Below are positions 1 to 64,000 of a DNA stretch of 64,000 nt, piece after piece. Position 1 is the first letter of the stretch. Each line of letters opens with the position of its first letter. Source of the DNA: Paragyromitra xinjiangensis (Eukaryota; Ascomycota; Pezizomycetes; Pezizales; Discinaceae); contig JBCAMK010000008.1 of NCBI GenBank assembly GCA_038503065.1, forward strand, positions 682,001-746,000, read 5' to 3'. Made by a program: the position numbers and the translations under genes. The notes under the pieces are model-generated. The model had not been told where the DNA came from and made no database searches. It saw nothing but the letters and a program-made list of their open reading frames with translations.

Positions 1-544
1 TCCAAGCGCTGGCCTGTGTGGGTGCAACCTGCACACTGCACCGACCTCCTGGCGCTCGGCTGCGGCCACCCGCGCCCAGATGTGGTACTTAGCGAAATCC
101 AGCAGGTTGCCCGATTGAATTTTTTTCTCTAAGTCCCTGAAAACTTGGGACTTAGCAAAATTCACGTCGCCTCCCCGAGGCACTTAGCAAGTTTCAAAAA
201 TCTCCAGGTTGCTTAGTCATCGCTTAGTCGTCGCCAAAGCAACATCTAGTAAGACACCAATCTCCACCTCCCCCTATTCCCTCCCGTCCTTCCTACTATT
301 ACTTCCCCCTATTCCCTCCCACCCATTCCCTACCTTGCTGTACCATAGTACTTTGCTAACATCGTGACTTTTAGGCTCGAAGTACCAAGCTCTGCTTGCA
401 AAGAACCTCCTAGGTAACGTCTTGATTCCGTTTATTTGACTCCCGCTGATATGCCTCCTAGACTCGCGTCAATCTGCTGCTTCAGCTTCCTCTGCCTCCA
501 CTGGCTGCCTGCTTCGCTGCTTCTGCCTAAGCGAGCTCAGGAGG
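1..544. other. No recognisable gene
   Basis: No coding region, RNA gene or known repeat is recognised here. Short phrases such as CTTAGC recur a few times between about 90 and 230, which suggests degenerate repeat DNA. From about 460 the text grades into the minisatellite to the right. Confidence 0.5.
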
Positions 545-853
545 TGGCTTAATTGGCTGATCGATCCACTGCCTGAGCCTCCGCTGCCTCCTGGAGGTCG
601 TCGATCTGCTTCCTGAGCTTCCTCCGCCTCCTGGAGGTCGTCAATTCGCTGCCTGAGCTTCCGCCACCTCAGTCAATTGATCAATTTGCTGCTGCAGCCT
701 CCGCTGCCTGCGCCATATGGTCAATTCGCTGCCTGAGCTTCCACTGCCTCCGCCACAGCTGCAGCAGCTTCCGCTGCCTGCGCCAAATGGTCAATTTGCT
801 GCCTGAGCTTCTGCCGCCTCCGCCACAGCTGCAGCAGCTTCCGCTGCCTGCGC
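545..853. repeat. Minisatellite, left part
   Basis: Degenerate tandem units of roughly 40 bp built from GCTGCCTGAGCTTCC, GCTGCCTCCGCC and CATATGGTCAATTC blocks. The same array continues at 7693-8210, so LINE A split one array. Open frames across it are Leu/Pro/Ala-rich by-products of the repeat on either strand, so I do not call them genes. Confidence 0.8.
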
Positions 854-868
854 CATATGGTCAATTCG

Positions 869-1414
869 GGAAGCAGCGACAACCATTCTACCAGGACGAA
901 TTTTCGAAAATAACTCCACAACCAACAGAGATATCATCAAACCGACTTCATATTCGGAATCAGCGCCCCTTTTTACCCCCTTCTACACCTCCTGGGAAAT
1001 CCATCTCTTCTATTGCAGAAGTTGTTGTGATTTTCCCCTTCATTTCCCCTCTTTGGGGCTCACCCCACCAAAAAACCCGCCGAGCCCCCCCTCAAAATCG
1101 TCGCCAGTCAACCAGTTCTTGTCCGATTGACCTGAAACTTGCACATCCACGCCGCCTACATACTACGGCCCAGGATTTTTAGTTTCAGCCAAATCGGGCC
1201 ACAGGCGCCCGAGTAGTACTCATTTTATCGCCCAAAATCGCCAGAAATCTCGGAATATTGCAATTCTGACTGACAGCACATCACCTGCTACCTTCTGGAA
1301 CATTCCATCGGTGGAACCCAATCAGCCTCTGGTCTTCAACGTCCAATCAACTTTTGTCTCGGCAATTTATTTTTAGTTTCCGTTACACAAAAATTTCCGA
1401 AAATTTCCGGAACC
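869..1414 (+). other. LINE A 5' UTR
   Basis: This is the stretch between the left TSD and the ORF1 start. Around 1099-1135 it holds AACCAGTTCTTGTCCGATTGAC. A related phrase (CCAGTTTTA, CGATT) occurs twice in the 5' UTRs of B and C. That points to a conserved 5' region, perhaps an internal promoter, which is inference. Confidence 0.5.
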
Positions 1415-3019
1415 ATGTCGGCCCACGGGGATGAAATGCAAGATGATACGGAACTTCCCGTTGTGCCTCCATCTTCACCTCCCTCCAGCCCCACCATGAC
1501 TGCCACCAACCGATTCCTGAACGTCAGTCAGCATGCTCCTGACATCATGAGCAGCGACCCTATTTCCTCCACCACCAAACCTCTCCCGGCACCATTTGCT
1601 CGCAAGATTACACTCCCACCACCATTCTTCTCCTCAGCTGGCAACTCCCCCACACATCCTCTATCATTTAGGAACACTTTGGGAGGAATTGACCTCACCT
1701 ACGAGCCAGAACCAATGACCAGGACCAGATCCGCAGCTGGCCCGTCAAAGAGAACCTTTGGCAACCAACAGCAATCTGCTCCCCCTCCCAAACGCACTCC
1801 CACCTACTTTGCACTCCCAATGAGTCAAAACGACGTCAACCAACACCTCATGGCACAGAATGAACACCTGAACAAGGAAATCGCTGAGCTCAAGATGATG
1901 GTTAGCAACCTCACCACCCAAATCTCAACCTCCCTGGGCTCCATGAGCCACACTGTGATCGGGAAAGTGGATTCAATCCACCGCACCCTGAAAGCAACTA
2001 CTGTCGTACCAGCAATCACAACAACAACAATCCCCACCGCTCCCCAACAACCCAAGAAGAACAAGGGAAAGGGAAAGGCAACTGAAAACGCGCCAGCACC
2101 TCCTCCCCCTCCTCCACCTCCTGCACCAAAGACTTGGGCCACTGTGGCAAAAGATGGAAAGCCTGCGAAGGCCAACACTGACACCCCCACAACCCCAACC
2201 CCAGAACTCACCAAGAACATGATTGTCCAACGCAGTGGTGATCAGAAAGAAGAAAGCCTCAACCTCCTTGTCCTGCGCAATACCATCAACAAAGAACTCC
2301 TGACTGCCAAAGCACCAGAAAGCCTCCAGATCTCAGGAGTCTCCTAGAACCTGAAAGCACATCTCCTGCTCTACACTCGCAATGGATTCACCAGCACTGA
2401 CTTTGACCTGCACAAGGCCACCATTGAGAAAGTTGTGAAGGAAAGCGATGAGAAAGCTCTCTTTCTCTCCAAACAGGAGTCCTGGCACAAGGTTGCCATT
2501 CACGGAGTCCCAATCATGGAATACCCCGACAATCGTACCGGCATGAGCGACCTGCAAAATGAACTGGAATACCAAAACAGTGATCTCAAACTGGCAGCAC
2601 CTCCTCGCTACATGACCCACCCTGACAAGAGAAATGGAAAGTCCCACAGCTCGGTGATGATTGCCATCACCAGCAAAAGCATGTACAACAAACTGATCAA
2701 AAACGGAATCCTCATCTTTGGCCAAAGACACAGGACCAGAGCCTACTTGACTGCGCGCCCTGGTGACCAATGTTCTAACTGTCAAAAGTTTGGACACAAG
2801 TTCCAGAGATGCCCCTCCTCCAAGCCAGCCTGTGCCTACTGTGGACACGACCATGCCACCAACAAGCACTTCTGTGGGACTTGCAGAGCCACTGACTCCT
2901 GCGCCCACATGCCTCCCAAATGCATCAACTGTGGTGGCACACATAAAGCCACTGACAGATCCTGTGTTGCACGCCCAGACCTCTCCCGAACTGAAAAAGA
3001 CATCATGGTGGAACAATGA
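1415..3019 (+). pseudogene. LINE A ORF1 (Gag-like nucleic-acid-binding protein), one stop
   Basis: ORF1 proteins of this type bind the element RNA and form the RNP. The frame runs 534 codons from ATG 1415 but is cut by TAG at 2345-2347, after which the same frame continues at once. The N-terminal third is Pro/Ser/Thr-rich. A short coiled-coil stretch lies near residues 140-170, and a poly-proline run near 230. Three zinc knuckles follow from about residue 452: CSNCQKFGHKFQRC, then a CX2C-H-C unit, then one starting CINCGG. The final TGA overlaps the ORF2 ATG (ATGA). The stop probably came from CAG to TAG; readthrough is possible but the other lesions argue for decay. Confidence 0.8.
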
Positions 3020-6000
3020 TTGTGCAACCAAACCCACACAAGATCCGCCTGATGCAACACAACTGCCGAAGAAACCAAAATGTTATGTTATCCCTCCTCG
3101 ACTCAGCCTCAGAAACGGCTGATATAGTTATTATTCAAGAACCCTTTGTTATGCCCGATACTTCCCCTGACGCACCACCAAACTCCTGGACAGCAATATC
3201 TCATGGGTCATTTGCAAGAATGATTCCAAGCTGTATTAACCGCCCTCGAACCATGACCTTTATATCAAAATCCAACCTCTTCCTGAAATATCAGCCAAGG
3301 CCCGACATCATCAATAACGAAGATATACAGGCCATAGAGCTGTCAACCCCCTCCATTCCTTCCTTTACCCTCCTCAACATCTACAATGAACAACCTGCAG
3401 CATCACAACGATCTCCTGACAACCACCCGCAATACACAGTTGAACGTGTACTTGTGGGACTAAAGCTACCAGAACGCTGTATCATGGCAGGTGACTTCAA
3501 TGCCCACCATCCTCTCTAGGACTCACGAGTCTGTTCACCAAAACAACATGAAGCTCTTCTAGCTATACTAGAAGAATTCAATTACACCCTCATTAACGAG
3601 CCGGACATTTATACCTACAACTACTCAACAGGCACTGGCAGATCCGTTTTGGATCTTGCCTTCTCCTCCTCACTGATGACAGACTTGATTATGAACTGGG
3701 CAGTCATGGAAGACCTTGCAACAGGATCCGACCATGAAGTTGTTCAGTTTGAAATTGCTTCCGACTCTTTGGAATGTGCCCCCCCACCATCAACGGAACA
3801 ATTTAATTGGGCCAAGGCGGACTGGGACGGCTTCCAACAAACTTTCACCCTTTCCTCCATCACTACTAAAGACACCTGGGAGTTCCTACACTCCCACCCA
3901 ACTCATTCAAACCTAGATGAGGCAGCTCAACACCTACGAGATTCAATCATAGCAGCTGCCAACATCCATGTACCCAAACGAAAACCATCACCCTTCCCCA
4001 AACCTTGGTGGAATGAAGACATCAGAGAAGGACGCAGACATATGAAGACAGCCCTCAGGGACTGGAGAACAGATCAGACTCCAACCATGTGGCGAAGATT
4101 CAAAAACCTGCGAACATCCTACTTCAGACGAATCAGAACAGCAAAAAGTGAACACTGGAATACATTCCTTGAAGAAGCTCACGGAAAAGATGACTTCACA
4201 GCAATGAGGTACACCAAGCCTCGCAGATGTGAACGCACCCCCACCCTACACAATCCCACCACCCTCCAAGAGTCCAAAACCTTTGAAGAGAAAGCCAATC
4301 TCTTCCGAGCAACTCTATTCCCTCCCCCTCCCTCAGTGGAACTTGATGAACCTGTTCCAGCAGGAAAACACAAGATCCCATGGAAAGACCTCACCAACGA
4401 CGAGATTTGGAAAGCAATCATGACCTCAGCACCAAAGAAAGCCCCTGGACCTGATGGAATTGGCTTCCTATGCATTAAAAAAGCATACCAAGTCGACCCA
4501 ACGCAGTTCAATTCCTTCTACAAAGCCACCATGAAAGCAGGATACCACCCAACCATATGGCATGAAGCAACAATTGCAATCATTAGAAAGGCCAATAAAC
4601 CTGACTATATGATAGCAAAAGCCTACCGACCAGTATCACTCCTCAACTGCCTCGGCAAAGTCTCAGAAAAGATCATAGCAACCCGATTAGCATTTATGGC
4701 AGAAAGATATCAGCTTCTCCATAGATGGCAAATCGGAGGTCGACCAAAAAGATCAGCTGTGGATGCTTGCATGCTTATCAGCACGCTTGCCGATGCAGCC
4801 AAAAAGAAAGGCCTAACACTCTCTGCACTTTGCATGGACGTGAAAGGTGCATATGATTTTGTATTCAAACGACGACTGATCAAGACCATGATAGAACTGG
4901 ACCTTCATCAGCAAGAACAAAAAATGACCTATTTGAAATTAGGATCATGTTCTTACCTCTGTGACCTATTTGGCTCCTATTTGGACCTCTGTGGCCTCTG
5001 TGGCCTCTGCAGAGGAAAATATCGAAATTTCCTCGGAAACCTCCACAGAGGAATGTTGACCTCTGCAGAGGCCACAGAGGCCAAATAGGAGCCAAATAGG
5101 CCACAGAGGTCAAATAGGCCACAGAGGAATGTCGTTTGTTTTTGCTGATGTTCCACTTCCCATCTGTCGATGGGTGGACTCCTTCCTCAGCAATCGAACA
5201 GCCTGTATGGCATTTGACGGTGAAATTGAAGCCATGGCACCCATTCAAACTGGCATCCCACAAGGATCCCCCACCTCCCCTATCCTCTTCCTCCTCTACC
5301 TGGCTCCGTTGTTCAACGAGCTAGAAGAAAAATATCCTGATTCCACCTGCCCCAGCTATGTTGATGATGTGGGCCTTCTGGTTACAGGAAAGTCTGAAGC
5401 AGAAAACTCTCGAACACTGGAAGCAATGGCACTCACCTCCTCCGAATGGGGTGAAAAAAATGCCTTGTACTTTGACAATCCAAAGACAGAACTCACTCAC
5501 TTCCACTCCAGACGATCATCGGACACTTCTGATGAAGCCAAAGTGACAATGCCTGATGGCAACGTGATTGAGGCTGCAGATGTCCAGCGATGGCTGGGTG
5601 TCTGGTTTGACCGCAAACTCACATTCAAGCACCATGTGAAGACCAAAGCTGCCTCCGCCCTTCGAGCCTTCATGGCTATCTCCCGTCTCGCAAGCACAGA
5701 AAAAAGACTGAGTTACAAAGCACTCCGCCAACTCTACCAAACCTGTGTAGCCACCATCAGTGACTTCAGAGCTGAAGTATGGTGGAACGGGCAGATTGGA
5801 CTCAGCAACACCATCCAGAAAGTCCAGAATCAAGCAATGCGCAAGATTGCTGGAGCCTTCAGAACCTCACCTGTCCATGCCCTGGAAGCAGAGACAGGAC
5901 TCCTCTCTACCCCAATCAGATTGGATGAGTTGCAAAGGAAATATGCACTCCGAGTCCTTTCCCTACCCAACACCCATCCCATCACCTCCCTCTGCCCTGA

Positions 6001-7267
6001 TTCCTGGCCTTCAACCCAGGAAAACAACAACCCAGATAGCTCCAACAACACTCCATGGCACCAAACCACCACCTCCCCCAAATACGAAACAAGACTACAT
6101 AGGATACTGGCATCTACCAACAAATGGGTCCAGCCACAATCAGAAATTGAATGCGTAGACAATCTGGCATGCCCGCCATGGCACCAAAACACCATAGACA
6201 TCTACATTGACCCTGCAGACAAAGACGCCGCAGCAGAAAACCATCGGAACCACACAGCTGGAGACAGTACTAGGACTGATCGCCTAGTATTCTACACTGA
6301 TGGCTCCCTCCTGGAAGGCAAAACAGGAGCTGGAGTTGCTGGTTTCCGCAGAGGTCACTCTGTGGTCAACAAATCCTACCACCTCGGCAAAGAAAATGAA
6401 GTCTTCAACGCAGAACTTTATGGTATTGTAAAAGCCACTAAGCAAGCAATCCTACAAGTACAGTGATCACCTCACCTGACAAATGATGTCTACATCTACT
6501 GTGACAACCAAGCAGCAGTACAACGAATGACAACACCCCTCCCTATGCCAGGCCAACACCTGGTCATTGAAGCCCGCAACAACTTGCTTCAACTCGAAGA
6601 CAATGGCATCAAAACCCATGTTTATTGGGTACCAGGACATGTCAACGTTGCCGGCAACGAGCTAGCTGATAAGCTCACCAAGATAGGAGCCCAAGGAACC
6701 AGGATAGAATCAGATGTCCTCACCTCCATCACATACCTCAAGAGAAACATCAAGGAACACTCCCTGACGACATGGAAAGCCAAATGGAAGCAGGCAAAGA
6801 AAGGCCGCAGCTACTACGGACAACCAGCACTGAAACCAAGTGCCCCGCTGAAGGGAAACATCCCCAGAAGAACAGCCTCCACCATCACTCAAATGAGAAC
6901 CGGACATGGATACACCAAATCCTACCTCGCCAGAATCCCTACCAACAACATTGAAGACACCAAATGCAAGTGTGGCTTCAATAACCAAACACCACAACAC
7001 CTACTGCTAGAGTGTGGCCAGGAACCACTTCCTACCCATCGCAAAGCACTCAAAGCAGCCCTTAAACCAATGCCACTCACATGGAGAACTGCGATGCATA
7101 CCAATGCTGGCCTTGCTGCCACCATTGAAACATTCCTCACACCAACCCAAATCGCTACCAGAAATTGGACCCTGGAACGACAAGAAGACAACAGGTACTC
7201 CCACCAAGGAATATACCTCTACAACAACGAAGAGGAAGAGAGCGAAGGAGAAAGAGAGAACGGCTAG
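3016..7267 (+). pseudogene. LINE A ORF2 (endonuclease-RT-RNase H), broken
   Basis: The polyprotein nicks DNA and copies element RNA. The APE endonuclease (3016 to about 3770) shows HNC, QEPF, GDFNAHHPL, LDLAF and SDH. The RT (about 4400-5700) shows PGPDGI, YRPVSLL, IPQGSP and the catalytic YVDD near 5360. RNase H (about 6290-6690) shows YTDGS, NAELYGI, YCDNQ and GNELAD. A C-terminal CxC...H...C lies near 6964. Lesions: TAG at 3517-3519 where family logic expects TGG (HHPLW); a 245-bp foldback insertion plus 2-bp TSD at 4906-5152, whose removal restores DLPLPICRW in frame; TGA at 6464-6466 inside RNase H. Confidence 0.85.
4906..5150. mobile_element. 245-bp foldback MITE inside LINE A
   Basis: The ends are inverted: CATCAGCAAGAACAAA on the left and, read as reverse complement, CATCAGCAAAAACAAA on the right. 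Nearly the whole element folds back through repeated CCTCTGTGGCC and GGCCACAGAGG units. A 2-bp TT is duplicated (4904-4905 and 5151-5152). Removing the element with one TT restores the RT frame exactly, which fixes its limits. It has no coding capacity and I cannot assign a superfamily. Confidence 0.8.
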
Positions 7268-7692
7268 TAAGAACGGGCTATAGGCCCAAAGCATGCGATG
7301 GTGAAGGACGATATAAAACTGATGAATACCCTGAAAGTGGGGTGAGATGGAACATGACCGTGTGGAGGATTTCTGATTATAAAAACTGTTTGAGTATTTC
7401 CCTATGATTTTACCCTGTCAATTGATATTCCGTTCGTTTCTACTGTTCAGTAGAACTTTGAGATAAAAATTGTTATTTCCTCTTTTGTTATTTTCCTTTT
7501 GTTATTTTGTTTTGATTTATGTTTCTTCTGTTTTTCGCAAAGGGATATCTGATGTGGATATCTACTAATTAGTTGGTTCATGTTCGCGGATGATTTTCCT
7601 TTGTTAGTTATTGTGCGGTCATGGGGTTTCCTTTCACTGTATGCCATATCCGTTACGGATTTATGCAATATGAGCAATAAATAAATAAATAA
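7268..7692 (+). other. LINE A 3' UTR, terminal hairpin and TAAA tail
   Basis: It contains the conserved phrase GCTATAGGC (7277-7285) and a hairpin ATCCG-TTA-CGGAT (7648-7660), and ends in tandem TAAA units. Both blocks recur at the same relative place in B and C. They are the likely recognition signal for reverse transcription (inference). Confidence 0.7.
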
Positions 7693-8210
7693 CATATGGT
7701 CAATTCGCTGCCAGAGCTTCCGCCGCCTCTGCCACAGCTGCAGCAGCTTCCGCTGCCTGCACTATATGGTCGATCCGCTGCCTGAGCTTCCTGAGCTTCC
7801 TGAGCTTCCGCCACCTCCTGAAGGTCGTCAATCCGCTGCTTGAGCTTCCTCCGCCTCCGCCATATGGTCAATTCGCTGCCTGAGCTTCCTCCGCCTCCAC
7901 CAATTGGTCAATTCACTGCTGCAGCTTCCGCAGCCTCCGCCATATGGTCAATTCGCTGCCTGAGCCTCTGCTTCCTCCGCCATATGGTCAATTCGCTGCA
8001 GCAGCCTCCGCTGCCTGCGCCATATGGTCCATTCGCTGCCTGAGCCTCCGCTGCCTCCGCCATATGGTCAATTCGCTGCAGCAGCCTCCACTGCCTGCAC
8101 CATATGGTCAATTCGCTGCCTGAGCTTCCTCTGCCTCCGCCAATTGATCGATTTGCTGCTGCAGCTTCCGCTGCCTGCGCCAATTGGTCCATTCGCTGCC
8201 TCTGTTCCCC
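7693..8210. repeat. Minisatellite, right part
   Basis: This continues the array at 545-853, with the unit CGCCATATGGTCAATTCGCT followed by GCCTGAGCTTCC-type blocks. About a dozen imperfect units are visible. The LINE A TSD is simply one unit's CATATGGTCAATTCG. Confidence 0.85.
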
Positions 8211-8564
8211 CCCTACCCCTAGGATACGAAGAACAGATACATGTACATATAGAGCTATACAGAAATAATAGAACGATTGTAAACAAGAATATGGGCGAAA
8301 GCATTCAAACTAGACCACAGGGTGACCTGCTGAAAATGTGATTCTGTGGGCGCACAGCTCTCTCCCTGCTGTCCTCCCGATGCTCGTCAACCCTCCGTGG
8401 TCACCCAGAGAATAGCCTCCTGATCCTAGGGCGCCCCCATGCCGACCTCTAGTAAGCTGTCGCCCAGACGTGAAGGGCAAATTTTACAGCCTGAGGGAGA
8501 GCTATATTCCGCCCCGACCGCCTGGGGCGCCTGATGCATTGGGCGGACCGGGCAACAATCCGTT
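8211..8564. other. No recognisable gene
   Basis: No coding region is recognised. The right end of this stretch, TTTTTTTGCTGATG at 8563-8576 followed by TT, matches the right terminus of the foldback MITE found in LINE A. It may be the end of a related element lying against the gypsy G1 remnant. Confidence 0.4.
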
Positions 8565-8576
8565 TTTTTGCTGATG

Positions 8577-9157
8577 TTTCTCCAAACACAGATTTGGACA
8601 GCTCAAGATATTTATGAAACCAGCACCAACAGGCACCGAATCCCGGCCCCTGCTTATCGTGTCGGGATCAGGTCTTTGTGTCTACCAAGAATATACGCAC
8701 TTCACGGATTTCAAGGAAATTAGATTGGAAATGGATGGGCCCGTACCCTGTCAAACGAATTGTGTCTCCCTATGCCTACGAGATTGACCTCCCCGCATCA
8801 GTCAAATACCATCCCGTCTTTCATGTTTCCCTTCTGAAGCCAACCGCCATGGACCCTCTACCAGAACAGATTATTCCTCCACCACCCCCGATCCAAGTCA
8901 ATGACCATGAGGAGTTTTATATTGATGAGGTTCTAGACTCCCGGTTACAGCACGGAAAACTGGAATACTTGGTGAAATGGACCGGTTACGCCCTACCTAC
9001 ATGGGAGTCAGCAAAAGACCATCAAGAGACACAGGCGGTAGAGGTGTTCCATCAACGATATCCCGGTAAACCTAATGATGTTTTGCCTTTGGTTCGCAGG
9101 AGCTCACGCTTGAGAGGAGGGGCTACTTTCACGGATGAAATGAAGTCGGAGGATTAG
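8577..9157 (+). pseudogene. Gypsy G1 remnant: integrase C-terminus plus chromodomain
   Basis: Only the 3' end of a chromovirus pol remains. The downstream frame (from 8678) gives the integrase C-terminal fold (WKWMGPYPV, HPVFHVSLLKP) and a chromodomain with EYLVKWTGY and TWE, ending SSRLRGG-rich. The upstream part reads in another frame (IWTAQDIYETSTNRH), so about one base has been lost near 8663. Everything 5' of this, including RT and the integrase core, is missing. Chromodomains guide chromovirus integration to heterochromatin. Confidence 0.8.
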
Positions 9158-9165
9158 GATGGGCA

Positions 9166-9345
9166 TGTGATTGTGGTTTGGTTGCAACCAAGGCAGTGTA
9201 TGTTTTCTTCTTCTTTCTTTTGGTTTTGGTTGCACCCGATAGAAGGAGTGTGGTATGGCTTAGTCATAGAATGGAAAGTGGGGTATATAAGCGATGGATT
9301 TCCGTTGTTCTGTTCTTTTCTTTCTATCTTTTGTTAAGCAACGTT
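9166..9345 (+). repeat. Probable G1 3' LTR, left part (split by LINE D)
   Basis: After the G1 stop and a purine-rich stretch the text starts TGTGATTGTGG at 9166, a plausible LTR start. A TATA-like TATATAAG lies at about 9285. The candidate end, GTCACA at 61612, pairs with TGTGA and lies just past the LINE D tail. I could not find the D target duplication, so the right limit of this piece is a guess. Confidence 0.4.
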
Positions 9346-10273
9346 TCTTCTCTCTACCCGAGCGCATAACTTCCCGATTTGGAAACCTCAACGCCAACGC
9401 AACACCCAAATCTCGCGATAAGTCTGTAACTTCGACTTCAACCCAACCCCCCACGATACTTTTTGTGTGCCTGCTTAACACAACAACGTATCGTTTTGCC
9501 CGCTGGGTTTTTTTATAGAAACCAAGTCCCCCTCTTTCACACAACGCTCTTTGCGCATGGTCGGCTAGCCTGATCATGTCGCAACTTCCCATCAACGATC
9601 CCCTCACCTGGAAACAGACCCCCAAGCGAGGTCAGTCTTCCCAAGGCCAAAGACAAGGCTCACCTGCCCCAGCATCGGGAGTGCAAACCACTCTCCCATA
9701 CATCCCCTCGCGACACTCCACACCAGCGCCAGGGCAAGGACCCAGCACCATCCAGGATTCACAGGACCTTGAGATGTCAGGACAATCTCACACCCTTGGG
9801 GAATCGAAATATTCCCACTCCAACCCACAGAATCTCCCACCACTCACAGACCCGCACAGTTCCGACATGAGACAGGCTACAGATGAGGATTACACCCTCC
9901 CCTTTTCTCCAAATGTCGACTACACAGGCGACAGAGACAGACTTATTGCCCTCGGCATTGACTGGGCAACTTCTAATTTCACCACCTTCGTGGTTAGGCA
10001 TTCTAGTGCCATCCTTTTCCAAAAACTCGCCGCCCTTGACACTCAGGTCAATGATAATGTGGTCTCAACGGCCCAACTCACCTCAAGAACCCTTGGCCTA
10101 GAAAGGGCATCCAACTCAATGGCAGACAGGATCAACAGCATCGCGAACAAAACCTTCGCGAATTACCAACCACCACCACCTGCGGCAGACTCACAAGGAA
10201 GAAGCAGGAACCCCAAGAAGAACGCAAACCAAGCCCCTCAACAACCCCCTCCACAAACCACACCCCTTCCAGC

Positions 10274-10712
10274 GCTCATACTGACAACAACAACCACGAA
10301 ACGACTTTTTGGTCATAACTCCACCAGTTTTACTTCGATTAACGAGATTTTTGGTTATTCGGACTCGCCTCACTGCCCCCGTTCGATCCTGCTATTGTAC
10401 GTCGAGGTCGCTCTCGATTTGCAAAAGTTGTTGTCGAATTCGCTATTTTACCCCTCTTTCTCCCCCTACACCCCAAATTTTGAGTTTCTGCAAAACCTCA
10501 TATCTCCACCAATACTACTCCGATTGACTCGACCCCGGGCTTTTTGGAGTCCCCTCACTGTGCCCGTTCGATCGCCCTCTTGTTCGTCCGGATCCGAGCA
10601 GTTTTGCAGAAGTTGTTGACACTTCCTGCTCCCACCCTCCCCCACCCGCCAGGGACCCCCCTAGGGCCCAACAACACCTCCCCCCACCTCCTGTAGGTTC
10701 AGGACCATCACC
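10274..10712 (+). other. Element B 5' UTR with duplicated block
   Basis: Two related blocks of about 185 bp start near 10319 and 10503. Each carries an ACTCCACCAGTTTTACTCCG-like phrase, a CCCGTTCGATC phrase and GCAAAAGTTGTTG or GCAGAAGTTGTTG. Element C has the same pair. Tandem 5' UTR blocks are common promoter monomers in LINEs, so a promoter role is plausible but unproven. Confidence 0.55.
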
Positions 10713-12212
10713 ATGTCTTCCTCTTCATCTAGAGGCAGAGGGAGAGGCAGAGGCTATCAGCCCTCCTCTTCTGGCGTCAATTCGCCCCAAAACACCCCTA
10801 CAACACCCATTATCGCACCTACAACACCCCCATTTTCGCGCTTTTCGGCCTCCCACCATGGAGACCCAGAGCAAACACCCACCCAGACTCTCCCACTGCG
10901 TCCTGCTGTTGCTCTACAGGACTATGAATCCCTCCCACTCCCCCCAGACTCTCAGGATCATGAGATGACTGAATCTGAGAGTGAAATGGAGGAAGAATTC
11001 ACCCCCCCCATCCTCAACACCACCCCCAAGATTGCAGATGCTGTCCTACAGCTAGCTGCAACCCTCCATGAATACCGGGCCTGCATCAAGCAGATGCTCA
11101 AAACCATCCGCAGGCTTGAAAAAGCAGCCAGGACACCTCCACCACCTCCAGTCTCCCACAACGACCCTGCTCTTGTGGAAAAGATTGCAACCCTCACAGC
11201 CAAAGTAGCAGATCTGGAGCAGAAACGCGCCCTCACTACCATCTTGGCCTCTGCCTCTGCCTCTGGTCCTGCCTCACTCCCCCTACCTCCAGCAGCTGCC
11301 CCAGCGCCTGCACCACACTCCTGGGCCCAGGTTGCCTCCAAAAAGGCTTCCAGACCCGCCCCCAAGGCCTCCAAGGCCCCCAAAACACCCATCAGCCCCC
11401 CCAAACGCGACCGCACACTCATTATCACCAGGAATGGTCTGCCCCTTCCTGAGGATGTCACTCCACTCACCATTCGCAATGCAGTCAATGCAGCCCTAGA
11501 AAGCCCATTGATTGCAGAGGTGCGATTTACACCTGCCCATCATGTGCAGCTCATTGCTGTCACCACCACCACCTCCGACACACTCCTCAAGCAGAGATCA
11601 AAGCTTGAGGAGATTGTGAGATCCACCATCCCCAATGCCAACAGCCTGAAGAAAGAAGTCACTCTTTTTCAGGTTGTTTTGCATAACGTACCCACCTCCA
11701 TTCCTTCTGGCGAAGAAGGATTTCAACACATCAGGTCAGAGGTTGAACAGTTCAACCCTGGCACCACCCTCATGCGCGACCCTCGCTGGCTCACCAGACC
11801 AGAGCAGAGAGAGAGCAAGCAGGCTTCTTCTATGGTTCTTACCATCCAGGGGAAACAACCTGCCACCACTGCCCTTGAGAGAGGGCTCTCCCTTTTCGGA
11901 CGCCGCCTCAAGGTTTCCAAATACCTTCGCTTTGGACAGGACACCCAATGCACCCACTGCCTGGCCTTTGGCCACCACCAACAGCGCTGTACCAGCAAGA
12001 CCCCTATCTGTACCATCTGTGCTGGGCCTCATACAGTGTCAACACACACCTGCGGCAAACCTTCTTGCCATGTCAAAGGATCTCCCTGCCTCCACACCAT
12101 CCTCCGCTGCGCTAACTGTGGCGAACAACATCGTGGTAACTCCCCTGAGTGCCTCAAACTCACAGCAGCAAGACTAGCTGCAAGCGAAAGACAGAATCGC
12201 ATGCAAATCTAA
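10713..12212 (+). CDS. Element B ORF1 protein (499 aa), intact
   Basis: An RNA-binding, RNP-forming Gag-like protein. It starts with an RG-rich stretch (SSSSSRGRGRGRG). A helical, coiled-coil-prone region lies at about residues 105-175 (LTAKVADLEQKR). A basic linker, then a conserved middle domain with VVLHNVPTSIPSGEEGF and RDPRWLTRP follows, and three zinc knuckles from about residue 412 (CTHCLAFGHHQQRC, CTICAGPH, CANCGEQHRG). The frame has no lesion. It lies 60 nt ahead of the conserved 3' UTR, where ORF2 would be in a full element. Close relative: the ORF1 of element C. Confidence 0.85.
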   Translation: MSSSSSRGRGRGRGYQPSSSGVNSPQNTPTTPIIAPTTPPFSRFSASHHGDPEQTPTQTLPLRPAVALQDYESLPLPPDSQDHEMTESESEMEEEFTPPILNTTPKIADAVLQLAATLHEYRACIKQMLKTIRRLEKAARTPPPPPVSHNDPALVEKIATLTAKVADLEQKRALTTILASASASGPASLPLPPAAAPAPAPHSWAQVASKKASRPAPKASKAPKTPISPPKRDRTLIITRNGLPLPEDVTPLTIRNAVNAALESPLIAEVRFTPAHHVQLIAVTTTTSDTLLKQRSKLEEIVRSTIPNANSLKKEVTLFQVVLHNVPTSIPSGEEGFQHIRSEVEQFNPGTTLMRDPRWLTRPEQRESKQASSMVLTIQGKQPATTALERGLSLFGRRLKVSKYLRFGQDTQCTHCLAFGHHQQRCTSKTPICTICAGPHTVSTHTCGKPSCHVKGSPCLHTILRCANCGEQHRGNSPECLKLTAARLAASERQNRMQI

Positions 12213-12497
12213 GTCTCCCCCCACCCTTACGACTTCATCTCCCTTGACAGTGCTCAGATTGTTGGAGGGACGTGCTATAGGCACAAAGCATGTGCTGGTG
12301 AAAGAAGAATGCCCAGGATAAGATCGGGGTATTGACACATAAACTGAAGAATAGCAGTAGAGGGCTGAGTTCGACCCAGTGGGAGGAATCGGGTAGTTAG
12401 TTGTGTTTTGATTTTGTTTTCTGTTTGGTTTTCTCTATTTGTATGCCATATCCGATTCGGATTTATGCAGTATGAAATATAAATAAATAAATAAATA
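12213..12497 (+). other. Element B 3' UTR and tail
   Basis: It holds GCTATAGGC (12274-12282), the hairpin ATCCG-ATT-CGGAT (12450-12462) and a tail of about five TAAA units. The same marks sit in the same order in LINE A and element C. Confidence 0.75.
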
Positions 12498-13728
12498 ACA
12501 CCCCTTCCAGCTCCACCAATTTCCTGGGCCGACGTTGCAGGAACAGAAACCTTTGAGACAGTCACCAAGAAGAAAACGAAGAAAAAGGTGGAACCCCTCA
12601 TCAAGCCTGACTTCACAAGAGTCAACAGGGAATTGATCCTTGAGGTTGAAGGCCCACTCCCAGAATCTCCGTCCCTGGACGACATCAGAAAAGCCATAAA
12701 CATGGTGCTAGAACCCACTAGCACCTCCATCCTCCTTGCCCGGAAAACACTAAAAAACAACATTGTATGTGAAACTCCCCTGGACATCCCCGCATCAGAA
12801 GTTTTCAAATACGCACCCATCATTGAAGGAAAACTAAAGGAAATGGGTCTCAAAATCACCCTCACCAGAATCAACCAACCATGGGCCAAATTTATCGTTC
12901 ACGGAATCCCAACCTCAATTGGAGAAGGCAAGGAGGCAGGAGAATTCATCGCGACTGAACTCAATGTTGCCTACCCCAAGCTGGAACTAGCTCAACTCCC
13001 GTGCTGGCTCCCAAAGCCAGAAAACCGACAAGGCAAAGTACACTCGTCCATGGTTTTCTCCTTCAAGTGCGATGACGCAGCCAGGAATGCCAACCCTAGA
13101 ACCTTCCTTGGAATTACTCATTTCAATCTCTGCAACAGACAATGCTGAATCCAGTCCTTCGTCCCGCTTAGCGTAGACGAAATCTGCACCTAATGCTGTG
13201 GCATCGGACATAATATCAGACTCTGCAAAGCCGAATCGCCTAAATGCGCAGTTTGTGCAGGATCTCACATTTCAACGGAACATAAATGCGATAAGTGCAA
13301 AGGAGGAATCAGATGCACCCACCACCCAATCATGTGCGCCAACTGCCCAGGATCAGCAGGCCACAAAGCCACCGAACCAAGCTGCCCAGCCCGTGCAAAA
13401 GCTAGGTTCCAGAAAACCAAACACCGCCCCAAACCCGCCCCCATGGATCTATGAATCCACAACCAAAAGACACCTTCCTGGTGTGTTTATTGAACTGCGC
13501 CAGAAATGAAGCCACGACTAGGTCATTTGTGGAGGATTGTGAAATGGATATTAATGTTTCTTTTGTTATTTTACAAGAATTATGGACGGATAGTGCTGGA
13601 AGATTTCCTTTTTTGTTAAATTTTGATTATTTTTCCCCTTCTTTGTTCCCACGATGTGCAATTTTAGCCAGGAAAGGCGTGTCTTTCCTTCCTAAAGTTA
13701 TTTTTACTTTACAAGATTATTGTCGCGA

Positions 13729-15658
13729 AAAGCTTGATTTGCTACCACCTGCCTTTTGTGTGTTACCATAGCCTTTGACACGCTATGGTAACAAAAATAG
13801 GCGAAATAGGCGAAAACGACCAATCGAGCTTTTTAATGTCTACCGAGAGACAACCAAAAGCATATGTCATGCTTTTCAAATGCTTTGACCATGCTTTCAC
13901 AGTGCTTTCACAGTGCTTTAACCATGCTTTCACGGTGCTTTCACGGTGCTTTCAAGATGCTCTAGTAGGCTCCTAGTAAGCATATGCTAGCCTAACCGTA
14001 GGATTTGTAAAACACTTGAGACTCTTGTTTTGTCACGCTTTCGCTCCAGTCATGCACGCTGAATCAAGTGATACTAATGTTTATTTCTGACTATTTCATG
14101 TACAAATGCACTCCTATAGAAGCAAACACCTATGTGACTAACTAAACTATTCGCTAACTACTAAATACACGGAATTCTGCCACACGCAATTCCACACAAT
14201 GCCCTACTTGCATATTCACGCAGTCCTCCAACTGATCACAGAGCCCGTCAGAGTCCCTGTCAGAGTCCCTGTCAGAGTGCTTGTGATAGCTATGCTAGGG
14301 AGGCAGGCAAGCAGTCGATTCGGAGGCTGCTTGGGAGGAGGTTTGGGAGTCGATTCGGAGTCTATTCAGCAGTCAATTCTGCAGGATTCGGAGGCTTAGA
14401 AACAGCTGATTTGGAGGCGGCTTAGGAAGAGGTTCGGGAGTCGATTCGGAGGCTGCGCAGGAGGCCTATTCAGCAGTGGATTCGGAGGCTTGGAAACAGC
14501 TGTTTCGGAGGCGGCTCGGGAGCAGGTTTGGGAGTCGATTCGGGGTCAATTCAGCAGTCAATTCGGCAGGATTTGGAGGCTTAGAAACGGCTGATTCGGA
14601 GTCTATTCAGGAGTCAATTCGGCAGTCAATTCAGCAGGATTCGGAGGCTTAGAAACGGCCGATTCGGAGTCTATTCAGGAGTCTATTCAGCAGTCTATTC
14701 AGCAGTCAATTCGGCAGGATTCGGAGGCTTAGGAACGGCTGATTCGGAAGCAAGCAAGCAGCTGCTTCGGAGGCGGCTCAGGAGGAGGTTCGGGAGTCGA
14801 TTCGGAGGCTCACAAACAGCCGATTCGGAGGCTGCTCAGGAGGCTGCCAGGGAGTCGATTCGGAGGCAAGCAAGCTGCTGCTTTGCAGGCTGCTCGGGAG
14901 GAGGTTCAGGAGTCGATTCAGAGGCTTGGAAACAGCTGTTTCGGAAGCTGCTCGGAAGGAGGCTTGGGAGTCGATTCAGAGGCTCAGAAACAGTCGATTC
15001 GGAGGCTGCTAGAGAGGAGGGTTGGGAGTCAATTTGGAGGCTGCTCAGGAGGCTGCCAGGGGGTCGATTCAGAGGCTGTTGTTTGGTAGTTAGTCGAGAG
15101 CCAAGCACTCATAGTTCGCCATGGACCTAAGAAACAAAGTTAGCGAAGCCTTGTTTTTATTCAAACAGTAGGGGCAGTGTAGGAACGTATGTGTAGTTGG
15201 GACTCGGACTCAGACGTGTGTTTTGATAGGGGTAACTTGGAAAGGGGTAACAACAAAATTTCTCTAAGTTCAGAGGGTCAGGGTTGTGGAGTCTTGTACT
15301 GTCAGAGTCAAATGGCAGCAAGGCCATAGCGAAGTGATGGTGAAGTGATAGAGAAGTGGTAGAGAAGTGGTAGAGAAGTGGTAGCATGGTGGTAGGGTGT
15401 CAGAGTCTATGGTAGCGAGTGGTAGAGTGTCAGAGTTAATAATAGCAATTGGTAAAATTCAGCTCTAGAAGGAAGTCCGTGAAAGCAGTCAAAGCATTCT
15501 GCAAGGCTAGGAGAAGGCTTGCTAAAGATGTCATACGCTTTGGTAACCTGCAGAAAGCACAGATACGTTACCATGGACATTCGGTAACAGCTATATGCTT
15601 CCATGCGCTACCGGAAATTGGCTAATTTTACCGCGGCCTACGACTTTTTTAAGGCTTT
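13729..15658. mobile_element. Unknown non-coding 1.93-kb insertion in LINE D endonuclease
   Basis: TCGCGA is repeated at 13723-13728 and 15659-15664; allowing one mismatch the duplication is 8 bp (TGTCGCGA/TTTCGCGA). Removing the insert with one copy restores Y-C-R-D-D-A-I-G in the endonuclease. Both ends carry clustered GGTAAC/GTTACC motifs, including a hairpin GTTACCATAGC...GCTATGGTAAC at 13762-13792. Terminal inversion is weak (AAAGC). No transposase is present. An 8-bp TSD with subterminal repeats would fit a non-autonomous hAT-like element, but this is only a suggestion. Confidence 0.6.
13865..15440. repeat. Degenerate tandem repeats inside the unknown insertion
   Basis: TGCTTTCACAG-like units at about 13870-13960; TCAGAGTCCCTG units at 14240-14280; a long run of GTCGATTCGGAGGCT and GTCAATTCGGCAGGATTC blocks at about 14300-15080; and AGAAGTGGTAG units at 15350-15395. 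No protein-coding sense is seen in any frame. Confidence 0.7.
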
Positions 15659-17349
15659 TCGCGACGATGCTATTGGAATTAGGTTTAGTATGAGAGGAAA
15701 TTTCTTTAATCTTATTTCCTTTTATTCCCCTGGACGACCTTTAGAGTTAGCCAACAACCTCAACCTCTTACCCACCAATAAGAACACCCTCCTGCTTGGT
15801 GACTTCAATTGTCACTCCCCTCTCTGGTACGGAAAGCTGACCTCGGATTATTCGGAGAACATCAAGAACAACATCCGTTCAGCTAACAAAATCACCAATT
15901 ACATTGAAGAACAAGGACTCACGTTACTCAACCCTCCTGCCACTTTCACCCACTTCCCCAAAAATCACACCCGACCCACCATTATTGATCTCTCCTTCGC
16001 AAAAGGAAAATGGCTGGAACACTTCCAAACATGGTCTATCCTCCCAGACAGATATGCTTCAGATCGTGGAGCAATCACCCTCAGTTTTAATTTCCAACCC
16101 CCCGCCACAGTTCCCATCAGAGATTGGAAAAGAACCAATTGGACAGTCATTCACGAAATTTTTAATCAGGTACCCCCACTGGAATGGGAGACAGAAGAAA
16201 ACACAACGCTTAGCGCATCGTATGTTATCTCTCTGGTTCACAATGCTATGGATGCCGCCACCCCCTGGAGGTACCCACGTCAAAAATCGAAGCCCTGGTG
16301 GTCCCAGGAACTAGGCAAACAACGGAAGGAACTCAAATGTCACGAAAGACATACCAAAAATCACCTGACAACAGATAATCTACACCATCTGAAAACCCTC
16401 TCCAGGGCATGGGTGCGAAATGTCAGGAAAGCCAAGGCAACTTTTGACGAAAAATCACTGGAAACCACCCCCAAGGACCTGCTCTGGAAAACAATCTTCC
16501 CAAAAGGCAAAGGAAAGGGCGTTCCTGCCCTTAACAGAGTCGATCACTTCGAGGGAAAAGCTGCCCTTTTACAGGAACAGTTCTTCCCTTCGCGAAGAAG
16601 AGAACCCTCCCCCTTGGACACTACCCTCCTTCCCACACCCACCATGGACCTCAGAAACTCCTTCGATGAAGTCAGTGAAGACGAAATCATCAAGGCCTTC
16701 CAATCATGCTCCGCTAACAAAGCTACTGGACATGACCTCATCCGATATCCAATGCTCCTCTCAGCCTTCAATGCCAACCGTTCATTATTTACTGACATGT
16801 TCACCGGGCTCCTCAAAAATGGTGTTCACCCCAAATAATGGAAACACTCCCTCTGCGTCCCGGTCCCTAAACAAAACAAGCCCGATTATTCTCTACCTAA
16901 GGCCTACCGACCAATCAGCTTGCTTTCATGCTTCGATAAACTACTAGGGAAAATAGTCACCAAAAGGCTTGCCAATTGCGGCAAGCTCAATGGGGCCCTC
17001 ACTGCAAACCAGTTCGGAGCACGGGAAGGAATTAGCTCAGTGGATGCTCTACTGCGCACCCTCACTCCAGCAAATACCTGGCTTTCCATTAAAAAATCCA
17101 CCGGACAAAATCCCATTCGACCAGCTCTCTTCACTAGCGATGTCAGAGGAGCTTTCGATTCAATAATCCATGAGTACACCCCAATTATTATGAAAAGATT
17201 AGCCTTCCCCAACTATATCACAAAGTTAATCCATAACTTCCTCCAAGACCAAACCATCAGCCTACAGTGTAACGGGTACGCCATTACTGCCTCTAGTGTT
17301 TTAGTGTTTTAGTGTTTTAATTCTACGGCCCTGATACTAAAGTATATCG

Positions 17350-17366
17350 CCTCATCCGCCGCCAAC
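17350..17366 (-). promoter_or_regulatory. Conserved 3' end motif of E1
   Basis: On the minus strand this reads GTTGGCGGCGGATGAGG and is followed by a small hairpin ATACT-TT-AGTAT. The same arrangement is at 48150-48166 (E2), 53816-53832 (E3, one change), in the four F copies and, weaker, in D at 61473. It is a probable RT recognition structure (inference). Confidence 0.6.
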
Positions 17367-17480
17367 TACAAATAAATACCTCCCCGTTTTTCAAACCAAT
17401 TCCTAAAAAAAAAATAAAACAAAACTAAAAGGAAAGAAAATCAAATCGATCATCCCCCTACTTATTCGTAACAGAAATTT

Positions 17481-20400
17481 TTATAACCCTAATAGGTTTA
17501 TATAAGAAAAAAACTCGGAAAAATTTAACTTAGACGAAAAGAAAATATTCCAATCTGGTTCTGAATTTTTGAAGAAAGCTTGTCGTTCTTCGTTTCGGAG
17601 TTTGCAGGACATGATGCGGTGATAAGAACCATCTTGTTCGCCGCATGTGCATGTGAGTGGATCGGTAAAGCCGGTAGGATCGATGAAATGCGCTTGATTG
17701 CGTATTTTAACAAGTTTGGAAAATCGTTTACGTGATAATGATGTGAGGTGTTGCGCGATGTGGAGTGCGATGGGTTCTGAGATGTTAGAGGCCCATGATT
17801 TGAGTAGGTGTTTTTTAGGTAGGAGTGAAAGATGTCCAAGGGTGAGGCGATGCCATGGGCAGAGAGGTTTGTTATGGGCGGATGTGGCCAGTTGATCGGC
17901 TTTTTCATTGCCAAGGATTTGTGTGTGGGAGGGAGTCCATATGCCACTGATGGAGCATCCTATATTTTGAAGTGAGTTGCATGCGTTAAGTGCGTGCCAC
18001 AGGTATTCCTTGTTGTGTGTGGGTCCTCCTGCAAGTGACTTTAGGGCATTTTGGTTGTCAACGCATATGTATACGGGGATAGGGTGGATGATGTGTTGGA
18101 GCAAGAGGGCCAAGGCTTCTTGAATAGCATGGATTTCAGCGTCTTCGTTTTCGGCGTGATGTCCGAGGGCGCAGGAATGTGTGTATGTTTGTGTGGTGAT
18201 GCCGTAACGTATATGGGCGATGTATGCACCGGAGGATGTATGTCCATTGTCGTTGAGGGAGCCATCTGTATAGAGGAGCCAGGCGTTTTCTAATGTACCT
18301 GTCCAGTTTATGTGTTGCGTGGCTGTTTGTTGTTTAGAAAGTTTGGAAATTTGTAAAGAACTTGATGTGAGAAATGGAGAATGAAAAGAAAATTCAAGTC
18401 TTTCGAGGGGTAAATTATTGATGAGGGGTTGAAGCAGGGAGGCTATTCTTTTGAGTCCTGTTCCTTTGTATTCTGTTGTTTGTGGAAGGAGCTTGAGTAG
18501 CGGGAGGAAGGCTGGATTATACGCGTTGTTTTTTAAAATGCGTATGCCGTATTTTTGTGAGTGATAATCTAGCAGTAAGTTGAGCGGTGGTAGGGCGGCT
18601 TCGCGTAGTAGATGGGTTATCTTGGTGTATCTGGGAAGGCCCGTGATGAGACGGGCGAGGCTGTGATATGCTGGTTGGATGTTGTCTATTATGGTGGGTG
18701 CGCCTGTCCACCATATGGGGGAGCCCCATAGCATTTTGGGGATGTGGACTATTTGTAGGATGTGATGTATTGTGGCAGGGGTGAGGTGTATAGATTTAAG
18801 AAGGGGGTAGATGACTCCTTTGGTTTTGAGTAGGGAGGCGACGATATGATGTGTGTGTTGATGAAAGGTTAATCTTCGATCGATTATGAGACCTAACATG
18901 CGGTTTTGTTCGGTGGGTAGGATATTTTGATTATAGAGTGTAATGGGGGTGGGTATGGGATCTTTGATTCTGGAATTGAGTCTTAGGTGCATGAGTTCCG
19001 TCTTTGGTGGGGAAAAGAGGATATTGAGGTGTGAGCCTCTTTCGATCTTGAGGTTGAGCCGTTGTTGCAATGTTCTGGTGGCAAATTTTTGTGAAAAACT
19101 TGCTTGTAGCATGGCGTTGTCGTCAATGTAAGTGTTGGAATAAGTGAGATTAGAGGGTGATGGTTCAGTGTCTAATGCGGCACTGTATATGGTGAAAGCG
19201 ATGGATGAGACAGCGGATCCTTGAGGGAGTCCACTGTTGAAGGGTAGTGTTGGACTTGTGGTGTTATTAAAGCGAAAGGCTATTGTTCGATTGGTAGTGA
19301 AGCTTTGGTACCATTATATTAGGTATGTGGGGAATTTAAAGTGAAGGAAGATTGCAGTCATTTGTTGATGTATGACGCAATTGAAAGCTCCTTCAATGTC
19401 TGTGGTGAGGATGGAGGGTCGTAATTGTTTTTGGTGTCCTGTTGTGGCAGGAATATCAAGCCAGGATTGGGATGGTGTAATGATTTGTTGTAGGGCGTCT
19501 ATTGCCGAAATTCCCGTGCGCCCACCTGTGTGTTGGTGGTTTATTGCACCTGAATTGATTGCGGCGATTTCTAATTGTTTGGTGATGATGCGTTCTAAAA
19601 GTTTGCCCAGACATGATAATAATGAAATAGGGCGATAGGCGTTGGGTTTGGAATAATCGTCTTTGCCTGACTTGGGTATGGGTGTGACGATTGCTTGTGT
19701 CCATATGTCGGGGAAGGTGCCAAAGCGAAGAGCAGCTGTAAAAATTTTGGGAATAAGTAAGGGAGCGGCTTGATGAGTGTGTTGAATGTGAGGGTAGAGG
19801 ATCTCATCGTGTCCTGGGGCGGATGCGGGGGAAGTTTTGGCGAGCAATTTGGAAATTAATTCTGAAATAATATGGGGTGTGTTGGAGGATTGATCTGATG
19901 CAGGTGGGGGAAGCCAATTTTGTGGTAATGGTTGGTGGGAGGCGAGAATGGGTGGGAAGAACGTAGACTTGAAGGCGTTGCATTGTGCTTCGAAGTTGGG
20001 TGCGTTGTGTAAAGGTTGTATGGTTGTGGGAGGTCTGCGGCCGTTGGTTTGCTTGATGGCCTGCCAGATTTGTTTGGGGTTGTTGGTGGATAATCGTTGA
20101 TGCCAGTGATGTTTTTTGGCTTCGTTGATTTCGATTTTCCATCGCGTTCGGAGATTTTTAAGGAGGCTTTTGGCGTTCTGTGGTGGATTGGGTCCTTTGA
20201 TTAGATGGTTAATGGTGTTTTTTTTCCTTTTTAATTTGGAAAGTTCATTGGTCCACCAGCCTTTGGAGTGTTGGCTGGGTTTCGATAGGGGTATGGCCGT
20301 GATGGTGGCTAGTTGTATGATGGAGGTGAGCTTTTCGCATTCTTTGATGGTTTCGTTGGCGTTGGTGGGTTGGGAATTGTTGAGTGCTGATTGTCTTATT

Positions 20401-21173
20401 ATGTTGTGAAATTGAGTCCAGTTTGCTTTGCTGAGGTTACGTTTGGGTGTAGCTGTGGGTTTTGGCGGGAGAAAGATGGTAGTTGTGATCAGGGTGTGGT
20501 CAGAGTTATCTCTTAGTCCTTGATCGGATTGCCACGTTATGAGGTATTGTTGTATGTTCTTGAATAGGGTGAGATCGATGATGGAATATTTGTTGCCATT
20601 TCTAGGGAAATGTGTGAAGGTTCCTGGGTGATTGATGAGTTGGTAATTGTGATCTTCTAGCCAGTCCACAAGTTGGTTGGCTATGATTCTGGTTCTGTTT
20701 ATGGAGGTGCGATGAGTGTCTGTTTCGAGTCCATACCACCCTGTGTGGTGTAGGTTTGTGTCTGCTAGTATTATGTGCATAGGGAGAAAGTTGTGCATGT
20801 TGAGGTAGGTGTGTGTTGTGGGTGTGTGGTTGGCGTAAATGTTTGAAATTTCAATGTCACCTATGGCTGTGGTGATTATGATTGAAATGGCGTTGTTGAA
20901 AAAGGAGGTTGATATTCGTGGATTTAGGTTCATGTTTGCGTTTATGTAGGTGACGCATTTGGGATTTTGGTTTGTTGGTGAAAAGCGGTGAAAGTTTGTG
21001 ATGTTTGGTGGTAGGCCTTGAATTTCTAACCATGGGTCTTGTAAGGCGAGTATGGCTAGTTGGGTGTTGATGTTCGCATGATGGAGTACTGAGAGAGTGG
21101 AGGCCTTTCCTTTAGCGCAATTCAGTTGTTGCACTTGGGCTATGCCTGTGATTTGTGTGGTGTGTTTAATCAT
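17481..21173 (-). pseudogene. E1 ORF2 (endonuclease-RT-RNase H), one stop
   Basis: 1230 codons, the same length as E2 and E3. It begins MIKHTTQ; its ATG lies inside the ORF1 end (AATGATTAA overlap). Endonuclease (residues 1-230): LNCAKGK, LQDPW, ADTNLHHT, IIDLTLF, SDH. RT: PGHDEI, YRPISLL, LPQGSAV, YIDDNAML near residue 683. RNase H from about 965: YTDGS, AEIHA, VDNQNA, GNEKAD. C-terminal CTCGEQDGSYH. TAA at 19314-19316 replaces the CAA seen in E2 and E3 (LIQWYQSF). A conserved Trp in the endonuclease is Gly here (HHTGWYG). Confidence 0.88.
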
Positions 21174-22599
21174 TACGGTTGTTGATTTTTTGTGCGCGTT
21201 GAGCAAGGTAAAGTGCTCTGGTCTTCATTTTTTCGGGGCAGTCAATGGCGGTGTGTTGGTTGGTGTTGCAGCAGGCACATCTGAGTGGCATGTGTGTGCA
21301 TCTGGCGCCACCTTTGCATGTGACTTGGTCGCATTTGTGGTCTTTGGTGTGGTGAGCGAGTGCGCAAATGGCACAGGCGACTTCTTGTTTGCAGGTGGCG
21401 TCGTGGTGTCCTAGTTTTTGACAGTTGCGGCATTGAGTGGTGGGGTTGATTGGATGATATTCGCGGATCTTGCAGGTGGCATTTAGGATGTTGAGGTAGG
21501 TGAAGCCTAGGGTTTTGAGGGTGTGTCTGGCTGGCAAGGCGATAACAATGGAGGAGGCTTTTTTGCCGATGCGTTTTTCTTCAGTGGATAGCCATCTTGG
21601 GGCTTGGGCTAATTGTACGTCGGGTAGGGCAGCTTGGAGGGCGTTGGTGATGGTGGTGGGTGTGACAGGTTCGAGGTTAAAGTTTAGTGGGACAGCATCG
21701 ATGATGAATTTTGACCACCTGCTGTTGACTCTGATGTTGGTAATTGGAATTTTGAGGAGGTTGCATGCTGAGGTGATTTCATGTTCATACTGTTCGATGA
21801 ACTTGTCAGCTGCTTCATTGGGTTTGGTGGTGAGGATGAGATTGTCATTGTTGGTTTTGCGAACGGCTAGGATGCATGTATTGACGGCTCCTAGACGGTT
21901 GTTGATGGCGTTGAGTATGGAATCTGGGGTGGCTGAAGTTGGAAGGGGTTCGGTGAGTTCAAGTATGATTTCTCTTTTATCGGTGGTGAAATCAGGCTTG
22001 TATAGTGGTTGGATTTTTGGAGTTTTGCGATTGGTGACGGTGGTGAAGTTACTTTCGCCAGGTGCTGTTGTGACTTTGCTGGCGTAGGTTTCTTGTGCTT
22101 TGTTGGTGGTGTTGGGGGTTTTGTTGGTGTTTGTGGTGGGAGGTTTATTGTTTGCGGCAGGGGAGTTGGTTTTGGCGCTTTGGTTGGTTTGAAGGTGTAA
22201 GAGCCTAGCATCTAGGGAGCGGACGGTGTTTTGGAGGGAAATGTTTTGAGCTTTAATTTCCGCGAGTTTGGAGGTGGTGTTGGTGTTTTGGATGTTGTTG
22301 AATTTGATTTGGGCTAGGAGAGTGTCCATTTGTCTCTCAAATTCGTCCTTCATTGAGTTAAATTGGCTCTGGATGAACCAAGCGAGATAGTTGGTAGTGG
22401 TGGCGTTGGTCATGTTTGCCATTTCTTCGGCAGGGATTTGTGTGAAGTTGAGGTTGGAGTTAAATTCCTGGCCTCCGACGCTTTCATCGTCGCCGTGTTC
22501 ACTGGAGGAGCTGCTGTGATTGGAAGCGGGTTTGTCTTCCATAGGGAGATCTGTGGGATCAAAGGCGGAGAGGGCAGTGCTGCCTTCGGGTGCAGACAT
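21166..22599 (-). CDS. E1 ORF1 (477 aa), intact
   Basis: A Gag-like RNA-binding protein. It starts MSAPEGSTALSAFD. A coiled coil lies at about residues 80-138, then a Thr/Asn/Pro linker and a conserved middle domain (KFIIDAVP, QAPRWLSTEEKR). Three zinc knuckles follow at about 388-452 (CRNCQKLGHHDATC, CAICALAHHTKDHKC, CACCNTNQH). The frame is open upstream of the first ATG, and that leader resembles the F leader in protein sequence, so translation may begin further 5'. Confidence 0.85.
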   Translation of the reverse strand: MSAPEGSTALSAFDPTDLPMEDKPASNHSSSSSEHGDDESVGGQEFNSNLNFTQIPAEEMANMTNATTTNYLAWFIQSQFNSMKDEFERQMDTLLAQIKFNNIQNTNTTSKLAEIKAQNISLQNTVRSLDARLLHLQTNQSAKTNSPAANNKPPTTNTNKTPNTTNKAQETYASKVTTAPGESNFTTVTNRKTPKIQPLYKPDFTTDKREIILELTEPLPTSATPDSILNAINNRLGAVNTCILAVRKTNNDNLILTTKPNEAADKFIEQYEHEITSACNLLKIPITNIRVNSRWSKFIIDAVPLNFNLEPVTPTTITNALQAALPDVQLAQAPRWLSTEEKRIGKKASSIVIALPARHTLKTLGFTYLNILNATCKIREYHPINPTTQCRNCQKLGHHDATCKQEVACAICALAHHTKDHKCDQVTCKGGARCTHMPLRCACCNTNQHTAIDCPEKMKTRALYLAQRAQKINNRND

Positions 22600-23348
22600 G
22601 TTGGAAGTTCGTGTGAGGTGGGGGGAAAGCTGGCTGGATGTGCGTTTGCGTCCAGCAAGAGGTGTGGGTGTGACAGGTGCCCAAACAAGTCGGACGGGAG
22701 TTGCGGGTGGTGATGGCGATACTCTGGGGGGAGTATTGGGAGCCAGGTTGATGGGGGAGCGATGGGAGTGATGAGTTCCCAGAAGCGAGATGGGGTGTGA
22801 TGATACACGAGGCCAAAGAGATAGAGACTTTTTGGTTTCGTGAGATTCTGGGAGAGGTGGTTTGTGGTGTTGAGTTTGCGGTCGGAGATGATGGAGGGAA
22901 AAGTAGAAGCGAGGTGGGCGGTCGCTTATTATATACTGCCTCTAGTATGCGTAGTAGATCAGGGCCGGACTGATGGGACTGTAGGAGCCTGCATCGGTGG
23001 GGTTGCTCCCACATGCAGAGAGCTACCGCATCCCACTGATCTGGTTGATACAGAGGAACCACATGTGCGTAAGCTGACGAGCTGACGGCACATAGACGGC
23101 TGCATCTACCACTCCGACGAAGTGGTAGAGTTCTGAATCAACCTGTGCAGTATGCATCAGCGGAAGCTGATAGGCAACGCACTGGCAGCGCTATCTACTA
23201 GTAAAACACATGCGGATTAGACTGAACTGCGCCGTGCATGTAGGACTGCAGTGTGCAGGACTATGCCGGTGGTTCATAAGAGTCTAGAGTGGTCAGATTG
23301 CTAATGGAGGTGCGGCAGCTCTTGGAGCATTGCCCCCCGGAAGTACGG

Positions 23349-23777
23349 GACCGACAACAACAACGCCAAAGTGACTTTTTGGTCACAACTCCACCAGTTT
23401 TACTCCGATTGCTCTACTTTTTGATTATTCGGACTCGCCTCGCTGCCCCCGTTCGATCCTGCTTCTGTACGTCTGGTTTGCTCCGGATTTGCAAAAGTTG
23501 TTGTCGAATTCGCTTATTTACCCCTCACTTCACAAAAAACCTCACCAAATCTTGAGATTCTGCATTTTCTCATAACTCCACCAGTTTTCGTCTGATTAGC
23601 TCGACCCCGGGCTTTTTGGAACCGCCTCAGCGCACACGTTCGATCGCCCTCTCGTTCGTGCGGATCCGACCAGAACTGCAGAAGTTCTGATCGATTTCCC
23701 ATTCCCAACCGCCAGGCCTCCCCCCCAGGGCACAGCAACCACCCCCCCCACCTCCTGTCGGTCCAGGACCCTCCTCC
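23349..23777 (+). other. Element C 5' UTR
   Basis: It is collinear with the B 5' UTR, with two copies of the ACTCCACCAGTTTT block about 186 bp apart. The first copy starts near 23389 and the second near 23575. Confidence 0.55.
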
Positions 23778-25324
23778 ATGTCTTCCTCTTCGTCTAGAGG
23801 CAGAGGGAGAGGCAGAGGCTTCAGGTCTCCCTCTTCTGTGGCTAGCTCACCTCAAAACTCGCTCCAAACGCCCTTTGGCACCCCTACAACACCCCCAACA
23901 CCCGATTTTCGCCTCTGCTCCATGGGGACCCTGAGCAAACACCTACCCAAGCCCTGCCACTTCGCCCAGCAGTCCCCCTACCTCACTATGCCTCCCTTCC
24001 CGCCACAGAGCCTACAGACAGTGGCTCTGTCCTCTTGGAAGAGTCTGACTCTGACATGACAGACACTGAGGGACCCCTCACCTTCTCCACCACCCTACCT
24101 CCAGTCATCCAGATGGATGACAGCAACAGCAATCTAGATCGCCTTGGTGCCATTGGCACTGGGGAAAACTACAACCCTTCCCTCTTCGCAGTGATGGATG
24201 AGCAGAACAGGCTCATCAAAGCACTCACCAAATGCGTCAAACAGCTTGAAAAAGCCATCCTCACCCCACCTCCAGCCCCTACCTTCCACAACGACCCAGC
24301 TCTAGTGGAAAAGGTGGCTACCCTCACCTCCAAGGTTGCAGACCTTGAACAGAAGCGGACCCTCACAACCATTCTGACTTCTGCCAACCTCCCCCTACCT
24401 CCAGCAGCTGCTCCCCCGCCAATTACCACCTCCTGGGCTCAGGTTGCCTCTAAAAAGGCTTCCAGACCCGCCAACAAGGCCTCCAAGCCTCCCAAACAAC
24501 TCACAGCACCTCCCAAACGCGACAGAACCCTCATCATTACCAGGAATGGTCTACCCATCCCTGATGACATCACACCACTCCTCATTCGCAATGCAGTCAA
24601 TGCTGCCCTGGAAAGGCCATTGATTGCAGAAGTGCGATTCACTCCTGCCCATCATGTGCAGCTCATTGCTGTCACCTCCACCACCTCCGACTCCCTCCTT
24701 AAGCAAAGACAGAAGCTTGAGGAAGTTGTTCGCACCACCATTCCCAATGCCACCAGCATGGAGAAGGAAGCAGTCCTGACCCAAGTTGTTGTGCACAATG
24801 TTCCCACCTCCATCCCCTCTGGCGAAGAGGGATTCCAGCAGATCAGGTCTGAGGTTGAGCAGTTTAACCCAGGCACCACCCTACTCCGCGACCCCCGCTG
24901 GCTCACCAGACCTGAGCAGAGAGAGGGGAAACAGGCATCCTCCATGGTTCTTACCATTGTGGGGAAGCAGCCTGCCACCACTGCCCTTGAGAGAGGGCTC
25001 TCCATGTTTGGACTTCGTCACAAAGTCACCAAATACCTTCGCTTTGGGCCAGACACCCAATGTACTACCTGCCTGGCCTTTGGCCACCCACAACAACGCT
25101 GTACCAGCAAGACACCCTTCTGCAACATCTGTGCTGGGCCTCATACAGCATCCTCCCACTCCTGCGCAACCTCCTCTTGCACCATCCAGGGAGCTCCCTG
25201 CCTCCACACCATCATCCGTTGCAAGAACTGTAATGAACCGCATCGTGGTAACTTCTCTGGTTGCCTCACACTCACCCAAGCAAGACTTAGAGCCAGCGAA
25301 CGTCAGGATCGCATGGTTGTTTAA
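23778..25324 (+). pseudogene. Element C ORF1, one frameshift
   Basis: It is a close relative of B ORF1. It starts MSSSSSRGRGRGRG in one frame; from about 23905-23935 the homologous text (HGDPEQTPTQ) continues in another frame to the stop at 25322-25324, so one indel lies in the CCCCCAACACCC run. Downstream parts are complete: helical region with LTSKVADLEQKR, the middle domain (VVVHNVPTSIPSGEEGF), and three zinc knuckles (CTTCLAFGHPQQRC, CNICAGPH, CKNCNEPHRG). Confidence 0.8.
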
Positions 25325-25634
25325 GTTTTCCCCTACCTGTTATGATTTAACCAGCCTTCAGGGGTCTTAGGACTCAGTGGAAGGAGTGCTATAGGCACAA
25401 AACATGCGATGGTGAAGGAAAAAGGAACAGGTTGAGATCTTCGGGTAGTCACTTGTCTTTCCTTATCATATTAACTGACGACGAGCCTGAGAGAGGCTGA
25501 GATGGAATTGGTGGAGGATTTAGTTAGTTTGTTTTTGTTTTCTTTTTGTTCCTGTTGGGTTTTCTCTTATTGTACGCCATATCCGATTCGGATGCATGCG
25601 AGTATGAACAATAAATAAATAAATAAATAAATAA
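25325..25634 (+). other. Element C 3' UTR and tail
   Basis: About 60 nt after the ORF1 stop the text joins the conserved LINE A-type 3' UTR. It ends in about six TAAA units directly against the TSD. Confidence 0.7.
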
Positions 25635-25925
25635 CCCCGGAAGTACGGAAGGTCTTCCGGAGTAGAACACCAGTCCATTTGGCAATGGGACTCCGGGTCA
25701 AACCCAGTCCCCCACTAGAGCATGGCAGAGCGAGGACTGCGGAACGTAGGTGTTAAATACATCGCAAATGCTCCACCCTGCTGCTCTTTCAAAAGGAAAG
25801 CGATAGTTGAGCCCTTAAGATTCTTGAGTAGTTTGCACGAAAAGAATCGGATTCTGAACTTGATCTATATCCATTTCGCAATGGCCGTACACCTAGCCTA
25901 TCTACCTAGGCCTACCCCCGTTACA

Positions 25926-26161
25926 GTAGAATCTTAGTTCTCTACTTCACCTTCAGAATCACTTCCTGAAGCCCACCGGTACATGAGTTGGCTTTCAGTC
26001 CTCTTCAGCTGTTTGAAGAGGAAACCTTCGATTCCTGACCACATCTATTGGCAGGAAACCTACCCTGAGTGGCTGGACGAGCAGTATCTGCAAGATCACT
26101 GTTCCAGCAACAGTACAATCGAACTACCACAGCGAGCACTCCTATACCCCAAGCTACAGCA
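25926..26161 (+). other. G2 leader with possible uORF
   Basis: This is the stretch between the LTR end and gag. No tRNA-type primer site starting TGG is seen next to the LTR, so priming is unclear. An ATG at 25983 opens a 75-codon frame ending at 26210 that overlaps the gag start. It resembles nothing I know and may be a regulatory uORF or chance. Confidence 0.35.
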
Positions 26162-28376
26162 ATGGCATCACGTTCTGGACGATCCTCCAGCCGCAATACC
26201 CCAGCGTTAGGAGCACCCGCTCCTCCCCTTCAGATTCAACGGGAGAAGAAGACGCTGGCGGTTGGAGACGGAGAAGATGCACAGCTAGTCAAAGCCCCAA
26301 AGACAACCCTCGAAAAGTACATCCCAGGTGTCCAGACCAACTGGACAGATCGGTCCAAGGTCACCATCGCTGAGTTCTTTGAGCACTACCAAGAGCACAT
26401 GAAGAGCTACATCAATAGCACGGTTGCCCAGGCAGGACATGCCTTACGGATGTTAGAGGAACGGCAGTCAGCTGAGCAAACCCTCATGAAGGATGCCATG
26501 AACTACCTGAATGATCAGGCCCAACACCTACAGCAGCGAGTGCAACACCTGCTGCTGTCAAGGGACGAACTAAGCGGAACGGAACCTATGGACCTAGATC
26601 TGCCGGAGCAGGCTGCTCCACCGGACTACCTAACTATTGTGCAGGAAGCTATCCGGAGTGGACAGCTACATATCAAGGCTCCGGAAGAAAGGGTAGGAAG
26701 GCCCAGGTCTAACACTACGTTCCCTTTAGAGTCCTTTCCCCTACTACTCGCACCCCCACCTCCAGCACCACAACCTCGACGAAGGGCACGAAGCCAGGCT
26801 CCTATAGACGAGTCCTGGATGCCCCTCAGCCTTTCTGGCAGATCCAGAACACCCCTACCCCCTTCACGCGGCTATGGTTCGAGTATCTGGGGACTTGAAG
26901 GATCTCAGCGCTCTGGTGGTGGTGGTTTGCCTCCTGTAACCCCTCAGGGTACATCAGGATGGGCACCACAGAGAACACCATCTGCTAATTCACCTCCGCC
27001 CCCCTTCGACCGGCCGGCAACACCAAGGGAGCAGAATAGAGGAGAAGGAGAAGCAGCGGGCAATGGAGGAGACAATGGTGGACAAGGAGGAGGTGGAGGA
27101 GGAGGCAGAAGGGTAGGAGGAGGTGGTGGTAGGGACCCGGATTCCAGTGATAGTGACTCTGAACCTGAGGGTGCAGATCCTAAAGCCTGGAAGAGGTACT
27201 ACCATCGCAAGATGAGGAAGCAGGAGAAGAGGATGATGGAGATGATGGCCACGATGATGGGAACAGGTGGCGGCATGTCTAACACTGCCAGCAGGACCCG
27301 AGAACCCAAGGCACCACAACCTGCTAAGTTCAAGGGAGAAGCCCATGATGTCAACCGTTTCCTACGCCAGTGTGAGAACGTCTTCTCGATAGAAGCATCC
27401 TCCTTCCAACAGGATGTCATGAAGATCCGTTACACTGGCAATCTCCTGGAAGGCAACGCAGTGCTCAACTGGTATGAGGCTTACTACAACCTCATCGACC
27501 AAGGAGCAGCTGATAGGGCCGCAGGGCGTCCAGCAGTCTTGGATGCTCACTGGTTCTCTTGGGCCACCTTCACGCTTTCGTTCCGGTCTTCGTTTGGGGA
27601 TAGAGTCACCAGAGAAGAAGCGGTAGCTAAGTGGGATAAGCTCTCACAGACCGCCGGTATCGATGCCTTCTTGGACCAGATTGTGCAGTTGATGTGGAAG
27701 ACAGGCTATAGCGGCGAGGTAGTGGACGATAAAATATCCCAAGGCCTCAACGCAGAACTAGCCCTTGATTGGGCTAAGGGAGCTGTTAAACCCGCCTCTC
27801 TCCATGAGAGGATTCAACTAGTCCGGCACATGGGTCATGTTCTTGAGAGATACAAGAAGACAAGGCCCCCAGAGCGAAAGGAAGATAAGAAGGGAGGTGG
27901 TGAGAGTAGTGGAAAGAAGAGGGGTGAGCAGAAGGGTCAGAGTACCACTGCTACCTCTGATAGAAAGGCCGCTGGTGAGAATAAGACTCCGCCAGCGAAG
28001 AAGGATAAAGCTGTGGAGCTAAAAGGTATGTCTGAGTACTACCTTCCTTTAAGACAAGTACCTGACTGACCCGTCCGCATTCACAGGAATACCAGAGAGT
28101 ATCCTGGCAGAGAGGCGTAAGGCCGACGTCTGTTTAAAGTGCGGAAAGAAGGGCCATTCATGGGGAAAGTGTTGGACTCAGGTTCCTGTGGTAGCTAGAG
28201 TAGCAGCCACGAGGAAGAGGAAGAGAGCAGAAGAGCTAGAAGCCTCTGCTGTTCCACCGGAGTCTAAGAAGGGAAAAGCAGCCGCAGTAGTGGCAGTCCA
28301 TAGTCCTGTTCCTCTCAAGGCAGAACCTGAGAGATTGTTTGTAGTAGATGAGGATAGTGATCCTGAGATCTACTAG
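26162..28376 (+). CDS. G2 gag (capsid and nucleocapsid), two exons
   Basis: Gag packages the retroelement RNA. I chose ATG 26162 (MASRSGRSSSRN); earlier in-frame codons are not ATG. The N-terminal half holds a helical stretch and a Pro-rich linker, then Gly-rich GGGGGGRR near residue 320. A capsid-like retrotransposon Gag domain spans about residues 375-590 (FLRQCENVFSIEA, WATFTLSFRSSFGD). A Lys-rich region follows. The first exon ends at 28025. Joining to 28087 over a 61-nt intron adds the zinc knuckle CLKCGKKGHSWGKC and an acidic tail ending at TAG 28374-28376, 717 aa in all. Unspliced, the frame ends at 28069 without the knuckle. Confidence 0.75.
28026..28086 (+). other. Probable spliceosomal intron in G2 gag
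   Basis: Donor GTATGT at 28026, branch-like CTGAC near 28065, acceptor TTCACAG ending at 28086. Removing it joins the capsid frame to the zinc-knuckle frame. The 61-nt length is typical for basidiomycete introns. A programmed frameshift is the alternative. Confidence 0.65.
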
Positions 28377-31300
28377 ATAGCCGTTCATTAGTCTTAATAT
28401 CATCTCGTTCATACAACAGTTGTACTGAGGAGGCCTGATAGGCCGAAATCGCTGGATCGATATGCAACTTCTCCTAGTTAATACCCAGCTCAGAACAATA
28501 ATCGATACCTGCACAGAAACCTGCTCAACGATCATTGACATCGTTGGTTGCGCTAGTATCACAGTACAAACAGTCATGTCTACAGGCTACACCCCATACA
28601 ATGACGGCATGCGTAAGACCTTGTCCGAGAGACAAAAGGCAAAGCGTCAGCGAAGCCATAGCCCTAGTGGAAACCCACCATTGAAGAGAAGACTAGAAGA
28701 ACCGCCAGCACAGCCAGTACATGGTCAGAGGCCTATACTGAAGGCTGAGTTGAACTGGAAGGTGCGGAAGCATATCAACAGGTGCCATGGTAAGTTCCTG
28801 TTTGATACTGGCTGCACCGGACCTATCCTCAGCGAGGAGTTTGTGAGGAAGGAAGGGATACCAACGGAGAAGCGTGAGGTTCCCATCCAGATGCTTGATG
28901 CCCAGGGTGACCTGATGATGGGAGCTGGCGAGTATTTTACTGCCCCCCTAGACATGGTCATGGGCAAGCATGAGGAACTGATCCGTTGGGAGGTTGGACC
29001 CCTAGAGGGAGGCATCTCCGGGTATCTGCCTATCTCATGGGCACAGAAGCACAACCCAGACATCGATTGGCATACCGGCCGCATCCATTGGCGTTCCGAT
29101 TACTGCCACAAGAACTGCATCCCCACTGACGTCCACATAGAGGTGTGCGAAGACTGGGAGATGATGGCAGAAGACCGGACCAATGTGCACCAGATTGGAG
29201 CTGCGGTTTGGCATGATGATAGCGGAGGAGATGTGAGCCTGAGGCTACCAGCGGAGTACAGGGAATGGGCGGATGTCTTCAGCAATGAGAAGAGCTCAAA
29301 GCTGCCGGAGCATGGTGCTTTCAATCACCACATCAACCTACAACCAGGAACAAAGCCACCGTTCGGGCCCTTGTATGCTTGCTCTGAATCCGAGCTCAAG
29401 GCCCTCCGGGAGTTCCTGAACAAGGCCCTACCATCTGGAAAGATATCCAGATCCAATTCCCCCGCCGCTGCGCCTATCCTGTTCGTTCCTAAGCCTAATG
29501 GTACTCTCCGCATCTGCGTTGACTACCGGGGCCTTAACAGGATCACAGTAAAGGACAAATACCCACTACCGCTGATGTCTGAGTTGAGGGACAGGCTGAG
29601 AACCGCTAAGGTCTTTACCAAGATTGACCTGAAGGATGGGTTCAACCTGTTGAGGATAGCCAAAGGGGACGAGTGGAAGACGGCGTTCAGGACCCGGTAT
29701 GGCTTGTATGAGTACAATGTCATGCCCTTCGGCCTCTGTAATGCCCCTTCGTCGTTCCAGGCTATGATCAATGAGGTGTTGCATGACCTATTGGATCTGG
29801 GCGTGATAGTATACTTAGATGATATACTTACCTACACAGAGACAATTGGGGAGCATCAACGCCTCGTTCAGAAGGTGCTGCAGAGGCTTCGAGAGGCAAG
29901 TCTGCATGCAAACATAGACAAGACCTTCTTCCACTTAAAAGAGGTTGAGTACTTGGGATACCAGATCTCCGAGCGTGGCATCTCTATGTCAAAAGAGAAG
30001 GTCAACGCCGTGAAGGACTGGCCAGTCCCTAGGAACGTGAAGGATGTGCAAGCCTTCCTAGGCTTTGCCAACTTCTACCGCAGGTTCATCGCCGGGTTTA
30101 GCAAGGTGTGCAAACCATTGACTGACCTGCTGAGGAAAGAAGGGAAGTGGCACTGGACCGCTGCCTGTGACAGGGCTTTCGAGGAACTCAAGCAGCTGTT
30201 CACCAGCGAGCCTATCTTGGTCCACTTCCACCCACAGAGACGCACAGTTGTAGAGACTGATGCTTCTGACTTTGCGAAGGGAGCTGTGATGTCCCAATAT
30301 GGCGAGGATGGCAAGCTGCATCCTGTTGCTTTCTATAGCAAAAAGCACTCGCCAGCTGAGATCAACTATGACATCCATGACAAGGATATGGGTGCCATAG
30401 TAGCTGCGTTCCGGGAATGGGAGCACCTTCTTAAGTCCGTTGAGGGAGAGGTTGTGGTCTTCACCGATCATAAGAACCTAGAGTACTTCAACAGTACTAA
30501 GGTTTTGACCCGCCGGCAGGCCAGATGGGCTGAGGACCTGGTGGGGTTTGATTTCAAGGTCATCTATAGACCCGGTGAGAGGAATGGCAAGCCTGATGCC
30601 CTATCTAGTCGTAGGGATCACCGTCTGGGAGAGGGAGGTGAACCTGCTGCCCCACAGCCGCAGTTGTTTTTCCGTCCTGGACAGCTTGTCATGAACTCAG
30701 CCAGACTCAGTGCTGTGAGAGTTCACCAGCTGCAATCGCCGTTCCTGCAGAAGCTGAGAGACGCGTCGTTGGGAGATGAGCAGTGGCAAGGGATCTGTAA
30801 GGCTTTGGAGGAGAAGAAGACTGGACTCGACCAGGCGTTGTCCCTTTCCGAGGGACTGGTGTTCTTCAAGAACCGCTGGTATGTCCCGGAAGGCAGAGAC
30901 CTCCGGCAAGAGATCTTCTCTGAGAACCATGATAGCAGGATTGCCAGGCACTTTGGGCAGTACAAGACCGCTGAGAGGATCAAGGCGAACTTCTACTGGC
31001 CCAACATGGACAAGGACATAGAGGAATACGTCCGCAGCTGTGATAGCTGTCAGAGGAACAAGACAGCTCGCCACAAGAAGTATGGAGAGCTGCTTCCCTT
31101 GGAGATTCCCTATCGTCCTTGGGCCTCATCCTGCACGCGAAAAAGATCCCTGCAAAACTCCAAAAGCTACGTTGCAACGGCGTTACACACTGCAAAAAGT
31201 CTCTAAATCTTCGGCTTCATTTCTCACCACTTCCCCGCTCTCGCAACCTCTCATCGGGCGCATTGCCCCAACTCATCCTGGATCCGCCCCAAACTCCTCC

Positions 31301-31442
31301 CAGGAGATCCCGCACACCCTCCCCATCTCCTGTGAAGCTGGTGACCTTTGGCACCAACTTCACCCTCCCCCTCATCGGCAAAAAACGCACCCTCTCCAAC
31401 CCTTCACCAGCCCCCGCTCGCTCAGGATCCCCAACTAAACAA

Positions 31443-32858
31443 ATGGCGGCTCCTGGTCCCTCCACCGGTCAATCCCTATTCGACTCAGCTCATGCTGGTC
31501 CCTCCACCGATTCCCAATACATCGACGAAGCTCTCATGCAAGAACTCCCCGATGATTCTACCCCCAACTGGCTCAAAGACTTCAGTAAACATGAAGACTA
31601 CATGCCCGACGTTGACCACGAGGACTCCACTGAGCAATACCTCGCTTGGCTCTCCAAATCCAGCTTTGCCAGACTCCACTCTCAAGTGGAAGAAAATAAC
31701 ACCCACCTCCTCGCCAAAGTAGCCATGCAGGAGAACGACATCCTCCGACTTACGGATCAAACCAAGATCCTTCAGGAAATGGTTGGAAAACTCTCCACCA
31801 CCCTCAACAACATGGCCAGGTCTCTCCAAACAATTGACAAGAACACCAGCCAGCCCATTCGCACCCCGGCACCAGCCAACAACCAACAGAAACCCCAACA
31901 ACCAGCGCAAAAACCCCAAACGCCCCTCCTCAACGATGGAAAACCCATGACCTACGCACAAGCTGCGAATGCCCCTGGTGCCCCCTTCACCAAAGTCAAC
32001 AAGGGTAACAAGAAGAAGAAGGCCCTTCCCCCCAAGCTTTTCCAACCACAATTCACCACTATTAATCGCCAAATCATCCTCGAAACCTCTGCCGATGTCC
32101 CGGCCTCCATCGACAACTCCTCCCTCCTAGCTGCCATTAACAAGGAGCTTGCCCCACGCAACACCTCCATTCTCATGTGCACCAAAACTGCCAGACACAA
32201 CTTCGTCCTCACCACCAGACCTGACGAATCCGCTGAACAAATTTGCCAAGCCTACCAAAAAGAAATCGAAACGGCATGCACCCTACTAAAAATCCCTCTT
32301 GGTGAAGCCAGACCAAATTCTAAATGGTCGAAATTCATCATCCATGGAATCCCCACCAAAGCAACAATGGCAGACGTCGCAGAACAAATGTCAATTTCAG
32401 TACCAACCTTCACCCTCGCACAAACTCCCAGATGGCTCACAACCCCAGAGGCAAGAGCCAACAAAACCCACTCAGCCATTGTCATTGCCCTTCCACAAAA
32501 ATTCACGATGGAAACACTTGGTCTCTCCCAGATCCCCCTCTTTAACTCCTTCTGCCGCGTGCAAGAATACATCGCAGTCTCCCCCACCACACAATGCAGA
32601 AGATGCCAAGAATATGGTCATCATCAGCAAACATGCAAGAAAGAGTTCAAATGCGCAGTATGTGCGGAGACTCATGAAACCTCCAAACACCCCTGTACCA
32701 CCACTGGATGCCCTGCAGGCACCAAGTGCACACACCCTCCAATTCGCTGCGCCAATTGCAACCAAGGACACAAAGCCTACGAACGCAAAGTTTGCATTGC
32801 CTACACCAAGCTCACTGAGAGCCTCAAATCCTCCCGAACTAACAACAACACTGCTTAA
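31443..32858 (+). CDS. F1 ORF1 (471 aa), intact
   Basis: A Gag-like RNA-binding protein starting MAAPGPSTGQ, the first ATG in frame. A coiled coil lies at about residues 96-132 (ILRLTDQTKILQEMVGKL), then a Pro/Gln linker and basic KKKK patch, then the middle domain (KFIIHGIP, TPRWLTTPEARA). Zinc knuckles: CRRCQEYGHHQQTC at about 384, CAVCAETHETSKHPC, and CANCNQGHKAYERKVC at about 435. The frame stays open 5' of the ATG to the element start, with protein-level similarity to the E leader. The stop TAA overlaps the ORF2 ATG as TAATG. Confidence 0.88.
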   Translation: MAAPGPSTGQSLFDSAHAGPSTDSQYIDEALMQELPDDSTPNWLKDFSKHEDYMPDVDHEDSTEQYLAWLSKSSFARLHSQVEENNTHLLAKVAMQENDILRLTDQTKILQEMVGKLSTTLNNMARSLQTIDKNTSQPIRTPAPANNQQKPQQPAQKPQTPLLNDGKPMTYAQAANAPGAPFTKVNKGNKKKKALPPKLFQPQFTTINRQIILETSADVPASIDNSSLLAAINKELAPRNTSILMCTKTARHNFVLTTRPDESAEQICQAYQKEIETACTLLKIPLGEARPNSKWSKFIIHGIPTKATMADVAEQMSISVPTFTLAQTPRWLTTPEARANKTHSAIVIALPQKFTMETLGLSQIPLFNSFCRVQEYIAVSPTTQCRRCQEYGHHQQTCKKEFKCAVCAETHETSKHPCTTTGCPAGTKCTHPPIRCANCNQGHKAYERKVCIAYTKLTESLKSSRTNNNTA

Positions 32859-35800
32859 TGCAGCCACACCCAATCTCAACAGGCATAGCCATTGTGCAGC
32901 AACTGAACTGCGCCAAAGGACAGGCCTCTACTCTTTCAGTAATTCGGGACATTGATTCATCAAACAACATTCTCATCCAAATGCTACAAGAACCTTGGCT
33001 AGATCATAACGGCCTACCCCCAGCAGCAAACAACTTTGACGCATACTTTCCTTGTGTTTTTCCTAAAGTCGTTACTTATATTCGAAAGAATCTTAATATC
33101 AAAACAATCGTCACACTTAAACCCAATCCATATATAATTGCGGTCACCCTCCAAACGGCACATATCAAACTAGAAATATGCAACCTCTACCTTCAACCAC
33201 GGACCAACGATAATCACCATTTACCGATATTATCACACTCCTTTCACACCAACACCATATTAGCAGGGGACTTCAATCTACATCACCCTTGGTGGTACGG
33301 AGCAGAAGCAGAAACAGCTCATCGCTACTTTTCCAGACACATCCACCTCACTGAAACAATGACGGAATGGCTGGAAAACAACAACTTCAGACTCCTTAAT
33401 AAACCAGGAATCTTCACCCACTTTCCAAGAAACGGGAGTTCCCCCTCCATAATCGATCTCACCTTTGCAAGGGGCCTCACCGACATACAAGGACCATGGT
33501 CAGCCCCCTCCTCAGACGAACACAATTCGGATCACATCACTACGAAAACGATACTATACCTTCACCCCCCCTCCTACACACCCCGACACCTCTACTCAAA
33601 AACCAATTGGCCCAATTTTCACAAAATCATTCAGGAAGGAGCAATTCCCCTGGATTATAGAAATACACAAACAACTGAAAATACCCTCACCCACATCGAA
33701 AACCTCATCAATAGGGCCATTCAAAATACAGTCCCCCTTTCCAAACCAAAAATCGGAGCCAAAGCCTGGTGGACACCACAATTATCCACCCTCAAACATA
33801 AATTAGCTTGGCTAGAAAGACAACGACGCAAACCCAATTCCCCAACCAACATTCGACAACAGGCCAATCAATTAAGACAAACCTGGAAAGCCGAGATCAC
33901 CATAGCAAAGTGGAACCACTGGCACCGCACCCTCAAAGGCCTGAACCCAAGCGCGGCATGGAATCTATTAAACAAGTCCTCCGCTCGAAACAAATCCACA
34001 ATCCCAGCCATACAAGGCAACTCAACCAATGAAGAAATAGGCATAGCCTTCCGCCAAACCTTCTTTCCCCCTCAAAATGAACCACCTCCCTTCCCAAATA
34101 ACTTCCTACCCGACCCCCTCCTGGATACCAGCCATTCCACACACACCATCACCCCCCACGAGATAGAAAACCTACTGCAACATTCGAATATGCGCACAGC
34201 AGTAGGCGCGGATGGCTTCAACTACCTCACACTTAGAGAAGTACACAGAGCCCGTCCAGCACTCTTATCCACCCTATTCAACAATCTCCTCCAACTAGGA
34301 TACATGCCTGACAGATGGAAAATCACACATTGCGTTCCCATTCCCAAATCAAACAAAGCAGATTACTCAGACCCCAAGAGTTATCGCCCAGTCTCTCTAT
34401 TATCATGCCTGGGAAAAATACTCGAAAAAATCATAGCCAAAAGATTGGAACAATACGCCACTCTCAATGGAGCCATCCGTCCCCACCACACAGGTGCCAG
34501 AAGGGGCGTATCTGCTATAGATTCAATCCACCTGCTACTCACCCCCGCACAAAAACAACTTTTAATACCAATCACCAACAATGACCGGAAAACACAACGC
34601 TTACCTCCCCGGCCCACTCTCCTAGCCACAGATATAGATGGCGCTTTCAATTGCGTTTCTCACCCACACTTAATTCACATCCTACAACATTACCGATTTC
34701 CAAACTGGTGCATCAAATGGATGTCCAGCTTCACATCTAACCGCACCCTCGCCTTTAGAATCAACGGAAATTTAGAATCACCACTCCCGCTTAAAATAGG
34801 CCTCCCACAAGGCTCACCTTTATCATCAATAGCCTTTGTCATATACGCAGCTGCTCTTGACTCCACCTACACCTCCCCAAATGAATCCTCCACCATCTAC
34901 ATAGATGACGACACTGCCCTCCAGTTAGCAAAAACCCCACTCTTTGCCACCAAAAGATTAACGGAGAGACATGAAAAGAAGACACAGAGAGCTGCCTTCC
35001 TCAACATAACCTTCTCCGAACCCAAAACCGAGCTGCTTCACTTAATCCCCTCCAGCAGCAGCCTCACGATCAAGCAAGGCATACACCTCTTTAACAAAAC
35101 AATCGATCCATCTCCGCAAATCAAGGTACTAGGAATCATCCTGGACCAAAGATTGAACTTTCACACACACTGCCAAAAGGCAGCCTCCAGACTCCGGACG
35201 TCATTATTCCTAGTCAACAACCTCGTCAAAAGCAAGGGCCCAACACCTCACCTCCTACACCAATTAGTCCACACCATCATCCTCCCTGCAGCCCTTTTTG
35301 GCTCCGAAGTATGGTGGACCGGAACTTCAGACATCCTCCATCGCCTCACCCCCACCTATCACAAAGTTGCCCGACTCATAACTGGGCTCCCCAAATTCAC
35401 CCCCATCAACAAACTCCTACCGGAAGCGGGCTTACCCCCCCTCAACCTGCTACTAGACATGCGCACACAATCATATGCGATACGGATTCTACGTAATCCC
35501 AACAATCCTATTCACCACAGCCTACAACAACACATACGGCATAATAATAATTTCATAGGCACAGGCCTACAAAGAGTTGGCAGTGTCCTATCCAAACTCC
35601 TACGCGGCCCCCCACTCGAAGCCCTTTCACTACCCGCACACCCATTCCTTCCACAGAACAACATCCATATAATGGGCACCAAACAATCAGCAACCCTATC
35701 ACATACAGATTGGATAAACTCCCTCACTGATGCCTGGGTAGTCTATTCAGACGGTTCCAAATCTGAAAATGGCATCACCGCAGCAGGCTGGAACATCCGT

Positions 35801-36583
35801 CACATCTTCGCTGGAACCACCCTTCAGTCATACACAGGCAATTGTAACCTGGGACACCACTGCGAAAACGAAGACGCTGAGCTGCATGGAATCCAAGAAG
35901 CCATGTCATACCTCATCAAAAACTTACCCATAGACAACAACGACATCTACCTGTGCATCGATAATCAGAATGCAATTAAAGCATTAGCTGGTGGACCCAC
36001 ATCCAACAGACAGTTCCTAAATGACGCTCTTGCACACATCCAGACCCTACATAATCTCAACTGTTCAGTAACCGCTCGCTGGACCCCATCTCACATGGGC
36101 ATAGCAGGAAATGAAGCAGCGGATCGCATGGCCAAAGAAGGCCTCACCAAACATCCATGCAAACACACTTGCACAACCCTGGGCTGGCTTTGCCTACAAC
36201 CCAAATTGCAACTTTTGGCACAATGGCAACGAGAATCGCCCACAACAGTTTCCCTACATCCTCCTATAGTCATTAGATTTCTCCGACGATCTCAAGCGCG
36301 AGCCATCTCCTTACTACGCACAAATCAAACCAAAGCGGATCCAAATCCACTTACTCCTCCATCAACATGCGCATGCGGTGAAATATCATCATCATATCAC
36401 CTAGCCTTACATTGTCCATTGAACATCACATCACGTCCCCAATGGGGAAATGATTGGTACACAGCAATATTAAACAACACCAACGCGACCGACCTACTCC
36501 ACTTTATTCGAACGAATAACCTGGTTCAAATATCTTCGAACTCACATTTGGATGCAATTTCTAATTGCAATTTGCTCGATTAA
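32858..36583 (+). CDS. F1 ORF2 (1241 aa), intact endonuclease-RT-RNase H
   Basis: The endonuclease-RT that would carry out target-primed insertion. Endonuclease (residues 1-230): LNCAKGQ, LQEPWL, AGDFNLHHPWW, IIDLTFARG, SDH. RT: VGADGFN near 447, SYRPVSLLSCLGK, GLPQGSPLSS, YIDDDTAL near 681. RNase H from about 960: YSDGSKSENG, AELHGIQEA, CIDNQNA, WTPSHMGIAGNEAAD. A C-terminal CACGEISSSYH motif lies near 1170. All catalytic residues I can check are present. It starts on the TAATG overlap with ORF1, which suggests stop-restart translation. Confidence 0.9.
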   Translation: MQPHPISTGIAIVQQLNCAKGQASTLSVIRDIDSSNNILIQMLQEPWLDHNGLPPAANNFDAYFPCVFPKVVTYIRKNLNIKTIVTLKPNPYIIAVTLQTAHIKLEICNLYLQPRTNDNHHLPILSHSFHTNTILAGDFNLHHPWWYGAEAETAHRYFSRHIHLTETMTEWLENNNFRLLNKPGIFTHFPRNGSSPSIIDLTFARGLTDIQGPWSAPSSDEHNSDHITTKTILYLHPPSYTPRHLYSKTNWPNFHKIIQEGAIPLDYRNTQTTENTLTHIENLINRAIQNTVPLSKPKIGAKAWWTPQLSTLKHKLAWLERQRRKPNSPTNIRQQANQLRQTWKAEITIAKWNHWHRTLKGLNPSAAWNLLNKSSARNKSTIPAIQGNSTNEEIGIAFRQTFFPPQNEPPPFPNNFLPDPLLDTSHSTHTITPHEIENLLQHSNMRTAVGADGFNYLTLREVHRARPALLSTLFNNLLQLGYMPDRWKITHCVPIPKSNKADYSDPKSYRPVSLLSCLGKILEKIIAKRLEQYATLNGAIRPHHTGARRGVSAIDSIHLLLTPAQKQLLIPITNNDRKTQRLPPRPTLLATDIDGAFNCVSHPHLIHILQHYRFPNWCIKWMSSFTSNRTLAFRINGNLESPLPLKIGLPQGSPLSSIAFVIYAAALDSTYTSPNESSTIYIDDDTALQLAKTPLFATKRLTERHEKKTQRAAFLNITFSEPKTELLHLIPSSSSLTIKQGIHLFNKTIDPSPQIKVLGIILDQRLNFHTHCQKAASRLRTSLFLVNNLVKSKGPTPHLLHQLVHTIILPAALFGSEVWWTGTSDILHRLTPTYHKVARLITGLPKFTPINKLLPEAGLPPLNLLLDMRTQSYAIRILRNPNNPIHHSLQQHIRHNNNFIGTGLQRVGSVLSKLLRGPPLEALSLPAHPFLPQNNIHIMGTKQSATLSHTDWINSLTDAWVVYSDGSKSENGITAAGWNIRHIFAGTTLQSYTGNCNLGHHCENEDAELHGIQEAMSYLIKNLPIDNNDIYLCIDNQNAIKALAGGPTSNRQFLNDALAHIQTLHNLNCSVTARWTPSHMGIAGNEAADRMAKEGLTKHPCKHTCTTLGWLCLQPKLQLLAQWQRESPTTVSLHPPIVIRFLRRSQARAISLLRTNQTKADPNPLTPPSTCACGEISSSYHLALHCPLNITSRPQWGNDWYTAILNNTNATDLLHFIRTNNLVQISSNSHLDAISNCNLLD

Positions 36584-36856
36584 AGAATGAATATTGGTAA
36601 ACCGGGCGGGGGAAGTTTTTCCTTTGTTTCCGGTTATTGGGAATTTCATTTAATATATTTTATGTTTGTTTAGTTTGATTTTCTTTTGGTTCGAAGTGTT
36701 ATGTTGTTTTGTTATGTTTCTTATTTCTGTAAGTTTGGTTATTACGGGGAAGAGAGGTTGGCGGTGGATGAGGTCATGTATTCTTATACGCGTACCATTC
36801 GGTTAGCTAGTTAGGTTAGCGATCGTCTAAAATTAAATGAAATTGGAAATTGGAAA
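36584..36856 (+). other. F1 3' UTR with conserved end
   Basis: T-rich text, then GTTGGCGGTGGATGAGG (36757-36773), a hairpin GTAT-TCTT-ATAC, GCTAGTTAGGTTAGCGA and the AAATTGG tail. The last ~100 nt are nearly the same in all four F copies, including the ORF1-only ones. Confidence 0.75.
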
Positions 36857-37203
36857 TTGGGCCTCATCCTGCACGCGAAAAAGATCCCTGCAAAACTCCA
36901 AAAGCTACGTTGCAACGGCGTTACACACAGCAAAAAGTCTTTAACTCTTCGGCTTCATTTCTCACCACTTTACCCCGCTCTCAGTTTTCACGGTCGCAAC
37001 CCGTGGAAATCACACTGGATCCTCCACAAACACCTCCTAGACACTCAGCTTCACCCTCCCCATCACCTGTCAAGTTGGTGGACGTGCGCCTGCCACCCAT
37101 CTTCACCAAAGGGAACGGTCGCAAGAAGAAAGACCTTCCCAGGAAGCGTCAGCTTTCCAACCCTTCACCTCAACCAGCCAGAACCCCATCTCCATCAAAA
37201 GAA

Positions 37204-38523
37204 ATGGCTCTCTTTGGCTCCACTGCACTATCTGCTTTCGCAGATGATCTCGACATGGGGGAATCTTCCTCCTCTGCCCTCCCACCGCAGCAACCCAACG
37301 CCCCCCCCTCTCACCTTCCATTCTCCCCTGACCAAGACTACGCTCCCGAAGTCCCAGCAGAGGAGGAGGGCAAAGACGTCCAGCAATATATGCTCTGGAC
37401 AATTCAGAACAGCTTTGCAGCCTTAACGGAGCAAATGCAACTCAACCAGCAAGCTCTCATAAACAGGCTGGATCACCAAGCATCCGACATTCTCACCCTC
37501 ACCTCCCGCATCAATGAGCTCTCCAGAGCCAACAATGCCCTCTCCTCCCTGGTCAGAGATATCTCCACCAAACCCACCACCCCTCTCGTCCCACACCCAG
37601 CCCCGGCCCCCTCACAGGCTCCCGGCCCAAAAACCACCACATATGCGCAAGCCGCCGCTGCTCCTGCCACCACCACTACAAACAAGACCAAGAAACCCAA
37701 GGTCACCCCCCTCTACAACCCTGAGTACACAAAGATCAATCGCGAGATCATTGTGGAAACCTCAACCTCCTCCCACGAAATCACCAGTGACGCCCTCTTG
37801 AAGGCTATCAACATCACTCTCTCCCCTCGCAATTCTTCCATCCTTATGTGCACTAGAACAGAAAGATACAACTTTGTTCTCCTCACCCGACCCACAGAAT
37901 CTGGCGAACAAGTCTGCTCTCTCTATCAGAGAGAGATTGAAGAAGCCTGCAACCTCCTCCACCTACCCATCTCCGACGTGCGACCCAATTCCAGATGGTC
38001 CAAGTTCATCATCCACGGCGTTCCCACCACTACTACCATGAAAGAAGCACAGGAGGCCATCGCCACTGCTGCACCTTCCCTTACTCTCGCCCAAATCCCA
38101 CGCTGGCTCACAACTGAAGCCCAGAGAGCTGGGAAAGCAGCCTCAGCCATTGTCATCGCCCTTCCCAAAAAATACAGTATGGCAACCCTTGGGCTAACCT
38201 ACATCCCCATGTTCAATAAATCCTGCCGCGTCCAGGAATACTTTTCAATTTCTCCCACCACACAATGTCGGAAATGTCAGCAATATGGTCACCATCAGCA
38301 GACCTGCCACAATACCATCGCCTGTGCTATCTGCGCTGAGCCCCACCCAACAGCCCAACACCCATGCAGTACCAAAGGATGCCAAAAAGGAGCCAAGTGC
38401 ACCCATCCCCCCATCAGATGTGTCAACTGCAAACAGGGACACCGCGCCTTTGAGTGCTCCTCCTGCACTCACTTTGCCAAACTCACTCTGGCAAAACGCA
38501 CCCTTCATCCGGCAAACGCCTGA
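37204..38523 (+). CDS. F2 ORF1 (439 aa), intact
   Basis: It starts MALFGSTALSAFADD. A coiled coil lies at about residues 79-120 (ILTLTSRINELSRANNALSS), then a Pro/Ala linker, a middle domain (KFIIHGVP, QIPRWLTTEAQRA) and three zinc knuckles from about 354 (CRKCQQYGHHQQTC, CAICAEPH, CVNCKQGHRAFEC). It is clearly diverged from F1 ORF1, so F2 and F3 are their own sublineage. In its leader, one base is shifted relative to F3 (near 36968). Confidence 0.88.
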   Translation: MALFGSTALSAFADDLDMGESSSSALPPQQPNAPPSHLPFSPDQDYAPEVPAEEEGKDVQQYMLWTIQNSFAALTEQMQLNQQALINRLDHQASDILTLTSRINELSRANNALSSLVRDISTKPTTPLVPHPAPAPSQAPGPKTTTYAQAAAAPATTTTNKTKKPKVTPLYNPEYTKINREIIVETSTSSHEITSDALLKAINITLSPRNSSILMCTRTERYNFVLLTRPTESGEQVCSLYQREIEEACNLLHLPISDVRPNSRWSKFIIHGVPTTTTMKEAQEAIATAAPSLTLAQIPRWLTTEAQRAGKAASAIVIALPKKYSMATLGLTYIPMFNKSCRVQEYFSISPTTQCRKCQQYGHHQQTCHNTIACAICAEPHPTAQHPCSTKGCQKGAKCTHPPIRCVNCKQGHRAFECSSCTHFAKLTLAKRTLHPANA

Positions 38524-38940
38524 TCTGCCCACTTTGCCCACCCCTCTCACCAACAACAACGATTTCCTGCCTGTAAAGGATGTGCGGTTGGTAAGAGACC
38601 ATACTTACTGTTTTCTTGTTGCATTGTTTTTATATTTTTTCATTTGGCAAGTTTCGTTTACCTTGATCAAGTTTTCTTTTAGCCTACCTTTTGTCTTATT
38701 TTCTTATCCGCTAAGCTTGAATTTCCCCTCGTGGTATTCTTGTATGCTTTCTTTTGTGCTTCCTCGTGGCCTGTCCTGTAACGGAACGTGCGGTTGGTCT
38801 CGTACCATAGAGACTGTAACTTGGGAGTGTAGGGGTTGTGAGGTTGGCGGTGGATGAGGCCATGTATTCTTATACGCGTGCCATTCAGTAGCTAGTTAGG
38901 TTAGCAACTGTCTAAATAAATTGAAATTGGAAATTGGAAA
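38524..38940 (+). other. F2 3' UTR
   Basis: About 415 nt. The phrase GTGCGGTTGGT occurs twice (about 38583 and 38790), each followed by a GAGACC or TACCATAGAGAC variant. Then come GTTGGCGGTGGATGAGG (38843-38859), the hairpin and three AAATTGG units. Confidence 0.65.
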
Positions 38941-39288
38941 TTGGGCCTCATCCTGCATGCGAAAAAGATCCCTGCAAAACTCCAAAAGCTACGTTGCAAC
39001 GGCGTTACACACTGCAAAAAGTCTTTAACTCTTCGGCTTCATTTCTCACCACCTTTACCCCGCTCTCAGTTTTCACGGTCGCAACCCGTGGAAATCACAC
39101 TGGATCCTCCACAAACACCTCCTAGACCTTCAGCTTCACCCTCCCCATCACCTGTCAAGTTGGTGGACGTGCGCCTGCCACCCATCTTCACCAAAGGGAA
39201 CGGCCGCAAGAAAGGCCCCATCCCCAGGAAGCGCCAGCTCTCTGACCCCTCACCCCAACCAGCCAGAACCCCATCTCCCTCAAAAGAG

Positions 39289-40608
39289 ATGGCTCTCTTT
39301 GGCTCCACTGCATTGTCTGCCTTCGCAGAAGATCTCGACATGGGGGAATCTTCTTCCTCAGCCCTCCCACCCCAGCAAACCAGCGCCCCCCCTTCCCACC
39401 TCCCTTTCTCCCCTGAACAAGACTACGCTCCCGAAGTCCCAGCAGAAGAGGATGGCAAAGACGTCCAGCAATACATGCTCTGGACCATCCAGAACAGCTT
39501 CGCAGCCTTAACGGAGCAAATGCAACTCAACCAGCAAGCACTCATCAACAGACTGGAGCACCAGGCATCCGACATTCTCACCCTCACCTCCCGCATCAAC
39601 GAGCTCTCCAGAGCCAACAATGCCCTCTCCTCCCGGATTAGAGACACCTCTACCAAACCCAGCACCCCTCTCGTCCCACACCCAGCTCCTGTTTCCCCAC
39701 AGGCTCCTGGTCCAAAAGCCACCACATATGCGCAAGCCGCTGCTGCTCCCGCCATCACTACCACGAACAAGACCAAGAAGCCTAAGGTCACCCCCCTCTA
39801 CAACCCCGAGTACACAAAGATCAATCGCGAGATCATTGTGGAAACCTCAACCTCCTCCCACGAAATCACTAGTGATGCGCTTTTGAAGGCCATCAACATC
39901 ACTCTCTCCCCTCGCAATTCATCCATCCTTATGTGCACCAGAACAGAAAGATACAATTTTGTTCTCCTCACCCGACCCACAGAATCTGGCGAACAAGTCT
40001 GCTCTCTTTATCAGAGAGAGATTGAAGAAGCCTGCAACCTCCTCCACCTACCCATCTCCGATGTGCGACCCAACTCCAGATGGTCTAAGTTCATCATCCA
40101 CGGCGTTCCCACTACCACCACCATGAAAGAGGCACAGGAGGCCATTGCCACTGCCGCACCTTCCCTCACTCTTGCCCAAATCCCACGCTGGCTCACAACC
40201 GAAGCCCAGAGAGCTGGGAAAGCAGCCTCAGCCATTGTTATCGCCCTTCCCAAAAAATATACCATGGCAACCCTTGGATTAACTTATATCCCCATGTTCA
40301 ACAAATCCTGCCGCGTCCAGGAATACTTCTCAATTTCTCCCACCACACAATGTCGGAAATGTCAGCAATATGGTCATCACCAGCAGACTTGCCACAACAC
40401 CATTGCCTGTGCCATCTGCGCTGAGCCCCATCCAACGGCCCAACACCCATGCAGTACCAAAGGATGCCAAAAAGGAGCCAAGTGCACCCATCCCCCCATC
40501 AGATGTGTCAACTGTAAACAGGGACACCGCGCCTTTGAGCGTTCCTCCTGCACTCACTTTGCAAAACTCAATCTTGCAAAACGCACCCCTCATCCGGCAA
40601 ACGCCTGA
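39289..40608 (+). CDS. F3 ORF1 (439 aa), intact
   Basis: The same architecture and length as F2 ORF1, with only scattered substitutions: N-terminal MALFGSTALSAFAED, coiled coil, middle domain and three zinc knuckles. One knuckle position differs: F2 has RAFEC and F3 has RAFER, so the last Cys of the third knuckle is lost in F3. Confidence 0.88.
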   Translation: MALFGSTALSAFAEDLDMGESSSSALPPQQTSAPPSHLPFSPEQDYAPEVPAEEDGKDVQQYMLWTIQNSFAALTEQMQLNQQALINRLEHQASDILTLTSRINELSRANNALSSRIRDTSTKPSTPLVPHPAPVSPQAPGPKATTYAQAAAAPAITTTNKTKKPKVTPLYNPEYTKINREIIVETSTSSHEITSDALLKAINITLSPRNSSILMCTRTERYNFVLLTRPTESGEQVCSLYQREIEEACNLLHLPISDVRPNSRWSKFIIHGVPTTTTMKEAQEAIATAAPSLTLAQIPRWLTTEAQRAGKAASAIVIALPKKYTMATLGLTYIPMFNKSCRVQEYFSISPTTQCRKCQQYGHHQQTCHNTIACAICAEPHPTAQHPCSTKGCQKGAKCTHPPIRCVNCKQGHRAFERSSCTHFAKLNLAKRTPHPANA

Positions 40609-41027
40609 TCTGCTTATTTTGCCCTCCTCTCATACCAACAACAACGATTTCCTGCCTGTAAAAAGGATGTGCGGTTGGTAAGAGACCATACTTACTGATT
40701 TCTTGTTGCATTGTTTTTATATTCTCATTTGGCAAGTTTCGTTTACTTTGATTAAGTTTTCTTTTTAGCCTACCTGTTGTCTTATTTTCTTACTCGCTAA
40801 GCTTGAACTTCCCCTTGTGGTGATCTTGTACGTTTTCTTTTGTGCTTCCTAGTGGCCTGTCCTGTAACGGAACGTGCGGTTGGTCTCGTACCATAGAGAC
40901 TGTAACTTGGGAGTGTAGGGGTTGTGAGGTTGGCGGTGGATGAGGCCATGTATTTTTATACGCGTGCCATTCAGTAGCTAGTTAGGTTAGCGACTGTCTA
41001 AAATAAATTGAAATTGGAAATTGGAAA
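40609..41027 (+). other. F3 3' UTR
   Basis: Collinear with the F2 3' UTR: the paired GTGCGGTTGGT phrases, GTTGGCGGTGGATGAGG (40929-40945), the hairpin and three AAATTGG units. Confidence 0.65.
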
Positions 41028-41348
41028 TTGGGCCTCATCCTGCACGCGAAAAAGATCCCTGCAAAACTCCAAAAGCTACGTTGCAACGGCGTTACACACT
41101 GCAAAAAGTCTCTAAATCTTCGGCTTCATTTCTCACCACTTCCCCGCTCTCGCAACCTTTCATCGGGCGCATTGCCCCAACTCATCCTGGATCCGCCCCA
41201 AACTCCTCCCGGGAGATCCCGCACACCCTCCCCATCTCCTGTGAAGCTGGTGACCTTCGGCACCAACTTCAACCTCCCCATCATCGGCAAGAAGCGAAAC
41301 CTCTCCAACCCCTCACCAGCCCCTGCTCGCTCAGGATCACCAACTAAA

Positions 41349-42761
41349 ATGGCGACCCCTGGACCCTCCACCGGACAATCTCTTTTCGCTTCAGCAATTC
41401 ATGCTGGGCCCTCCACCGACTCCCAATACATTGACGAAGCCCTCATGCAAGAGCTCCCGGATGACTCCACTCCCAACTGGCTCAGAGACTTCAACAAGCA
41501 CGAGGACTACATGCCTGACGTCGACACGGAAGACTCTACCGAACAATACCTTGCCTGGCTCTCCAAATCCAGCTTCGCCCGACTTCACTCCCAAGTGGAG
41601 GAAAACAACACCCACCTCCTCGCCAAAGTAGCCATGCAGGAGAATGACATCCTCAGGCTCACGGATCAAACCAAGATCCTTCAAGAAATGGTTGGAAAAC
41701 TTTCCACCACCCTCAACAACATGGCCAGGTCCCTTCAAACCATCGACAAAAACACCAGCCAACCCACTCGCACCCCAGCGCCAGCCAGCAACCAGCAACA
41801 AAAACCACCTGCACAAAAACCCCAAGTCCCCCTCCTCAATGACGGAAAACCCATGACATATGCACAAGCTGCAAATGCACCCGCAGCGCCGTTCACTAAA
41901 GTCAACAAGGGCAAGAAGAAGAAGGCCCTTCCTCCCAAGCTCTTTCAACCCCAATTCACTACCATCAATCGCCAAATCATCTTGGAAACCTCTGCCGACA
42001 TCCCATCATTAGTAGAAACCTCCTCCCTCCTAACCGCAATAAACAAGGAGCTCGCCCCACGCAACACCTCTATCCTCATGTGCACCAAAACTGCCAGGCA
42101 CAACTTCGTCCTAACCACTCGCCCTGATGAGTCTGCCGAACAAATTTGCCAAGCTTATCAAAAGGAAATCGAAACGGCATGTACCTTGCTCAAGGTCCCC
42201 CTCGGCGAAGCCAGACCAAATTCTAAGTGGTCTAAATTTATCATACATGGCATTCCCACCAAAGCAACAATGGCAGAAGTCACAGAACAAATGGCCATTT
42301 CCGTACCAACCTTCACCCTCGCCCAAACCCCCCGTTGGCTCACAACTCCAGAAGCAAGAGCCAACAAATCCCATTCAGCAATCGTCATCGCTTTGCCACA
42401 GAAATTCACCATGGAAACTCTCGGCCTTTCACAAATTCCCCTCTTCAACTCCTTCTGTCGAGTACAGGAATACATTGCCGTTTCCCCCACCACACAATGC
42501 AGAAGATGCCAAGAATATGGTCATCATCAACAAACATGCAAGAAGGACTTCAAATGCGCAGTATGCGCGGAAGCTCATGAAACATTCAAGCACCCCTGCA
42601 CCACTTCTGGTTGCCCAGCAGGCACCAAATGTACACACCCTCCAATCCGCTGCGCCAACTGCAATCAAGGACACAAAGCCTATGAACGCAAAGTTTGCAT
42701 TGCCTATACTAAGCTCACCGAGAGCCTTAAATCCTCCCGAATTAACACCAACACTGCTTAA
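41349..42761 (+). CDS. F4 ORF1 (470 aa), intact
   Basis: Starts MATPGPSTGQSLFAS. Domains as in F1 ORF1, with about 90 percent or more visible identity: coiled coil, KKKK patch, KFIIHGIP middle domain and three zinc knuckles. It ends in TAATG with ORF2. Confidence 0.88.
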   Translation: MATPGPSTGQSLFASAIHAGPSTDSQYIDEALMQELPDDSTPNWLRDFNKHEDYMPDVDTEDSTEQYLAWLSKSSFARLHSQVEENNTHLLAKVAMQENDILRLTDQTKILQEMVGKLSTTLNNMARSLQTIDKNTSQPTRTPAPASNQQQKPPAQKPQVPLLNDGKPMTYAQAANAPAAPFTKVNKGKKKKALPPKLFQPQFTTINRQIILETSADIPSLVETSSLLTAINKELAPRNTSILMCTKTARHNFVLTTRPDESAEQICQAYQKEIETACTLLKVPLGEARPNSKWSKFIIHGIPTKATMAEVTEQMAISVPTFTLAQTPRWLTTPEARANKSHSAIVIALPQKFTMETLGLSQIPLFNSFCRVQEYIAVSPTTQCRRCQEYGHHQQTCKKDFKCAVCAEAHETFKHPCTTSGCPAGTKCTHPPIRCANCNQGHKAYERKVCIAYTKLTESLKSSRINTNTA

Positions 42762-45700
42762 TGCAGCCACACCCAATCCCATCAGGCATAGCCATGGTGC
42801 AGCAACTGAACTGCGCCAAAGGACAGGCCTCTACTCTTTCAGTAATTCGGGACATTGATTCATCAAACAACATCCTCATTCAAATGCTACAGGAACCTTG
42901 GCTAGATCACAATGGCCTACCCCCAGCAGCAAGCAACTTCGACATCTATTTTCCTTGCATTTTTCCTAAAGTTGTTACTTATATTCGAAAAAACCTCAAC
43001 ATAAAAACCATTGTCACATTTAAACCGAATCCAAATATGATTGCGGTCACCCTCCAAACTGCACACACCAAATTGGAAGTCTGCAACATATATCTCCAAC
43101 CTCGCGCTAACGATAATCACCATCTTTCATTATTATCACATTCTTTTCACACAAATTCTATTTTAGCTGGTGACTTCAATCTACACCACCCATGGTGGTA
43201 TGGAGAAGAAGCCGAAACCACACACCGATACTTCTCTAGGCACCTACACCTCACAGAAACAGTAACGGAATGGCTAGAGGAAAATAATTTCAGACTTCTC
43301 AATAAACCGGGCACATTCACACACTTCCCAGGAAATGGAAATTCCCCTTCCATCATCGACTTAACCCTCGCTAGAGGCCTTACAGATATATTAGGCCCAT
43401 GGTCAGCACCTGCCGCGGATGAACACAATTCTGACCACATCACATTAATAACCGTCTTATATCTACACCCCCCCTCCTATTTACCACGTCTTCTCTATTC
43501 AAAAACCAATTGGCCTACCTTCCACAAAACAATACAGGACGGAATTATTCCCCTCGATTACAGCAACACACAGGCAACTGAAACCACTCTCAATCACATC
43601 GAGAGCCTAATCAACAAAGCCATCCAAAACGCAGTTCCCCTATCCAAACCCAAAATACAAGCCAAAGCCTGGTGGACACCTCACCTTTCCACTCTCAAGC
43701 GCAAGCTAGCCTGGCTAGAAAAACAACGACGAAAACCAAATTCCCCACCAATCATCCGACACCAAGCCAACGAAACAAGACGCATATGGAAAGCCGAAAT
43801 CATCCAAGCAAAATGGAATCACTGGCACCTCACCCTCAAAGGCATGAACCCAAGCGCGGCATGGAACCTACTAAATAAATCCTCCGCCCGCAACAAATCC
43901 ACAATCCCAGCCATACAAGGCAACACAACCAACGAAGACATTGGGGCATCCTTCCGCCAAACCTTCTTCCCTCCCCAGAATGAACCTCTACCCCTCCCGA
44001 ATGATTTCTTACCCCCTCCCCTTTTAGACACCAGCGAATACACGCACATCATCACATCTCAGGAAATAGAAAATCTACTACAACATTCCAACATGCGTAC
44101 AGCAGTGGGAGCGGACGGCTTCAACTACCTTACCCTCAGGGAGGTACACAGAGCCCGGCCAGCACTCCTTGTTGCCCTCTTCAACAATCTCCTACAGTCA
44201 GGCCATATGCCCGACAGATGGAAAATCACACATTGCGTCCCCATTCCCAAATCGAATAAGGCAGATTATTCGGACCCCAAGAGCTACCGCCCGGTATCCT
44301 TATTATCTTGCCTAGGGAAAATCCTTGAAAAAATAGTAGCAAAAAGCCTGGAACGTTACGCCACTCTCAACGGAGCTATCCGACAACACCACACAGGAGC
44401 CAGAACAGGCGTATCTGCCATCGATTCACTCCACTTGATACTCACTCCCGCACAAAAACAACTTCTTATACCAATCACCAACAATGACCGAAAGACCCAG
44501 CGCCTACCACCCCGACCCACCCTCCTAGCAACAGACATAGATGGAGCCTTCAATTGCGTCTCCCATCCCCATCTAATTCAAATCCTCCAACATTACCAAT
44601 TCCCAAACTGGTGCATCAAATGGATGTCCAGCTTCACCTCCAACCGCACCCTCGCCTTCAGAATAAATGGCAATCTGGAACCACCACTCCCGCTTAAAAT
44701 TGGCCTTCCTCAAGGATCACCATTGTCATCAATCACATTCGTCATATATGCAGCTGCATTGGACTGCCCACACGCCCCTGCCAACGAATTGTCAACCATA
44801 TACATTGATGACGACACTGCACTTCAACTTGCAAAAACCCCACTATATGCCACGAAGAGGTTAACCGAAAGGCATGAGGCCAAAACCCAAAGGGCAAATT
44901 TCCTCAACATATCCTTCTCCGAACCCAAGACCGAGCTGCTCCACCTGATTCCTTCTAGCAGCAGCCTGTCAATAAAGCAAAGCATACATCTCTTCAATAA
45001 AACCATCAATCCATCTCCGCAAATCAAGGTCCTAGGCATTATACTGGATCAAAGATTGAACTTTCACACACACTGCCAGAAAGCAGCTTCCAGATTACGA
45101 ACATCGCTATACCTAGTCAATAATCTCGTCAAGAGCAAAGGCCCGACACCACACCTCCTACATCAATTAGCCCTCACCATCATCCTCCCAGCAGCCCTAT
45201 TTGGCTCAGAGGTATGGTGGACAGGCACCTCAGACATCCTTAACCGACTCAACCCCCCTTATCATAGAGTTGCCCGACTCATAACCGGCCTCCCCAAATT
45301 CACCCCCATCAACAAACTTCTGCCAGAAGCAGGATTACCTCCCCTCAATCTACTATTGGACATGCGCACACAACTGTACGCAATACGCATTTTACGCAAC
45401 CCCAATAATCCCCTTCATTACATCCTACAACAACATATACAACACAACAAATTCGTAGGCACAGGTCTACAAAGAGTTGGCAACATCCTCTCCAAACTCC
45501 TCCAAGGACCCCCACTTGAAGCCCTTTCCCTCCCTGCACATCCATTTCTCCCCCACAACAATATCCACATAGTGGGCACCAAACAATCGGCGACTTTATC
45601 CCATAAAGATTGGATAAACTCCCTTTCTAACGCCTGGGTAGTTTACTCAGACGGATCCAAATCCGAAACAGGCACCACCGCAGCAGGCTGGAACATCCAA

Positions 45701-46483
45701 CACATTTTTGCCGGAACAACCCTTCATTCACACTCAGGCAACTGCAACCTCGGGCACCAATGTGAAAACGAAGATGCCGAACTCCACGGCATACAGGAAG
45801 CCACTTCATACCTTGTCAAGAATTTACCAATAGACAACGCCGACATTTACCTCTGCATCGATAACCAAAACGCAATCAGAGCCTTAGCTGGAGGACCCAC
45901 ATCTAACAGACAATTTTTAAACGACACCCTATCGCATATCAAAACCCTCCACAACCTAAATTGTTCGGTCACAGCACGCTGGACCCCATCCCACATGGGC
46001 ATAGCAGGCAACGAAATAGCAGATCGCCTAGCCAAGGAAGGGCTAACAAAACACCCATGCAAACATACCTGCACGACACTGGGCTGGTTATGTCTCCAAC
46101 CCAAATTACAACTTTTGAGAGAATGGCAGCGGAATGCCCCCACCCCAGTCTCCCTACACCCTCCTCCTGTCATCAGATTCCTCCGACGATCACAAGCACG
46201 AGCCATTTCCCTACTACGTACAAATCAAACTAAAGCGGACCCGAATCCACTGACTCCCCTAACGACATGTGCATGCGGGGAAATATCATCACCAATCCAC
46301 CTGGCCCTACACTGCCCGCTAAACACCTCTTCACGCCCACAATGGGGAAGCAACTGGCACACAGCAATATTGGATAATACCAATGCAACCGATTTACTCC
46401 ACTTTATTCGTATGAATAACTTGGCTCAACTTTCCTCAAATTCATATTTGGACGCAATTTCTAATTGCAATTTGCTTGATTAA
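42761..46483 (+). CDS. F4 ORF2 (1240 aa), intact endonuclease-RT-RNase H
   Basis: All catalytic landmarks are kept: LNCAKGQ, LQEPWL, AGDFNLHHPWW, IIDLTLARG, SDH in the endonuclease; GLPQGSPLSS and YIDDDTAL in the RT; YSDGSKSETG, AELHGIQEA, CIDNQNA, GNEIAD in RNase H; CACGEISSPIH at the end. With F1 it is the best candidate in the window for an active enzyme of family F. F1 and F4 differ by many substitutions, so they are separate insertions and not a fresh duplication. Confidence 0.9.
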   Translation: MQPHPIPSGIAMVQQLNCAKGQASTLSVIRDIDSSNNILIQMLQEPWLDHNGLPPAASNFDIYFPCIFPKVVTYIRKNLNIKTIVTFKPNPNMIAVTLQTAHTKLEVCNIYLQPRANDNHHLSLLSHSFHTNSILAGDFNLHHPWWYGEEAETTHRYFSRHLHLTETVTEWLEENNFRLLNKPGTFTHFPGNGNSPSIIDLTLARGLTDILGPWSAPAADEHNSDHITLITVLYLHPPSYLPRLLYSKTNWPTFHKTIQDGIIPLDYSNTQATETTLNHIESLINKAIQNAVPLSKPKIQAKAWWTPHLSTLKRKLAWLEKQRRKPNSPPIIRHQANETRRIWKAEIIQAKWNHWHLTLKGMNPSAAWNLLNKSSARNKSTIPAIQGNTTNEDIGASFRQTFFPPQNEPLPLPNDFLPPPLLDTSEYTHIITSQEIENLLQHSNMRTAVGADGFNYLTLREVHRARPALLVALFNNLLQSGHMPDRWKITHCVPIPKSNKADYSDPKSYRPVSLLSCLGKILEKIVAKSLERYATLNGAIRQHHTGARTGVSAIDSLHLILTPAQKQLLIPITNNDRKTQRLPPRPTLLATDIDGAFNCVSHPHLIQILQHYQFPNWCIKWMSSFTSNRTLAFRINGNLEPPLPLKIGLPQGSPLSSITFVIYAAALDCPHAPANELSTIYIDDDTALQLAKTPLYATKRLTERHEAKTQRANFLNISFSEPKTELLHLIPSSSSLSIKQSIHLFNKTINPSPQIKVLGIILDQRLNFHTHCQKAASRLRTSLYLVNNLVKSKGPTPHLLHQLALTIILPAALFGSEVWWTGTSDILNRLNPPYHRVARLITGLPKFTPINKLLPEAGLPPLNLLLDMRTQLYAIRILRNPNNPLHYILQQHIQHNKFVGTGLQRVGNILSKLLQGPPLEALSLPAHPFLPHNNIHIVGTKQSATLSHKDWINSLSNAWVVYSDGSKSETGTTAAGWNIQHIFAGTTLHSHSGNCNLGHQCENEDAELHGIQEATSYLVKNLPIDNADIYLCIDNQNAIRALAGGPTSNRQFLNDTLSHIKTLHNLNCSVTARWTPSHMGIAGNEIADRLAKEGLTKHPCKHTCTTLGWLCLQPKLQLLREWQRNAPTPVSLHPPPVIRFLRRSQARAISLLRTNQTKADPNPLTPLTTCACGEISSPIHLALHCPLNTSSRPQWGSNWHTAILDNTNATDLLHFIRMNNLAQLSSNSYLDAISNCNLLD

Positions 46484-46772
46484 AGAATGAAAACTGGTAA
46501 TCCGGGCGGGGGAAGTTTTTCTTTTGTTTCCGGTTATTAGGGATATTTCATTTATATTTTCTTTTGATTTATAGGATGCGATTATGTGTGTATGTGTTTG
46601 TTTGTTTTGTTTTGTTTTTGTTTTGAGTTTTTCTTTATTTATGTACGAGGGTTTTTATTAACGGGGAAGAAGAGGTTGGCGGTGGATGAGGTCATGTATT
46701 CTTATACGCATACCATTCGGTAGCTAGTTAGGTTAGCGATCGTCTAAATTAAATGAAATTGGAAATTGGAAA
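46484..46772 (+). other. F4 3' UTR
   Basis: T-rich stretch, GTTGGCGGTGGATGAGG (46675-46691), a hairpin variant GTAT-TCTT-ATAC and three AAATTGG units up to the target site. Confidence 0.7.
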
Positions 46773-47877
46773 TTGGGCCTCGATTTCTATGGACTTCATT
46801 GTGGGACTACCTGAGTCCGATGGGTACACCAAGGTGTGGGTCATAGTGGACCGCTTCTCCAAGATGGCTCACTTTATTCCACTACCAACGCTGAATAAGA
46901 CTGAGGACATGGCGAAGCTCTTCCTCACTGAGGTATGGAAGCACCACGGGCTCCCCGAGGACATAGTCTCAGACAGAGACAGCAAGTTCCTGTCCCACTT
47001 CTGGCAATCATTGATGGACCTCCTCTCAGTTAAGCTGAACCTATCGACGGCCTTCCACCCACAGACAGATGGCCAAACAGAACGGGTTAACCAGACGCTG
47101 GAGCAGTACATGCGTACGTACTGTTCTTATCAACAGGACGACTGGGCAGAGTCACTACCTCTTGCGGAGTATGCCTACAACTCTGCCATCTCCGAGGCTA
47201 CCAAGTACTCGCCGTTCTGTGCCAACTATGGGTTTGAACCTAGAACCAACTGGCCCAAACCGAAGCCGTCTACTGAGTGGAGCAACCCAGCGAGCGAGGT
47301 GATCATTTCACAGTGGGAGACTATCTGGGGACACATGAACGCAAACCTGGCAAAGGCAAGACTCCGGATGGCCTGGTGGTATGATAAACACCACATGAAG
47401 GCGCCAGAGGTAAAGCCTGGGGATGAAGTGATGCTTGATCGCCGCAATGTGCAAACAAAGCGGCCGATGAACAAGCTGGACCGCAAGAAGCTGGGTCCCT
47501 TTAAGGTTGTGAAGGCTGTGGGCAAGCGTGCTTACCAGCTAGACCTACCCCCGCAGATGAAGATTCATCCTGTGTTCCATGTTAGCCTACTGGAGCCATA
47601 CAAAGCTCCTGCAGACCCGCTGAGAAGAGTGCCCCTGCCGGAGCCAGAGGAGATAGAAGGCCAGGAGAACTGGGTGGTCAACGAGGTGGTGGATTCGAGG
47701 GTGAACAGGCAGGTGAAGAGGGTGGAATACCTAGTGCTCTGGGAAGGATTCGAACAGGAGGACGCTACTTGGGAACCATGGGAGAACCTGAAGAGGACTG
47801 CGGAGGATGCACTCCTGGACTTCCACAAACGCTACCCCAAGAAGCCTAGGGAGGCTCGAGTGAAGGGGCTATCATAG

Positions 47878-48065
47878 CCATGCTTCTTTTGTCTTTATTT
47901 CCTATCAACGATATAAGCTGTCTTTCCTGCATCTCAATCATTTCCCATCGGCGGTATTCTCTCTTCATTCAATTCACTTGTACAACACCATCATAGACCT
48001 AGACCTAGACATAGAACGAGTATTGTAACTAGACCCTGAGGGCAGGTTCTTGGAGAGGGAGGTAC
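47878..48065 (+). other. G2 pol to LTR spacer with polypurine tract
   Basis: A non-coding spacer after the pol stop. GGAGAGGGAGGT at about 48052-48063, directly before the LTR start TGTAACGG, is a good polypurine tract for plus-strand priming. Confidence 0.6.
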
Positions 48066-48297
48066 TGTAACGGGTACGCCATTACTGCCTCTAGTGTTTT
48101 AGTGTGTTTTAGTGTTTTAATTCTACGGCCCTGATACTAAAGTATATCGCCTCATCCGCCGCCAACTACAAATAAATCCTCCCCGTTTCTGAACCAATTT
48201 TTAACCATACTAAAGAAAAAATAATAACAATTTTTACGAAAAGAAATAATCGAAAAGAAAATCAAATCAATCATCCCCCTACTTATTCAAATAATTT

Positions 48298-51200
48298 TTA
48301 TAACCCTAAAAGGTTAACATAAGAAAAGAACTCGGAAAAATTTAACTTAGGCGAAAAGAAAACACTCCAATCTGGTTCTGAATTTTTAAAGAAGTCTTCT
48401 CGTTCTTTGTTTCTGAGTTTACAGGACATGATGCGATGGTAGGAGCCATCCTGTTCGCCGCATGTGCATATGAGGGGATCGGTGAATCCGGTGGGATCAA
48501 TGAAGTGCGCTTGATTGCGTATCTTCGCAAGTTTGGAAAATCGTTTTCGTGATAATGATGTGAGGTGTTGCGCGATGTGAAGCGCGACGGGCTCTTGGGT
48601 GTTAGAGGCCCATGATTTGAGTAGATGTTTCTTGGGTAGGAGTGAAAGGTGTCCAAGGGTGAGGCGGTGCCATGGGCAAAGGGATTTGTTGTGGGCAAGT
48701 GTGGCCAGTTGATCGGCTTTCTCGTTGCCAAGAATTTGTGTGTGGGAGGGAGTCCATATGCCACTGATGGAGCATCCTATATTTTGAAGTGAATTGCACG
48801 CGTTGAGTGCGTGCCACAGGTATTCCTTGTTATGTGTGGGTCCTCCTGCGAGTGACTTTAGGGCATTTTGGTTATCAACGCATATGTGTATGGGAGCAGG
48901 GTAAATGATATGTTGGAGCAAGAGATTTAAGGCTTCTTGTATGGCGTGAATTTCGGCGTCTTCATTCTCGGCATGGTATCCGAGGGCGCAGGAATGTGTG
49001 TATGTTTGTGTGGTGATGCCATGTCGTATGTGAACGATGTATGCGCCGGAAGATGAATGTCCGTTGTCAATGAGAGAGCCATCTGTGTAAAGGAGCCAGG
49101 AATCTTCTAATGTGCCTGTCCAATTGATATGTTGCGTGGCTGTTTGTTGTTTGGAAAGCTGGGAAATTTGTAGGGAGCTTTGTGTAAGAAATGGAGGATG
49201 AAAGGGGAATTCAAGTCTTTCGAGGGGTTGATTGTTGATGAGGGGTTGGAGCAGGGAGGCTATTCTTTTGAGTCCTGTCCCTTTGTATTCTGTTGTTTGT
49301 GGGAGGAGTTTGAGTAGTGGGAGAAAGGCTGGGTTGTACGCGTTATTTTTTAGAATGCGTATGCCATATTTTTGTGAATGATAGTTTAGCAGTAGGTTAA
49401 GCGGTGGTAGGGCGGCTTCGCGTAATAGGTGGGTTGTTTTGGTGTATCTGGGAAGGCCCGTGATAAGGCGGGCGAGGCTGTGATATGCTGGTTGAATGTT
49501 GTCTATTAGGGTGGGTGCACCTGTCCACCATATGGGGGAGCCCCATAGTATTTTGGGGATGTGGACTATATGTAATATGTGATGTATTGTGGCGGGGGTG
49601 AGGTGTATGGATTTGAGCAGGGGGTAGATAGCTCCTTTGGTTTTGAGTAAAGAGGCGACGATGTGATGAGAGTGTTGGTGGAAGGTTAATTTTCGATCAA
49701 TTATAAGACCTAGCATGCGGTTTTGTTCTGTGGGTGATATGCTTTGATCATAGAGCGTGATGGAGGTGGGGGTGGGATCTTTGATTCTGGAGCTGAGTCT
49801 TAGATGCATGAGTTCCGTTTTGGGTGGGGAAAAGAGGATATTGAGGTATGAGCCTCTTTCAACTTTGAGGTTGAGGCGTTGTTGTAGTGTCATGGTGGCA
49901 AATTTTTGTGAAAAGCTTGCTTGTAGCATGGCGTTATCGTCAATGTAGGTGTTAGGATAAGTAAGATTGGAAGGTGATGGTTCGGTGTCTAGCGCGGCAC
50001 TGTATATGGTGAAGGCGATGGATGAGACGGCAGATCCTTGGGGGAGTCCGCTGTTGAAGGGTAATGTTGGGCTTGTGGTGCTATTAAAGCGAAAAGCTAT
50101 TGTTCGGTTGGTGGTGAAACTTTGGTACCATTGTATGAGGTATGTGGGAAATTTAAAATGAAGAAAAATCGCAGTCATTTGTTGATGTATGACGCAGTTG
50201 AAGGCTCCTTCAATGTCTGTGGTGAGAATGGAAGGTCGTAATTGTTTTTGGTGTCCTGTTGTGGCAGGAGTGTCAAGCCAGGATTGGGATGGTGTGATAA
50301 TTTGTTGTAGGGCATCTATTGCCGAGATTCCTGTGCGTCCACCTGTGTGTTGGTGGTTAATTGCGCCTGAATTTATTGCAGCAATTTCTAATTGTCTGGT
50401 AATGATACGTTCTAGGAGTTTACCAAGACATGATAATAGTGAAATAGGGCGGTAGGCGTTGGGTTTGGAATAATCGTCTTTGCCTGATTTAGGTATGGGT
50501 GTGATGATTGCTTGTTTCCATATGTCAGGAAAGGCGCCAAAGCGGAGGGCAGCCGTGAAGATTTTGGGAATGAGTTGGGGGGCGGCTTGATGGGCATGTT
50601 GTATGTGAGGATAAAGGATTCCGTCATGTCCTGGAGCGGATGCGGCGGAGGTTTTGGCGAGCAATTTAGAGATTAGCTCTGGGGTGATATGAGGTGTATT
50701 GAAGGATTGATCTGATACAGGTGGGGGAAGCCAGTTTTGTGGTAGTGGCTGGGGAGAGGCGAGGATGGGTGGGAAGAAAGTGGATTTGAAAGCATTGCAT
50801 TGTGCTTTGAAGTTGGGTGCATTGTGTAGGGGTTGTATGGTGGTGGGGGGTCTGCGTCCATTGGTTTGTTTGATGGCTTGCCATATTTGTTTGGGATCGT
50901 TGGTGGAGAGCCGTTGGTGCCAGTGGTGTTTTTTGGCTTCGTTGATTTCGGTTTTCCATTGCACTCGAAGGTTTTTGAGAAGGCTTTTGGCGTGTTGTGG
51001 TGGATTGGGTTGTTTGGTTATATGGTTGACGGCGTTTATTTTCCTTTTTAATTTGGAGAGTTCGTTGGTCCACCAGCCTTTGGAATGTTGGCTGGGTTTC
51101 GATAAAGGTATGGCAGTTATGGTGGCGAATTGTATGAGAGAGGTGAGCTGTTCGCATTCTTTGGTGGTTTCACTGGCGTTGGTGGGCTGGGAGTTGTTGA

Positions 51201-51990
51201 GTGCTGATTGTCTTATTATGTTGTGGAATTGACTCCAGTTTGCTTTGCTGAGGTTGCGTTTAGGTGTGGCTGTGGGTTTTGGTGGGAGAAATATGGTGGT
51301 TGTGATTAGGGTGTGATCAGAGTTATCCCTTAGTCCTTGATCGGATTGCCACGTTATGAGGTATTGTTGTATGTTTTTGAAAAGGGTGAGATTGATGATG
51401 GAATTTTGGTTGCCATTTCTGGGAAAGTGTGTGAGGGTTCCTGGGTGATTGATAAGTTGGTAGTTGTGATCTTCTAGCCAGTCCACGAGTTGATTGGCTA
51501 TTAGTCTGGTTCTGTTGATGGAGGTGCGATGGGTGTCGGTTTCAAGTCCGTACCACCATGTGTGGTGTAGGTTGGTGTCTGCTAATATCATGTGCATGGG
51601 GAGGAAGTGATGCATGTTGAGATAAGTGTATGTTGTTGGTGTGTGATTGGCGTAAATGTTGGAAATTTCGATGTCGCCTATTGCCGTGGTGATGATGATG
51701 GAAATGGCGTTGTTGAAGAAGGAGGTTGAAATGCGTGGGTTGAGGTTCATGTTTGCATTGATATAGGTGACGCATTTGGGATTCTGGTTTGTTGGTGAAA
51801 AGCGATGAAAGTTTGTGATGTTTGGCGGTAGGCCCTGGGCTTCTGACCATGGGTCTTGTAATGCGAGTATGGCGAGTTGAGTGTTAATGTTTGCGTGGTG
51901 GAGTACTGAGAGAGTGGAGGCCTTTCCTTTAGCGCAATTCAGTTGTTGCACTTGGGCTATGCCTGTAGTTTGTGTTGTGTGTTTAATCAT
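48298..51990 (-). CDS. E2 ORF2 (1230 aa), open endonuclease-RT-RNase H
   Basis: Landmarks: LNCAKGK, LQDPWS, ADTNLHHTWW, SDH in the endonuclease; YRPISLLSCLGK, LPQGSAVSS, YIDDNAML near residue 683 in the RT; YTDGSLIDNG, AEIHAIQEA, VDNQNA, GNEKAD in RNase H; CTCGEQDGSYH near 1176. The usual endonuclease motif IIDLT reads IINLT here (Asp to Asn), unlike E1 and E3, so this copy may be nuclease-weak although open. The start overlaps the ORF1 end. Confidence 0.88.
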   Translation of the reverse strand: MIKHTTQTTGIAQVQQLNCAKGKASTLSVLHHANINTQLAILALQDPWSEAQGLPPNITNFHRFSPTNQNPKCVTYINANMNLNPRISTSFFNNAISIIITTAIGDIEISNIYANHTPTTYTYLNMHHFLPMHMILADTNLHHTWWYGLETDTHRTSINRTRLIANQLVDWLEDHNYQLINHPGTLTHFPRNGNQNSIINLTLFKNIQQYLITWQSDQGLRDNSDHTLITTTIFLPPKPTATPKRNLSKANWSQFHNIIRQSALNNSQPTNASETTKECEQLTSLIQFATITAIPLSKPSQHSKGWWTNELSKLKRKINAVNHITKQPNPPQHAKSLLKNLRVQWKTEINEAKKHHWHQRLSTNDPKQIWQAIKQTNGRRPPTTIQPLHNAPNFKAQCNAFKSTFFPPILASPQPLPQNWLPPPVSDQSFNTPHITPELISKLLAKTSAASAPGHDGILYPHIQHAHQAAPQLIPKIFTAALRFGAFPDIWKQAIITPIPKSGKDDYSKPNAYRPISLLSCLGKLLERIITRQLEIAAINSGAINHQHTGGRTGISAIDALQQIITPSQSWLDTPATTGHQKQLRPSILTTDIEGAFNCVIHQQMTAIFLHFKFPTYLIQWYQSFTTNRTIAFRFNSTTSPTLPFNSGLPQGSAVSSIAFTIYSAALDTEPSPSNLTYPNTYIDDNAMLQASFSQKFATMTLQQRLNLKVERGSYLNILFSPPKTELMHLRLSSRIKDPTPTSITLYDQSISPTEQNRMLGLIIDRKLTFHQHSHHIVASLLKTKGAIYPLLKSIHLTPATIHHILHIVHIPKILWGSPIWWTGAPTLIDNIQPAYHSLARLITGLPRYTKTTHLLREAALPPLNLLLNYHSQKYGIRILKNNAYNPAFLPLLKLLPQTTEYKGTGLKRIASLLQPLINNQPLERLEFPFHPPFLTQSSLQISQLSKQQTATQHINWTGTLEDSWLLYTDGSLIDNGHSSSGAYIVHIRHGITTQTYTHSCALGYHAENEDAEIHAIQEALNLLLQHIIYPAPIHICVDNQNALKSLAGGPTHNKEYLWHALNACNSLQNIGCSISGIWTPSHTQILGNEKADQLATLAHNKSLCPWHRLTLGHLSLLPKKHLLKSWASNTQEPVALHIAQHLTSLSRKRFSKLAKIRNQAHFIDPTGFTDPLICTCGEQDGSYHRIMSCKLRNKEREDFFKNSEPDWSVFFSPKLNFSEFFSYVNLLGL

Positions 51991-53416
51991 TACGGTTGTT
52001 CAGTTTTTGTGCGCGTTGAGCAAGGTAGAGTGCTCTGGTCTTCATTTTCTCTGGGCAGTCAATGGCAGTGTGTTGATTGGTGTTGCAGCAGGCGCATCTG
52101 AGTGGCATGTGTGTGCATCTGGCGCCTCCTTTGCATGTGATTTGGTCGCATTTATGGTCTTTGGTGTGGTGGGCAAGTGCGCAAATGGCACAGGTGACTT
52201 CTTGCTTGCAGGTGGCGTCATGGTGTCCAAGTTTTTGACAGTTGCGGCATTGGGTGGTGGGGTTGATTGGGTGGTATTCGCGGATTTTGCAGGTGGCGTT
52301 AAGGATGTTGAGATAGGTGAAGCCTAGGGTCTTGAGGGTGTGTTTGGCTGGCAGAGCGATGACGATGGAGGAGGCTTTCTTGCCAACGCGTTTTTCTTCG
52401 GTAGAAAGCCATCTCGGGGCTTGGGCCAGTTGTACGTCAGGTAGGGCGGCTTGAAGGGCATTGGTGATGGTAGTGGGTGTGACAGGTTCAAGATTGAAGT
52501 TGAGGGGGACAGCGTCGATGATGAACTTGGACCATCTGCTGTTGATTCTAATGTTGGTGATAGGGATCTTGAGGAGATTGCAAGCTGAGGTGATTTCATG
52601 TTCGTATTGTTCAATGAATTTGTCAGCGGCTTCGTTGGGTTTGGTGGTGAGGATGAGATTGTCATTGTTGGTTTTGCGAACGGCCAGGATGCATGTGTTG
52701 ACAGTTCCTAGACGATTGTTGATGGCATTGAGTACGGAATCTGGGGTGGCTGAGGCGGGAAGGGGTTCGGTAAGTTCAATTATGATTTCTCTTTTGTCGG
52801 TGGTGAAATCGGGCTTGTATAGTGGTTGTATTTTTGGGGTTTTGCGGTTGGTGACGGTGGTGAAATTGGCTTCGCCAGGTGCTGTTGTGGTTTTGCTGGC
52901 ATAGGTTTCTTGTGCTTTGTTGTTGGAATTGGAAGGTTTGCTGGTATTTGTGGTGGGAGGTTTGTTGTTTGCGGCAGGGGTGTTGGCTTTTGCACTTTGG
53001 TTGGTTTGTAAATGTAGAAGCCTGGCGTCTAGTGAGCGTACAGTGTTTTGGAGGGAGATGTTTTGGGCTTTGATTTCAGCAAGTTTGGAGGTGGTGTTGG
53101 TGTTCTGAATGTTGTTGAATTTGATTTGTGCTAGGAGAGTGTCCATTTGTCTTTCGAATTCGTCTTTCATTGAGTTGAATTGGCTCTGAATGAACCAGGA
53201 AAGATAGTTGGTGGAAGTGGAGTTGGTCATGTTTGCCATTTCTTCGGCGGGGATTTGGGTGAAATTGAGGTTGGAGTTAAATTCCTGACCTCCGACGCTT
53301 TCATTATCGTCATGTTCACTAGAGGAGCTGCTGTGGTTGGAGGCAGGTTTATCTTCCATTGGAAGGTCTGCAGGGTCGAAAGCAGAGAGGGCAGTACTGC
53401 CTTCAGGTGCAGACAT
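51983..53416 (-). CDS. E2 ORF1 (477 aa), intact
   Basis: MSAPEGSTALSAFDPAD start, an Asp/Glu/Ser-rich N-terminus, a coiled coil at about residues 80-138, a middle domain with KFIIDAVP, and three zinc knuckles at about 388-452. It differs from E1 ORF1 at several percent of residues, more than the two LTRs differ from each other. Confidence 0.88.
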   Translation of the reverse strand: MSAPEGSTALSAFDPADLPMEDKPASNHSSSSSEHDDNESVGGQEFNSNLNFTQIPAEEMANMTNSTSTNYLSWFIQSQFNSMKDEFERQMDTLLAQIKFNNIQNTNTTSKLAEIKAQNISLQNTVRSLDARLLHLQTNQSAKANTPAANNKPPTTNTSKPSNSNNKAQETYASKTTTAPGEANFTTVTNRKTPKIQPLYKPDFTTDKREIIIELTEPLPASATPDSVLNAINNRLGTVNTCILAVRKTNNDNLILTTKPNEAADKFIEQYEHEITSACNLLKIPITNIRINSRWSKFIIDAVPLNFNLEPVTPTTITNALQAALPDVQLAQAPRWLSTEEKRVGKKASSIVIALPAKHTLKTLGFTYLNILNATCKIREYHPINPTTQCRNCQKLGHHDATCKQEVTCAICALAHHTKDHKCDQITCKGGARCTHMPLRCACCNTNQHTAIDCPEKMKTRALYLAQRAQKLNNRND

Positions 53417-53969
53417 GTTGGAAGTTCGGGTGAGGTGGGGAGAGAGGTGGCTGGAGGTGCGTTTGCGCCCAGCAAGGGGTGTGGGTGTGATGGGTGCCCA
53501 AACAAGTCGGACGGGAGTTGCAGGTGGTGATGGCGATACTCTGGGAGGAGTATTGGGAGCCAGGTTGATGGGGGAGCGATGGGAGTGATGAGTTCCCAGA
53601 AGCGAGATGGGGTGTGATGATAAACGAGGCCAAAGAGATAGAGACTTTTTGGTTTCGTGAGATTCTGGGAGAGGTGGTTTGTGGTGTTGAGTTTGCGGTC
53701 GGAGATGATGGAGGGAAAAGTAGAAGCGAGGTGGGCGGTCGCATATTATATACTGCCTCTAGTGTTTTAGTGTTTTGGTGTTTTAATTCTACGGCCCTGA
53801 TACTAAAGTATATCGCCTCATCCGCCGCCAGCTACAAATAAATCCTCCCCGCTTCCAAAACAATTTAAACCATCATAAGGAAAAATAATAAATAATAACA
53901 AAACTTCGAAAAAGAATAACCGAAAGGAAAAACCAAATCAATCATCCCCTGCTTAATCGCAAAAAAAAT

Positions 53970-56900
53970 TTATAACCCTAAGAGGTTAATATAAGAAAAA
54001 AACTCGGAAAAATTTAACTTAGATGAAAAGAAAATATTCCAATCTGGTTCTGAATTTTTAAAGAAATCTTGTCGTTCTTTATTCCTGAGTTTGCAGGACA
54101 TGATGCGATGGTAAGAGCCATCTTGTTCGCCGCATGTGCATGTGAGAGGATCGGTGAATCCGGTGGGATCGATGAAGTGCGCTTGATTGCGTATTTTCGC
54201 GAGTTTGGAAAATCGTTTGCGTGATAATGATATGAGATGTTGCGCAATGTGAAGGGCAACGGGCTCTGGGGTGTTAGAGGCCCATGATTTGAGTAAAAGT
54301 TTCTTAGGCAGGAGTGAAAGGTGTCCAAGGGTCAGACGATGCCATGAGCAGAGGGGTTTGTTGTGGGCGAGTGTAGCCAGTTGATCAGCTTTCTCGTTGC
54401 CGAAGATTTGTGTATGAGAGGGAGTCCATATACCACTGATGGAGCATCCTATTTTTTGGAGTGAATTGCATGCGTTGAGTGCGTGCCACAGGTATTCCTT
54501 GTTGTGTGTGGGTCCTCCTGCGAGTGACTTTAGGGCGTTTTGATTGTCGACGCATATGTATACAGGAGTGGGATAAACGATGTGTTGGAGTAAGAGAGCT
54601 AAAGCTTCTTGTATGGCGTGAATTTCGGTGTCTTCGTTCTCGGCATGATGTCTGAGGGCGCAGGAATGTGTGTATGTTTGTGTGGTGATGCCGTAGCGTA
54701 TGTGAGCAATGTATACACCGGAGGAGGAGTGTCCGTTATCGTTGAGGGAACCATCTGTATAAAGGAGCCAGGAGTTTTCCAGTGTGCCTGTCCAATTGAT
54801 ATGTTGTGTGGCTGTTTGTTGTTTGGAAAGCTGGGAAATTTGTAGAGAATTTGGTGTGAGAAATGGGGAATGAAAGGAAAATTCGAGTCTTTCAAGAGGT
54901 TGATTTTGGATGAGGGGTTGAAGCAGGGAGGCTATTCTTTTGAGTCCTGATCCTTTGTATTCTGTTGTTTGCGGGAGGAGCTTGAGTAATGGAAGGAAGG
55001 CTGGGTTGTGCGCGTTGTTTTTGAGGATGCGTATGCCATATTTTTGTGAATGATAATCTAATAGGAGGTTGAGCGGTGGTAGGGCAGCTTCGCGTAGTAG
55101 GTGGGTTATTTTGGTATTTCTGGGGAGGCCCGTGATGATACGAGCAAGGCTGTGGTATGCTGGTTGAATATTATCTATAATGGTTGGTGCACCTGTCCAC
55201 CATATGGGGGAGCCCCATAGCATTTTGGGAATGTGAACTATGTGTAGTATGTGATGTATTGTGGCGGGGGTAAGGTGTATGGATTTGAGAAGAGGGTAGA
55301 TGGCTCCTTTGGTTTTAAGTAGGGAAGCGACGATGTGATGTGTGTGTTGGTGAAAGGTTAGTCTTCGATCAATGATGAGTCCTAGCATGCGATTTTGTTC
55401 AGTGGGTGATATGCTTTGGTCGTACAGTGTTATGGAGGTGGGGGTGGGGTCTTTGGCTCTGGAACTGAGTCTTAAGTGCATGAGTTCCGTTTTTGGTGGG
55501 GAAAAGAGGATGTTGAGGTGTGAGCCTCTTTCAATTTTGAGGTTAAGGCGTTGTTGTAGTGTCATGGTGGCAAATTTTTGTGAAAAACTTGCTTGTAGCA
55601 TGGCATTGTCGTCGATGTAGGTATTGGAATAAGTGAGATTGGAAGGTGATGGTTCAGTGTCTAGCGCGGCACTGTATATGGTGAAGGCGATGGATGAAAC
55701 TGCAGATCCTTGAGGGAGTCCACTGTTAAAGGGTGATGTTGGACTTGTGGTACTGTTAAAGCGGAAGGCTATTGTTCGGTTGGTGGTGAAGCTTTGGTAC
55801 CATTGTATTAGGTATGTGGGGAATTTGAAGTGGAGGAAGATTGCAGTCATTTGTTGATGTATGACGCAGTTGAAGGCTCCTTCAATGTCTGTTGTTAAAA
55901 TGGAAGGTCGTAGTTGCTTTTGATGTCCTGTTGTGGCGGGGGTGTCAAGCCAGGATTGGGATGGTGTGATGATTTGTTGTAGGGCGTCTATTGCTGAGAT
56001 TCCCGTGCGTCCACCTGTGTGTTGGTGGTTGATTGCGCCTGAGTTTATTGCAGCGATTTCCAATTGTCTGGTGATAATACGTTCTAGAAGTTTGCCGAGA
56101 CATGATAATAATGAAATAGGGCGGTAGGCATTGGGTTTGGAGTAATCGTCTTTGCCTGTCTTAGGTATGGGTGTGACGATTGCTTGTTTCCATATGTCGG
56201 GGAAGGCGCCGAAGCGAAGGGCAGCTGTGAAAATTTTGGGAATAAGTAGAGGAGCGGCTTGATGAGCGTGTTGTATATGAGGATAAAGGATTCCGTCGTG
56301 TCCTGGAGCGGATGCAGGGGAAGTTTTGGCGAGTAATTTAGAAATTAACTCTGGAGTAACATAAGGTGTGTTGAAGGATTGATCTGATGTAGGTGGGGGA
56401 AGCCAGTTTTGTGGTAGTGGCTGGGGAGAGGCGAGGATAGGTGGGAAAAAGGTAGATTTGAAGGCATTACATTGTGCTTCGAAGTCTGGTGCGTTGTGTA
56501 AGGGTTGTATTGTGGTGGGGGGTCTGCGGCCATTTGTTTGTTTGATGGCTTGCCATATTTGTTTGGGGTCGTTGGTGGATAGCCGTTGGTGCCAGTGGTG
56601 TTTTTTGGCTTCATTTATTTCGGTTTTCCACTGTGTTCGGAGGTTTTTGAGAAGGTTTTTGGCATGCTGTGGTGGGTTGGGTCGTTTGATTAGGTGATTG
56701 ATGGTGTTTATTTTCCTTTTTAATTTGGAAAGTTCGTGGGTCCACCAGCCTTTGGAGTGTTGACTGGGTTTCGATAGGGGTATGGCTGTGATAGTGGCGA
56801 ATTGTATTAGGGAGGTGAGCTGTTCGCATTCTTTGGTGGTTTCACTGGCGTTGGTGGGTTGAGAATTGTTGAGTGCTGATTGTTTTATTATGTTGTGGAA

Positions 56901-57662
56901 TTGGATCCAGTTTGCTTTGTTGAGGTTGCGTTTAGGTGTGGCTGTGGGCTTTGGTGGTAGGAATATGGTAGTTGTGATTAGGGTGTGGTCAGAGTTGTCT
57001 CTTAGTCCTTGATCGGATTGCCACGTTATGAGGTATTGTTGTATGTTTTTGAATAGGGTGAGATCTATGATGGAATTTTTGTTGCCATTTCTAGGGAAAT
57101 GTGTGAAAATACCTGGGTGATTGATGAGTTGATAGTTGTGGTCTTCTAGCCAGTCTACGAGTTGGTTGGCTGTTGTTCTGGTGTTATTGATGGAGGTGCG
57201 ATGGGTGTCGGTTTCGATTCCATACCACCATGTGTGGTGTAGGTTTGTGTCTGCTAGTATTATGTGCATGGGAAGGAAGCGATGCATATTGAGGTAGGTG
57301 TGTGTCGTTGGTGTGTGGTTGGCGTAGATGTTGGAAATTTCAATGTCACCTATTGCTGTGGTTATGATAATTGATATGGCGTTGTTGAAGAAGGAGGTTG
57401 AAATCCGTGGGTTTAGGTTCATGTTTGCGTTTATGTAGGTGACGCATTTGGGATTTTGATTTGTTGGTGAGAAGCGGTAAAAATTTGTGATGTTTGGTGG
57501 TAGGCCCTGGTTTTCTGACCATGGGTCTTGTAGTGCGAGTACGGCGAGTTGGGTATTGATGTTTGCATGATGAAGTACTGAAAGAGTGGAGGCCTTTCCT
57601 TTAGCGCAATTCAGTTGTTGCACTTGGGCTATGCCTGTGATTTGTGTTGTCTGTTTAATCAT
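53970..57662 (-). CDS. E3 ORF2 (1230 aa), open endonuclease-RT-RNase H
   Basis: The same size and order as E2 ORF2. The endonuclease has LQDPWS, ADTNLHHTWW, IIDLTLF and SDH; the RT has LPQGSAVSS and YIDDNAML; RNase H has YTDGSLNDNG, TEIHA, VDNQNA and GNEKAD; the C-terminal CTCGEQDGSYH is present. It is the E copy with the fewest suspect changes. The ATG lies in the AATGATTAA overlap with ORF1. Confidence 0.88.
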   Translation of the reverse strand: MIKQTTQITGIAQVQQLNCAKGKASTLSVLHHANINTQLAVLALQDPWSENQGLPPNITNFYRFSPTNQNPKCVTYINANMNLNPRISTSFFNNAISIIITTAIGDIEISNIYANHTPTTHTYLNMHRFLPMHIILADTNLHHTWWYGIETDTHRTSINNTRTTANQLVDWLEDHNYQLINHPGIFTHFPRNGNKNSIIDLTLFKNIQQYLITWQSDQGLRDNSDHTLITTTIFLPPKPTATPKRNLNKANWIQFHNIIKQSALNNSQPTNASETTKECEQLTSLIQFATITAIPLSKPSQHSKGWWTHELSKLKRKINTINHLIKRPNPPQHAKNLLKNLRTQWKTEINEAKKHHWHQRLSTNDPKQIWQAIKQTNGRRPPTTIQPLHNAPDFEAQCNAFKSTFFPPILASPQPLPQNWLPPPTSDQSFNTPYVTPELISKLLAKTSPASAPGHDGILYPHIQHAHQAAPLLIPKIFTAALRFGAFPDIWKQAIVTPIPKTGKDDYSKPNAYRPISLLSCLGKLLERIITRQLEIAAINSGAINHQHTGGRTGISAIDALQQIITPSQSWLDTPATTGHQKQLRPSILTTDIEGAFNCVIHQQMTAIFLHFKFPTYLIQWYQSFTTNRTIAFRFNSTTSPTSPFNSGLPQGSAVSSIAFTIYSAALDTEPSPSNLTYSNTYIDDNAMLQASFSQKFATMTLQQRLNLKIERGSHLNILFSPPKTELMHLRLSSRAKDPTPTSITLYDQSISPTEQNRMLGLIIDRRLTFHQHTHHIVASLLKTKGAIYPLLKSIHLTPATIHHILHIVHIPKMLWGSPIWWTGAPTIIDNIQPAYHSLARIITGLPRNTKITHLLREAALPPLNLLLDYHSQKYGIRILKNNAHNPAFLPLLKLLPQTTEYKGSGLKRIASLLQPLIQNQPLERLEFSFHSPFLTPNSLQISQLSKQQTATQHINWTGTLENSWLLYTDGSLNDNGHSSSGVYIAHIRYGITTQTYTHSCALRHHAENEDTEIHAIQEALALLLQHIVYPTPVYICVDNQNALKSLAGGPTHNKEYLWHALNACNSLQKIGCSISGIWTPSHTQIFGNEKADQLATLAHNKPLCSWHRLTLGHLSLLPKKLLLKSWASNTPEPVALHIAQHLISLSRKRFSKLAKIRNQAHFIDPTGFTDPLTCTCGEQDGSYHRIMSCKLRNKERQDFFKNSEPDWNIFFSSKLNFSEFFSYINLLGL

Positions 57663-59091
57663 TACGTTTGTTGATTTTCTGGGCGCGTTGAGCAAGGTAA
57701 AGTGCTCTGGTCTTCATTTTTTCGGGGCAATCAATGGCGGTGTGTTGGTTGGTGTTGCAGCAGGCGCATCTGAGTGGCATGTGTGTGCATCTGGCACCTC
57801 CTCTGCATGTGATTTGGTCACATTTGTGGTCTTTGGTGTGGTGGGCAAGTGCGCAGAGGGCGCAGGCAACTTCTTGTTTGCAAGTGGCGTCGTGGTGTCC
57901 AAGTTTTTGACAGTTTCGGCATTGGGTGGTGGGGTTGATGGGGTGGTATTCGTGGATTTTGCAGGTGGCGTTTAGAATATTGAGGTAGGTAAAGCCTAGG
58001 GTTTTGAGGGTGTGTTTGGCAGGTAGGGCAATAACAATGGAAGAGGCTTTTTTGCCAACGCGTTTCTCTTCTGTGGATAGCCATCTTGGGGCTTGGGCCA
58101 ATTGTACGTCAGGTAGGGCGGCTTGAAGGGCATTGGTGATGGTGGTAGGTGTAACGGGTTCGAGGTTGAAGTTTAGGGGGACAGCGTCGATGATGAATTT
58201 AGACCACCTGCTGTTGATTCTAATGTTAGTGATTGGGATTTTGAGGAGGTTGCATGCTGAGGTGATTTCATGTTCGTATTGTTCGATGAATTTGTCAGCG
58301 GCTTCGTTGGGTTTGGTGGTAAGGATGAGATTGTCGTTGTTGGTTTTCCGAGCAGCTAGAATGCATGTGTTGACAGCTCCTAGGCGATTGTTGATGGCAT
58401 TGAGTATGGAATCTGGGGTGGCTGAGGCGGGAAGGGGTTCGGTGAGTTCGATGATGATTTCTCTTTTATCGATGGTGAAGTCGGGCTTGTAGAGTGGTTG
58501 AATTTTTGGGGTTTTTCGGTTGGTGACGGTGGTGAAGTTGTTTTCGCCAGGTGCTGTTGTGGCTTTGCTGGCATAGGTTTCTTGTGCTTTGTTGGTGTTG
58601 GTGTTGGAGGGTTTGCTGGTGTTTGTGGCGGGAGGTTTGCTGTTTGCGGCGGGGGTGTTGGCTTTGGCGCTTTGGTTGGTTTGTAGGTGTAGAAGTCTGG
58701 CGTCTAAGGAGCGGATGGTGTTTTGGAGGGAAATGTTTTGCGCTTTGATTTCCGCGAGTTTGGAGGTGGTGTTGGTGTTTTGGGTGTTATTGAGTTTGAT
58801 TTGAGCAAGGAGGGTGTCCATTTGTCTCTCAAATTCGTCTTTCATCGAGTTGAATTGGCTCTGGATGAACCAAGCGAGATAGTTGGTGGTGGTGGCATTG
58901 GTCATTTTTGCCATTTCTTCGGCGGGGATTTGGGTGAAGTTGAGGTTAGAGTTATATTCTTGACCTCCGACGCTTTCATCGTCGTCATGTTCACTGGAAG
59001 AGCTGCTGTGATCCGAGGCGGGTTTGTCTTCCATTGGGAGATCTGCGGGGTCAAAGGCGGAGAGGGCAGTGCTGCCTTCAGGTGCAGACAT
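57655..59091 (-). CDS. E3 ORF1 (478 aa), intact
   Basis: Same architecture as the other E ORF1 proteins, with one extra residue in the Thr/Asn linker. Zinc knuckles: CRNCQKLGHHDATC, CALCALAHHTKDHKC and CACCNTNQH. The leader from 59092 to 59425 is in-frame open as in E1. Confidence 0.88.
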   Translation of the reverse strand: MSAPEGSTALSAFDPADLPMEDKPASDHSSSSSEHDDDESVGGQEYNSNLNFTQIPAEEMAKMTNATTTNYLAWFIQSQFNSMKDEFERQMDTLLAQIKLNNTQNTNTTSKLAEIKAQNISLQNTIRSLDARLLHLQTNQSAKANTPAANSKPPATNTSKPSNTNTNKAQETYASKATTAPGENNFTTVTNRKTPKIQPLYKPDFTIDKREIIIELTEPLPASATPDSILNAINNRLGAVNTCILAARKTNNDNLILTTKPNEAADKFIEQYEHEITSACNLLKIPITNIRINSRWSKFIIDAVPLNFNLEPVTPTTITNALQAALPDVQLAQAPRWLSTEEKRVGKKASSIVIALPAKHTLKTLGFTYLNILNATCKIHEYHPINPTTQCRNCQKLGHHDATCKQEVACALCALAHHTKDHKCDQITCRGGARCTHMPLRCACCNTNQHTAIDCPEKMKTRALYLAQRAQKINKRND

Positions 59092-61386
59092 GTTGGAGGT
59101 TCGGGTGAGATGGGGAGAGAGGTGGCTGGATGTGCGTTTGCGCCCAGCAATAGGTGTGGGTGTGATGGGTGCCCAAACAAGTCGGACAGGAGTTGCGGGT
59201 GGTGATGGCGATACTCTGGGGGGAGTATTGGGAGCCAGGTTGATGGGGGAGCGATGGGAGTGATGAGTTCCCAGATGCGGGATGGGGTGTGGTGATGAAC
59301 GATGCCAAAGAGATAGAGACTTTTTGGTTTCGTGAGATTCTGGGGGAGGTGGTTTGTGGTGTTGAGTTTGCGGTCGGAGATGATGAAGGGAAATGTAGAA
59401 GCGAGGTGGGCGGTCGCTTGTTATATACTGCCTCTAGTATGTGTAGTAGATCAGGGCCGGACTGATGGGACTGTAGGAGCCTGCATCGGTGGGGTTGCTC
59501 CCACATGCAGAGAGCTACCGCGTCCCACTGATCTGGTTGATACAGAGGAACCGCATGTGCGTCAGCTGACGAGCTGGCAGCACATAGACAGCTGCATCTA
59601 CCACTCCGAGGAAGTGGTAGAGTTCTGAATCAACCTGTGCAGTATGCATCAGCGGAAGCTGATAGGCAACGCACTGGCAGAGCTATCTACTAGTAAAACA
59701 CATGCGGATTAGACTGAACTGCGCCGTGCATGTAGGACTGCAGTGTGCAGGACTATGCCGGTGGTTCATAAGAGTCTAGAGTGGTCAGATTGCTAATGGA
59801 GGTGCGGCAGCTCTTGGAGCATAGCCCCCCGGAAGTACGGAAGGTCTTCCGGAGTAGAACACCAGTCCATTTGGCAATGGGACTCCGGGTCAAACCCAGT
59901 CCCCCACTAGAGCATGGCAGAGCGAGGACTGCGGAACGTAGGTGTTAAATACATCGCAAATGCTCCACCCTGCTGCTCTTTCAAAAGGAAAGCGATAGTT
60001 GAGCCCTTAAGATTCTTGAGTAGTTTGCACGAAAAGAATCGGATTCTGAACTTGATCTATATCCATTTCGCAACGGCCGTACACCTAGCCTATCTACCTA
60101 GGCCTACCCCCGTTACATACAGTTCGATCGTAGAACAGGTAATCCTTTTTCCTTCTTCATAGGTACTCCGCAAGGATCACCCATTTCTCCCGTACTATAC
60201 ATGATTTACCCCGGCACCATGGTCCCAAAACCCGACTTGAAAACCCCAACCGAAATCGACACCATTTATGTTGACAATGATGCCATGCTTCAAGGAGCTC
60301 AACAAGAGTCATACATAGTCGGCCGACTACAACGAAGACTTAGGGATAGATCAGAAAAAGCTGCTATAATCGGCATAGAGTTTGAATATGAGAAATCCAA
60401 ACTCCTCGTCATGAAACCATCCTCCTCGCATTTCCAGTCCAAAATCAAGTCAGTCCGCTTTGGGACGTCAGACATTCCCCCCTCCTCTCTTAAAGTATGT
60501 CGGAGTCTACCTGGACGAAAGACTGTCTTTCCGACCTCACTTAGATCAAAAAATCAGTAAATGCGTCAAAATCCTCGGCAAAATTCGCAGTCTCTGGTAT
60601 AAGTTCAACCATAGATCACTGCATCACACGATAACACAGCTAGTACTACCAGTTCTCCTTTTCGGATCAGAAGCCTGGTGGAATGGATCACCCTATCTCC
60701 TGGACGCAATCCATTCAACCTATATGCGCATGGCCAGAACCATTACCCGTTTACCTCCTTGGACCAACACCATCTCGCTTCTAAAAGAAGCAGGCTTGTC
60801 TCCCCTTAATTTGCTTTTGGATTTCTATTCTAGGAAATATGGTTCCAGAATCATCTGTGCCCCTCAAGATCATCCGTGTCGCTCAATTCTGATCAATCAC
60901 CCTTCCCTTCCCCCAACAAGACAGCATTGTGGCCTAGGAAGGATTAAACAGCTACTCCTCGATTTCCAGGTTGAAGGAAACAGACGCGATTATTTCAATC
61001 AGTTGTCACTCTTACAGCAACATCTACTGAAAGAGTGGGCATCCTCGGTAACCCGAACTGATCACCCACTAAAAGTACAGTGGGACCTCCCCAAGTCCAC
61101 CAAAAAACTCACCCGCTCGCAAGCACACCAAATTGCTGTTATCCGATGTCAAGTGTCCAATTTGGATCGCTTTCCCGGTCAACCTCCTCCGATTTGTGTA
61201 TGTGGAATGGAACGTTCCTCAAACCATTTGTTTATGATTTGCGGCCGATGGTCATCACTTCGACAAAAACTGATTGATAAAATTGAAGGTCCTCCCAGTT
61301 GGGAAAATTGGTTCTTTTCGGATCGTTTAAATATTTCTTTGCTTCTTGATTTTGCTAAACAAGTTGGTTATCGTTTTATGTTTTGA

Positions 61387-61536
61387 TATTTACGATTTCT
61401 TTATTTGTTTTGTTATATTATTTGGTTTTGTTTGCTTTATTGTTTGTTTGTTTGTTTTTTTGGGGGATGGGTGTTGGCGCGCGATAAGTATTTAGTTACT
61501 TTTATGCGAAATAAAATTTATTATTATTATTTCTTA
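61387..61536 (+). other. LINE D 3' UTR and tail
   Basis: T-rich, with GTTGGCGCGCGATAAG at 61473 followed by the hairpin AAGTA-TTTAGT-TACTT and a TTATTATTATT tail. This is the same motif-hairpin-tail order as E and F. Confidence 0.5.
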
Positions 61537-61612
61537 CTTTACTTCTACTGTACTGCTATAAAAACATCTTTGTTTCTACCTCAGAAACGTCACCGTCGCT
61601 GTCGCTGTCACA
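61537..61612 (+). repeat. Probable G1 LTR, right part
   Basis: The last bases, GTCGCTGTCACA, would close an LTR that starts TGTGA at 9166. No second LTR is available for comparison, so this rests on the terminal inverted bases only. Confidence 0.3.
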
Positions 61613-62474
61613 CCCTAGAATCACCTCGATTCTTACACACCGTGAGGCCTGTAGAAAACACTTTACTATCATCGTAGCGAAAGTCCCCTTCAAGTAGCAC
61701 TGCTCACCTTTGGGGATACTGAAGGGCTTGATAAGATCTTGCGCCTTGACAAAAGTATAGTACTAACATCAGCAAACAGGGATGCCCGCCTGGGCGCGAT
61801 GGGCAAGAACCTGGGCGTAGCCCCAACGCCCAGTACGCCTGCTTGCGTCCAGCTGTGTCCATACGTCTAATATGCTGGTACTATGGTACGCTATCCCGCC
61901 CAATCTCGCCCAATGCGCTCGTACGTCTTATATTCGGATATCCTCGTACTGTAGGATGCTTCCATGCGCCTACTGCGTTAGTACGTTAGTACGCTCGTAG
62001 TATGGTACTCCCTGCCTCGTCTAATGCTTCCATGTGCCTAATATCCGGATACTCACGTACGGTGGTATGCTTCCATGCGCCCACTGCGTGGTATGTATAT
62101 TACGCTGGCAGAATGGTACGTCCACTTTCGCCCAATGCGCTTATACCCCCAATAAGCTGGTACTACGGTACGTCTGGGTCTCGCCCCATACTCTCGTACG
62201 CTTAGCCCTACTTGCAGTACATCTATGCATGTGCCCAAGTGCCCCATATGCAGTTTCACTCATCCAATGGCCTAGCTGGGTCTAAGGCGCGCGTTGGATT
62301 ATCACAAGAGATCATTCGAGTAATCTCTTCAGGCGACAACGCAAACTTTGGTCTCAATATGCTAGATTATGATACAATATCTCGGGCAATCTCACATCCG
62401 GCCCCCTTCTCCCCTCGCCCACTCAGGATCGGTGACCTAGCTAGGATGTGTCGGCCAGCGCCCGATACCCACTA
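61613..62474. repeat. Intergenic, degenerate repeats
   Basis: No gene is recognised. From about 61840 to 62240, phrases like GCTTCCATGCGCC, GTACGCTCGTA and GCCCAATGCGC recur every 40-60 nt with much variation, a decayed tandem repeat. CATCAGCAAACAGG at 61767-61780 after AA resembles the terminus of the foldback MITE in reverse orientation. Confidence 0.45.
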
Positions 62475-64000
62475 TCAGTATATCTCGTTGAAGGTATCTA
62501 GATCTATGGTGTTGTTGACATACCACCGCGTATTCTCAGGCCCAGGCGATTCAGGTACGAGGTGAGCCATACTGGTGATGCTTTTGATGTTGATAATCCA
62601 TGTCTCATAGTTCGTGCTAGGGCGAGATACTCGTACCATCCCGTGGATAGGGTCCACCTGGCCGCCTGATTCAGGTCGCAAGGGCTGTACCGCTGCCAGA
62701 AGTAATGGCCTTTGTGTTGGATCCCGAAGCTTTAGAAAGCGTAGGACCCGAGCTGGTCGCTTGCCTCGTAGGGCTCCATACTGATCTTCCGGGCCGAACT
62801 TGCACCAGGCCCAGTCGCTTCTTGCCTCACGACCCCGGAAGGGTTCTCCTCCAGTCGCTTGAAGGATATGGACCACTGACTCGTCTCCTAGCCCGAGGTG
62901 GTGGACTGGTACGTGAAGAGCGTTGAAAGCAGTAACTTTCCATAGCCCAATATTCGGCATGACGCTGCGGGCATGGCCAAATTCTCGACGGTAGTACTGG
63001 ACGAGGTATGCTTCTAAGGGAAGCCTCGCTCCAGGCAGGACGAATTCACATACAGATACAGTTTCCCTCTCCGAGGCGGCGCGCCGCCTAGCATTGATAG
63101 GTTCAACTGTATCAGGGAATTGAGGATGTATGGTGGTACTGACTGGGGCGTTTGGGCCATCCCAAGGGTCTTGATCTTTCCTACGGCAGGCGCTAACTAG
63201 CCGATTGGTCTCTGGGGGCAGGAGATGTAGGATGTCTGCCATCTCGGTGGTACAGTGACCCTCACGCGCAAGCTGAATTAGGTTTTGCTGGCACATAGCT
63301 AGTCCGTGTTCACAATTATACCCTGCTAGGATCTGAAGCGTGGCATCGACCCTATTCGTCCGATGGTATGGCTCTTTGATCTGATCCTTGTGGGCCGTTT
63401 CCCCCGCCTCAGTCGAGTACTGAGAAATACCGCCATACCTGCATATCTACTCCAAGAAGTGGGAGAAAAGATGCATCTTAGGGAAGTTGAAGTGGGAGTG
63501 CTCACGGTATCCTTCAGCGACAGCCTCATCCAGTTCTAATTGTTGGTTTGCCTGGAGGCGTCGTTTCTTGGTCTGGGTCATGCCTTGCGTTGATCGGATC
63601 TCAGTTTCATGCTGTTCCTTCATAGTTTGACGTACATGGGCCGCTAGGATATCCGAGGTCTTGCCCCCTCGGTACTTGAGAAAGACACCTTTATGGGCAT
63701 GAAACTGCTCGATATACTCATCCATATATGCTATAATGTGGTCAGTATGAGACGGATACTGGGCCATTAGTACCCATCCAATGAGTGCCTTGATGCAGCG
63801 AAGTGCTTGACTAAAGATCAGACATTGGGCGTCATTTGCGGGGTTTCTCAAGGCCCCAGCTAAGGCAGGTAGGACGATCCTGCCAAAATTGCGCATCTCT
63901 TTGCCTTGCCATTGGGTCACCTCTCGATATGCCTTACGAGGCAGTGTCAACCCAGGATAAGTCGGTAGACTCTTCCAGATACTGTCAAAGTCATCCAATC
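62475..64000 (-). pseudogene. Plavaka-like CACTA transposase, C-terminal part, one stop
   Basis: On the minus strand one frame runs from the window edge to the stop at 62475, with one TAG at 63447-63449. Around the stop the text reads HFNFPKMHLFSHFLE, then RYGGISQYSTEAGETAHKD and EPYHRTNR. That combination is typical, from memory of the family, of Plavaka transposases of basidiomycetes (CACTA/EnSpm group). CAG to TAG would explain the stop (FLEQICRY). The C-terminal part after 63296 is a variable domain with no motif I know. The 5' part lies outside the window. Confidence 0.65.

Follow-up and report, generated by a model that had tools for sequence, protein, structure and literature searches.

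A LINE family inserted at a fixed site in the integrase gene of gypsy chromoviruses in Paragyromitra xinjiangensis

Introduction

In the genome of the fungus Paragyromitra xinjiangensis, LINEs of a family here termed F are found at one position within the integrase gene of gypsy retrotransposons. Independent copies are inserted at the same base, the property by which a sequence-specific LINE is recognised. It is proposed, with a probability of about 90%, that F is such a LINE and that its target-primed insertion takes place at the Pro-Trp codons of chromovirus integrase. What distinguishes this case is the target, a catalytic gene of an LTR retrotransposon, at which 22 of the 41 recognisable sites are used, and the presence of a sister family that occupies the LTR.

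The F array and the gypsy element that carries it

The window, a stretch of 64,000 nucleotides, contains one complete gypsy chromovirus (17268-60117) in which four F copies, F1 to F4, are nested. A 5-bp target site duplication, TACAG, is present at both outer borders (17263..17267 on the left and 60118..60122 on the right), and both LTRs measure 709 bp net of the insertions; compared piecewise, they are 98.4% identical. The 5' LTR (17268..25925, plus strand) starts with TGTAACGGG, ends with CCCCCGTTACA and is split by one element of the sister family, G, and one of another family, K. The 3' LTR (48066..60117, plus strand) is split by two G elements. A probable gag frame lies at 26069..28069 on the plus strand; it is open and shows a weak DUF4939 match below the Pfam cut-off. 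The pol gene, also on the plus strand, is divided by the array. According to Pfam, its 5' part (28429..31127) carries the reverse transcriptase (RVT), RNase H and the integrase zinc finger (H2C2), and runs up to the P-W-A-S codons, while its 3' part (46782..47877) carries the integrase core (rve), SH3_Tf2-1 and the chromodomain. With a pol in which the integrase is followed by a chromodomain, two LTRs and a 5-bp duplication, the target element is a chromovirus. The nearest organism-named relative of its pol, among the best 120 matches listed, is from Morchella sextelata (69%). A search of the window against Rfam gave no match.

The nonamer TTGGGCCTC occurs exactly five times in the window, always on the plus strand and always bordering an element; in 100 shuffled windows its mean count was 1.07, and none reached five. 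The first copy, preceded by CC, encodes the gypsy residues P-W-A-S (31119..31127). It is followed by F1 (31128..36856, 5729 bp), a full-length LINE with an ORF1 frame to 32858, an ORF2 (32843-36583) encoding endonuclease, reverse transcriptase and RNase H, and a tail from 36840. After the second site copy (36857..36865) comes F2 (36866..38940, 2075 bp), after the third (38941..38949) F3 (38950..41027, 2078 bp), which is 93% identical to F2, and after the fourth (41028..41036) the full-length F4 (41037..46772, 5736 bp; ORF1 frame to 42761, ORF2 42746-46483). All four lie on the plus strand, and the fifth site copy (46773..46781) is fused to the remainder of the gypsy integrase. The elements share a common start, ATCCTGCA, and a common end, AAATTGGAAATTGGAAA, after which the next TTGG follows.

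The initial annotation had described four head-to-tail F copies at one site. The shared start base and the AAATTGG ends bear this out, but F2 and F3 differ in kind from F1, and the array is made up of a full-length LINE type and a short ORF1-only type. F2 and F3 lack ORF2, and their single ORF, some 560 aa long, is related to ORF1. Their DNA matches that of F1 and F4 over roughly the first 216 and the last 110 bp, at 82-91% identity, and over an ORF1 stretch of 0.6-0.7 kb, at 66-68%. The same annotation held that each insertion regenerates the site, as is indeed seen in its five copies, each at an element border. It also held that excision of the array restores the integrase frame; the joined flanks with one site copy do stay open through YRPWASISMDFIVGLP.

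Coding capacity and relationships of the elements

The ORF2 products of F1 and G contain Exo_endo_phos_2, RVT_1 and RNase_H domains by Pfam. The ORFs are intact and under purifying selection, with dN/dS values for ORF1 of 0.084 (F2/F3) and 0.053 (F1/F4) and for ORF2 of 0.072 (F1/F4) and 0.073 (G2/G3). In protein searches, the relatives of F ORF2 are only about 25% identical, and a sequence search of the PDB returned 10 distinct chains, named R2, LINE-1 or reverse transcriptase-like. A quick reverse transcriptase tree, built without labelled Tad1, R1, I or Tx1 references and with the composition of F and G flagged, groups F and G with P0001 and a protein of the fungus Hirsutella (SH-aLRT 95), and places a fly jockey-like protein apart from them. 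RNase H in ORF2, which F and G possess, is a feature of the Tad1 clade of fungal I-group LINEs. It is, however, common to other I-group clades, R1 included, as given in the available text of one survey (PMC4640811).

A genome-wide census of F and its target

Throughout the genome, 106 F 5' ends were found by pattern, of which 79 adjoin an F tail and 27 adjoin gypsy integrase at the same codons; for many array junctions, it was the spacing and not the letters that was seen. The head patterns derive from the window copies or, for the B pattern, from retrieved relatives; these head counts may thus miss copies that are strongly diverged or truncated at the 5' end. Every head without a listed F tail upstream was read (n=28): 27 lie at integrase P-W-A/T codons and one at a diverged F tail. 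The flank check, in which unrelated flanks would have spoken against a fixed site, thus places all 27 non-array heads at the integrase codons. At gypsy, the flank and the orientation were the same in every F copy that was read.

The tails were searched for independently of the 5' end (a reversed control gave 9 matches at up to 3 mismatches). Of the 106 found, 100 were examined; in 78 the next F head follows, and in 19 integrase follows directly, the latter being 19 of the 22 terminal tails. The remaining three comprise one that reaches integrase past another insertion, one that leads to a broken F head and one (C16:695933) in which a K element begins 13 bp on. With 106 heads against 106 tails, there is no sign of frequent 5' truncation.

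It had been expected that the site motif is well conserved and would offer many genomic targets. Conservation among relatives was confirmed, the tryptophan being present in 95 of the 96 proteins, among 120 examined, that have P-x-x-x-[IVLM]-x-x-D. The targets proved few in this genome: 41 sites were found, 22 with an F right end and 19 empty. The F lineages also match the gypsy subtypes, as gypsy-flanked heads of the A pattern lie in PWAS gypsies (13/13) and those of the B pattern in PWTS-type gypsies (14/14).

Length of the duplication and the tail-derived T

The 9-bp site duplication of the initial annotation is partly apparent. The site is present on both sides, but the duplication is 5-8 bp long, since TTGG owes its first T, at least, to the LINE tail. 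In gypsies of the sister type, PWTS, all 12 empty sites show CTGG or ATGG, whereas all 8 F right ends show TTGG; as a rule, therefore, the tail supplies no less than this first T. One of the 10 comparable PWTS left flanks (L076) reads TTGG, so this form is not wholly absent from PWTS gypsies. The tail-derived T is a natural read-out of the position at which reverse transcription is primed.

In the GAGT-type heads (4 of the 14 B heads), ACACC and not ACCTC stands directly 5' of the head; their 5' junction thus differs by a few bases. A further gypsy site variant, ATGGACACC, was considered and rejected, as ATGGACACC is absent from all 19 empty sites of the census and two GAGT-headed copies, whose tails are L045 and L067, terminate at TTGGACCTCAATC. 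ACACC is taken as part of the GAGT lineage's own 5' end.

The sister family G and the control element K

G, whose ORF2 is 40% identical to that of F, has its heads at another fixed site, in the gypsy LTR (97/99). Three G elements are present in the window, all on the minus strand and at TACTGCCTCTAGT: one in the 5' LTR (17298..22933; site copies 17285-17297 and 22934-22946) and two head-to-tail at the same site of the 3' LTR (48096..53750 and 53764..59425; site copies 53751-53763 and 59426-59438). The K element in the 5' LTR (23349..25634, plus strand) has an ORF1-like ORF and a tail of AATA units, and interrupts the LTR at CCCCGGAAGTACGG, where 14 bp are duplicated. It was considered as a third site-specific family and rejected, for the window site recurs in only 1 of 108 K heads genome-wide, and a related copy at about 10280-12498 has different flanks. 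Coming from the same genome and the same method, K therefore serves as a control for the site constancy of F and G.

Independent insertion and other explanations

F heads lie in one cluster per contig in 105 of 106 cases, which suggests centromeres, and the clusters are probably centromeric. It could be supposed that chromatin directs F to these clusters, where the integrase site is merely common. F, G and K do all occur in one cluster per contig, and the clusters (edges padded by 50 kb) hold 21 of the 22 used sites against 12 of the 19 empty ones (Fisher p 0.016). Yet F and G are base-exact, while K has no fixed site in the same clusters. Chromatin bias may add to the choice but cannot set the base, and as a full account it is very unlikely.

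The head-to-tail order and the recurring spacing near 2.09 and 5.73 kb would also be expected if tandem duplication or unequal crossing-over had built the arrays from a single insertion. The nearest relative is an array neighbour in 10 of 49 F copies, so some local duplication is possible. However, near-identical neighbours, looked for in 41 neighbour pairs, were not seen in most arrays: 40 of the 41 pairs are 48-95% identical, and many join unlike types. In the window, F1 and F4 are only 83% identical in DNA; this array is therefore not a recent tandem duplication. As the general origin of the arrays, such duplication is highly improbable.

The identical flank and orientation could be explained, too, if one F-bearing gypsy had been amplified through its own retrotransposition and had carried F along. 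Against this, 26 locus pairs have gypsy flanks with an identity of 97.4% or more, but the identity of their F copies is 42-96%, and different element types occur among them; when the flank threshold is set at 95%, 39 pairs qualify, and in 37 of them the identity of F falls more than 2% short of that of the flanks. The 19 empty sites, the several site variants and the variation of arrays between loci in length and members also speak against it, and a gypsy of 42.8 kb, in which insertions break up pol and both LTRs, is unlikely to have moved as a whole. Such passage is barely conceivable, and independent insertion is favoured over it and over tandem duplication, most insertions being independent events. 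Judged from the assembled sequence, an artefact that fused LINE copies end to end deserves next to no credence, given 78 head-to-tail junctions among the 100 F tails examined, the occurrence of such junctions on many contigs and with differing members, the exact TACAG duplication and equal 709-bp LTRs that enclose all inserts, and an integrase in frame across the array.

Proposed mechanism

The F target lies in the integrase coding sequence just upstream of what would be the first catalytic Asp, presumably that of the MD in the site motif. We infer an order of events in which F's own endonuclease would do the cutting. It would nick the antisense strand of CCN-TGG-RCC-TCN close to the Trp codon, TGG, and the AAAUUGG units at the 3' end of the F RNA would pair with the freed CCA end and then be copied by target-primed reverse transcription. 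A second cut would fall 5-8 bp further, after ...RCCTC, and the cDNA end would be joined there; the site would therefore be rebuilt on both sides and be reusable. Its repeated use would lead to head-to-tail arrays. ORF1-only elements, having the same two ends, would ride along, and G would follow the same process at its LTR site with a different tail. As most of the used gypsies lie in one cluster per contig, F would end up in the probable centromeres.

A broader reading, whose parts are offered jointly and at rather less than even odds, is that the sister LINEs are hyperparasites of centromeric gypsy elements with one address per family, the integrase Pro-Trp codons for F and the LTR start for G. 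F priming would be anchored on TGG, the sole codon for the near-invariant Trp, and gypsy would therefore have no synonymous escape, while F lineages would follow the changes that the remainder of the site undergoes in diverging gypsy subfamilies. The self-renewing sites might build the LINE arrays, and these would account for a large part of each centromere. The control of one parasite by another, the build-up of TE-rich centromeres and the way in which site choice evolves in close relatives such as F and G all become directly testable in one genome.

Comparison with known systems

R1 and Tx1 are known APE-type site-specific clades, and SART1Bm, the telomere LINE of Bombyx, belongs to R1. Xenopus Tx1L, of the Tx1 clade, inserts into the DNA transposon Tx1D and resembles F in being aimed at another transposon. 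Here, by contrast, two sister LINE families use two sites of an LTR retrotransposon, one of them in a catalytic gene.

Target-specific LINEs are known for RNA genes, telomeres, microsatellites and some transposons, and some LINEs target other TEs, as far as the available portions of two surveys go (PMC4640811, PMC8869645). None site-specific for a gypsy or other LTR element was found in the accessible parts of the open-licence literature, an absence that weighs little with Repbase Reports outside its scope. Like F, SART1Bm has a fixed site in a repeated target, and target-like sequences in its 3' UTR have been proposed to pair with the cut strand; its target is the (TTAGG)n telomere and its tail poly(A), whereas F has a transposon protein gene and AAATTGG units (PMC7265360, in part). 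Celine of poplar is likewise a centromeric LINE, and CRM gypsy elements harbour 30 of its 58 full-length copies, but each copy has a unique target site duplication and no fixed site, in the text available (PMC11288735). Zepp and ZeppL of green algae are, like F, clustered by chromosome and form tandem arrays by nesting in existing copies; they are described, in the available text, as L1-type elements present mostly as 3' ends through 5' truncation, with Zepp itself as target (PMC8226300). F mostly keeps its 5' end and has gypsy as its primary target. A Zepp-like centromeric LINE was thus rejected as a description of F, in which the gypsy site is used and rebuilt and heads and tails are equal in number.

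HAL1 of mammals is an ORF1-only LINE derivative and, as in F2 and F3, has kept ORF1 without ORF2. F2 differs from it in that its ORF is only 47% identical in amino acids to F1 ORF1, yet it has the F ends and the same target.

Organization of the gypsy host and the F array

The genome examined comprises 48.2 Mb in 22 contigs, in which the window corresponds to C8:682001-746000. A complete gypsy chromovirus occupies positions 17268-60117 of the window and is flanked on both sides by the 5-bp duplication TACAG. Its LTRs measure 709 bp each when inserts are discounted, with mismatches between them at 11 of the 709 positions. Inserts make up 34,946 of the element's 42,850 bp; the 5' LTR carries one G (a sister LINE family of F) and one K (an element without a fixed site, used as a control), pol carries the F1-F4 array, and the 3' LTR carries two G. 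Pfam domains in pol are RT, RNase H and the integrase zinc finger upstream of the array, and the integrase core, SH3 and chromodomain downstream. As the initial annotation had claimed, pol is open across the array when one site copy is retained, and TTGGGCCTC, present five times in the window, is found at an F border on every occasion.

The array had been described as four F copies. All four are indeed at one site, but they are of two element types. F1 and F4 are full LINEs, with ORF1 plus an ORF2 open across about 1245 aa (Exo_endo_phos_2, RVT_1 and RNase_H in F1, by Pfam); their identity is 83% at the DNA level and 87% for the ORF2 protein. F2 (36866-38940) and F3 (38950-41027) are each about 2.08 kb long, with one ORF and no ORF2. 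The F2 ORF is 47% identical to the F1 ORF1, and the two types have in common both ends (82-91%) and a portion of ORF1 (66-68%). Between F2 and F3, 24% of synonymous but just 2.4% of non-synonymous sites have changed; with this dN/dS of 0.084, the ORF1-only element has been maintained as a lineage under purifying selection. The ratio is 0.053 for ORF1 and 0.072 for ORF2 between F1 and F4, and 0.26 between the ORF1 of F1 and that of F2. F2/F3 represent a selected non-autonomous LINE encoding its own ORF1, with F ends and the F target.

Genome-wide target specificity of F

F heads (5' ends) were searched with two patterns, A from the window copies and B from relatives, at up to 3 mismatches; the two patterns gave 40 and 66 heads, and reversed-pattern controls gave 0. 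The tail (3' end) pattern sits about 45 bp inside the end and is therefore independent of flank sequence. It gave 106 matches (against 9 for the reversed control, with up to 3 mismatches allowed), of which the 100 listed, each with at most 1 mismatch, were analysed.

A head follows within 30-49 bp in 78 of the 100 listed tails; letters of these junctions were read in fetched loci, the others resting on spacing. Among the remaining 22 tails, 19 pass directly into gypsy integrase. The tail on C15 (locus L111) reaches integrase beyond another insert, roughly 0.25 kb long, that on C4 (L052) enters an interrupted F head, and on C16 (L110) a K element begins 13 bp on and masks the flank. At L052 (C4:1828789), an AATA-tailed element of opposite orientation breaks the head about 15 bases in. 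All 28 heads without a listed tail upstream were read; the adjoining sequence is gypsy integrase in 27, always at the same codons, and a diverged F tail in 1. The flank comparison proposed at the outset thus places 27/28 heads without a listed tail and 19/22 tails without a following head directly at integrase, and no clearly unrelated flank was found among the 28 heads and 100 listed tails, the C16 tail being ambiguous.

It could be supposed that array duplication or the spread of F-bearing gypsies produced this pattern. Gypsy flanks and the first F copy were each compared between 17 loci with enough sequence (136 pairs). Flanks were at least 95% identical in 39 pairs, in 37 of which F was less identical by more than 2%. 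The same held for 83 of all 136 pairs; of the remaining 53, 44 set a PWAS against a PWTS gypsy, flank identity between the two kinds being just 54-79%, and 9 are within one kind. A neighbour lies within 9 kb of 49 of the 60 fetched heads, and such a neighbour is the nearest relative in 10; identity is 48-95% in 40 of 41 neighbour pairs. Judged from these divergences, neither process explains the pattern, and some local duplication may have occurred.

Target-site variants and the insertion junction

A-pattern heads flanked by gypsy are all in P-W-A-S gypsies (13/13; 12 with TTGGGCCTC and 1 with CTGGGCTTC), and those of the B pattern are all in P-W-T-type gypsies (14/14; 9 with CTGGACCTC, 1 with TTGGACCTC and 4 with ATGGACACC). 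Lineages can mix within arrays; on C7, an otherwise B-type array includes one A-pattern head. Trp in the site is encoded by TGG, the only codon for this residue, and W is kept in 95 of the 96 related integrases that yielded the motif, the other 24 of the 120 proteins examined lacking it or being too short.

In all, 41 target sites were found, 22 with an F right end (AATTGG or GATTGG) and 19 empty (CC[CTA]TGG). TTGG is present at 8/8 PWTS right ends vs 0/12 empty PWTS sites, and among the PWTS left flanks that have ACCTC, CTGG is present in 9 of 10 and TTGG in 1. In general, therefore, the right junction owes its first T, at minimum, to the LINE tail (AAATTGG). Thus, of the 9-bp site duplication claimed earlier, the repetition at the borders stands, but the true duplication is 5 to 8 bp. 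A tail-derived T would be expected if the F RNA tail pairs with the cut strand; similar tail-target pairing is proposed for SART1Bm (PMC7265360).

GAGT-type heads (e.g. L086, L091, L102 and L109) have ACACC rather than ACCTC at the 5' junction, with ACCTC retained at the 3' junctions seen. In this lineage, the joining of the 5' end appears to have shifted in a fixed manner.

Relationships of F and G

The RNase H in ORF2 places F and G in the I group, broadly defined. A word-based search of 5.8 billion proteins returned no close relatives of their ORF2 (best about 25% identity). In a quick tree of 50 proteins, where F/G composition was flagged by the program, they group with another protein and with a protein of the fungus Hirsutella (SH-aLRT 95), a fly jockey-like protein falling outside.

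Among LINEs known for comparison is Tx1L. Site-specific LINEs such as SART1Bm (PMC7265360), LINEs in centromeric gypsy elements such as Celine (PMC11288735), and Zepp (PMC8226300) are already described, and Kojima and Jurka assign target-specific families mostly to early-branched, Tx1 or R1 clades (PMC4640811). Among the open-licence PMC papers listed, judged by titles and abstract openings, none reports a LINE fixed at one base in the integrase gene of gypsy whose sister family has a fixed LTR site.

The sister family G and the control K

G elements of the window (17298-22933, 48096-53750 and 53764-59425, all on the - strand) are all at TACTGCCTCTAGT, 17 bp in from the start of the LTR; both LTRs of one gypsy are occupied, with two G head-to-tail. 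The G tail consists of AAAACACT units overlapping ACTAG, and its ORF2 is 40% identical to that of F. The site is present at 97 of the 99 G heads genome-wide (up to 3 mismatches in 30). On its right side, 90 sites were counted, and the 26 with letters displayed comprise 13 G tails, 11 empty LTRs and 2 ambiguous cases. Head spacing is 5.6-5.7 kb in 29 pairs and 355-357 bp in 16 (e.g. C9:1384311 and C9:1384666), and the latter spacing implies that a much shortened, non-autonomous form of G, roughly 345 bp long, uses the same LTR site.

K is an ORF1-like element with an AATA tail. Its copies in the window (23349-25634 and about 10280-12498) lie at different sites, each with a duplication of about 14 bp, and the window site is found at 1 of 108 heads. 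The method thus distinguishes specific from non-specific elements.

Genomic clusters

Mapping used the 100 listed K heads (of 108) and 85 G heads (of 99), mostly one per close pair. Every one of the 22 contigs has a single stretch, 28-207 kb long, that contains its mapped heads. F heads are in, or at most about 65 kb from, these stretches in 105/106 cases, the exception being on C15; C11 and C17 are without F heads. K is confined to the clusters though it has no fixed site, and something besides site choice therefore causes the confinement. That each contig has just one cluster suggests one regional centromere per chromosome, and the clusters are candidate centromeres. With cluster edges padded by 50 kb, 21/22 used target sites lie in clusters vs 12/19 empty ones (Fisher p 0.016).
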